A DNA stretch of 52,883 bases. Origin: Tulasnella sp. 424. Its lineage: Eukaryota; Basidiomycota; Agaricomycetes; Cantharellales; Tulasnellaceae. The stretch is from positions 1 through 52,883 of the forward strand of contig WSUB01000234.1 in NCBI GenBank assembly GCA_019633425.1, in the 5' to 3' direction. The notes beneath the pieces were generated by a model that saw nothing but the letters and a program-made list of their open reading frames with translations, had not been told where the DNA came from and did no database searches. Positions 1 through 52,883 of the stretch are shown here, in pieces (position 1 is the stretch's first letter; every line of letters starts with the position of its first letter). The position numbers were made by a program, and so were the translations under genes.

Positions 1-470
1 GGTAGCATTGATTGTTGGACAGGGAAGGATCGGGACCGAGCGGCATGCTTGGACGTCCATTCTCGGAGATATCCTATCATAAAGGCAAAACGGCAGGTCA
101 ATTTTTATTTTGTTTTGTTTTATTTATATATTTATTGCGTGGTATTCCGTGGGCGGATACGTTTAACGTGGGGGGTTAATCGGATGCGTTTTTACTCACT
201 GATAGATCGCAGGCGGGCTAAGATCTGTTTGACTTACCGGCGATAAGAGCCTAGACGTTAATGTTGATAGTGGGGAAGCCGAGCGTGGTGAAGGTGGTGC
301 AAGTCGAGGCTTGAACGGAGACCAGTTGGTGGGAGGTCGAGTCGAGGTGCGGAAGGTGGTTTTGCAAAGGCGTCGAGTGGGTCTGCTAGTAAGTCATTTG
401 CAATGTGGGTAGCTGCGGAGAGAGGGGGATGTGGTGGAAGAGAAAGGACCATGAACTTACCTGGCCCCAT
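1..470 (-). pseudogene. 5' part of clathrin-propeller-like gene, copy 0 (cut by window edge)
   Basis: This is the start of the - strand gene that alternates with the kinases. A 10-nt first exon (470-461, beginning ATG) is followed by a GTAAGT intron and a second exon from 412 downward, which starts ATHIANDLLADPLDAF and becomes Pro/Ser rich. Relative to the copies at 6070 and 42050, one base is missing near 325 (ggtctccg against ggctctccg). The frame therefore shifts and ends early. Bases 1-43 match the third exon (PLGPDPSL). The rest of the gene lies outside the window. The start was chosen because only this ATG joins in phase to the conserved second exon. Confidence 0.5.
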
Positions 471-782
471 GGGTTGTATCTAAATGGAGTTGCAGTAATT
501 GTTGATGATCGTCCATACCTCGAAGACGAAGAGATGATTTGCTATGCCTGAGGATAGCGCGTGGAATACGCCGCTGACATTTTGGTGGAACAAGGGAGGG
601 GCTTGGCTGGGCGGCAGAGCGTGGAGTACAAGGAGGACTGGACAAGGGAAAAGAGATCCTGTATTGGGTCAATATCTTCCAACAGCAAAATACGGAATGG
701 CATGAACCGTCGGTGGAGGGAATCTGAGGTAAGAAGGTTAAAAGGTCTGGGACAAGTCGTGCTCGGCCCCGGAGTGTGACCG

Positions 783-790
783 TGACGTCA
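783..790. promoter_or_regulatory. CRE/ATF-type palindrome TGACGTCA, unit 1
   Basis: A perfect 8-bp TGACGTCA palindrome, the classic bZIP (CREB/ATF) site. It recurs at the equivalent place at 6438-6445 and 44624-44631, and degenerates to TGACGTAA at 48329-48336. Its position between divergent genes suggests it could serve both. Binding is inferred. Confidence 0.45.
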
Positions 791-1302
791 CGGCCCCTTC
801 GGGCCTAGGCCGGGGACTGTTGAGCGGCGACAGGACATCGACGTATTCATCCTGGAAGAGCACGCAGTTGGGGCGTTGTGGAAAGGTAGGTAGAATATAT
901 TGGCGCAAGCTACTTGGAATGCCAGTGTTGGTGGACCTTGCGGTGACGATGGGCGCGTTCAGACTCCGAGTGCTGTTCGGCAGATCTCGGCAAACCAGAC
1001 TGGAGGGATTATGACCCGCCTTTACTCCTCGCTCTTACGACCTCCCTAATTCAAGCAAAACTGACTCTTACCGTTGTGTGATGAGGCACTGCGGTGGCGG
1101 CGCGTGATCATGGGAGATCATGTTGATTTTGCGCGCGGCGATTGGCGATAGAAGCTCCAACTTCCTCGAGGCCTCGCACAGGGGCTTGCAAAGGAACATT
1201 CTCTTCAGTCTAGAACAAAGTCAAACTGCAGGAACATTGCGGCGTGCCTGTTCCACCACGCAAAGGAAGGCAGGTTGAGAGGGAGCACCGGGCGACGTGT
1301 TC

Positions 1303-1310
1303 TTTTATAC
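1303..1310 (+). promoter_or_regulatory. TATA-like box of kinase copy 1
   Basis: TTTTATAC lies 132 nt upstream of the kinase ATG. The same box is at 45114-45121, also exactly 132 nt upstream, and at 6952-6959. In copy 4 it has decayed to a TTTACAC-like sequence. Conservation of sequence and spacing supports a core-promoter role. Confidence 0.4.
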
Positions 1311-1434
1311 CCCCCACCACGATTGACCCAGTCCTCCATCCACATTCCTCCAGCTTTCCCCATCTCTGCGACCCGGCCCATTGCAGAACGCCGACTCCTA
1401 TAACCATCCGACTCATTCTCGATAAGAACTTTAA

Positions 1435-3931
1435 ATGCAAAAAGACGGGAGCCACGATGCCGAGCCCGGTGGTTTGCCTGGCTCATCATCGAGCTCCGGC
1501 GCTTCCTCGAGTAGATTCCAACCGAGCGCCAACATGGTACGTCGCTCGCGAGTCACAAATGGCACTTCCAACATCTCACCGAAACAATGGCTCGTTTGTA
1601 GAGGAATAGGCTCGAAAAGCTTGCCAAATGGCGGATTGACCAGTCCTCTATCGAATTCCCTAAGGAGGCTCGTCAGGTCGTGGGGGGCCACGCGACGGTT
1701 TCACAAGCCGTTTTGGTCTCTCCCTCCGATAGCGAAGATAGAACGAACCAGTCCGATCCTACCAAAAACAACGGTCTCGACTCAGGTGGCAGTGCTGGAG
1801 AAACCTCTCATCGGCGAAAGGTCCGTATTGCTCGGCGTCTCCAGTCATTGACCGGCACGTCGAGCCGCTCATCAACTCTACTCTTACAGGCTGTAGCGGT
1901 AAAAAGGATGAAGATGGCAGACAATATAGCGCGGGTAGTGGGGGTCAGAATACTTCCTCTAATTGCGCAGGGCTTTCAGTGCTGAGGTTGTTTTTCTCGG
2001 TTCAGTTGACGGTCAGAGAAGCGGAATTCTTGGTCGGACTTTCCCATGAAAACATCATCAAGCTCGAGGGATTTGTCGAGGACCTATCCAAAGATATAGT
2101 TTGGCTAGTCTTTCCCTGGGAAGAAAACGGCACCTTGAGGGACTTTATCGCGTCGGCTGAGTGGGAAATTCCTGAACGGATCTTTCTGGTACGATCGAAC
2201 TCCTTTTTCGTCGAGCCGGCTCTGAAAGGTCGTGCTCTAGATTTTCGACGTGTCCCTTGGAGTGGAGTACCTTCATAGCCGACAGCGGCCCATATGCCAC
2301 GGCGACCTGAAATCGGTAGGCTCCAACGGCGTCATGATGATATACTAGGCAAACCTTCCTCTATGCTTTTCAGATAAACGTACTGGTAAATTCCGAGTGC
2401 CGGGCGGTAATTACCGACTTTGGATCAGCCCGTCGTCTTAAACCCGAGGATCTCAACAAGGAGACGAAGCCACCTCAAAACAAGCCCCCACGGGCGCTTT
2501 CGCTGGAAGCAACGTTTTGTGCCTCCACCAATACCATAACGCTGACGGGAGATCATTACACCCTTCGCTGGGCTGCCCCAGAGCTGCTGTACGAGGAGGA
2601 CCCTGGTCTCTGCAGCGACATCTGGGCGTTGGGGTGGGTAGCGTACGAGGTAGCGTCAGAGTCGCCCTAGTATCTATTTGTATTCGAGGCTCAAAAAAAA
2701 ACTCCTACGTAGGTCATGACCGGCTTCATCCCGTTTCAAGACGTCAAGGACACGGTCGTCGTCAAGCGCGTCGTTCAGGGAGATCTCCCCTCCATCACTG
2801 GCGACGCCCGCATGTCGTTGATCCACGCACTTTGCTCCCTCATGCTTGTGTGTTGGAGCATCGACCCCAGCAAACGACCGACCGCTGAGGATTGCCGAAA
2901 GTCAATCACCTGGATGGTGAGTCGTGCTCATTCGGATCGGTTATGGCCATTGATCGATTTCGACACAGCCCAGGGTTATTCCAAACGCGCTACGGATCTC
3001 GGATATGGCGAATTCTGGGGCTCGTTCTCCTGCCCTTCTTATGCAACTGGGCGATATGCACCGTCACCGGGATGACCACCCCAACGCATTAGACTGCTAT
3101 ACCAGAGCTCTGCGTGGCTACACAGATGCCGGCGACAGGAAAGGAATGGTCACTGCGCTGGTGCAGCTGGGGCAGGTGCATCGGCTTCGAAGCGAGTTCA
3201 ACCAGGCCATTCCTTTCTTCTCGGAGGCCCTAGAAATCTGCACCGACATCGGTGACAGCCAAGGGAGAGCCTCTGCTCTGATCGTTCTCGCTGGGGTGCA
3301 TCTGGTTCGGAAGGATTACAGCCAGGCCGTCACATTCTACTCGGAAGCCCTACAAATCTGCACTAACACCGGCGACGGACAAGGGAGAGCCAATGCTCTG
3401 TCGGGTCTCGCTGGGGTCTATCGCGGTCGAGCCCAATACAGCCAAGCCATTACCTCCTACTCGGAAGCCCTTCAAATCTACACCGACACCGGCGACAGAA
3501 CAGCGAGAGGCTCCGCTCTTTGGGGTCTCGCTGAGTTGCATCGGGATCGGGGAGAGTACAGCCAAGCCATTACCTTCTACTACGAGGTCCTACAAATCCG
3601 CACCGAAACCGGCGACAAACTCGGGAGAAGCCAAACTCTTCGGGGTCTCGCTGAGGTGCATCGGCTTCGAAAGGAGTTCAGCCAGGCCATCACGCTCCTT
3701 TCGGAAGCCTTAGAAATCTCTACCGACGTCGGCGACCGGTACTGGAGAGCTGTCGCTCTGTCGAGCATTGCTAACGTGCGTCGTGATCAGGAGGACCACA
3801 CCGACGCGATTCGTCTTTATACCGAAGCTGCTGAAGTCTTTGAAGAAATTGGAGAGACTCAGTGGTTGGCTTATACCTCGAACCAAGCTGCTAGACTCAG
3901 TCAATTATCTAGTCGAGAAGAGGCCACATGA
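1435..3931 (+). CDS. TKL-type protein kinase fused to seven TPR repeats (copy 1)
   Basis: Predicted soluble Ser/Thr or dual-specificity kinase with a C-terminal protein-binding TPR array. Exons: 1435-1536, 1602-1934, 2006-2188, 2241-2315, 2374-2649, 2713-2916, 2969-3931. All introns are GT-AG and phase 0, giving 711 residues. Visible motifs are VAVK (Lys135), the helix C Glu in REAEF (about 150-152), HGDLKS (226-231), DFG (246-248), APE (299-301), and DIWALG followed by a C-terminal lobe ending KRPTAEDC. HGD in place of HRD is common in agaricomycete TKL kinases. No glycine-rich loop is evident before Lys135. Residues 413-692 are seven 40-residue TPRs of the type ALxGLAEVHR..YSQAITFYSEAL. No signal peptide or membrane segment is seen. 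The start is the first ATG of an exon conserved in copies 3 and 4. Function is unknown; the architecture suggests signalling or sensing. Confidence 0.85.
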
Positions 3932-4182
3932 TACTTCGCGGGGACATTCCAGATTCGAACGGGACCCTCTCTTGATTCCACACCACAACTCATGTCTCTA
4001 CGTATTCGATGTACAATGCCTCATGGTTTGATTTGATTTTTGGCTCTCCGTCTCAGACCTTCGACCATTCTTGTCTAGATTCTTCGAACGACCGAGAGGA
4101 GACGTATGCTCTGAGGGATCCTGAATTCAGGCCTCGCCCCCAACAAAAACGGCCTGTTTCTTGTTGCCTTGACAGAGTTTGT

Positions 4183-6126
4183 CTAATTTGCACAAAGCTT
4201 CGACGACTTCCAATTGGCGCAGCCTAACAAGAGCGCGGGGCGTACGTCAGCCGAGTAGCAAACGAGATGCAGCGACAGCAATAGTACGAGAGGAAAAAAA
4301 CTCACCCCAGTCCCAGCCAAATCAGGCCTCGGCAAGCCCTCAGGATGAACCATCAACCTCCTGAAAACATTCGCGTTCTGATCCATGTGCAGTCCGCAAG
4401 CTCTACAATAAACCCTATCCCCGGCGTTCAAGTTCAGTTTCTTGTTTCCGACGTATTTTCCTGTGAGAGGGTCGAAGATGAGCGTGAGGGAGTTTTCGGC
4501 CGATGCGGTGCTGACCCTTGCGATTATCAAGTCCGAAAAGGCGGGTCGACGAAGAGTTCGGGGAGGAGCTTCATTGAGGGTGCGACGGAGATGGGTGAAC
4601 GGCCACACCGCTGGATGGGAGAGTTGCGGTTGACCGCGCATTTCGAGGGCGATGTAAGGTGAAGTTTGGGAAGGTTAGGTCTTTCCTGCCCAGGAGCATA
4701 ATGACCAAAAGTGATGCGGCCCACTCACGTTCGATCCATCCCGATCATGCACCATGCTCAACAACAAAATCGCCACCTCCTTCGCTCGGTCACCACGTCC
4801 CTCCGAACTCCCACAAACGCAAAAGTAGCCGCAGCAGGTCCATCAAAAATTCTAACCTCTCCATGGTCCGCAGGGAAACAATGGACGACACCTCTCCTCC
4901 TATCCTTCTCCGGATCCGTCGCGCATACCGCGTACCACTCTCCATCCGGCATCGTTATCGGCGTCAACCAATATCTCGGCGTCTTTGCGTGGAGCGTGAA
5001 CACTTGCTCGGGTTCCTCTGAGAGCCCGTACGACCATTTCCAGAACCTTCCGTCGTTGTCGACCCAACAGAATCGGCGGTTGTTGGACGTCCATTTGCGG
5101 ATTTGAACATTCTTGGCTTTGAACCTTTTGATCTCTTTGGATGTTTCTACTGAATGGACGTACAAAGAACTTTTCTGAAAAAACCGAGAAAAGGAAGAGT
5201 TCGTTTCAGCGGTTCCACCTCCACGAACGGCGATTGAAACACGCCCCACTGCCATCGTAGCTCAACCCAGCGCTCTTGTACTTGACTTCGATGAGCGAAA
5301 TCTGGGTCTCCGAGATATCGTACACCATCACCGCTCTATTCTTCTCCGCTTTGTGAACGAAAAGCACGTGATTTGGGTAAACAACCCGCTACTTCCCAGT
5401 GCCCACAGGTTTCCGATGCCGTCGAGCGCCAAAGATGGTTGTCCATTGCATCTTCAAGCCCGAAAAGTCTCGAGAAGGGATGTCCTCCACGACAGTCCTG
5501 CAATTCAAAAGTGGCGGTAACGTTAAACCCGAGTGTTTGGAATGAGGTTGGCCGACACTTACGACGGTCGGTACGCTTGTGACCAGTCGATCTCAATTGT
5601 ATGCAGCGACATTCGGCTTGGTTCGTAAGGGTCATAGTCGTTGCTGGGTGTTAGACCTCGTGATGAGGGGTAGTATTGATTGTTGGGCAGGGAAGGATCG
5701 GGACCGAGCGGCATACTTGGACGTCCATTCTCGGAGATACCCTATTATAAAGGCAAAACGGCAGGGCAGTTTTGTTTTGTGTTGTTGTGTTCAAATATTT
5801 ATTTCGTGGTATTCCGTGGCCGGATACGGTTAACGTGAAGTTAATCGGATGCGTTTTTACTCACTGATAGGTGGCAGGCGGGCTGAGATATGTTTGGCTT
5901 ACTGGGGATAAGGGGCTGGACGTTGATAGCGGGGAAGCCGAGCGTGGTGAAGGTGGTGCAAGTCGAGGCTTGAACGGAGAGCCGTGTGGGAGCTCGAGTC
6001 GAGATGCAGAAGGTAGTTTGGCAAAGGCGTCGAGTGGGTCGGCTAGTAAGTCATTTGCAATGTGAGTAGCTTCGGAAAGAGGGGGAGGTGGGGAAGGGAA
6101 AGGACCATGAACTTACCTCGCCCCAT
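4183..6126 (-). pseudogene. Clathrin-propeller-like gene, copy 1 (damaged)
   Basis: The most complete uninterrupted copy of the - strand gene. It starts MGR at 6126, followed by a Pro/Ser-rich exon (from 6070), an exon carrying MPLGPDPSLPNNQYY (about 5726-5564), then the propeller-like region (about 5511-4760) and a C-terminal part with NLNAGDRVYCRACGLHM. The blade pattern (YVHSVETSK, KWTSNN, PDGEWYAVCAT, DGPAAATFAF) recalls the clathrin heavy-chain N-terminal propeller (KWIS..., IEGHAAAF). That resemblance is judged from memory and is weak. Compared with copy 2, about 24 bp and single bases are lost near 5380-5410, compensating frameshifts lie near 4560-4640, and the last exon is truncated by a deletion of roughly 600 bp. 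It is convergent with kinase 1 and divergent from kinase 2. Confidence 0.45.
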
Positions 6127-6437
6127 GGGTTGTATCTAAAAGGAGTTGCAGTAATTGTCGGTGATCGTCCATACCTCGAAGAGGAGGAGGTGCTTTGGTA
6201 TGACGGAGGATGGCACGTGGAGTACGCCGCTGACCTTTTGGGGAAACAAGGGAGGGGCTTGGCTGGCCATCAGAGGGGTGAAGGACAAGGAGGACTGGAT
6301 AACGGAACGAGAGGTTGTATCGGGCCGCACATCTCCCAACGGCAAAATACAAAAATGGCATGAACCGTCGGTGGAGGGAATCTGAGGTAACGAGGTTAAA
6401 AGGTCTGGGACAAGTCGTGCTCGGCGGAGCGTGACCG

Positions 6438-6445
6438 TGACGTCA
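6438..6445. promoter_or_regulatory. CRE/ATF-type palindrome TGACGTCA, unit 2
   Basis: Second perfect copy of the palindrome, in the intergenic region between the - strand gene (start 6126) and kinase copy 2. It is followed by another short palindrome, CCTAGGGCCTAGG. A TTTTATAC box lies at 6952-6959. Confidence 0.4.
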
Positions 6446-7080
6446 CGGTCCCTAGGGCCTAGGCCGAGACTGTTGAGTGGCGACTGCACATAGACGTATT
6501 CATCCTAGGAGGGCAAGCAATTGGAGCGTTGTGTAAAGGTAGGAAGAATATAATTGGCCTGCTCACGCGCGGTTCGCATGGAATGCCGGTGTGGTGGACC
6601 TTGAGGTGACGGTGGCCGCGTTCAGCATGGGAGACTCCGGGCCAGGCAAACCAAACCCGCCTTTGCTTCCTATATTTCCTCGCCCTTACGAGCTTCTGAT
6701 CGAGGCAAAACTGTCTCTTGTCGTTGTACGATGAGGTACTGCGGTGGCGGCGCATGATCATGGGAGATCATGTTGATTTTGCGCGCGGCGATTGGCGATA
6801 GAAGCTCGAACTTCCTCAAGGCCTCGCGCAGGGGTTTGCAAAGGAACATTCTCTTCGGTCTAGAACAACTCAAACTGCAGGAACATTGCGGTGTGCCCGT
6901 TCCATCACACAAAGGAGAGCAGGTTGAGAGGGAGCGCCGGGTGAACTGTCCTTTTATACCCTCCACCGCTTGACCCAGTCCTCCATCAACATTCCGCCCG
7001 CTTTCCCCTCTCTGCGACCCAGCCCACCGCGGAACGCCGACTCTTATAACCATCTGACTCGTTTTTGATAAGAACTTTAT

Positions 7081-9692
7081 ACGCAAAAACACGGAAACCA
7101 CGATGCCGGGCCCGATGGTTCGGCTGGCTCATCGTCGAACCCCGACACTTCCTGCGTAGATTTCAGCCGAGCGCCAATATGGTACGTCGCTCTCGAGTCA
7201 CGAATGGCAAATTTCCAACATCTCACCGAGACAATGTCTTGTTTGTAGAGGGATAGGCTCGAAAAGCTTGCAAAATGGCGAATTGACCAGTCCTCCATCG
7301 AATTCCCTAAGGAGGCTCGCCAGGTGGTGGGGGGCCACGCGACGATTTCACAAGCCGTTTTGACCTCTCCCTCCGGCCACGAGGACAGAATGAACCAGTC
7401 TGATCCTACCCAAAACGAAGGTCTCGACTCAGGTGCCAGTGCTGGAGAAACCTCTCCCCAGCAGAAGGTCTGTACGGCTCAGCGACTCCAGCCTTTGACC
7501 GGGACGTCGAGCCGCTCATCAGCTCTAATCTCCCAGGCTGTAGCGGTAAAAAGGGTGAAGATGTCAGACGATATAGCGCGGGTATTGGGGGTCAGAACGC
7601 TTCACCGAATTGCGTTCGGGTTTCAGCGCTGAGTATCTTTTCGTTTCAGTTAACGGTCAGAGAAGCGGAATTTTTGGTGGAGTTATCGCATGAAAATATC
7701 ATCGAACTCGAAGGGTTCGTCGAAGACTTGTCAAAGGATATAGTCTGGCTGGTCTTTCCATGGGAAGAAAACGGTACCTTGCGGGACTTCATCGCCTCGG
7801 CAGACTGGGAAATCCCGGAACGGATCTGGCTGGTATGACCGAACCGCTTTTCGTCAACCAATCTCTGACGCGCTTTACTCCAGATCGACGATGTGGCTAG
7901 AGGAGTGGAATACCTGCATAGCCGACAACCGCCCATATGCCACGGCGACCTGAAATCGGTGGGTTCCGACAGCGTCATGATGAGACACTCGGCAAACCGT
8001 CCTCTATACTTATCAGATAAACGTACTGGTAAACTCAAAATTCCGTGCGGTAATTACCGACTTTGGATCAGCCCGTCGTCTTAAACCCGAGGATCTCAAC
8101 AAGGAGACGAAGCCAGCTCAAAACAAGCCCCCGCGGGCGCTTTTGCTCGAAGCGACGTTCTGTGCCTCCACCAATACCATAACGCTGACGGGAGATCATT
8201 ACACCCTTCGTTGGGCTGCTCCAGAGCTGTTGTACGAGGAGAAGCCTGGCCTCTGCAGCGACATCTGGGCGTTGGGGTGGGTAGCATACGAGGTAACATC
8301 AGAGTCGTCCTAGTATCTATTTGTATTTGAGGCTTAAAAAAACCTCCGATGTAGGTCATGACCGGATTCATCCCGTTTCAAGACGTCAAGGATACGCTCG
8401 TCATCAAGCGCGTTGTTCAAGGAGATCTCCCCTCCATCACCGGCGACGCCCGCATGTCGTTGATCCAGATGCTTTGTTCCCTCATGCTTGTGTGTTGGAG
8501 CATCGACCCCAGCAAACGGCCGACTGCTGAGGATTGCCGAAAGTCAATCGGGTGGATGGTGAGTAATGCTCATTAGGATCGGCTACGGCGATTGATCGAT
8601 TTTGATACAGCCCATGGTTATCCAAACCCTATCCGGGCCTCGGATACAGCGGGTTCCGGTTGTCGCTCCCCCGGCCTTCTTATGCAACTGGGAAAGATGC
8701 ACTGGCAGCAGGGTGACTACCCCAACGCATTGGACTGCTTTACCAGAGCTCTGGGTGACCACAGAGATGCCAGCGACAGGAAAGGAATGGTCACTGCACT
8801 GGTGGAGCTGGGCCAGGTGCATCGGATTCAAGGCGATTCAAACCAGGCCATCCCATTCTACTCGGAGGCCTAAGAAATCTGCACCGACATCGGCGACAGA
8901 AACGGGAGAGCCGATTCTCTGTTCGGCCTCGCTGACGTTTATCGGCTTCAAGACAAGTACAGCCAGGCCATCACATTCTACTCGGAGACCCTACAAATCC
9001 GCACCGATATCGGGGACAGACTAGGGAGATCCGATGCTCTGGTAGGTCTCGGTTGGGTGCATCTGATGCGAGCCGAGTACAGCCAGGCCGCTACCCTCTA
9101 CTCGGAAGCCCTACAAATCCGCACCGACCTTGGCGACAGACGAGGGAGAGCCGATGCTCTGTTCGGTCTCGCTGACGTTTATCGGCTTCAAGACAAGTAC
9201 AGCCAGGCCACCACATTCTACTCGGAAGCCCTACAAATCCGTACCGACATCGGCGACAGAAGAGGGAGAGCCGAGGCTTTTTGGGGTCTCGCTCAGGTGC
9301 ATCTGGTTCGAGCCGAGTACAGCCAAGCCATTATGTTCTTCTCCGAGGACCTGCAAATTCGCACCGAAATCAACGACAAACTAGGAAAAACTGCAGCTCT
9401 TCGGGGTCTCGCTGAGGTGCATCGGCTTCGCTAGGAGTTCGGCCAAGCCATCATGCTCCTTTCGGAAGCCTTGAAAATCTCTGCCGACATCGGCGACCGA
9501 TACGGGAGAGGTGTCGCACTGTCGCGCCTTGCTGACGTGCATCGTGATAAAGAGGACCACAGCGACGCGATTCGTCTTTATACCGAAGCTCCTGAAGTCT
9601 TTGAAGAAATAGGAGGCACTGAGTCGTAGGCTTATGCCTCGGACCAAGCTGCTACACTCCGTGCATCATCTAGTCGAGCAGAGGCCACATGA
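7081..9692 (+). pseudogene. Kinase-TPR pseudogene (copy 2, eight TPR units)
   Basis: Collinear with copies 1 and 3: exon equivalents 7081-7181, 7249-7581, 7650-7832, 7884-7958, 8017-8292, 8355-8558, 8611-9692. The damage is clear. The start ATG is ACG at 7081, and one base is missing in exon 1. Another base is missing near 8621, just after the last intron, so kinase and TPR are out of frame. Nonsense codons occur in the TPR part at about 8872 (TAA), 9432 (TAG) and 9628 (TAG). HGDLKS, DFG and APE remain readable. There are eight TPR units; units 3 and 5 are nearly identical in DNA, which points to a recent internal 240-bp duplication. Kinase exons 3-6 are still open, so loss may be recent. Confidence 0.9.
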
Positions 9693-10412
9693 TACTTCGC
9701 GGGGACAATCCAGATTGAACAGGACCTTTTGTGGATTCTACACCACAATTCATGTATCTACGTATATGATGTACAACGCCTCGTGATTTACTTTCTGTTG
9801 GTCGCATTTCTGGTTCTCCGGCTCAGACTCTCGACCACTCTTGTTGGGATTGTCATCTTCGAACGAATGATAGGAGCTGTATGCTCCGAAGGATCTTGAA
9901 TTCAGCCGTCGCTCCCACAAAAGCGGCCTGCTTCCTGTTCGCGAGACAGGGTTTGTCCACTTTCCACCCACACGAGTCAAGCGTTGCCCAGCACGCCAAG
10001 CAACTTGCATAATGCTCACTACTAAATCGGTTCGACTGTAAAGATAACCCTTAACGGTTTCAACCACTTCAGACATAGGCCCTCCCAAATCCCCTTTTTT
10101 CGGCTCGCAAACTCCTGAATTTTAGATTGCTTGAACGCACGTGCGAGCGACCGCACGACCATACCGGCCAAACAAGAGACTCAAATAAAATAAAAGGAGA
10201 GTACATGAGGTATAGTACAATTGACGAACGGGGGGATTATCAGTCCAAGCAAGCCAAAAGCAAAGAAACGAATGTAGTAAAGTACAACAGGAACATGGCA
10301 AGCCACGGCGATCGCCTCTGAACCAAGAATCCTCGTCACCAACAACAATCAATCAATCCCAGACATTCCCGACCCTCCTGCCAGAATTCCAAGTTCCAAC
10401 TTTTGCCGTACA
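9693..10412. other. Intergenic segment shared with 51295-52012
   Basis: No convincing gene. It is the 3' flank of kinase 2 and of the convergent - strand gene. A closely similar block follows kinase 4, but about 600 bp of it is deleted after kinases 1 and 3. That gives an indel marker grouping units 2 and 4. Confidence 0.6.
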
Positions 10413-11930
10413 TCACCTATTATACATCCAACTCTCATCCTCCGCGCTACCCATAGCGAATGCCCTGCCGATCGAATCGCCTAAGTTTCGGTCCAGCTTG
10501 GGCGCGGTGGACCGTCTATTGTGTCGTGAGCTGGCGTCTCCGGAGTTCCAGCTCTCGAAGCTTCGACGACTTCCAACTGGCGCAGCCTACAGAACGGGCG
10601 GCACGTCAGCCGAGTGACAAACGAGATAATCAAAAAGTACGAAAAGAAAAACTTACCCCAATCCCAGCGGAATCAGGCCTCAGAAAGCCCTCGGGATGGA
10701 TCGTCAACCTTCTGAAAACATTCGCGTTCTGTTCCATGTGCAGTCCGCAAGCTCCACAATACACTCGATCTCCAGCGTTCAAGTTCAGCTTCTTGTTGCC
10801 CACGTATTTTCCCGTGAGAGGGTCGAAGATGAGCGTGAGGGAGTTTTCGGCTGATGCGGTGCTGACCCCCGCGATGATCAAGTCCGAAAGCGGGTCGACG
10901 AAGAGCTCGGGGAGGAGCTTCATGGAGGGTGCGACGGAGATGGGTGAGCAGCCGTACCGCTGGAGAGGAGAGTTGCGGTCGAGACCGCGCATTTCGAGGG
11001 CGATCTAAGGCAAAGGAGCGAAAAAGGTTAGTAAGTGGTCCTGCCTAGAAGCGTTAAGACCGAAAGGAATGCGGCCCACTCACGTTAGACCCATCCCGAT
11101 CATGCACCATGCTCAACAACAATCGCCAACTCATTCGCTCTCCCACCACGTCTTTCCGAATTCCCCACAAACGCAAACGTAGCCGCAGCAGGTCCATCGA
11201 AAATCCTAGTCTCTCCATGGTCCGAAGGGAAACAATGGACCACACCTCTCCTCCTATCCTTCTCTGTCGCGCAGATCGCGTACCACTCTCCATCCGGCGT
11301 CGTTATCGGCGTTAACCAATACCTCGGAGCCCTTGCATGAAGCGTGAACGCTTGCTCGGGTTCCTCCGAGGGCCCATACGACATTGCCAGAACCTCCCGT
11401 CGCTGTCGACCCAGCAAAAACCGCGGTTGTTGGACGTCCATTTGCGAATTTGGATGTTCTTGGCTTTGAACTTTTTGATCACTTTGGAGGTTTCGACTGA
11501 ATGGACGTATAAGAACTTTTCTTTAAAAAACGAAAGGAAGAAGAAATTTCGTCTTAGCAGGTGCACCACGAACGTCGATGATGTGCGACATTGAAACGCA
11601 CCCCTCGTAACGAGCAAGAACCGCCCATCGTAGCTCAACCCGGCGCTCTCGTACTTGACTTCGAGGAGGGAAAACTTGGTCTCCGAGATATTGTACACCA
11701 TCACCGCTCTCTTCTTTTCCGCTTTGTGCACGAAAAGCACGTGATCTGGGTAAACACCGGCTACTTCCCAGTCGTCCTCGAACCACGATGCGGGTAAAGC
11801 AAGCTTCCGATGCCGCCGAGCGCCAAATATGGTTGCTCACTGCATCTCCAAGCCCGAAAGTCTCCAGAAGGGAAGTCCTCCAAGACAGTCCTGCAATTCA
11901 AAAGTGGCAGGAACGTTAAACTTGAGTGTT
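10413..11930 (-). pseudogene. 3' part of clathrin-propeller-like gene, copy 2 (split by giant transposon)
   Basis: Carries the exons downstream of the intron that received the 29.6-kb element. The propeller-like region at about 11830-11100 includes FEDDWEVAGVYPDHVLFVHK, LSYDGRFLLV, KWTSNNRGFCWVDSDGRFW and PDGEWYAICAT. It is followed by MRGLDRNSPLQRYG (from about 10992), a GDRVYCGACGLHM segment, a GTAAGT intron near 10660, and a final exon ending AEDESWMYNR at 10413. This is the best-preserved 3' half in the window. One Trp codon near 11845 is a TGA stop (TGG in copy 1), so it is a pseudogene apart from the insertion. The clathrin propeller resemblance is tentative. Confidence 0.5.
11924..11930. 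repeat. Left 7-bp target-site duplication (GAGTGTT) of giant element
   Basis: GAGTGTT occurs directly before 11931 and again at 41506-41512. The uninterrupted paralogue near 5531 has a single GAGTGTTTGGAATGAG, which is the empty site. Confidence 0.85.
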
Positions 11931-12199
11931 GAGCCTTAGGACCTACTCGATTTGAAAAGTACTGGGCATGGCCCGTTTTGACATTTGAAATGCTCATATA
12001 CGTCGCCCGTACCGCTGGATGTCATCTTGTGCCCTCGTAATTTCAAGTTATCATCCTCAAGGGGGCTTTTCCATACCGAGCTGTGTCATCTACTGAGTAG
12101 TTATCTTGAGCCCCCATTCCGGGTCATGAGATAACATGTATGTTCTCAAATCGTCATCTCTTTGGCTTGGTTGGGTGGCATCTTCTCGTATCAAATAGA

Positions 12200-12720
12200 A
12201 CCTGTCTTCTCTCATCGGCTATACCTACATTCCGATTCTCATGTAGCTGCCACACATTCACCAGCTACGTACGAATGGAAACAAATATATAGCTTTCCAG
12301 ATACGTTCAATCAATTATTTCTATAGGATACTTTCGAGGGTACCAGCCGTGCCATGAATCCCTGGTTGGGAGCTCCGCTGTTGGACAACCAAACCACTGC
12401 ATACGCATATTTCATTGAACCAAAGCCGGAGCCATCGTACGATCGTCTCCCAAGTCAATACCCGCTTCAAATGTTCCTCGCCACTGGCATGGCAGCTGGG
12501 TTTAGGTGCTGGTCATTTCTCATCTATCCTCCACAGTACTTCTCATTGCGCTAGTATAGGGGTTTTGGCCAAACCTCTCCAATCACTTGATATCTGGTGG
12601 CGGGGTGACATAAATAGAATTGGTACTTGGTGTATCTTAGGGAGCTTAATCCAGCGAAACTACCGTGGCGCATCCGGCCCCTCAGGTTCTCATTTTTTCT
12701 CATCTACGTTCACCCGGCAC
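12200..12720. repeat. Left TCTCAT motif cluster
   Basis: Five TCTCAT copies lie near 12203, 12235, 12515, 12540 and 12696, all in one orientation, inside the left end of the giant element. The wider stretch 11931-13159 contains no convincing gene. The copies could be transposase-binding subterminal repeats. Confidence 0.45.
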
Positions 12721-13159
12721 TTCAAGGTTAAAAGCCGCGAAAATACCGTATCTACTAAATACCGATATTTCTGCTTTAATTCATTCAATTCAGTTGACGC
12801 GGTGAAACGAGAGCTGTGCCAAGAGGGAGAAGGAATTCTTCCGAGAACAGCGGCGCTTGTGTTGGCACGATCGAGCTGCAGAAATGACAAATTACTCGGG
12901 CATATGGAGCTAAAATAGATATAGGTGACGAAAGCTCCTCATTTAGTAAGTTTAGTGGGGGTGAGTAACTCCCTCATTTTACCGAAATTAGTAACAAGGC
13001 GGGGGTTCATCTGCTCTACAAATGAGAAGTTCCATAACTTTATCCATAGAATAGCCACGGCTGGAGATATATCAAGCATATAAATACCTGTCCTTCAACA
13101 CCTCCCTCATACTGCTTCCAAGTCCATCCAAACATCGAGAGACCAATACACATGCCAGC

Positions 13160-16100
13160 ATGCGAAAGCTTCGACTTGCAAGGGACACATCTCCCCACCT
13201 CTTCTCCAGAACAATCTCGGCTCAGAATGCAATCGTCTCCCATGTTGAAAGACATGGCTCCGAGCCTGAAGTATCTCAGCGCACAGGACTTTCAGGAATC
13301 CCCACGACCGGCATCCAGCCACTTCTGGACCACGCCACTGCACCTACGGCTCCGTTTGGGACCGACAGCGATGTAAACCTACAAGAGAATCTACGGCCCT
13401 CCAGTGAGCCAGTACCTACAGATACAGTATGTATAAAGATCCTTAATTTCGCCAATGCCACCCTGGTTATCCCTTGCTCACTGGTTTTTCATGGTCAGGT
13501 GGATGGCGATGGCAGAGAACCAAATACAATGGATCTACGTGAAGAGTTCCTCCACCTAATTTACTCTATGGAAGCCCCCCCAACAGCTCTTCAGTGTCAA
13601 ACGTGTAAGATCCAATCTCCTAGGGCGTTCTTTCGCTGCAAGGACTGCTTTGGGGGCAAGCTTCAATGCAACGAGTGCATCAGAGGATCCCATTTTGACG
13701 AAGCCAGTGATCCATTCCACCGAGTCGACAGACTCGTGCAAGGATCGACTTCGGAAGAATCGTACTTTACTCGCGCATCACTGTCTGATCCCGAAATCGG
13801 CGGCACCCTCCACCTTGGTCACCACGGACTGCCTTGCCCTCGCCAGAATACCCAAGATAGTACATCGGTGCGAATACTAGATACAAATGGGATCTTCACC
13901 TATCGAGTCTACCAATGTAGCTGCCTCAACATGGAGACGGGTACCAAGGCACCAGTCGCGCATCAATTCATTTTGGCAGGACTGTTTCCGGCCACATACG
14001 AAACCGTCCGAACGGCATTCACTCTCAGGGCTCTCAAGTCGGCTCGACTGCACCAGATATGCTCCGGAGAGTCAATGTGGGACTTCTACGATGTGGTCCG
14101 CCGTTGGACCAATAACGTTCGGCCCGAAACAGTTCCAGTAAGTGCCCTCAGCAGAGTGCGGGTTTGGACTATGCTCAGTTGCAACGCTGGTTTCATATTA
14201 GGACCTTTACAAACAATTTCGACATGTCTTACATCTCTGGCGTGTACTAACTATGGTCAAATACTCCGGTCACATAAGGCTCCAACTAATTACATTACAT
14301 ACCAATTATAATCGATGATATCTCATTACTGATTATATTAATTATGGGCCATGGCGTATTTACTCTGTAATCAATTACTAATGGGTAAATAATTAGTTTT
14401 TTCTCCCAGGTGACAAACGGGAGGGAGGTCGGAAACTCCTTCAGTTGGTCTCTTGCGGAGGTCCACGAGAAACGTCCGAGACCCACCACACCGATCCAGC
14501 AGCTGTCAATCTCGCCATGCGCAAAACTTTCGGCTCATACAGGCACCTTTATCTCTCTTTTATATCACCCTGCCACTCGTTTTCAACTTCTCGTCAGGGT
14601 AAACCTTACCAAACTGCCTTATCGGACTTCCACACTGACACCACTCAATTGCCCCAACAAGCTAGCACCCGGAGCGCTGGCTCGATGATGATGCGCCGTT
14701 CAGGGCGGTTGTAGCGTGATGCGGAAACATGAGCAAAGTACGTTCCATTTTTGCCTGCTTATCCTCTTCGACTCACTTGTGTTACGGAGCTTTTTGTGCG
14801 CCCCACGTTTCCGTTTACTCTCTGTAGTGGAACCGCCAATCGTCTTGCTCTCTGCGACAGTCAAATACGGAAGAATGAAGGAAAACGAAGGAAAACTTGC
14901 GAAACTAAAAGACCTATTCTCCCGCCTTCCATCATCCTTACCCGAGGGCGGGCGCTTTAAGTTGTATTTAGCCCACACTCTATACCAATGATAATATATT
15001 AGAGGTCCTCAGAGAAACCATTTAACTACTCATTATAATCGATTATTTTCCAACTAATTACCAATTACGATTAAATACGAAATTTCCGTAATCGTAATGT
15101 AATTGGTTGGAGCCTTACGGTCACATCCAGCTCCAAATCCCTCGAGATGCCCTAGTGGTTCGGTGTCCAACATGCCCACGAGTTGGGGTAAACATGCCCC
15201 AAGAATGGAATTTAGATAATCTAAGGTAAATCAATTACTCGAGCTCAAGGAGGGAAGAATATCTGACAGAACCCAAAACAATTGGGACCTTCATCCCCGA
15301 ACAGCCGGCTCAAGTATGCAAGCATGCTTGCAGTCGATGGAAACTTTCACCTCCATCGGAATCATAAAGGAAAGCAAGATTATCCTCTTACACGGAATGC
15401 GGGATTCTGGGTAGATGAGGGTGAATTTGAAGACTATATTGACGCTAAGGGTGCACGGCCTGATACCGCAGAAAAGGTATGCAGGACTTGGTATTTCTTT
15501 CGGATATTGTCAGGCTGAGCTAAACCTTTGCTATAAAGAGCAACAAATGTCACAGTTTTAAAGCCGGAGACCCTTTACGGTCAATGTGGAAGTCGGGAAA
15601 GTCCGTCACTGGTGTGGTGATGGTGAGCTGTGCACGCCATTTCTTCATCCAACCCAATGGGACTGCCGACTTACACAAAGGGGAACGGTGAGAAGTAATT
15701 GAAATCGGGGCTTATTCATATTTAGGTGTACTCACACTCGCCATTCAGATTTGCGTACGTCGATGTTCCCCTTGCGTCAGTTATTTGCCAGCAAGACCCA
15801 CAGCAAAGACACATTCACACATATGATATCGGCTGCAAATACTCAGTGAACTTTAAAAAGCGAATTACTACCTCGATTAGTGGTGATGCAATCGATGCTG
15901 AAGCAGCTTTGAGGGGATCTCTCCCAAAAGACGTTCTCATCGCACCCGAAGACTTCCCAGCGGATTTCGAGATCAAGGTGCCATCCTGGCATGTACTTGG
16001 GCACACACAAGATTGTATTCTTGAAAACAACCTCCGCTACACCCCTTTTGTTGGACGCACTGCCGATGAAGGGGTTGAGACCATCTGGGCAGTCATGAAC

Positions 16101-17834
16101 AAACATCAGTACTCAACACGAGAAATGTCCCATGGTCATAGGAGGGACGTATTAACCGATATTTTTAATGACTACAGCTGGCGCAAGCTAACAAGAGAAG
16201 GTGTGCTACTTTCGCTGGTCGATCATATAGTTGCCCCCTGTGACTGATGCTGTTACTCAACTGAATAGCCAAGCGTGTATCGGACGCTTACTTTGCCGCA
16301 TACCAGGTTTATGTTTCGAAAGAAGCAGAACTGAAGGCAATTGAGGACAACATAGACGCTCAAAAACTCAAGACAATGAGGTCGGATGCCAAGTCACGTG
16401 GATACGAACAATTCGGGGCGGCGTCGCAAAAAGGCAGGTTGAGATGAGAAATCGAGCCACGCTGCTTCTCATCTAACGTCAGATGACATTGGTAACCACC
16501 AGAGCCAAAGTTCTCATTGAGCTCAAGAAGCACGAAGATGAGAGTCTCTCATCCATGCTGGCAGATGACGACGAAGCAATTCGTCCGGCTGTCTCTCATT
16601 CTGGGGCGATGTTTCTAAGCAACGCAATGGACATTGAGGACCTCCAGTATGTCTTCCAAATTCTCATTTGGCGTTTTGTGTTGAACTATTGATTTATTTT
16701 TTTGAAACTCCAGGTACCAGCTTCGTACTCGAAACCTTGAGGAATACATTGCCGAAGGAACTACTGGCACGGACAAACGCAGAGCGCAACATATGAAGAG
16801 CATGGATGCACTCCGCAGAAGAATAGAGGAGCACTTCGAAGCTCTTCTTGTGGTTGCTCCTGGCTTGAATGGCGTCTCACTTGGTCGGGCGCAAGTACCA
16901 AGTTCGCAAGATCTCTACCTCCCGTCATCTGAGTCGTTTACACGGGCGCAGAGGGAGGCATACGGTCTGAAGGCCCTTGGTGATCAAGAAGCTGCTCTCC
17001 GCATTGGAAATGCACATGACTATCTTTCAGGTCTGAAGGACGCCCTAGGACTGTGCAGCCTGCTCATCCAGGTCAAGAAAACGCACATCCGTGGTCAAAT
17101 CAAGACAACCCGGTCAGAGGCAAGCATTGCGAGAGCCGGAAAAGTGGTGCAACGCCAGGAAGCCGGGTATCGCCGGAATTGGAAAGCAATGGTAGCGTTG
17201 GGCGTTCGAACATCGCCGGGCCAACCCGGGCATGGACTTCAAGAACTGCGTGACGAGGATGTTCAGGGCCTCCGCAATATCATCGAGAACCGGGAGTACA
17301 GCGGCAATCCAGCACAGCTTCCTTGGATCTGGCGATCATTCGGAGACTCAACATCTTCCACCGCTTCAGCTTCAGAAGTACAAAGATCAATTGAGTCGTG
17401 GGAGCAGGAAGGTACGGGGGTGCTTTTAAAGTTTCATGAGGACAGCCGGCTTACAAAGTGCCCCAACAGTTCTTAGACTGACATGGCTCCATGTGCAAAC
17501 GTCTAGGGACCGATGGAGGGAGGAGCATGTGCTCCTACAGGCTGAGTTGGAACGTGTCGCGTCAACATTTGAGCATGGGGCCAAGGAGTGGATGGCGATT
17601 CAACTATTGGCAGACCTCGACGATAAGGCCCTGAGAGGTATCCGAGCATATGGGCAAAGAAAAGCCAGCATGTTCGCTCAACTTGCCAAAGAGGCCAACG
17701 TGTATTTTGCTGTGATTGAGAGCCATTGGAATGGCGCTCTGAAGCAGGGCGCTACGTCTGCCGAGCTCGATGACGAAAGCGAGCAAATAGCCGGTGCTCC
17801 GATAGTATTTGAGGAGACAGATGATATCTACTAA
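13160..17834 (+). CDS. KDZ-family transposase with CxC2 cysteine cluster
   Basis: Predicted DDE-type transposase of the Kyakuja-Dileera-Zisupton group. Exons: 13160-13426, 13499-14137, 14179-14241, 15131-15225, 15305-15476, 15539-15687, 15749-16200, 16269-16437, 16503-16646, 16714-17411, 17446-17834. These join in frame to 1078 residues with no stop. Residues about 120-270 form the CxC2 cluster (CQTC, FRCKDCFGGKLQCNEC, LDTNGIF). A CPTCPRVGVNMP segment follows. The core has AVDGNFHLHRN (Asp366), CARHF...DLHKGER, YDIGCKYS (Asp488), PSWHVLGH and GRTADEGVETIW (Glu569/572), then STREMSHGHRRD. These match the family's three acidic blocks. Introns 3 and 10 are uncertain: the former holds a MITE and the latter is only 34 nt. 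ATG 13160 is the start in frame with the CxC2 exon. It probably mobilises the 29.6-kb element and perhaps the 2.2-kb one. Confidence 0.85.
14275..15117. mobile_element. hAT-type MITE inside a KDZ intron
   Basis: An 843-bp insertion with terminal inverted repeats TAAGGCTCCAAC / GTTGGAGCCTTA, flanked by the 8-bp duplication CGGTCACA (14267-14274 and 15118-15125). An 8-bp duplication and a terminus fitting YARNG are typical of hAT. It is AT rich near the ends with no convincing ORF. It lies between the branch-like TACTAAC and the 3' splice site of a KDZ intron. Confidence 0.8.
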
Positions 17835-18053
17835 AGCGTTGTATTTAATTAGTACAGAAAGACTCAGGGAGAACATGCGGTTTAACCGCAGTTACTGGTA
17901 GTGGGGTAAAATGTGCCTCGAGGACGACAGTTGACAAAAATGAGAAAGCTCGTAGCCCCAACCTAATGAGGAAACTATATCGATGTGAAATAGTGAGATG
18001 ACAAAATATATCAAGGAGTAAGTGGGAATTTGGCAGTCGAGGTGTCATGAGAG

Positions 18054-18135
18054 CAGATGAGAATGCCCGCGACAATTATAGATGGGAAATTGACATGGGG
18101 GGTAATGAGAGTTTCCGTACGAGATGTGATGAGAA
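18054..18135 (+). repeat. Direct repeat flanking dynamin fragment (left)
   Basis: An 82-bp unit that begins CAGATGAGAATGCC and ends GATGAGAA, repeated with a few substitutions at 19048-19130. The two copies bracket the dynamin fragment exactly. Confidence 0.75.
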
Positions 18136-19076
18136 TCCTCCTGCAAGCCGCCTATCTAATCAACGCGACTTACACATCGCTGAACGATGTTTGCAACAAT
18201 GTCAAAGCTATCATCTACTTGCATATCTCGACTCGAGCGATGACCGACTTCAAGCAGATTCAGAAAACCTTGACGGACCTCAACAAGGCGGTTCCCGAGT
18301 TGGAATGTGTCTCCGACGACCCAATCGACCTCCGAATCTACAGTACACACGTTCCCGACCTCACCCTCATCGACCTTCCGGGCTACATCCAGATCGCCTC
18401 GATGGACCAACCTGAACAACTAAAGGAGAAGATTGTGGCCCTCTGCGACCGTTACATCCGGGAACCCAACGTCATCCGGCGACGTTGATTTAGCAAATAG
18501 TCCTGCACTACAAGCTAGCAAGCGAGTGGACCCTCTCGGCCTGCGGACAATCGGAGTTGTTACGAAGATGGACCTTGTCCCACCAGAGACTGGAGCCGCG
18601 ATTCTGGAAGGTAGCCGATACTCACTGCACCTTGGTTACGTTGGTGTCGTAGCTAAGCATACAGTCGGAGAAGCGAAGAAAGCCGGCCGACATGATGAGG
18701 AGAACCTGTCAACGGCCGTAGTGCGAAAGGAGGACAGTTACTTCAACTCTCATGAGGACCAATTCGGCTCGAAGTCGGTCATGGTCGGCACAAGTACTCT
18801 TCGACGCCGGCTAATGGAAGTCCTGGAGCAAGAATGTCCGTGCAGCTAGAATCGGAGGAGGCGTCGTACCAGTTCAAAGTCCAGTACAATGACAGACGTA
18901 TTACTGCAGAGTCGTATGTTGCAGAAACTGTCGACGCACTGAAGGCACGGCTCAAGGACCACACTACAGCATTTAAGAAGCCTCAAATTTGTGCGAAGCT
19001 CAAGGCTATGCTGGACGAAAAGGTTATGGACGTTCTGGAACAGCTAACAGATGAGAATGCCTGCAACAGTTATTGA
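18136..19076 (+). pseudogene. Truncated mitochondrial dynamin-like GTPase (Mgm1/OPA1 type)
   Basis: Fragment of the inner-membrane fusion GTPase. Visible blocks are the region before G3 ([14 protein letters not shown]), G3 ([11 protein letters not shown]), [11 protein letters not shown], then G4 ([15 protein letters not shown]) and [10 protein letters not shown] jump follows to [20 protein letters not shown] and [16 protein letters not shown]. The P-loop/G1 part and the mitochondrial presequence are absent. The sequence after REPNVI lacks several codons and changes frame near 18478. A block of roughly 150 residues or more is missing between [10 protein letters not shown] (about 18830) and the QYNDR part. 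It cannot encode a working GTPase. Position between direct repeats inside a transposon suggests capture of a host gene piece. Confidence 0.8.
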
Positions 19077-19130
19077 TGGGAAATCGACATGGGGGATAGG
19101 TGAGAGCTTCCGTAGGAGACGTCATGAGAA
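19048..19130 (+). repeat. Direct repeat flanking dynamin fragment (right)
   Basis: Partner of 18054-18135. The 3' end of the dynamin homology stops at the first base of this repeat. Confidence 0.75.
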
Positions 19131-19561
19131 CACAATACATGACGGTCTATTCAAAGCACTCAATGAGAAATATATACATGGGAGATAAACAACGGCGGTA
19201 GATGATGTGTATGCTAGAAGATGTAAATGAGAGCTTGCATAGAAATAAAGAGGGGAGGGGAATGAGAAATCGGTACTAGGTATTCTTAGTGAGATGTAGA
19301 AATAAACTAAGGGAGTGGCAAATGAGAAACCTTGCCGCCTGAAGGTATGGGGCCGGCAACGCTAGCTCCGTGACAAGTTTCCTCGGACGCCAACGTTAGC
19401 AAAAGGAGCAAGAATCGTAGTAGCTGGACGTGATAGCAAAGAAGGAGAAGGAACGAATAAAATAAAAGGAGAAAAGAGATCTTTATACGAACCACAGGGG
19501 TTGGGCACGGAAGGGGTAAAAGCAGGAAACGAGCAGCGTTCTCATGCACGGATATACAGAC

Positions 19562-19932
19562 TGTCAGACTCCGATAGAGTATCCGTATTGCGAGGCTGGT
19601 CTCAGAGTCAAGAGGTAACAGAGTAGAGGTGTAAGTTGTTGTATTCGAGAGATCTTTGCTGTAGATAGAACACAAGAGGCAAAGTGAGGAACAACCCTCC
19701 TCACTTAGACTGGTATATAAAGACTGTCGTAGAATATCAGAGAATGTCATGGAAGCGCTTACGCGTTCTATCCAATGCTGACGCGTCGTCTGAGTATGGA
19801 CCGTGCGGTAGTCGTGAGGCGCTGACTGATCATATGAGTAAATGCCTTGAGGTTTCCTCCTGGGTTGGAACGAGTATTCAGCCATATCCGGATGTCCGTT
19901 CTTATCTTATCAATTAGGCCATGGTCGTGACA
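19562..19932 (-). repeat. 3' LTR of gypsy element
   Basis: A 371-bp repeat, TGTCAGACTCC at one end and GGTCGTGACA at the other. It matches 25595-25965 except at three positions. Confidence 0.95.
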
Positions 19933-19947
19933 TCACTCCCCTCCAAG
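19933..19947 (-). other. Polypurine tract of gypsy element
   Basis: Reads TTGGAGGGGAGTGA on the - strand, immediately before the 3' LTR. This is the usual primer for plus-strand synthesis in LTR elements. Confidence 0.6.
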
Positions 19948-19962
19948 ACCGAGCGAGTCGAT

Positions 19963-22900
19963 TTAGTGGTTCTTGCTCGATCGACGCTGCGAGGTTCTTC
20001 TTTCTGTCGATACTGCATCGGGGTATCGCTTGTGGAACTCGGCAATCTTTTCAGTTGCGTTTTCTAAATTGCCCACATCTTCCCAAGAGTTGTGTCCTTC
20101 ACCGTAGCCTACCCATCTGACAAGGTATTGAAGCTTGCGTCGCCAGTATCGCGAGTTGAGGATTTCGTCGACTTCGTATTCTTCTTCACCATCAATTACT
20201 TCAGGCGGCGGTTCTTCTTCTATTCGACCAGGAATTGTATCCGTCTTGTATGGGGTCAAGAGCGAGACATGGAACACGTTGTGGATCTTCATGCTTGGTG
20301 GGAGCTCCAACTGGTATGCATGGGTCGACACCTTCTTCATGATTTTGTATGGCCCGAGACGTTTTGGTCCTAACTTCTTCGTCGGCCGGTCAGTTCGAAT
20401 ATTGGTTCCTTCTAGCAATACTAGGTCTCCGACTTCCAACACTGGAGTTTCGCTGTGTCTTCGATTGAAGAATTCTGCATGTTTTGCTTGTGCGAGTTTC
20501 ATGCTAGCTTGCAATTCTTCTCGGATGTTCGCAAATCGATTGGCCAATTCTTCTGCTCCTGGGCTCGACTGATCTCGGCTTGGAACGTTGGTGAACGTTG
20601 GATTGAACCCATAGTTCGCATAGAAGGGGGACATGCCTATCGTACTATGGTGTGCGTTGTTGTATGCAAATTCTGCCAAGGGAAGTGCTTGGGACCAATT
20701 GTCTTGTTGGTGAGACGTATAAAAACGGAGGTACGTTTCGAGTGTTGCGTTCGTTCGTTCAGTTTGACCGTCTGTCTGTGGGTGGTACGCCGTGGAGAAC
20801 TTGGGTTGGATGCCTAGTCGCTTGTAGACTTCTCTTATCAGTTTCGATTCGAAATTCGGCCCTCGATCCGATATGGTTTCGATTGGTAGTCCATGCAGTT
20901 TCCAGACATTGTTCAGGAGGAGTTCCACTACCCCCTCCGTATCCACTTCGCTTATAGTCTTGACAAAATGCGCCTGTTTAGTCAATCGACACATTGCTAC
21001 AAAGATTGCGGTGTACCCATTGGACTCCGGTAACTCCGTTATTAAGTCGTATGATACCAACTGCCAGGGTCCATCCGGAATCGGTAGTGGTTTCAACAGC
21101 CCGTGTTCTTTCACGTGTTGGTTTTTGTTCCTCTGACACAAGTCACATTGCTCCACGTACTGATTGACGTAACTCTTTTGGGACGGCCAGTAGTACCCTC
21201 GCGTCACAAGTTCCAACGTCTTTGCTTGCCCTGGGTGTCCAGCAATTCTTGAATTGTGGTAGAGTTCCAGGATTTTTCGTTTTACATCAGCGTTGTTTGG
21301 AACGTAGATTCTTCCCATACGGTACAGTATTCCATCTTCCCATTTGAGGTCCTTTACTGCTTTTCGAACCTCTACCGGTGCGGTGGTTGGATCGGCGCTT
21401 AAGAATTCGATTGTTGCCTTTAGGTCTTCGTCCGCCTGTATTGTTTCTTTTATCAGGTCTACAATTTGTGCGTCTGACACATATATTGCTGCGATGGTTG
21501 CAAAGGCTTCGTTGCTGAATATTGTCTGGTTTCTTTTGTCGTCATTAGCCCCCCCTTCAGGTCGCAGATCCGATCGTCGCGACAATGTGTCTGGTTTTCC
21601 TGACATTACTCCTGGACGGTAGCCAATATGGTAGTTGTAATGGGTTAGGAGATCGGCCCATCTTGCTTGTCGTTGGTTGGTAATTTTGGCATTTTTAAAG
21701 TATCGGAGGTTCCTATGATCTGTGATGACATTTACTGGGTCTTCGGTGCCTTGCAGGTATGTCCTCCAATGTTCCAGGGCTTTTACAACGGCTAACATCT
21801 CCTTGTCAAAGATATCGTAGTTCTGCTCAGCTGGCGATAGGGACTTAGACAAGAAGGCAACTGGGTGTTCCCTCTTGTCGTCTTGCTTTTGTGATAGGAT
21901 TGCTCCATAGGCATAGTTTGAGGCGTCGGTTTCGAGCACGTACAGCTTGGCAGGGTCCGGGTGGGCGAGAACCGGGGCTGTTGTTATTGCTTCCTTGATT
22001 GCTTCGAAGGCGATTTGTTGAAGTTTTCCCCATGTGAACGGGACATCCTTTCTTTCCAGGTTGTGTAAGGGTCTTGCCATTTTTGCAAAATCTTTAATGA
22101 ACCTTCGATAGAAGTTCGCAAACCCTAGGAACAATCGAATGTCGGTGACATTGCGTGGCTTTTTCCATTCCTTGATTGCCTCAACCTTCCATTGGTCCAT
22201 TCGGAACCCTTTTTCGTTGACGTGGACTCTAAGCTATTCTGTTTCTGGGACATGAAACTCGCACTTCTTAGCCCTACAGAACAGGCGATACTTGCGGAAC
22301 TGGGATAGTATCGTTTTGTTCGTTTCGATGTGTGGTGGTAGTTCTTTTGCGAATGACAGTGTGTCGTCCAAGTAATTTGTTGCCGTTAGGTCCAATACTG
22401 GTGCGAGTACATCGTTCATGAAGCGTTGGAATACTGCGGGTGCGTTGCACAAACCAAAGTGCATAACCTTGAATTCATACAGACCCCATCTGGTCTTGAA
22501 GGCCGTCTTCCACTCGTCTCCTGGTTTGATCCGTATTAGATTATATCCGTTTCGCAGGTCAAATCGAGAAAATATTTTCGATCCCCTTAGCAGGTTCATG
22601 GTTTCATCCGTTCGTGGGAGTGGGAATTGATCCTTTATTGTGATATCATTGAGTTTTCTCCAGTCCATTACAAGGCGTTTTTTGCCATCTTTCTTTGGGA
22701 CGTAGAAGCAGGCTGCTGCCACTGGCGAATTGGACTTCTGAATAAATCCCTTTTTTAACATGTCGTCAAGCCAGGTACGCAGCTCCTTGTTGTCAGTATC
22801 CGACATCGGATATAGTCCAGATGGTTTTGGTAACGGTGCTCCAGGGACCAGGTCGATTGCTAAGTCGTACTGCCGATGCGGAGGCATTTCGTCACATGCT

Positions 22901-23721
22901 TCTTCATCAAACACATCCAAAAATTCATGGTATTCGGGCGGTACAATTTCCTCCGGTAGTTTTTCTTCTTTGGCATGTTGCGACGCAATATGAGCGGATA
23001 TATTCTTCAGCCTTGGCTCGCGACTTTCTTCGATGGCTGCGATCAACTCTTCCAAGTCCTCCTCATCATACTGACAATTTTCTATCAGTGGTGTATACGG
23101 CTTTCCATCGGTTCGTCCCGTTACGTCTGGTGCACTGTCCAAGCATCGATCTGCACATTGTTTACTTGCGAATACCACTCGGTTTTGTTCAAAGTCGATA
23201 TCAGGGTTGTGCAGCTGGAGCCATGGGAGTCCTAGTATAACGGGGTGGTTTCCTATTGGGGCAACATCTAGCGCAATACTTTCACTGTGGCTCCCTACCC
23301 GTAGTTCTGCTTGCACTTCTTCCTCAATCTGTCCAAGGGATCTTCCGTCTACGTCTTTTACTGGGACTACCCTTTCCTTGGTTTGGGTTTTGATTTGATG
23401 TTTTTCTACGAATTTCTTATTAATGAAGGATGATGTTGCACCGGTGTCGATCATAGCGGTTGGTCTTGTTTCTGATCCTGCGACAGTGAGTGTAGTGGGC
23501 ACGACGATATGTCTGGGGCTCGGGTTTTCCATGGACGCAATAGATTCCATATTATCGAAAACATGTGTGCGTAATACCCGTTCCAGGACTTGAGCTCTTG
23601 ACTGCGTGCTGTTCAAGAGCTTTCGTCTTTTCCCGACTCTTCTTCGGTTGCTGTCCCAGTCTCTGTTGCCCGTATCATTGCTGCTCTTGCGGCTCCTCCT
23701 TTCTTCTTTAGTTCTGCACAA
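19963..23721 (-). pseudogene. Gypsy pol polyprotein with one nonsense codon
   Basis: Single reading frame from 23721 to 19963 broken only by TAG at 22236-22234, where a Tyr codon is usual after HVPETE. Domains in order: aspartic protease (DTGATSSFI), reverse transcriptase (FDLRNGYNLIRI, active site YLDD), RNase H (ETDASNYAYGAILS, ITDHRNLRYF), integrase zinc-binding region (H-H then CDLCQRNK), integrase core (SYDLITELPES, ISDRGPNFES, HPQTDGQTERTN), and a C-terminal chromodomain (YEVDEILNSR...YLVRWVGYG). The chromodomain marks it as a chromovirus, which targets heterochromatin. It lies in the -1 frame relative to gag, with a 109-nt overlap, suggesting programmed -1 frameshifting. The stop may make this copy defective. 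Confidence 0.95.
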
Positions 23722-24800
23722 TCGCTCTTCCGATGCCCCTTTCCTCCACAGAATAGACAGAGTCCCTCCTTGAACCTTCGTTGTCGTTCTTCAGGGGAGA
23801 TTGGTCCTCGGCGTATGACCGCCGCTCCAATATCCATTGGGATAGGGTCATTGGTAGTGAGGTTGAGGAGAGGGGTCGTGGGTGTGTGGTACTCTCGTCG
23901 TGGTGCTGGGTTTGGCCTATGAGTGTTACCGGTTTCCTCTTTCTTTTCCTGCTTGCAAGTCCAAATACGATTGTCGATTTTCTCTACCAGTCGGATATAG
24001 TCGTCCAATGCTGCTGGTGCGTCTATTTTGGCGAGTTCATCCTTGATTTCCGATTTTAGCCCTTTATAGTAGTGGTACTTGAGCTGGTCGTCACCGGTCC
24101 ATCCTAGGATCGTGATAAGTTGTTGGAAGTCGCTTGTATACGCTGTTGCCGACTTGAGTTGCTTAAGGTTCGTCAACGTTCGCATTGCACTCCCCTTTTC
24201 GTCTGGGTCGTAGAAGGCGGCTTCAAAGAGGTCATAGAAACTGGTCCAGACCGTTGCCCTGTTGCTGTTGACCCTATTGATAACGTTGGTCCTGATTGGG
24301 TGTGCCCACAGCGCTGCTTTGTCTTGAAGGAGCATCAGTACGAATTGAATTTTAAGGGAGTCGTTCGGGAAGTCTTGTGGTCGGAGGTTGAAATACAGTT
24401 GACACGCTTGGATGAAGGAGCGCGCGTGTGCCCCCCTACCCCCTTTGAAAGGTTCGGGTTTCACCGGCTTCAATCCTCCTCCGGTTCCGGCGGTCCCCGT
24501 AATGCTCATCGTTGTGGGAATATTACTGAGTCCATTGGTAAGGTTTTGGGTTGCCGCATTTAGTCCGCTAATTGCTGCGGTTACTGCTCCTCCTACGTTT
24601 AATGATGTCATAGTCCCTTGCATGGTATTGAGTTGGTTCGTGGCATGTGTAGCGGCGGCATTTGCTTGGTCGACTTCATTTCGTGCGTTCGTGAGTTGTT
24701 GGGATAGTATCTGGACGTTGTTACTCATTATATTCAATGCGGCCCGCAGGTCGTCGTTGCTGAGACTGCTAAAGTCTACTGCGTCGAAGCTTGTATCCAT
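23613..24800 (-). CDS. Gypsy Gag
   Basis: A 395-residue capsid/nucleocapsid precursor, ATG at 24800. It has an N-terminal coiled-coil-like stretch, a capsid region with FKGGRGAHARSFIQACQLYF and later LTNLKQLKSATAYTSDFQQ, and a CCHC zinc knuckle CLFCGGKGHRKSDC near residue 350. It ends in an acidic/Ser tail that overlaps the start of pol. The product packages element RNA in cytoplasmic particles. Confidence 0.9.
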   Translation of the reverse strand: MDTSFDAVDFSSLSNDDLRAALNIMSNNVQILSQQLTNARNEVDQANAAATHATNQLNTMQGTMTSLNVGGAVTAAISGLNAATQNLTNGLSNIPTTMSITGTAGTGGGLKPVKPEPFKGGRGAHARSFIQACQLYFNLRPQDFPNDSLKIQFVLMLLQDKAALWAHPIRTNVINRVNSNRATVWTSFYDLFEAAFYDPDEKGSAMRTLTNLKQLKSATAYTSDFQQLITILGWTGDDQLKYHYYKGLKSEIKDELAKIDAPAALDDYIRLVEKIDNRIWTCKQEKKEETGNTHRPNPAPRREYHTPTTPLLNLTTNDPIPMDIGAAVIRRGPISPEERQRRFKEGLCLFCGGKGHRKSDCAELKKKGGAARAAMIRATETGTATEEESGKDESS

Positions 24801-25594
24801 GGCGACTGAAGGCGGTGGATGAAGTGGTTAAGGGGAAGTATGTGGTATGCTCGGTGGTACTGCGGGGGATAAGGCTCGTAAGGGATGAAAATCTTGAGCT
24901 CCTTGGTCGAAAAGTACGAGTAAGGGAAGACTAGTTGAAGGAGTCTCTTCTGGACTCTTGTTCGCTTGCTGACGTCAGCGTAATAGATTTCTTGGTTCTG
25001 GTAGGCTTTCGCCGCTCGTACGTGATATTGGTTGAGGATACCTCCTCCAAAGGTTCATGGGATATACGTGGGTGTTTCGAGGGGGATTCCTAGGCTTGTT
25101 TGATCCTATAGGGTCCTCTTCTTCGTTTTCGGATACTAGGAGTTGTACTTCAAGTTCCTCGATTATGTTGTCGATGTCAGCAGGGGGTTCATCGGCCGAG
25201 ACTACTTGTTTTGGTCGATTGCTTCAGTGGTTCTTGTAGACCCACTTCTTAGTTCGTTCCTTGAGTCTTTGCTCCCACTGTTCGTTGGTGAGCGTGAGGG
25301 CGACTTTCTTGGCGGTTTGCCTTGCCGACTGCTTTTGCTGCTGTTTCTTGGCGATGCGTACTGCAAGCGGTGCCACTAGAAATTTGTCGAGAATGTTTTA
25401 GGATCGTGAGGTAATTTCTCAAGAAAAGTCGGTTACTTTGGGTCCAGTAGGGGTTCTTAACAGAGTGTTCGAGGTGGTCGATGAGGTCGCAGGGTTCTTG
25501 ACGAAAGGTAAATCCGTCCCACGTCTCGGGTGACAGAGTTTCGAAAGATCTTGTATCCAGGATGACAAGGTACACCTTTGGTGACTCTGCCTAA
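24801..25594 (-). other. Gypsy leader between 5' LTR and gag
   Basis: About 794 bp, unusually long for a leader. It has one open stretch of 108 codons at 25575-25249 (-), beginning MYLVILDTRSFETLSPE, that is not recognised. It could be an extra leader ORF or chance. Confidence 0.4.
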
Positions 25595-25965
25595 TGTCAG
25601 ACTCCAATAGAGTATCCGTATCGTGAGGCTGGTCTCAGAGTCAAGAGGTAACAGAGTAGAGGTGTAAGTTGTTGTATTCGAGAGATCTTTGCTGTAGATA
25701 GAACACAAGAGGCAAAGTGAGGAACAACCCTCCTCACTTAGACTGGTATATAAAGACTGTCGTAGAATATCAGAGAATGTCATGGAAGCGCTTACGCGTT
25801 CTATCCAATGCTGACGCGTCGTCTGAGTATGGACCGTGCGGTAGTCGTGAGGCGCTGACTGATCATATGAGTAAATGCCTTGAGGTTTCCTCCTGGGTTG
25901 GAACGAGTATTCAGCCATATCCGGATGTCCGTTCTTATCTTATCAATTAGGCCATGGTCGTGACA
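25595..25965 (-). repeat. 5' LTR of gypsy element
   Basis: A 371-bp partner of 19562-19932. On the - strand it contains a TATATA-type core promoter sequence (CTTTATATACC, near 25746-25756). Confidence 0.95.
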
Positions 25966-26412
25966 CAGACAGCCCATAGATAAGCATGAGCCAGGAATAC
26001 CACCCGCCTATTATTAAAGTCCGTATTGAAATCGCACGACAGGGGATGGGAGAGACCTTCCGGTGAAGAAGGCGGGGCGGAGGTAAGGGGCGGAGGGGGA
26101 GGTGGAGAGATCGTGGAGCTGCAGGTTGCTGGAATACAGTTGCTTAATGCTGGTGAGGCAAAGGGGTCGTGAGGGAAATGGCAGGGCATGCTGGGCCAAA
26201 ACGAGGTGTAGGGGATATGTTCGATCCTGGATCAGGCGAAGCAATGCATGCAGCCGCCGAGGCAAGCCATGGCTGTCTGATACGTTGAAAGATGGAAGCG
26301 GAGGTGGAAAGGAGCTGCGAGAGTTCGAGGTGTGCGGGAGTTCGAGGTGATCTGTTCAAGAGGCAGGCTGCTAGGCTGGTGGCGCATCACGAGGTGCGGG
26401 TTGGGGTGAAGT
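25966..26412. other. Non-coding stretch between gypsy element and dioxygenase gene
   Basis: No gene recognised; short open frames lack any family signature. It contains the right CAGAC duplication (25966-25970) and the 3' flank of the dioxygenase gene. Confidence 0.5.
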
Positions 26413-28612
26413 TCAGCTTGCCAAGTCAGCGAGGGTTGAAAAGTTCTTCCAACCATCGATCCAACGCTTCTCCCCCAACTTCTGGTGCTTGCTGTGAGCT
26501 ATAGGAGATGTCCTAGCCCACAGTTTGAGCATCCTTCCACCTGCATCCCGCCAGCAAAACAGGCCCCCGGCTGAGTACCACACGAGGGAGTAGCGCTTTT
26601 CCCCCGAGGAAATTGGGATCGTCTCGTGGCTGATAACGGCAGACGGGAAGAAGATGATGTCTCCTGGCCTCATTTCCACAACCACACGAAGTTCATGGAG
26701 GACGAGGTGACCCCCACGCCGCGAATCGAATGGGCCAAGGCCTTGAACGGCACAGAGCCCCCCCGGGGCTTTGTTTTTGATGTCCTTGTGCCGCTTGCAG
26801 ACGGTTTGGGGGCCAAGGTTAACCGTGATGCTGCCAAACAGGAGGTCGATATCAGAGTCTTTTGGATAGGTTCGGGCTAGCGAAGGGTGTGCGTCGAGTA
26901 CTTTGTGATGGCAGTCTTCGTAGTCGGCGAAAATGTCGGGCGCCCAGGTTTCCCAAGAATCTTGAATTCAGCCGTTAGTTAGCGCTTAAGTGGCTATGAA
27001 AAGTATCTGATGCCCGCTTACCCTTTACCCGTTTAAGGTTATTTAAGTAGGTCGAGCTGCTGAGAAACGTATCCCAGGCGTCCCGCTCACGCTTGCTGGC
27101 CGGCTTGCTTGTGGGTTCCTTTGAGGGCTAATCAACATGCTGGTAGAGCCAGAAAGAACTAGGGCCCCATACCTGCTGTCCTCCGCCGAAGGAGTATCCC
27201 CAATGCGCCCATGAGTGGGGGCCACGAGGAACTCCAGCATCGCATCTTGTGCTGCCCAACGTGCTAGAAAGCTTCTCCACAGCGGCCGTTAACTGGCCTG
27301 CATGGGCCTCCCAGCGCTTATAGGCAGATTCACCTCCAAACGAGCCGACCCTCCATGCAACGATTCTACCTGACGCGTCCATAAAAAGGGTTGGCCTATG
27401 AGGAAAATTGAGCCTTGGCATCTCTGTATGGGGGTAACGAACAAAGCTTACCCATGGGTAAAGCCGACGACTCTGTAGTTGCTCCGGCAAAGCTCCAAGA
27501 GGCGGGGCTGCGCATTGCTCGGTATTCCTTCTCGGAGGGGACCTTGAGGTGGGCCTGCTTCACCGGATGGGCCAGACGGAGGTGAGGGGTCCTCGCCTCC
27601 AAGGTAGCCCTGGGTGGAATGGGGCAGCGATGTTGGGGTGATGTTGGTGGCGAGTTGGAGGGCCTTCCTGTAAAGCGCACGTCTCCGAGAAAAGGTGCCG
27701 GACCCCTTCTCTTTTCTGCTAGCTCTGTGTTTCCTATTATCCCAGGTACGTTTCTTCCCGCCCGGTCGAAGGAGCCCCTCATATGCGGAAAGCTCTAAAA
27801 GACATCGCTTGCAGTCAGGAGCAGGATACAGGAGGTTTGGGGGGAGCCCTTACCTGAAAGGCTGGATTCGGAGAACGCCCTGGAGTCACTGTTCCCGGTA
27901 GCTGTTCTGGATATAGCGAGTTTGGGTTCCTTAGCGCTTCGATGCTCTGGCCCAATTAAAGAGGCCCCTGACAGAGTTTAAAAATTAAGGTTAGGCGTTA
28001 GCGTTGCAAATGCTGTGGAGCTGCCCTTTTACGAACCTTCAGCAGCATTGTCCGGCGCCTCTCCTGCTATGGAAAGGTTTCCAAATAGGTCAGCATGTAA
28101 GGGGAGGGTGAGCAGATAGGCAAACGCCTCACCTGTATCTTCGTCAAGACTGGGCGTGGTAGGCCCAATGGCAAGCCCCGAAGAAAGCATGACGGCATCC
28201 GGAGCTTCATCAATGGCTGCCACACCCAAGTGTTCGAGCTCAGCCTCAGCTTGCTCCACCAAATCGCTGATGAGGCAGTTAGGGGGCGCGGCAATGACAG
28301 ACTGACGCCTTGGTCAGCCAGGGGGTAAAATCCAGAGGGACATGTTCCAGAAGCTCACCAACAACGTCATGATCCAAGTGAGGTTCGGAAAAAAGCGGGC
28401 TGGCTGCCAAATCCTACGGCGTCTCCTCACAATGGCTAGCCCGGCGGGGCGCGGCCCAGTAACTCGACGACTGAGGGGGTGGGGGATAAAAAGGCAGGCG
28501 GTATGGCTGTAAAGGAAGGGGCTGGGAGGTGGGTGCTGGGGAGAGGAGGCGGTTAAAAGAAAAGGCGAGGGGAGGGGAGGTGGTTGAAAGAAAAGGGGAG
28601 GGGGTGGAGGTC
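26413..28612 (-). CDS. TET/JBP-like 2-oxoglutarate/Fe(II) dioxygenase
   Basis: Likely oxidises 5-methylcytosine or a related base, as known for TET/JBP enzymes. The 3' exons are clear: 26413-26960, 27022-27127, 27173-27423 and one from 27452 upward. They join in phase. Motifs: MDASGRIVAW, GYSFGGGQQ, WETWAPDIF, SITVNLGPQTVCKRHKD (His and Asp iron ligands, H at 26788-26790), GGLCAVQGLGPFD, GGHLVLHELR, PGDIIFFPSAVISHETIPI (distal His), GEKRYSLVWYSAGGLF (2OG-binding Arg). SFGGGQ and the GGHLVL...PS....H block are typical of the agaricomycete TET/JBP group. The 5' exons (27700-28612) are less certain; a Pro-rich start MTSTPSPF at 28612 is one option. Association of KDZ elements with TET/JBP genes is known from basidiomycetes. 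No frameshift is seen. Confidence 0.65.
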
Positions 28613-29583
28613 ATGTTTAAACTTGGACGACAAGCTTTCAAGGTCGCGAAGTCCCACGACGCACACGTGATGTCAGCAAACTTTGCGCCGACAAAGATTT
28701 GGGCCAGGTCGCGCATTGTATGTCTCAGTTGCAAGAGTCCAGATCAACTGAAAGATAAATTATGTCTAATCTATGCACATTCATTGATCGTTTCTCAGGT
28801 GCTTATGTGGCAAGGCCCCGAGAAGTAGGTGGGTTTAGCGAGCGTTGTTGGCCGCACCAGGCATCACGCCATGGGAGACCGGTTGCCCCCAGATCATGAG
28901 CCTGACGCGAATGATCTGGCTCAATGAGAGTCCTAGCTGGCACGTTGAACTTCTTCGATGGCCAATATACATAGCCGCTTCAGCTACATCCTGGCTCCCA
29001 ACGTATTGACCGGCTTGGCGTGTGGGGGTTTGAGGTTCTGGATGTTTCATTGGGAAGTCAGCGGGCTGTGAGGTTGCAGGAACAGGGATCAGTTACCCGT
29101 ATGCCGGCAGCCGGTCAGTCGGGAGAGCGGACGGCGTTAATCAGCCTCCCAAGTCTCCGCCGCTTCACCACCAAAGCGAGCATAGAACGGGTAATTCCCA
29201 CTAACGTGAATAGGAATATTGTTTTGAACACAGTTTGCTTAGATGGTCAGAATGTTTTTGGGTTCTTGCCTTAGTAAGTGAACCGCGGTATTTGCGTCTG
29301 GAGCTTGGCCCAAACCTCAACCACATGGACAAGCGTAGCCAGCCCGACAGTCATTGTCCCAACTGAGGCGGGAGCAAAGAGAGAGCACTGGCAATGAATC
29401 TGCTTGGGCTTGGAGAGTTAGAGGAAATGGGAGGCCACATACGGCAGAAGATGGGTCGGGGTGGGGCATGGGCGTTGGGAGATGAAAGTTGGCAGGTCAA
29501 GAACTTGCTAGATTCGGACTGCGTGTGTCTCACACCCTCAGGGTCTGGATCCTTGCCACGTCTAGCGCCATCAAACATCCCCG
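28613..29583. other. Region between divergent dioxygenase and Ulp1-like genes
   Basis: Probable shared promoter of the - strand dioxygenase and the + strand Ulp1-like gene. Short open frames, such as 29050-28835 on the - strand, are not recognised and could be extra 5' exons. Confidence 0.4.
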
Positions 29584-30864
29584 ATGTCGATCTCAGCAAT
29601 GGCCGAAGCGTTCTCTTCACCTGAAATAAGCACTCGCCTAATTCCCGTACAAGCCGAAAGGTTGAGCAGTGATGATGAGTCTATCAGTACTGGCGATGGA
29701 AGCCCTTCCAACCGGCGCGTATATCCTGCCTTGCCCCACCCCTACCGTGAAGGAAATGAAAAGGTACAGGCAATTCGCGATGAACAGGGGATGCTGTAAG
29801 TGCACTTCATCTCATATTTTCATTGCGGATACCTGCTTACTTTGAATGTGGAGGCTCCTCCACTATCACGGCTACCTAGAGATTGACGTCGACGTTTTGC
29901 ATTTGGACCTTACAAAGCTGCGCGAGGGGAATGAAGTTAGTGATAGAATGCTGACTTTCCTACTTCTGTGAGTGTCCTCATAGTCATTTACTGTGTGCCA
30001 GACGCATTGACGCCTCATAACCCAAAGTCAAAGCCACGGGGTCTCACATGAGGCTTTTCGATGGCGACCAGATGAAGTACTCATCCTTCCGTGTGTCTTT
30101 GGGAGCGGCCTAATGGCTCTCGATGAGAACGCCAGTCCTGCCGACGTTCACTCCATGCTATTGCGCCTGCATTCACAGACTGTCAGCTACACCCTTGAGC
30201 AAATTTGGCATTCAACCTTGCTTCTCATTCCGGTTAGGATTGAATGTCAGAACGTCCTTTTGGCGATCAGCAATGCACAGCTTGCAATCTCCCGGTCTGC
30301 ATCTGCACGCCGCATCCATGAGGTACTTCATGGGCATTCAAAACCGGATCGTGAGCCCTTCGCAATTCTCTTTCTGAACTCAGCTCCATTTTCCAAACCA
30401 AGAAGGCTGCCAAAGTTAACATTTCTCATCCGCAAGTACCTAGACGTGCTTTGGAAGCAGCTGTACGGGTCGGATTTAGAATTCATTGACTGGGTTGACA
30501 TTAAAGTAAGTCAAGCTCCCACGAGACTGTATCGCCTGCACATTGACTTCGTCTATATGTAAAGGTTCCATGTCAGGATATCATCTCTGATGGGGGGCTT
30601 CATGTTGTTCATAACGCCGAAGTTTTGATGAGACCTGGAGTCACAGACCGACTTCGCCAGGCGCACCAGGTGCGTAGCTTCGGATAAGGACCTACAGCTG
30701 ATTCGTTAATTCCAAACTTCCCCTGGTTCTAGCACATTTACCAGATAAAGATGAAGGAATGGTACTCGATATTCAATCCCCTGCTTATGCGGGGTGACTT
30801 CTATCGACATCGCAAAGTCATGGTGGTGGAGCAAGAAGCCCAGCTATGGCAGATTGACCTGTAA
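29584..30864 (+). CDS. Ulp1-like (C48 peptidase fold) protein lacking catalytic residues
   Basis: Five exons join in frame to 346 residues: 29584-29795, 29854-29967, 30028-30505, 30565-30669, 30733-30864. The pattern follows Ulp1/SENP proteases: an entry block (LEIDVDVLHLDLTKLREGNE), a beta strand where HW is expected but ECQNVLLAIS is seen, ILFLNSAP where the catalytic Asp (usually DS) is Asn, and VPCQDIISDGGLHVVHNAE where D-C-G is D-G-G (Gly278). The oxyanion Gln is kept. All three catalytic positions appear changed, so it is probably not a protease. It could bind SUMO or act in the transposon. Fold assignment is by motif spacing only. Confidence 0.5.
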
Positions 30865-31184
30865 TGCGAACTGTACGCTTTCTATCATCATAGGAATATA
30901 ATTTTCCCTCGATGTTTGATCCTTCTTCCTATTCATAATGGTTGAATACTCCAGGGTGGCTTTCAGCGCCGAGCAAAACTCGCTAAGTCTCGCTTTCTCC
31001 GCGTATCGCCGCCCAACGCGTCCTTGTTGTCTGCCTGAGACCCACAACCAACCTTTGCACCTGCTCCCCCTCAACCACACATTCGTCATCTCCCTGCCCT
31101 GTCCTCACCTCGCTTCTCATCGAGTCCCGTATCACTCCATCTTCCATCTCAAGTTGTAGCGTTCTTGTCATCTCCGACCACGAG
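30865..31184 (+). other. Intergenic stretch before the large cargo gene
   Basis: Nothing recognised; probably the 3' flank of the Ulp1-like gene and the promoter of the next gene on the same strand. Confidence 0.4.
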
Positions 31185-34100
31185 ATGGACGGCGAACCGC
31201 GATCCCTCCAAGATGCCAACCGAGCTGCCATTCCTCCCTCTTGTGACGTTCGCAAATCCTCGGTCCAGGGAGCAACTCCCCAGGTGAATAGTTGGATTAA
31301 CCATCTCAGCAACATCTCTGACAGAGCTCTCGCCTCCTTCTACCGCCGTCTAATCTCTTGCGCAGGCCCAAAAGAGCAAACGAAAACGACGTGGCACCAC
31401 AGACTCGAGCAGCGACAGCGAACGTGAATCAAATAACGACAGTGAAAGTGACTCAAGCAGCTCGGACATAAGCCCAGAACAATGGAAAATCATTCGGAAA
31501 GAGAGGCGAAAGCTGCAGAAGAAACTGAAACAGTTGGAGCTGTTAGCAGCGATGGCAAAAGGTATGTACGCTTTCAGTGCGGATGACCCCAGCGTCCTCA
31601 CTCTCCTTCACCTCCATGCTCTCACAACGGAAAATTTACAACCTATTTCAATACCCTTAATCCTGTTCCAACAACCTCGTGTATGGCGAAGGCAAAGACG
31701 ATTCGATTTCAGACTCAACTGACACAGGTACATACATTTTTTCCTCACAATGCAGCTGGTTTAGTTGCCCCAGCACAGCTTTTCAGTCTTTATTTCGGAG
31801 CTAACAACGACGTTGTTGGGTTTTCTATGCGCAGAGAAGGGGAGGAAACGTCGAAAAAAAAAGAAACGAAGTGGCCAGCTAGATACCCATCCGACGTCCC
31901 AGCCAGAGGATGAGAGTCTTTCTCTGAAGACTCCTACCACCGTGAACTCAACAATGCCAACCCCGACCACCCTCCCCAGGAATGTGCGGCCCAATGTCAA
32001 TAGTAGCAGCCGTCCGTCATCGACTACCCTTCCTGTTCCAGCACCACCCTCGAAATCCACCTTTGCCACGGCTCCCAACGGCGAGGAACCTGATACTTTA
32101 CATATAGGCCTTGCTCCGGCATCATCACCTTCAGTGCGGCCGCCTACAAGTGACGCCCCTCTACCAGAGCCGATGCCTGCGCCTGCGCCTTCTGATTCCG
32201 TCGGCAATGATCTCAATCTTCCGGAACTCCCTCCCCCTCCATCTAATCAGGTAGACCGCCAGCAGGAAGAGCAACTGCTTGATCCACCTTCCAACCCCAT
32301 CCCCATCCATGAAGACCTTATTTTTAATGAAGCAAATCTTCCTGACAAGGAATTGGAGGACCACGGAAATCCCACCATGGTGCCTCCAGCCGAGGGATAC
32401 TGTAAGTTGATCTGACTCTTGATTCTTGTCTGCCTTGCTAACCTGGTACCACAGTTGCTACCATGCATTATCCTAATCGCAAGCTACCGCTAAAGATGCC
32501 CACGGGTGCCATTACAAAGGAAGCATATAGATTCCGCTACAACGGTGGGTATATTCGGTGACTTTGCGTGATGGGTACTTGAATGCTCATCTTCCATTCG
32601 ACGTGCTCGTTCCAGGGCTGACCTCCGACGATATCTTATCCAAAATCCAAGTCATACAGCAGCGATCGGAGGCGTGCCCAGCTGTCTTTCAGCACGTGCT
32701 CAAGAGCTCCGCCAAGGGGAATTTTGACGTCCAGGTTCACTGGTGGCTCACCCCTGTTTTGCAGAAGTACCACCTCATTGGAGATGACCGTCAAGCACGC
32801 TCCCGCTACCTTCGAGGATCCGTTCTTCCGGATCTGTTCACAGCCTTTCCCGACCTGCACCCTGATTATATCCAGGTTCGAGATTCAGATATGGAAAAGG
32901 CCTACCTCGACAAAACGTGCAACACCATCAGCGCTGCCTACCATCAGCTCAGACTGAAGCTGAAAGTTCCTGGCAAGCTGGAAGTTGTGGATAAGGATGT
33001 CATCAAGTGGCTGTCGGAGCCCTCGCAGCCACCACGTCCCCATGATATATGGGCTCGAAGCCAACTAGATCGTCCCAGAGCCAGCGATTCAGAGGGAGCC
33101 CAATCAGAGCCGAGCCAGTTCGCCAAAGACTGGCAGGAGAAGAAAGCCACATGCCTGGAGGAGCTGGGTGCTGAAGCTTGGGAGGCAAATCGCCTCTCCA
33201 TTGAGCAGGACTTCCGCAAGAATGCTTTCGAAAAACTCCCGGATGCCGAGCGAAAGGTCTGGACCCGTCAAGCGATGGCGAAAAACAAACCGGTCGACAA
33301 GACGACCGCCTTCGTCCGCGGCCTTCCATTCATTACGCATGTTCTTAAACGCTTTACCGACCTTGCCCAAGTGCCTATGACGATTCTCCTCGGTGCGCCC
33401 GACCCACAAGAGCCGGGGAAGCTTTTGATATACCAGTACGTCTGCCCTATTTTTCTAACACGCTGGAGCTAACGGCTAGCACTAGCGATACCTATGTCGG
33501 CCCAGCCCCAGCACACATTGAAGACTTTTGGAGCGGACCGAGCCAGCTCGGAACTCGCCAGATCCTCCCTGAGTGGCGGCGTTTTGTTGCTGACGTCTTT
33601 CAAAGTATGTACCCACTGACGCTGTTCCCACATTATCCAACGGTCAAGAGCTGACTCAGCCCTTCAGAATCTCAGGACACGGTTCAAGTGGAGCCACAGG
33701 CCCTTCCAGAGTTTGCAGTTCCCCCGCCGACTCCTGGTCTGGCAGCTGAGAAAGTCGTCCATGTCAACGGGATCCGTTTCATCGTCACCTCCCCTCTGCA
33801 AAACTGGTGCGTGCGCAGCGCAGAGTGCGACGAAATCGTGAAGAACCTCCAAATCTCACTTGGGGACTCATGGAGTATGTCCGGCCTTCTTTATTACTTC
33901 ACCGCCCAAACTGACGTTCATATATTTGCTGTTAGAGGAAACATTTGGACGTGCCCGGGTAGACTTCAATGCAATGCGGAACCGAACCTCGGACTTCACT
34001 TCCAGCGAATATCTCCCCCGAAGCTGCAAGAAGATGCAAGCAGAGCCAGGAGGTGTCATGACCCTCGTTGATGCGCTTGAGGAAACGATTTGCGTCCCTT

Positions 34101-37100
34101 CCGACCCCAAGACCATGGACCCCCCTGTGCTGGAGGCGTGGTACAAGATGTTCGTGGACGATTCAATTCCCGAAGCTCGCCGTTTCCGGTGGGTCGATTC
34201 AAAGGTGGCCGTGCCAGCTCGAACCAAAAAGATTCCAAGCTCCATGCAAATCGAAGCACCCAAGACTTCTAGCCGGCCTTCTAGCAAAGGGAAAGGGAAA
34301 GCCTCAACCTCCGCACGCTCAAATCGGAAGCCAGACCACAAGGCCATGGCTTCGGAGGAGAACTCCCCCTCGGACTATGCAGAGCAAAGCGAAACAAGTG
34401 CAGGAGAAGGCCCGCCCAATCCACGGGAGCGCCAACCTACTGTCTCAAGGAGCGGTCACGTATCAGCGGCACCTCCCATCCTTGCCCCCATATCTACCCG
34501 GCGCCCACGTTCCGCAGGCCAGGCTCCAACCACCGCAACACCATCATCCAACACCGATACGGACGTTCGCCCTACTGATAGTCATGTCGTACTGCCTGAT
34601 CCGGTTGGCACTAGGAGGCCTGCCCAAGCCGAACTCCCCTCCTGGCACGGCATGGCCACATCCGGCACGGTTTTGACCACTCCTCGCAAGACCACCTTGG
34701 GGCCGGCAGCAATCCCAAACTCCAACACCTTCTTCAAGCTCTATGCGGCTGAAGATCGTTATCCTCTTTACCTGCCGGTTAGTTCAAACGACCGCTGGTG
34801 TTTCGGACAGTCGCTTACGATTTTTCAGGCACAGGCAATTGAGCAAATCAATTCTTTCGAGTATTTCCACAACCTCCCGCTCCCTTCAGGCATAAACAAT
34901 AACGCTGGGGTCGACCTGCCGCCCCTGGCCGACCTCATCACATGCTGCATTGACCTGGATCTTTTGTTTCCTATGGATGAAGCTGAGAAGGAGGTAATGC
35001 CAGTTCTTTTTCGCGTTCATCTCTGTTCTCACATGTGATATTTTTGGAAGGATGGACCATACGACATTCAGACGCCAATTGACGCTCTCTGGGCAAACCT
35101 CGAAGATCACAAAAAGCCACTCCCCACCTACCTCTTTGCATCAGGCCTCTGCCGGAAATCAAATCAGCTTATCGTTCCGGCCGTCGTTCTTCCCGCAGTC
35201 GGGCATGTCCAAGAGCAACTCAACGCTCTCGAGGGCATCAACATGTGCAGTATGGCGCCGGGTGCCCCGCCACAATTCCAATCCTGGACGCATTACCTGG
35301 TGGTAACAGCACAGTTCTTAAGCTTCTTGTATTCGATTCCTCCGAGCGAGACCCCTTGTCAGCTATCCCAGGAACTTGCAAGGTTCAGCACGCGGCTCAC
35401 CGAAATTACCTGCATCTATCTCATCTATCGTTACACCACCTGCACCATGTCAGCGTTCATAGCCTCTCACCCTAAAGCAACAGTAAAACCCACCATCGCC
35501 AGCTCCACTTCGACACTTGGAACAAGATGGTTAGAAGCGATTCACCCCTTGTTTAACCCCCTTAACGGCGTACGTAGCATATCATGCTTGAGTTGACATT
35601 TTCTGATGAACTGCCTTTCAGAGGAGCTTGGTCGATGTCCTCAGCCAGAACTGGGCCCAACAGGCTGATGACATGCAGCCGGAAGACAGCCTCCCCTTTT
35701 TTCATCTCCACGATGTTTCAAAACGATGGCTGGTCATCAACCCTACGTTAACTTTAGAACACGCAATCGTTGACTTTGCAGTGGCGGTCAACCTTGAGAC
35801 GGAAGAGTTTGGACAGCTAGCAACGTACCAGCAATATTCACTCCTCGCTGCAATTTTCGCGCTGACTGCAAGTCCGCACCGGGAAGCTTCAGACTCTGAT
35901 TGGATTCATGTTGTCGAAACAATCCTCGACAAGCTCGAATTCATGAGTCGTGGTGGAGAGCTGTATGAGAATGAACATCGTCCGTGATGTAGTCTGTTGT
36001 AATGACGTTCATCTCACTGATACTCTTTTCCGCAGAACCTATCCCTCCACCCCCAACAATGCTAGAAGTCGCTCCATCAGGCCCCGGTTCCGACCTTGTT
36101 CCTTCTCGCCATCCATCGGTTGGCTCACCACCTCCAAGCCCTCGGCAGAAGAGCTCTCAGACCAGTTCGGATAGCTCCCTCATGCCAACCGACCCTCTGC
36201 CCAGTATATCGGCCGATTGCCAAGAAGCAAACACGGAAAACACAGTCGCACTGCAAGAAGAAATCCCAACGATCCCCCAATACCCCCGGCCTAAATCTCG
36301 TATTGGCGGAAGGTTGAGATGGATTCCAGGGGACGTAATTAGGCTCACAGCCCGAGGTGTCTCCAAGGAGGTGAAGATCCGGCAGAAGGGTGCCGATCCG
36401 AACAACCTAGTCCTCACTTGGATAACGAGCCAGGAGCCTGTTCTTTCCAAAAACGGTTCACCTATCCCTCTCCCACCGTTCGACAAAAATATCCTTGTCC
36501 ATCCCAGTCCGTTCATGCCAGCTCTCGATCGAGACTGCTTTATCCGAGATCAGCAGCTCCCTCCATTCCTTCCATTCCACGAAATCCTAAGCGGTATGCA
36601 TGACGACTATCTCCTGGACCTTTTCGAGAAGAATCCGGAAAGCCGGCCTCCAAGCCCTGAGCCTGAAGGGGACGAGATTGACAATCTCCTGGATGAAGCT
36701 AAAGTGCAGGCTCTCCAGCTCCACATCGAGCGTCGGCGCCAGTTTCGAGAGTCGCTCGGCCTGCCTCCTGACCCTCAGGATCTGGCAGATGAAGAAAAAC
36801 TGGCATTGCTGCTAAAATCTACAACTCACGCACCACCTGATCCTCACACCGCCATGCAGCTGCCACCCCCACCTTCGGAGCGACTTCCATCAGCAGAGCC
36901 TTGGCCAAGTTCTTCCGGTAGCGCTGAGCCTAGTGGCATTAAACAACCAGATGGCCCACATGCTCCAGGGCATGAACGTGGCGAAGGCACTGAGTCTAGC
37001 GGTCAGCCGATGTCCACCAACAACAGGCTCGCCGTCGTCCCTACAAATACCGACCCACACCCTGTAGAAGTTAATCCTGGCAAAGCTAACATCAAACCAA

Positions 37101-37625
37101 AATGTGGGAGACCCAGGTCCGCTGTTGCAAGCCGGCCATCTACAGGTCCCCAGATGCCGGATGGAGCTAATCAGCGTAAGTGCCACCCAATACTTGCCAT
37201 GAGGTTCCACCCATCACTCACTTGCACCCACTCCCATAGTACCAGCGAGCTTAAGTGTACCTGCTGCTACGACACCTCGCAGAACCACCCGCCCACGGAA
37301 GCCAGTAATTGAACCACAAGTCCCCCCGACAAGGAAGGCTCCGGCAAAGTTGAAAGTTCCAGCCACGGCTTCAGGTTCAGGATCCAAACCGAAAGACGCC
37401 CATCAGCCAGAGTTGGAGGAAGCAGCCCAAGGCCGGAAGAGAAAGATACCAGCAGCAGCAGGCAACGGAAGACTCAAGGCCCTGGTGGAGTCGGCTGCAC
37501 CTCCTCGCCAAGATTCAGGCAGTGCCATTCGGACCAGGTCAAAGTCGAAAGCTGCTCAAGCTGCTGTAGAGCCGGAAGACGGGATCGAGGAGCCTCCAGC
37601 AAAGAAAGTAAGGCTCAAGGGCTGA
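31185..37625 (+). CDS. Large uncharacterised nuclear-type protein (transposon cargo)
   Basis: Not recognised. A chain of + strand exons joins in phase and gives roughly 1,700 residues. Clear ones are 31185-31283, 31366-31561, about 31835-32401, 32455-32544, 32616-33435, 33486-33604, 33668-33874, 33936-34993, 35051-35569, 35622-about 35980, about 36034-37174 and about 37231-37625. N-terminus: a basic KRKRRG stretch, a Ser/Asp-rich acidic run and a short coiled coil (about 31470-31560). Next comes KGRKRRKKKKRSG, then long Pro/Ser-rich linkers. A globular region (32616-33600, with VHWWLTPVLQKYHLI and IWARSQLDRPRAS) and a helical one (35051-35960) follow. The tail has RPRKP (AT-hook-like) and ends PAKKVRLKG, a likely nuclear signal. 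Exon joins near 31562-31834 and 35980 are uncertain. It may be two genes. Confidence 0.55.
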
Positions 37626-37849
37626 GGTCTCTGGTCTTAGCATCGGTCTTCTGCGCTGCTCTACTCGCATGCTATTTGATGGTATTTGATTATATATCCC
37701 GACATCTTTTCTTCACTCTTCCTTTGTAAAAAAGCTCGTCAGTTCTTTGTAAAAAATATATATTCATGTCGGCACCTACACTTACGAGATTTGCAAACAT
37801 TGATGAGACGGATTACTTCTGCGTAGCGCTCATTAATTTTTTTTTAAAG
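37626..37849. other. 3' flank of the large cargo gene
   Basis: AT-rich, with TTTGTAAAAAA and TATATATT runs suitable for 3' end formation. No gene. Confidence 0.35.
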
Positions 37850-39460
37850 TCCGGTCTCTCATCTTCTCATGCCACAATCTCCCATTTCGTATAAGGTACC
37901 CATTTCTCATCAAGAGCTCTCTCCATCTCACTCGTATATCTCGTTTCTCATTCTGCGGTTCTCATGTCATCGCCAGGCCAAGGGCTGATTTTTCCCAACA
38001 GGCTCGGTACTCTCAATCGAGCGAAATCCAGTAGCATGGATCCGCAGCCTGCGTTGTGCTGTTTGCCGTGTTTTTCTGGGCGGAACTTTCTCATCTTCGA
38101 AGCCGGGTGGACCGTTCTCAGCTTCGAAGCCGGGCGGACTGTTCTCATCCCAACTTGTTAACACCGTTCTCATCAAGAGCGCATTTCCGTTCAGTGTATT
38201 TCTTTACTTTCTCATTGTGCGAGTCCCCTCTCCCTTCTCACCTATCACGTATAACCAACATCTCATTCCCCGCATTCAGGCTCGGTGTTCTCATTTGAAC
38301 AAAAGCCGTTCTCTTTCGATGGATAGTACATGCACATGAAATTCCTGGTCATGAACCGGAACCATTAATCAGCTCAGCCCCAACATTCTTCATAGCAAGC
38401 TGGGTGCCTCAGGAGTTTTGGAGGTGCTCGACCTGTTCGGAGTGCTCAACAGATTTCGGAAAGGGTTTCGAGTGCTTCGAATGGGCTTTTCCAGCCAATC
38501 AACGAGCCCCGAGTACATTCCAACTCGGTTCGAGTAAGCGGAAAACCTCGCTCCATTCCGAGCCAAGCACTCTCGAGTCCTCCCGGAGTACCCTTGAGCC
38601 AGTCCCAAAACTCCTGATGCTGCGCCCCAGCCATGTAGGCTCTTTGGGCAATACCTCTATTACATCTGATTCACTGAGGCCAGCTTACTGTATAGTCTTG
38701 TGTGCTTGGTCAATTGGAGAGCTATGCTTGGAGTGTGTTCGATCTCTGAGCCCAGTCGATTGGTGACTTGGAAAGCTATATCAAAATTGCCGGGCCCGGT
38801 GTGAAGCGCCGAAATGTTTGCACACCGAAGCGGGCAATCGGCTTTTTATATTGGCCGCTCCTGTTTTTCCCGATCACATCACCGTTAAATTCTTTGTCAT
38901 TGCACTCCCCGGTCTTCTGATTTGTGCAGCATCTTATAGCTGACTAGAGGATTGTGTACTTGTGTGTTATGTTAAACCGCCTCTCACGTCCCTTCAAATA
39001 CTTCCTCTCTCATCACGTCTCATGATTGCCATGTACTTCCACTCTCATGCTAATCCATCATTTCTCATCCCGCAGTATTCTCTCACCAGGATCTCATGTC
39101 GGCGTCACAACACTCCTTCCTCAGTCATGTAGCCACCCTTGTACGGCGTTGGAACCTCCGCTTGCCCTCGCTGATGAGAATATAGTGCCCAATCCCGGCG
39201 ACCAACATCGGGCCGTTCTCATCTAGCCGCAAGCTGTCTCATCTTGTTAAGATCTCACCGTTCTCATTTAGGCGCAAACTGTCTCATCTCGTTAAGATCT
39301 CATCACCTCGGCCCCGAGCTCTCATCGTATTCGACCTCGAGCTCTCATCGTACTCGACCCCAAGTTGGATCCCATCTCATCCTGCCGACTCCACCTAATT
39401 TATGCCTCAGTTACCTAGCTCAATCGTCGCATCTCATCTATCATCTCATTAAGCTCCTGC
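37850..39460. repeat. Right TCTCAT motif cluster
   Basis: About 26 TCTCAT copies, nearly all in one orientation, in two blocks (37855-38295 and 39005-39455). This far exceeds the chance rate of about one per 4 kb per strand. The orientation is opposite to the ATGAGA cluster at 17940-19330. No convincing gene is present. Confidence 0.6.
38408..38625. repeat. Imperfect inverted repeat
   Basis: Outer arms CAGGAGTTTTGG and CCAAAACTCCTG, with weaker complementarity inward (CGAGTGCTT / AAGCACTCTCG). It could be a small MITE between the two TCTCAT blocks. No duplication was identified. Confidence 0.4.
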
Positions 39461-39540
39461 TGGCTGGGCAGCCGATTGCGTGAGTAGCCATGTTTGAGGG
39501 AATGTCAGGGGTTTGCGGGGCACCGCTCCAGGCAACGAAG

Positions 39541-40680
39541 AGCATACAAGTGGAACGGGGAGGGAGGACTTGATTCGGGTGTTCCAGTCGCGTTGAATGA
39601 TATGTTTGGACGTGTGGTGGGGATTGACGCGGGATGTGGGACCAACTGCGCGAGTGGCAAGGTTTGAAGGGACGGCGGGAATCGGCAGGGGAGGGAGGAC
39701 TTGTTCCACTCGGGTTGTATGACAAATAATCATCGATAACGCCGCATGCATGGTAATCCCATAGCCTGCGGACGCCTCGACTTTTCTTGCTATCCAAGGA
39801 CCTTTTCGATAGACAAATACAATATAGTGATTCACGCCTACGTCGTCTCACTTATCGCATATACGCAAACAGAGCAGTACAAGTCGAACGGAAAAGTAAA
39901 GGAGAGCTCCTGACTAAATCACCGATATGAAGACAAAATGTATAGCATATTCTCCCATGTGATGTTTCGTGACGCCCAGGAGGTATGGTGTAGGTAATGC
40001 CAAAAGCGTGCGAGTGAGTAAGACCGCATTACTCGTCTCGCGCCGTTTGTTTGGGGGTGAATCCCAGTGGGAACAAATAGGGGCAACGCGTGAAAAAGTA
40101 GAGTTGGGATTAGATACGGTCGGGACCAAACACAAGACGAAAGCACGGAATACAGGAAGACAAGAGCAAAGTAGAAAGAAAAGAGACAGTGAACAAGAGG
40201 TACAAAAAGAAAAGAGAAAAGCACTAAAAAAGAGTAGAGGAAGGACAAAGCGAGTGGTGGGAAAAAAGCGTGGGAATCGGTGCAACAATCCTGCGCGGAG
40301 TACCCTAGCCTGTAGAGCGAAAACAGAGGCTATGGGAATATGTTTGGACGTGTGGTGGGGATTGACGCGGATGTGGGACAGAATGCGCGAGCAGCAACAT
40401 TTGAAGAAACGGCGGGAATCAGCAGGGGAGGGAGGACTTGATTTGGGGGTTCCAGTCGGGTTGTATGATATGTTTGGACATGTGGTGGGGATTGACGCGG
40501 GATGTGGTACCGACTGCGCGAGCGGCAACATTTGAAGGAACGTCGGGAGTCAGCAGAGCATATAGCTCCAATTCGGGCAATGACGAGCGTATGAGTGGAA
40601 CGGGGAGGAGGACTTGATTCGGGTGTTCCAGTCGGGTTGTATCATATGTTTGGACGTGTGGTGGTGGGGATTGACGAGGC
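39541..40680. repeat. Interspersed repeat unit of about 130 bp, four partial copies
   Basis: A unit running ATATGTTTGGACGTGTGGTG, then GGGATTGACGCGGGATGTG, then a GAGGACTTGATTCGGG block, then CCAGTCGGGTTGTATGATATG. Copies lie around 39545-39725, 40339-40465, 40468-40530 and 40588-40680. The stretch 40130-40275 between them is strongly purine rich. No gene is recognised in 39461-40920. Confidence 0.6.
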
Positions 40681-40923
40681 CATCAACCTGGCGCTGACGC
40701 TCACGGGCGGGACGGATGACCATCAAAATGGTGTTGGGTGATGCGGTGGTGGTGGGCGTGACTGGCCAGGGCGCGATTCGTGCATCTCCCGTTTTTGAAG
40801 CTCTGCTGGTACCATAATCTCTTCACGTCGGCTTCGGACTCTGCAAGTTCCTCCGGCTAGACATCCAGTGAAAACCATTATTCTTGTTTAGAATCATAAC
40901 CGATTTCATATTTCATTGATTTC

Positions 40924-41322
40924 CTATTCATGAATCCCGTCCAGGGGGGCAATGCCCCTGTTTCCATTCCATGGGAACGCTATGCGTCTCATGGTTGAGC
41001 AAAGATGAGAGTTCAAACGAGCAAAGACAAGAACTCCCTCTTCTTGTTTGAACCCCACCTGGACGCTGTACAAAATTCGTTGAAATACCACCTTGATTTC
41101 TTTTCCACGCGTTCTGGGCCAATTATCGGAACTTTTGAAACACACAAAGGCTTCGCAGGGTAGGTTGCCTATCGAATTCCGGTATTCTTGTTCACCGGAA
41201 GTCATGTCCAAAGGTACCTTTCTAACCTCGGTTATGTGAGCCTCGACAGCCGCGTCGTAGGCGGAGAACCTCGCTTGGTGAAAGTAGGTGGGATATAGCC
41301 CTATGAGATGGCAAGGTCTCAT
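40924..41322 (-). CDS. Hypothetical 132-residue protein near the right end of the giant element
   Basis: Open frame starting MRPCHLIGLYPTYFHQARFS at 41322. Composition is ordinary rather than low-complexity, but no family is recognised. It may be an exon or fragment of a captured gene, or chance. Confidence 0.25.
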   Translation of the reverse strand: MRPCHLIGLYPTYFHQARFSAYDAAVEAHITEVRKVPLDMTSGEQEYRNSIGNLPCEAFVCFKSSDNWPRTRGKEIKVVFQRILYSVQVGFKQEEGVLVFARLNSHLCSTMRRIAFPWNGNRGIAPLDGIHE

Positions 41323-41505
41323 GGTGTCTCATGTAAATAGTACGCACTCTGTGTTCTGGATGAGAGCAGCTACCTCGTTTTAGCCCTTGTTCTCAGGTTC
41401 ACTGGGGGAAATGAGATCAGGCTCTGCAGGCGGCCTATAGTGACTTTTCAAATCTCAAAATGGGGGGTCCCACGTACATTTGTAATTTCATAGCTACCAA
41501 AGGTG

Positions 41506-41512
41506 GAGTGTT
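41506..41512. repeat. Right 7-bp target-site duplication (GAGTGTT)
   Basis: Matches 11924-11930; the sequence then continues as the uninterrupted intron of the paralogue (TTTGGAATGAGG near 5531). Confidence 0.85.
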
Positions 41513-42119
41513 TGGAATGAGGTCGGCCGACACTTACGACGGTGGGTACGCTTGTGACCAGTCGATCTCAATTGTATGCACCGAAGCATTCCGCTTGGGT
41601 TGTAAGGATCATAGTCGTTCCGGGACGTTAGTCCTCGTGATGAGAGGTAGTATTGATTGTTGGGCAGGGAAGGATCGGGACCGAGCGGCATGCTGGAACG
41701 TCTATTCTCGGAGATATCCGATTAGAAGAGGGCAAAATGGCGAGGTCAGTTTTTATTTTGTTTTATTTTATTTATTTATTTCGTGGTGTTTCCGTGGGCG
41801 GACACGTTTTACGTGGGGGTTAATCGGACGCGTTTTTACTCACTGATAGATAGCAGACGGGCTAAGGTATGTTTGGCTTACTGGTGATTAGGGGCTGGAC
41901 GTTGATAGCGGGGAAGCCGAGCGTGGTGAAGGGGGTGCAAGTCGAGGCTTGAACGGAGAGCCAGTTGGTGGAAGCTCGAGTCGAGGTGCAGAAGGTGCTT
42001 TTGCAAAGGCGTCGAGTGGGTCGGCTAGTAAGTCATTTTCAACGTGAGTAGCTGCGGAAAGAGGGGGAGGTGGTGGAAGGGAAAGGACCATGAACTTACC
42101 TCGCCCCAGGTGTTGTAGC
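41506..42119 (-). pseudogene. 5' part of clathrin-propeller-like gene, copy 2
   Basis: Continuation of 10413-11930 on the other side of the 29.6-kb insertion. From 42119 it has a first exon whose ATG has become CTG, then the exon beginning ATHVENDLLADPLDAFAK and the Pro/Ser stretch. Next is an exon with MPLGPDPSLPNNQYY (about 41690-41550), ending at the intron that holds the insertion. With lost start, internal TGA and two element insertions, this copy is not functional. Confidence 0.55.
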
Positions 42120-42141
42120 CAAAAGGAGTTGCAGCAATTGT

Positions 42142-42148
42142 CGGTGAT
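42142..42148. repeat. Left 7-bp target-site duplication (CGGTGAT) of 2.2-kb element
   Basis: CGGTGAT recurs at 44353-44359. The empty paralogue at 6158-6170 reads GTCGGTGATCGTCC once. Confidence 0.85.
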
Positions 42149-42763
42149 GAGCCTTAGTAGATATGATATATGAGATATTGTGGCCAAGCTCACAAAATTA
42201 TCTCATATATCGCTGGCCAGGTCATACTATTTTTTGCCGCTCCCCTCAAGCTCCCCTTCTCCTATACCTGATTATATGAGATTCTTTGTACATTTTCCCT
42301 GTACTTCCGATATTCTAATATATTGCTACATTATTTTGATCTCATTTGGGGAATAAATATCGAGCCTCTAAGCGCTTTATAGTCTTTTTAGACCACTTTA
42401 CCTGAGTGATGCGGTCTACACCAGATATGCCGGTTTCTGCAATATGGAAAGCGGGCTTAATTTTCCCGGAACCGTAAGCTTACGATTTAGGCCAGTTACA
42501 CGCTATCCCTTTCCGTGTTAGATAGCGATTTCATCTCCTTGCTTGCATAATGAATTTCCTTCGAGACCCAACCTGTCCGGGAGGCCGAACCGGGAAAGAT
42601 CAGACGGCATTTCCCGGAGATGTCTCATCTGGCGGCTCCGGGAGAGTCGAGTGCAGGTTTCCCGGAGACCTCTCGTGAGACATCTCCGGGAAAGCCGCAG
42701 GTGCGATCTGCCGGAAGCTACTCAAGACACACTTCCGGGAAACTTGTCACAAATGTGGAATTC
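42149..42763 (+). repeat. Left terminal inverted repeat of 2.2-kb element
   Basis: Inverted match to 43739-44352, from the ATGATATATGAG block to a shared GAATTC. Confidence 0.9.
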
Positions 42764-43738
42764 ACTCCGTTAGCTGTATATGTAATTACTTTAAGTTGTA
42801 TCTAGACATCTAAATGTCTTTAATGTTGTTTTATAATGAATTTAGATGCTCTAACACCCGGTTCTGAACAAAGATATCATGGATACCACTTAAGACGCGC
42901 TGGCTCATGCCCTCGCGTAGACTGTAGTTAAATATAGCTTGGCCTGCTCGGAACCACCATTAACACTGAAGGGGTATAAACCCGCTTACTCCCTACAGTC
43001 CCCTTTTTCTTCGATCGTTGGGAGGGTCCATGCGGAGTGATTAGATTGGATGACCTTCAAAAATGAAGGAAGGGATTGAGGCGAGGGTAAACATATAAAC
43101 TCCAACATTGAATCCGATAGGTGAACGCCGTATTATTGGCTCTGGTGACAGTATCGACTATACATCTCATGCAAATAAATAGAACAGCGTAGTATTACAT
43201 CTGTTTTATCCTTGTGGTATGTGTAGATGGAATATTAGTACTTCCGTATATGTACAACGATTTAGCGGTTGTCGATTTGATGAGACATTGCGTGCATCCG
43301 TTTGTAACATCTGCCAGGTTTCTCTTTGTCCTTATTCAGAGTTTTCTTACATCGAACGTACCAAATAGAACGTCTAATCGCTTCGAGCGGAACTCTATCA
43401 TGAGTGTAGCCCAATTTCCATCCCTTCAATCCGCTTGAACGCGTCCCTGTGGCCCGACCAACCGGTAACCGCCAGTGCTTTGCCGCGTCAGGGTACAATT
43501 TTCATTCACAACATGCCTGAGAGCCTTCCTCACTTCTATGCATCCAAGAGTGTTCCTAACTCCTATATGAATGATAAGCCCTCAAACTCGCTACTTCCTT
43601 GATTTCCGCTTACAGTAACTTCCAGTACTTGAATCTCCCGGTGGTGCCCCAGTGTGTCTGCACCCCTCATTCTGTAAAAAGCGAGGCCAAACATAGTATT
43701 TACAAAAAAGTAAAAGTGAATCACAAAGCCCACTAAAC
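42764..43738. other. Central part of the 2.2-kb element
   Basis: A 975-bp AT-rich stretch between the arms. No gene is seen; the longest frames are under 80 codons and unrecognised. Confidence 0.6.
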
Positions 43739-44352
43739 GAATTCCGCTTTTGCGACAAGTTTCCCGGAAGTCCGTCATAGGTAGGTTCCGGGAGATCGCA
43801 CCTGCAACTTTCCCGGAGACATCTCATGAGAGGTCTCCGGGAAACCTGCACTCGACTCTCCCGGAGCTGCCAGATGAGACATCTCCGGGAAATGCCGTCT
43901 GATTTTCCCCGGTTCGGCCTCCCGGACAGGTTGGGTCTCGAAGGAAATTCATTATGCAAGCAAGGAGATGAATTGCTATCTAACATGGAAAGCGATAGCG
44001 TGTAACTGGCCTAAATCGTAAGCTTACGGTTCCGGGAAAATTAAGCCCCATTTTCATATTTCAGAAACCGGCATCTCTGGTGTAGACGGCATCACTCAGG
44101 TAAAGCGGTCCAAAAAGGCTATAAACCGCATAGAAGCTCGATAATTATTCCCCAAATGAGATCAAAATAATGTAGCAATATATTATAATATCGGAATTAC
44201 AGGAAAAATGTACAAAGAATCTCATATAATAAGGTATAGGAGAAGGGGAGCTTGAGGGGAGCGGCAAAAAATAGTATGACCTGGCCAGCGATATATGAGA
44301 TAATTTTGTGAGCTTGGCCACAATATCTCATATATCATGTCTGCCATAGGTG
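43739..44352 (-). repeat. Right terminal inverted repeat of 2.2-kb element
   Basis: Inverted partner of 42149-42763. Confidence 0.9.
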
Positions 44353-44359
44353 CGGTGAT
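44353..44359. repeat. Right 7-bp target-site duplication (CGGTGAT)
   Basis: Partner of 42142-42148, followed by CGTCCATACCTCGAAG as in the empty paralogues. Confidence 0.85.
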
Positions 44360-44623
44360 CGTCCATACCTCGAAGACGAAGAGGTGCTGTGGTATGACTG
44401 AGGATGGCACGTGGAGTACGCCGTTGTCATTTTGGTGGAACAAGGGAGGGGCTTGGCTGGGCGTCAGAGGGTGGAGGACAAGGAGGACTGGACATCGGAA
44501 CGGGAGGTTGTATTGGGTCAATAGCAAGATAAAAAATGGCATGAACCGTCGGTGGAGCTCGGGGGAATCTGAGGTAAGAAGGTTAACATTCTCGGACAAG
44601 TCTTGCTCGGCGGAGTGTGACCA

Positions 44624-44631
44624 TGACGTCA
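44624..44631. promoter_or_regulatory. CRE/ATF-type palindrome TGACGTCA, unit 3
   Basis: Third perfect copy of the palindrome, in the 44360-45245 promoter region. The 2.2-kb element now separates it from the - strand gene but not from kinase 3. Confidence 0.4.
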
Positions 44632-45113
44632 CGGCCCTAGGCCGAGCTCGAGACTGTTGAGCGGCGACTGGACATGGACGTATTCATCCTGGAAGAGCAC
44701 GCAATTGGTGCGTTGTGTAAAAGTAGGTGGTCTATAATTGGCTTGATCACGCGGTTTACTTGGATGCAAGTGTGGTGGACCTTGCGGTGACGATGGGCGC
44801 GTTCAGACTCCCAGCGCTGTTCGGCAGACCTCGGCAAACCAGACCGGAAGGGATACATGACCCGCCTTTGCCCCTCGCTCTTACGACCTCCCTGATCCAG
44901 GCAAAACTGACTCTACCGTTGTGCGATGAGGCGCTGCTGTGCCGGCGCGTGATTATGGAACCGCACGTTGATTTTGCGCGCGGCGATTGGCGATAGAAGC
45001 TCGAACCACATTATATCCGGTCTAGAACAACTCAAACTGCAGGAACATCGCCGCGTGCCCGTTCCACCACGCAAAGGAAGGCATGTCGAAAGGGAGCGCC
45101 GGGTGACGTGTTC

Positions 45114-45121
45114 TTTTATAC
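45114..45121 (+). promoter_or_regulatory. TATA-like box of kinase copy 3
   Basis: TTTTATAC, 132 nt before the ATG, the same spacing as in copy 1. Confidence 0.4.
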
Positions 45122-45245
45122 CCTCCAACAGGATTGACCCAGTCCTGCATCAACATTCCGCCAGCTTTTCCCTTCTCTGCGACCCAGCCCATCGCAAAGC
45201 GCCGACTCTTGTAATCACCCGACTCCTTCTCGATAAGAACCCTAA

Positions 45246-47616
45246 ATGCAGAAAGACGGGAGCCATGATACCGGGCCTGGTGGTTTGGCTGGCTCATCGT
45301 CGGACCCCGACGCTTCCTCGAGTAGATTCCAGCCGCGGGGCAAGATGGTACGTCGCTCTCGAGTAACAAAATGCCAATTCCCACATCTAACCGAAACAAC
45401 GCCCTGGTCGTAGAGGGATAGGCTCGAAAAGCTTGCGGAATGGCGGATAGACCAGTCCTCCATCGAATTCCCTAAGGAGGCTCGCCAGGTGGTGGGGGGC
45501 CACGCAACGGTTTCACAAGCCTTTTTGACCTCTCCCTCTGGCCACAAAGACGGAACGAACCAATCAAATCCTACCCAAAACAAAGGTCTCGACTCAGCTG
45601 GCGGTGCTGGAGAAACCTCTCTTCAGTGGAAGGTCTGTACCGCTCAGCGTCTCCGGCCTTCGACTGGGACGTCGAGCCGCTCATCAGATCTGATCTCCCA
45701 GGCTATAGCGGTAAAAAAAATGAAGATACCAGACGATATAGCGCGGGTATTGGGGGTCAGAATACTTCACCGAATTGCGTTCGGGTTTCAGCGCTGAGTA
45801 TCCTTCGGTTCAGTTGACGGTCAGGGAAGCGGAATTCTTGGTGGAGTTATCGCATGAAAATATTATCAAACTAGAAGGGTTCGTCGAAGACCTGCCTAAG
45901 GATGTAGTCTGGCTGGTCTTTCCCTGGGAAGAAAACGGTACCTTGCGGGACTTCATCGCCTCGGCAGAGTGGGAAGTTCCTGAACGGATCTCGCTAGTAC
46001 GACAGAACCGCTTCTCTTCGACCAGCCTCTGACACTCTTGACCCCAGATTAACGATGTGGCTAGGGGGGTGGAATACCTCCATAGCCGACAGCCTCCCAT
46101 ATGTCACGGTGACCTCAAATCGGTAGGTTCCAACAGCCTCACGATGAGATACTAGACAAACCTTCCTCTATGCTTCTCAGATAAACGTACTGGTAAACTC
46201 CAAATGCCGCGCGGTAATTACCGACTTTGGATCAGCCCGTCGTCTTAAAACCGAGGATCTCAACAAGGAGACGAAGCAAGGTCAAAACGACCCCGGCGGG
46301 GCGCATTTGCTTGAAGCAACGCTCTGTGCCTCCACCAATACCATAACGCTGACGGGAGATCATTACACCCTTCGTTGGGCTGCTCCGGAGCTGTTGCACG
46401 AGGAGCGGCCTGGCCTCTGCAGCGACATCTGGGCGTTGGGGTGGGTCGCATACGAGGTAACGTCAGAATCGTAGTAGTATCTATTCGCATTTGACGCTCA
46501 AAGATACTCCGACGTAGGTCATGACCGGCTTCATCCCGTTTCAGGACGTCAAGGACACGGTCGTAATCAAGCGCGTCATTCAGGGAGATCTTCCCTCCAT
46601 TACCAACGATGCCCGCATGTCGTTGATCCAGGCGCTTTGCTCGCTCATGCTTGTGTGTTGGAGTATCAACCCCAGCAAACGGCCGACTGCTGAAGATTGC
46701 CAAAGGTCAATCACCTGGATGGTGAGTAATGCCCATTAGGATCGGTGACGGTGATTGATCAATTTCGACACAGCCCATGGTTATTCCAAACCCTCTACGG
46801 ACCTCGGATACGGCGGGTTCCGGGGCACGCTCTCCTGACCTTCTTATGCAATTGGGAGATATGTACCGGCGGCAGGGTGACTACCCCAACGCATTAGACT
46901 TCTGTACCAGAGCCCTGAGTGGCTACACGGATGCCGGCGACAAGAAAGGAATGGCCACTGCCCTAGTGCAGCTGGCGCAGGTGCATCGGCTTCGGGGCGA
47001 GTTCATCCAGGCCGTTCCATTTTACTCGGATGCCCTAGAGATCTGCACTGCCATTGGCGACAGGCAAGGGAGAGCCTCTGCACTTTGGGGTCTCGCTGAG
47101 GTGCATCGCGTTTGGAAAGAGGACAGCCAAGCCATTACCTTCTACTCGGAAGCCCTACAAATCCGCACGGACATCGACGACAGACCAGGGAGAGCCTCTG
47201 CTCTTTGGGGTCTTGCTGAGGTGCATCGCGGCCGAGACGAGTACAGCCAAGCCATTACCCTCTACACGGAAGCCCTACAAATCCGCACCGACCTCGGCAA
47301 CGAACGAGGGAGAGCTGATGCTCTGTTCGGTCTCGCTGAGGTGCATCGAGCTCAGAACGAGTACAGCCAGGCCATCACGCTCCTTTCGGAAGCCTTGCAA
47401 ATCTCGACTGACATCGGCGACCGATACTGGAGAGGTGTCGCTCTGTCGAGCCTTGCCAACGTGCATCGCGATCAGGAGGACCACAGCGACGCGATTCGTC
47501 TTTATACCCAAGCTGCTGAAGTGTTTGAGGAAATCGGACAGACTGAGTGGGTGGCTTATACCTCGGAGGAAGCTGCTCAACTCCGTCAATTATCTAATCG
47601 CGAAGAGGCCACATGA
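45246..47616 (+). CDS. TKL-type protein kinase fused to six TPR repeats (copy 3)
   Basis: Intact paralogue of copy 1. Exons: 45246-45347, 45414-45746, 45814-45996, 46048-46122, 46181-46456, 46518-46721, 46774-47616. All are multiples of three (phase 0), giving 671 residues. Motifs: IAVKK (Lys135), REAEF, HGDLKS (226-231), DFGSARR (246-252), APELL, SDIWALG, KRPTAEDC. Residues 413-652 are six 40-residue TPRs, one fewer than copy 1; exon 7 is exactly 120 bp shorter. The Gly-rich loop is again missing: the sequence before Lys135 runs TGTSSRSSDLISQ. The copy lies just downstream of the 2.2-kb element. It is the least damaged gene in the array and the best candidate for a functional member. Confidence 0.88.
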
Positions 47617-47834
47617 TACTTCGCAGGGACATTCCAGATTGAGCGGGGCATTTTGTTTGGTTCCACACCGCAATTCGTGTATCTATGTATGCGATGTACA
47701 ACGACTCATAATTTACTTTCTGTTGGTCGCATTTCTGGTTCTCCGTCTCGAAATCTCGACTATTCTCGTTTAGATTATCATCTTCGAACGACTGAGAGCA
47801 GCCGTATGCTCTGAGGGATTCTGAATTCAGGCCT

Positions 47835-48160
47835 CGGGAAGCCCTCAGAATGAATCGTCAACCTCCTGAAAACATTCGCGTTCTGCTCTATGTGTAATCT
47901 GCAAGCCCTACAATAAACTCGTTCTCTAGCGTTCAGGTTCAGCTTCTTGTTTCCAACGTATTTTCCCGTGAGAGGGTCGAAGATGAGCGTAGGGAGTTTT
48001 CGGCTGATGCTTTGCTGACCCCTGCGTGATCAGGTCCGAAAGCGGGTCGACGAAGAGTGCGGGGAGGAGCTTTATGGAGGGTGCGACGGAGACGGGTGAG
48101 CAGCAGTCCTGCTGGAGTGGAGAGCTGCGGTCGGAACCGCGTATTTCGAGGGCGTCTAAT
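47835..48160 (-). pseudogene. 3' remnant of clathrin-propeller-like gene, copy 3
   Basis: Only the SPVSVAPSIKLLPALFVDPLSDLI...SHGKIRWKQEAE part remains, with a frameshift after DLI and no final exon. Everything 5' of about 48160 is deleted, so this unit is shorter than the others. Confidence 0.6.
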
Positions 48161-48911
48161 GAACATCGGAGCAAAAGCTAAGTGACACCCGTGAGGGGTT
48201 GTTCGGACAAGGTGACTTTCCGAGGGGTTGTGGTGGTTGTTGTGGGTTGCTGGATAGACTTTTCCCGAACTTTGAGGACGGTAATTATAAGAGGTCTCGG
48301 ACAAGTCTTGCACGGCAGAGCTTGCTCATGACGTAATGGCCCCTAAGGCGAGACCGTTGGCGGCATCATCCTGGAATAACCAACAATTGAGGCGTTGGGT
48401 AAAAGCAGGTGGTCTAGAATTGGCTTGATCACGCGTGGGTTGCATGGAATCAAAGTGTGGTAGATTTTGAGGTGACGATGGGCGCGTTCAGCATCGGAGA
48501 CTCGCGGCCGTTCGGCAGATCTCGGCAAACATGGATGCATGACCTCCCTGATCCAGGCAAAACTCCGTTGTGCGATAAGGCACTACGGTGGCAGTTCGCG
48601 CGTGATCATGGGATGATTCTGCGCACGTGTAACGATCGGCGATAGAACCTCGAACTTCTTCGCGCGGGGGCTTGCAAGGAGCATTCTACACGGTCTAGAA
48701 GCACCCAGCTGCAGGAGATCGCGGCGTGCCTATTCCACCACGCGAAGGAAGGAAGGTCGAGAGATAACACCGGGTGACGTGTTCCTTTACACCCTCTACC
48801 ACGATTGTCCCAGTCCCCTATCAACACTCCGCCCCTTTGCGACCCAGCCTGGGCCCATCACGGAGCGTCGACTCTTATAATCACCCTACCGCTTATCGAT
48901 AAGAACCTTAA
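48161..48911. promoter_or_regulatory. Upstream region of kinase copy 4
   Basis: No gene. It matches the promoter regions of the other units but has a decayed CRE-like TGACGTAA at 48329-48336 and a decayed TATA-like box near 48784. Confidence 0.4.
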
Positions 48912-51294
48912 ATGCAAAAAGACGGGAACCACGGTGCTGGTCCAGGTGGTTTGGCTGGCTCATCGTCGATCCCCGGGCCCGAGGCTTCCTCGAGTAGATT
49001 TCAGCCGAGCGCCAATATGGTACGTCGCTCTCAACTCACAAACGACAATTCCAACATCTCACCGAAGCAATGTCTCGGTCGTAGAGGGATAGGCTCGAGA
49101 AGCTTGAGAAATGGCGGATCGACCAGTCCTCCATCGAATTCCCTAAGGAGGCTCGCCAGGTCTCTGGGGGCCACGCGACGGTTTCACAAGCCTTTTTGGG
49201 CTCTCCCTCCGATGGCGAAGAAAGAACGAAACAATCTGATCCCACCCAAAACAACAGTCCCGACTCAAGTGACAATACTGAAGAAACCTCTCGCCGGCGG
49301 AAGGTCTGTACCGCTCAGCGTCTACAGCCTTTGACGGGGACGTCGAGCCGCTCATCAACTCTAATCTCACAGGCTGTAGCGGTAAAAAAAGATGAAGATG
49401 TCAGGTGATATAGCGCGGGTAGTGGGGGTCAGAATACTTCATCCAATTGCGCTGGGCTTTCATTACTAAGGTTGTTTTTCTCGGTTCAGTTGACGGTCCG
49501 AGAAGCGGAATTCTTGGTCGGACTTTCCCATGAAAACATCATCAAGCTCGAGGGATTTGTCGAGAACCTATCCCAGGATATAATCTGGCTGGTCTTCCCC
49601 TGGGAAGAAAACGGCACCTTGAGGGACTTTATCGCGTCGGCTGAGTGGGAAATTCCTGAACGGATCTATCTGGTACGATTTAACTACTTTTCGTCGAACA
49701 GGCTCTGAAAGGTCGTGCTCTAGATTTTCGACGTGTCATGTGGAGTGGAGTACCTCCATAGCCGACAGCCGCCCATATGCCACGGCGACCTGAAATCGGT
49801 AGGTTCCAACAGCGTCATGATGAAATACTAGGCAAACCGTCCTCCATACCTCTCAGATAAACGTACTGGTAAACTCTGAATGCCGCGCGGTAATTACCGA
49901 CTTTGGATCAGCCCGTCGTCTTAAAACCGAGGATCTCAACAAGGAGACGAAGCCAGCTCAAAACAAGCCCCCGCCGGCGCTTTCGCTGGAAGCGACGTTC
50001 TGTGCCTCTACCAATACCATAACGTTGACGGGAGATCATTACACTCTTCGCTGGGCTGCTCCAGAGCTGTTGTACGAGGAGAAGCCTGGCCTCTGCAGCG
50101 ACATCTGGGCGTTGGGGTGGGTAGCATACGAGGTAACTTCAGAGTCTTACTAGTATCTATTCGTATTCGAGGCTCAGAAAAACCTCCGATGTAGGTCATG
50201 ACCGGATTCATCCCGTTTCAAGACGTCAAGGATACGCTCGTCATCAAGCGCGTTGTTCAGGGAGATCTCCCCTCCATTACTGGCGACGCCCGCATGTCGC
50301 TGATCCAGGCGCTTTGCTCCCTCATGCTTCTATGTTGGAGCATCGACCCCAGCAAACGGCCGACTGCTGAGGACTGCCAAAAATCAATCAACTGGATGGT
50401 GAGTCGTCCTCACTAGGGTCGGTTACACGTGATTGATTGATTTCGATACAGCCCATGGTTATTCCAAACTCTCCACGGACCTCGGATACAGCGGGTTCCG
50501 AGGCTCGCTCTCCTGGGCTTCTGGTGCAACTGGGACAGATGCACCGGCGGCAGGGTGACTATACCAACGCATTGGACTGCTTTACCCGAGCTCTGGGTGG
50601 TTATAAAGATGCCGGCGACAGGAAAGGAATAGCCGCTGCGCTGAGGCAGCTGGGGCAGGTGCATCTGCTTCGAGGCGAGGATAACCAGGCCATCCCCTTC
50701 TACTCGCAGGCCCTAGAAATCTGCACCGACATTGGCGACAGAGTAGGGAGAGCCTCTGCTCTCTTCAAACTCGCTGAGGTGCATCGGATCCGAGACGAGT
50801 ACAGCCAGGCCATCGCATTCTACTCGGAGGCCCTACAAATCCGCACCGACATCGGCGACAGACGAGGGAGAGCCAATGTTCTGTTGGGTCTCGCCGAGGT
50901 GCATCGGGCTCGAAAAGAGTATAGCCAAGCCATTACGTTCTACTCCGAGGACCTACAGATCCGCACTGAAATCGGCGACAAACGCGGGAAAGCTCAAACT
51001 CTTTCGGGTCTCGCTGAGGTGCATCGGCTTCAAAATGAGTTCAGCCAGGCCATCACGCTCCTTTCCGAAGCCTTGCAAATCTCTACCGACATCGGCCACC
51101 GATACGGGAGAGGTGTAGCTCTTGCGTACTTTGCTGACGTGCACCGTGATCAGGAGGACCACAGCGACGCGATTCGTCTTTATACCGAAGCTGCTGAAGT
51201 CTTTGAAGAAATCGGAGACTCTCGGTCGTTGGCCTATGCCTCGAACCAAGCTGCTACACTCCGTGAATTATCTAGTCGAGCAGAGGGCACATGA
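48912..51294 (+). pseudogene. Kinase-TPR gene copy 4, one frameshift at the catalytic Lys
   Basis: Exon equivalents: 48912-49019, 49085-49418, 49490-49672, 49724-49798, 49857-50132, 50195-50398, 50452-51294. Every exon after the second has the same length as in copy 3 and is open. Exon 2 is 334 rather than 333 nt: the run after VAVKK is A7-G where copies 1-3 keep frame, so it reads KKDEDVR and stops (TGA about 49407). HGDLKS, DFGSARR, APELL and six TPRs are preserved. Because the lesion is one base at a homopolymer, a sequencing error or very recent mutation is possible. If corrected, the copy would be a full gene. Confidence 0.7.
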
Positions 51295-52012
51295 TACTTC
51301 ACGACGACATCCCAGATTGAACAGGATCTTTTGTGGATTCCACACCACAATTCATGTATCTACGTATATGATGTACAACGTCTCATGATTTACTTTCTGC
51401 TAGTCGCATTTCTGGTTTTCCGTCTCAGACTCTCGGCCATTCTTGTTTAGATTATTATCTTCGAACGACTGAGAGGAGCGGCATGCTCTGAGGGCTCCTG
51501 AATTCAGCGCTTGCCCCCACAAAAGCGGCCTGCTTCCTGTTAGCGCGACAGGGTTTGTCCACTTTCCACCCACACAAATCAAGCGTTGCCAGCACGCTAA
51601 GCAACTTTGCATAATGCTCACTACTAAATCGGTTCGATCCTAAAAGTAACCTTTAACCGTTTCAACCACTCCAGACGGCGGCCCTCCCAAATTCCCTTTT
51701 TTTCGGCTCGCATTTAAACTCCCGAATTTTATAATACTTGAACGCACGTGCCCGCGACCGCACAGCCATACCGATCCAAACAATAAATTCAAATAAAATA
51801 AGGGAGAGTACACGAGGTATAGTACAATTGACGAACGGGGGGATTATCAGTCCACGCAAGCCAAAAGAAAAAGAAACGAATGTAGTAAAGTACAACAAGA
51901 AAAGCAAGCCACGGCGATCGCCTCTCAACCAAGAATCCTCGTCACCAACAACAATGATATCCCCTGCCTAAATTCCCAGCTCCAGCTTTTGCCGTTCATC
52001 ACCTATTGTACA
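51295..52012. other. Intergenic segment shared with 9693-10412
   Basis: 3' flank of kinase 4 and of the convergent gene. No gene recognised. Confidence 0.6.
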
Positions 52013-52883
52013 TCCAACTCTCATCCTCCGCGCTACCCATAGCGAACGCCCGGCCGAGTGAACCGCCCAGGTTTCGGTCCACCCTAGGCGCGGTGGACCG
52101 GCAGTCTGAGCTGCTTTGACTGCCTACGGAGCCGGTTCTGTTGTGTCGTGAACTGGCGTCTCCGGAGTTCCAGCTCTCGAAGCACTTCCAATTGGTGCTG
52201 CCTAACAGACCGGGCGGCGCGTCAGCCGAGTGACCAACGAGATGATCAAAGAGTATGAAAAGAAAAACTCATCCCGGTCCCAGCAGAATCAGGCCTCGGC
52301 AAACCCTCCGGATGAATCGTCAAACTCCTGAAAACGTTCGCGTTCTGCTCCATGTGCAGTCCGCAAGCTCCATAATAAACTCTATCTCCAGCGTTCAAGT
52401 TCAGCTTCTTGTTTCCGACGTATTTTTCCGTGAGAGGGTCACAGATAAGGGTGAGGGGGTCTTCGGCTGATGCGGTGCTGACCCCCGCGATGATCAGGTC
52501 TGAAAGTGGGTCGACAAAGAGTTCCGGGAGGAGTTTCATTGATGGTGCGACGGAGATGGGTGAGCAGCCGTACCGCTGGAGGGGAGAGTTGCGGTCAAGA
52601 CCGCGCATTTCGAGCGCGATCTAAGGTGAACACTAAAACAAAATGTAAGCACGTGTTTCCTGCCTGGCAGCGTTAAGACCGAAAGTAAACGTGGGCTACT
52701 CACGTTCGACCCATCCCGATCATGCACCATGCTCAGCAACAAAATCGCCAACTACTTCGCTCTCCCACCACGTCTCTCCGAATTCCCCACAAACGCAAAC
52801 GTAGCCGCAGCAGGTCCGTCGAAAATCCTAGCCTCTCCATGGTCCGAAGGGAAACAATGGACCACACCTCGCCTCCTATCCTT
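52013..52883 (-). pseudogene. 3' part of clathrin-propeller-like gene, copy 4 (cut by window edge)
   Basis: Contains the MRGLDRNSPLQRYG...PLSDLIIAGVSTASAE and NLNAGDRVYYGACGLHM segments (about 52608-52270). The last exon (about 52205-52013) has lost 7 bp relative to copy 2 and gained other changes, so its frame ends early. The 5' part is outside the window. Confidence 0.5.

Follow-up and report, generated by a model that had tools for sequence, protein, structure and literature searches.

Genes and features of the locus

The window, a 52,883-nucleotide stretch of Tulasnella sp. 424 DNA analysed at full length, contains a block of 29,575 bp (29.6 kb; 11931..41505, + strand) that runs from GAGCCTTAGG... 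on the transposase side to ...CCAAAGGTG on the other. Exact 7-bp copies of GAGTGTT abut it on the left (11924..11930) and right (41506..41512). Four genes lie within: an interrupted KDZ transposase gene that encodes CxC2 and KDZ domains (13160..17831, +; start ATG chosen by eye, exon edges approximate), a TET/JBP-like dioxygenase gene (protein P0005; 26416..28301, −) that retains the active-site H-x-D, H and R, a Ulp1/SENP-like gene with its catalytic positions replaced (protein P0029; 29599..30861, +), and a gene for a large protein of 1,697 amino acids without a Pfam match or an assigned fold (P0001; 31954..37622, +). A block rich in TTCTCAT/TCTCATC (37857..39439, +) separates the large gene from the CACC end. 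The four gene products had been named in an earlier note made from the letters of the sequence, and domain and homology searches bear them out, weakly by sequence for the Ulp1-like protein.

Both transposase domains score above their Pfam cut-offs (KDZ, PF18758, 85.3 bits against 26.6, E 6e-24; CxC2, 70.6 bits against 27, E 1e-19), and on this domain content we assign the unit to the KDZ transposon superfamily. The transposase had been described as intact, which the gene structure contradicts: an 843-bp inverted-repeat insertion (14275..15117), flanked by the 8-bp duplication CGGTCACA at 14267-14274 and 15118-15125, splits the gene and recurs in the genome, its 21 matches being spread over 12 contigs, the window included. 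With its transposase gene split, this copy is predicted to be immobile on its own and has likely ceased to move autonomously; a related transposase might mobilise it in trans. An LTR retrotransposon (19562..25965, −; LTRs at 19562-19932 and 25595-25965, duplication CAGAC), with LTRs of 371 bp that are 99.2% identical, is a later arrival that makes up 6.4 kb of the block, so that the unit without it measures about 23.2 kb.

Borders and empty site

A paralogous repeat in the window (4195..6165) preserves the empty site, with GAGTGTT present once, at 5531-5537. The left flank (10558-11930) aligns with 4195-5537 at 83% identity and the right flank (41506-42148) with 5531-6165 at 89%; joined without the block, the flanks align to the repeat in a single run (84.3% over 2,042 columns). 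The precise ends, empty site and target duplication proposed in the earlier note thus hold. GAGTGTT or its complement occurs nine times in the window, so the 7-mer by itself proves nothing, and this frequency is what speaks for reading the borders as an assembly artefact or as a 7-mer repeated by chance. We regard that reading as extremely improbable: alignment with the paralogous repeat stops precisely at the two border positions, the end motifs reappear both in the sister elements and in a short family, and a contig of 58,413 bp from Tulasnella sp. 425 encodes proteins that match three of the genes (a match of genes, not of junctions). The insertion borders are real; we accept them because the alignment breaks exactly there and the sister elements have 7-bp duplications of their own.

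The right flank also harbours a separate, short non-autonomous element (42149..44352, +) with KDZ-type ends, 605-bp inverted repeats and a 7-bp duplication, CGGTGAT, at 42142-42148 and 44353-44359; the frame, composition and terminal-repeat analyses took 44345 as its end, the true end being 44352. The short non-autonomous family to which such GAGCC../CACC..-like ends belong likewise makes 7-bp duplications.

Sister elements in the same genome

Searching the genome for other copies with these ends, as the earlier note had suggested, gave a divided answer: no second copy of the window element's own family, and two sister families with related ends. The left-end search returned one match, the element itself, and the right-end search returned itself and one partial match at 72% identity (C257:107550-107687), which covers only 41352-41489 and leaves the terminus unmatched. 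An end-motif scan of C257 from 95 to 121 kb found one CACC-type match, 12 kb from the partial copy; the partial copy may be a relic. One tally of matches left out those of the window to itself and reciprocal ones.

The sister giant elements, C418 (131148-151344, 20,197 bp, 7-bp duplication CGGTTTA) and C147 (30860-53961, 23,102 bp, 7-bp duplication CTAAATC), carry the transposase, TET/JBP-like, Ulp1-like and large-protein genes in the order and orientation of the window. All three giant elements have one CACC and one GAGCC end, related across elements, and perfect 7-bp duplications flank 5/5 insertions for which the two ends were read, three of them giant and two short, although the far end of C147 was located by searching for the duplication and is not fully independent evidence. 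In 3/3 giant elements, degenerate inverted repeats lie in register, at equal offsets from the two ends (positions 25-95 in the window element), with scores reached by 0, 2 and 0 of 500 shuffles. The two sister elements give good support to the idea of a giant, delimited KDZ unit that carries TET/JBP-like cargo; it is qualified by the broken transposase and the retrotransposon nested inside the window copy.

More divergent KDZ-TET pairs look different. A pattern scan that covered contigs C307 and C234 in full, together with C179:130001-140000, found no GAGCC-type end; its three CACC-type matches, of which C234 holds two and C179 the third, are all unpaired, and the Ulp1-like and large-protein profiles had no match in C307 and C234 at E ≤ 1.

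Each giant element has a motif block near the same end, and the motif differs per element: TTCTCATC in the window, AATGGGAA and TCCCGGA in the two sisters. Motif counts in C418 and C147 show that TTCTCAT is not the motif of either.

Cargo proteins and cytosine methylation

In the TET/JBP-like protein, H60 and D62 of the H-x-D motif, H114 as the second iron-site histidine, and the active-site R125 are nearly invariant across 15 aligned sequences (one a fragment lacking the region). The window protein falls below the Pfam Tet_JBP cut-off (14.8 bits against 34.9; 12.7 in a second scoring), and its relatives P0008, P0011 and P0012 are annotated with a TET/JBP domain in the database. Against PDB sequences, the TET-like exon matched a PKHD-type hydroxylase best and then NgTET. 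For the TET-like protein of C418, PDB matches to TAL-type repeats (E 1.8e-6 and 0.099) were put down to chance, the printed stretches scoring below 3 bits each.

CpG is depleted in all three giant elements relative to their flanks (65 element versus 58 flank windows; flank composition omits the interval that runs from the giant element to the distal edge of the short one). GpC differs in the opposite direction, and the CpG depletion could come partly from base composition. CpG is kept in the nested retrotransposon (ratio 0.97). Host C5-methylase-like matches lie on three contigs. The depletion and the methylase-like genes both fit cytosine methylation of the elements, and they argue against the view that the enzyme acts on another base, or on host DNA at large, and not on cytosine methylation of the element. 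In favour of that view, the window protein diverges from its sisters directly after H-x-D, and a study of related enzymes reports activity of CcTET on 6mA as well, allows for other activities among more diverged types and considers that Agaricomycete enzymes may lack target specificity (PMC12730594). On balance we consider it quite unlikely.

The Ulp1-like protein scores 18.9 bits with the Ulp1 Pfam model, under the cut-off of 20.7, and its profile matches SENP7 at 3.6e-4. The top 22 structure matches are SENP/NEDD8-type, four of them at E ≤ 0.001, for a model with a mean pLDDT of only 44.6. At what we take to be the His, acid and Cys positions of C48 proteases, the window protein has Q-N, N and G, against H, D, C in C418 and H, N, C in C147 (Cys region aligned by eye); as predicted from these residues, the window protein is without its catalytic set. 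The core of the large protein gave a model (mean pLDDT 48.9) too poor for a fold search.

Proposed mechanism

We conclude that 11931-41505 is likely a giant KDZ (Kyakuja-like) cut-and-paste transposon whose dioxygenase would counter silencing of its own DNA by cytosine methylation; the link to DNA methylation editing drawn in the earlier note is in this sense an inferred one. The transposase would have recognised the GAGCC../CACC.. ends and cut the target with a 7-bp stagger, and the TET-like enzyme would oxidise methylcytosine on the element, recruited by the large protein and possibly by the Ulp1-like protein as its partner. Points against this reading are the single copy of the family, the scores of the TET-like and Ulp1-like proteins below their Pfam cut-offs, the PKHD-type hydroxylase as best PDB sequence match, the opposite shift in GpC and the CpG ratio kept by the nested retrotransposon.

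The per-element motif blocks, taken with the cargo, suggest by analogy a sequence-specific self-demethylation like that of plant VANC elements. In its fullest form, which we offer as speculative and on present evidence unlikely, each giant KDZ element would be a self-contained machine for demethylating specific sequences: its large protein, evolving fast, would read the motif repeated in that element and, together with a Ulp1-fold partner turned pseudo-protease in the window lineage, would load the element's own TET there, and each family would erase only its own silencing marks.

A rival account, to which we assign a substantial chance just short of even, places the block among the Kyakuja-like transposons with TET that are already on record, and holds that the Ulp1-like gene, the large gene and the motif blocks do not serve targeting: the genes would act in transposition or be passengers, and the motifs would be subterminal repeats bound by the transposase. 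Subterminal repeats are usual in cut-and-paste elements, the window motif also occurs in the first 1.5 kb (five copies against 0.2 expected), and the loss of catalytic residues from the Ulp1-like protein fits as well. Published Kyakuja elements, as far as the available text describes them, already show 7-bp duplications and TET cargo (PMC12730594). Against this account, the Ulp1-like and large genes stay with the transposase and TET-like genes in 3/3 giant elements despite only 28-42% protein identity, and at least two of the genes share a contig in other Tulasnella isolates.

With three delimited sister elements in a single genome, which differ in large protein and motif block, and with short non-autonomous relatives beside them, it becomes testable what guides the TET enzymes that transposons carry, and whether their action benefits the element or extends over the genome at large.

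Comparison with known systems

A 2025 study described complete Kyakuja DNA transposons in Agaricomycetes that carry TET genes and have 7-bp duplications (Kojima 2025, PMC12730594), so the element type is already known and the present unit is not, as the earlier note had it, the first definition of the mobile entity. The Tulasnella elements share with them the KDZ-type transposase, the TET/JBP-like gene, the 7-bp duplications and complete, delimited units. They differ in host, the orders given in the consulted part of that study being Auriculariales, Agaricales, Boletales, Polyporales and Russulales and Tulasnella belonging to Cantharellales, and in their ends: two Laccaria bicolor families have 5'-CA..TG-3' ends without terminal inverted repeats, whereas the window element and its sisters have CACC and GAGCC ends with degenerate in-register repeats (PMC12730594). 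The accessible main text speculates on non-specific TET action in Agaricomycetes and does not mention Ulp1, SUMO or protease (PMC12730594). We say only 'Kyakuja-like' because the ends are CACC/GAGCC, not CA..TG, in all three giant elements.

Our literature search found no report of KDZ together with Ulp1. Ulp1-family genes do occur as cargo in plant transposons; these share that cargo with the Tulasnella elements and differ in being MULE-type and, to our knowledge, without TET. VANC of plants is likewise not known to be a TET-type enzyme.

Cryptococcus KDZ1-KDZ3 are likewise active or delimited fungal KDZ elements, but are smaller (~9-11 kb), with 139-241-bp inverted repeats, 4-8-bp duplications and CxC1, and TET is not mentioned for them in the accessible text (PMC12810828). 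KDZ elements of Pleurotus ostreatus resemble ours in the CxC2 cluster ahead of the KDZ domain, and a summary of inverted-repeat motifs of the KDZ and Plavaka groups is reported to exist for Marasmius oreades; the parts of these papers available to us do not mention Ulp1-like cargo for either species (PMC7641404, PMC8290104).

As far as we have seen, the four-gene layout, the Tulasnella host, the degenerate in-register terminal repeats and the per-element short-motif block near the same end are new. A functional likeness is to Arabidopsis VANDAL/VANC, an element-encoded anti-silencing system whose targets are in many cases tandem repeats, with differences from one related element to another (PMC5735166). 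That system has another transposase and belongs to another kingdom; in Tulasnella, targeting is our proposal. The proposed demethylation machine would be a fungal, enzymatic counterpart of plant VANC.

Borders and empty site of the window element

The window element (11931-41505, 29,575 bp) is bracketed by exact copies of the 7-bp sequence GAGTGTT at 11924-11930 and 41506-41512, the duplication that the earlier note had reported. Judged visually from its ORFs as kinase- and TPR-like, the repeated gene array that makes up the window supplies its own control for insertion in the form of paralogous copies. Segment 4195-6165 and the joined element flanks form one continuous alignment (84.3%, 2,042 columns) in which the break between the flanks lies at the GAGTGTT duplication, and the paralogous repeat has a single GAGTGTT at 5531, which bears out the uninterrupted target proposed in that note. 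Because GAGTGTT or its complement occurs nine times across the window, it carries weight only from its position at the alignment break. The block is a genuine giant KDZ transposon that has exact boundaries and carries TET-like cargo.

Genes and later insertions

After its arrival, the element took two insertions, one of which broke the transposase gene. Both CxC2 and KDZ scored above the Pfam cut-off in the transposase exons, but the gene is not intact as previously claimed. A single frame (149075-149338) in C418, a contig of the same genome carrying a sister element, corresponds to two window pieces, 14205-14288 and 15119-15208, separated by an 843-bp segment (14275-15117) with 24-nt inverted ends and an 8-bp duplication, CGGTCACA. 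Twelve contigs, window counted, hold 21 matches to this segment, which is therefore a repeat that inserted into the gene; from its duplication length we take it to be hAT-like. The other arrival is a nested LTR retrotransposon (19562-25965; duplication CAGAC), without which the element measures about 23.2 kb. Gypsy-like by eye, it has one stop dividing its pol frame (ORFs 22234-23790 and 19963-22233, same frame) despite 371-bp LTRs that are 99.2% identical.

Beyond the transposase, the element carries TET-like, Ulp1-like and large genes, matching database proteins P0005, P0029 and P0001. Across aligned exons, the window genes hardly differ from proteins deposited as 'Tulasnella sp. 424' and 'sp. 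425', and the residual differences look like splice choices.

Sister elements and short relatives

Searching the genome (46.8 Mb, 448 contigs) with one exon per gene returned nine transposase, ten TET-like, three Ulp1-like and three large-protein matches, window counted. All Ulp1-like and large-protein matches fell in the window, C418 and a further contig, C147, where the four genes share identical order and relative orientation. Identities to the window in C418 and C147 were 52 and 39% (transposase exon), 61 and 49% (TET-like), 38 and 29% (Ulp1-like) and 42 and 28% (large protein). The C418 element (C418:131148-151344, 20,197 bp) has the 7-bp duplication CGGTTTA, and its ends match a diverged paralogous array unit within about 10 bp (pieces 67-78% identical). 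The C147 element (C147:30860-53961, 23,102 bp) has the 7-bp duplication CTAAATC; its transposase-side end was set by homology to a short element at 42149-44352 and its other end by searching for the duplication and then CACC, borders not backed by an empty site. Diverged repeated gene arrays surround or border each of the three giant elements (window 1-11930 and 44353-52883; C418 and C147 flanks).

Terminal sequences in the window, C418 and C147 are GAGCCTTAGG, GAGCCATAGT and GAGCCTTAGT on the transposase side and CACCTTTGGT, CACCTATGGT and CACCGTTAGC on the opposite side. The best inverted-repeat alignments sit at equal offset from both ends in all three (25-95, 19-60 and 42-60), with scores reached in 0, 2 and 0 of 500 shuffles, respectively. 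C257:107550-107687, on another contig, matches window 41352-41489 near the right end (72%), the terminus being absent from the match.

The short non-autonomous element at 42149-44352 has KDZ-type ends, 605-bp inverted repeats (93%) and the duplication CGGTGAT. A genome search with the first 615 bp gave 24 matches across 13 contigs, including 63 bp (83%) at the end of the giant element on C147. A copy on contig C404, read at both ends, has the duplication CGATGCT; both short copies so read thus show 7-bp duplications, indicating that short elements with KDZ-type ends have moved, probably by a C147-type transposase.

Other KDZ-TET loci

PF18758 had 12 matches on 10 genome contigs. At six of the nine transposase places (window, C418, C147, C179, C307 and C234) the contig also carries a TET-like match; the exon-query search found none on the contigs of the other three (C170, C206 and C312). 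The two genes are about 12 kb apart in the window, with the retrotransposon in between, and within about 4 kb elsewhere, converging in C418 and C147 and diverging in C179, C307 and C234. C307 and C234 are 85% alike across 6.2 kb, and a profile search found no Ulp1-like or large gene in either. These loci (C307 1-15770; C234 1-26880), with their diverging genes, make up a second KDZ-TET lineage; C234 carries about 6.5 kb extra relative to C307, between 4955 and 11477, and their CpG ratios (0.81 and 0.71 for C307 and C234) were the lowest observed.

Cargo proteins and CpG depletion

The window TET-like protein retains H60-x-D62, H114 and R125, with Tet_JBP below the Pfam cut-off. Its best PDB sequence match was a PKHD-type hydroxylase (0.0049), followed by NgTET (0.057 and 0.081), and its 24 database relatives came from Tulasnella, Lentinula, Trametes, Marasmius, Paramarasmius, Serendipita and unnamed records. 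Mean CpG observed/expected in 1-kb windows was 0.83, 0.88 and 0.90 in the window, C418 and C147 elements versus 1.02, 1.02 and 1.07 in their flanks (pooled, 65 versus 58 windows, P = 2e-11, adjacent windows being non-independent), and GpC shifted oppositely (1.02 in elements versus 0.94 in flanks). The genome has seven C5-methylase-like matches across three contigs. We predict a methylation role for the giant element.

The Ulp1-like protein matched Pfam C48 below cut-off (E = 0.0014), and a five-sequence profile matched SENP7 (3.6e-4). Its structure model is poor (mean pLDDT 44.6); the first 22 PDB matches were all SENP- or NEDD8-type proteases. With the Cys position placed by eye, the catalytic places read H-W and S-C-G in C147, H and H-C-A in C418 (both retained), Q-N and D-G-G in the window, Q-Y and E-G-G in sp. 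417, and H-R and K-E-A in T. calospora. Since Cys is absent from the proteins of three isolates while the frame stays open, this alignment suggests a pseudo-protease with another role rather than single-copy decay.

The large protein had no Pfam match and four database relatives, all Tulasnella. In sp. 408, the large gene and a TET-like gene share a 22,708-bp contig (locus tags 005983 and 005985), and in T. calospora the records of a TET-like gene and of the Ulp1-like gene both name a 35,048-bp contig. P0004, from Tulasnella sp. 417, is annotated as a single protein uniting Ulp1-like and large parts, either a genuine fusion or two gene models merged into one.

Comparison with known systems

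Close to the CACC-type end of every giant element lies a stretch rich in repeats, and the dominant 7-mer there differs from element to element. Counts over the final 4 kb are 15 for TCTCATC (window), 28 for ATGGGAA (C418) and 10 for TCCCGGA (C147), against maximum 7-mer counts of 6, 12 and 7 over 100 shuffles, 8 in 4-kb windows from the middle of the elements and 7 in flank windows, which leaves C147 as a weak case. Within the window, TTCTCAT has 38 copies, all in the element (nine inside gene spans) and none in the nested retrotransposon or flanks, a specificity that is partly by construction, as motifs were chosen from the data on which they were tested; TCTCATC is less clean, with some flank copies. 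According to Hosaka et al. (PMC5735166), targets of VANC, the anti-silencing protein of plant VANDAL elements, are frequently organised as tandem repeats, and these differ from one related element to another. The motif blocks may parallel such targets, and we propose motif-guided targeting in giant KDZ elements.

In five Agaricomycete orders other than Cantharellales, to which Tulasnella belongs, Kojima 2025 (PMC12730594) describes complete TET+ elements of the KDZ-type Kyakuja group flanked by 7-bp duplications; two L. bicolor families have CA..TG ends without inverted repeats, and the words Ulp1, SUMO and protease are absent from its main text. The earlier note expected a delimited KDZ-TET unit to define the mobile entity: the bounded unit with its duplication holds, but complete elements of this kind were already published. 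Published and Tulasnella elements share 7-bp duplications and TET-like cargo, whereas they diverge in cargo, ends and host order. The TET-bearing KDZ kind is already known, and the Tulasnella element is a variant of it in these three respects.
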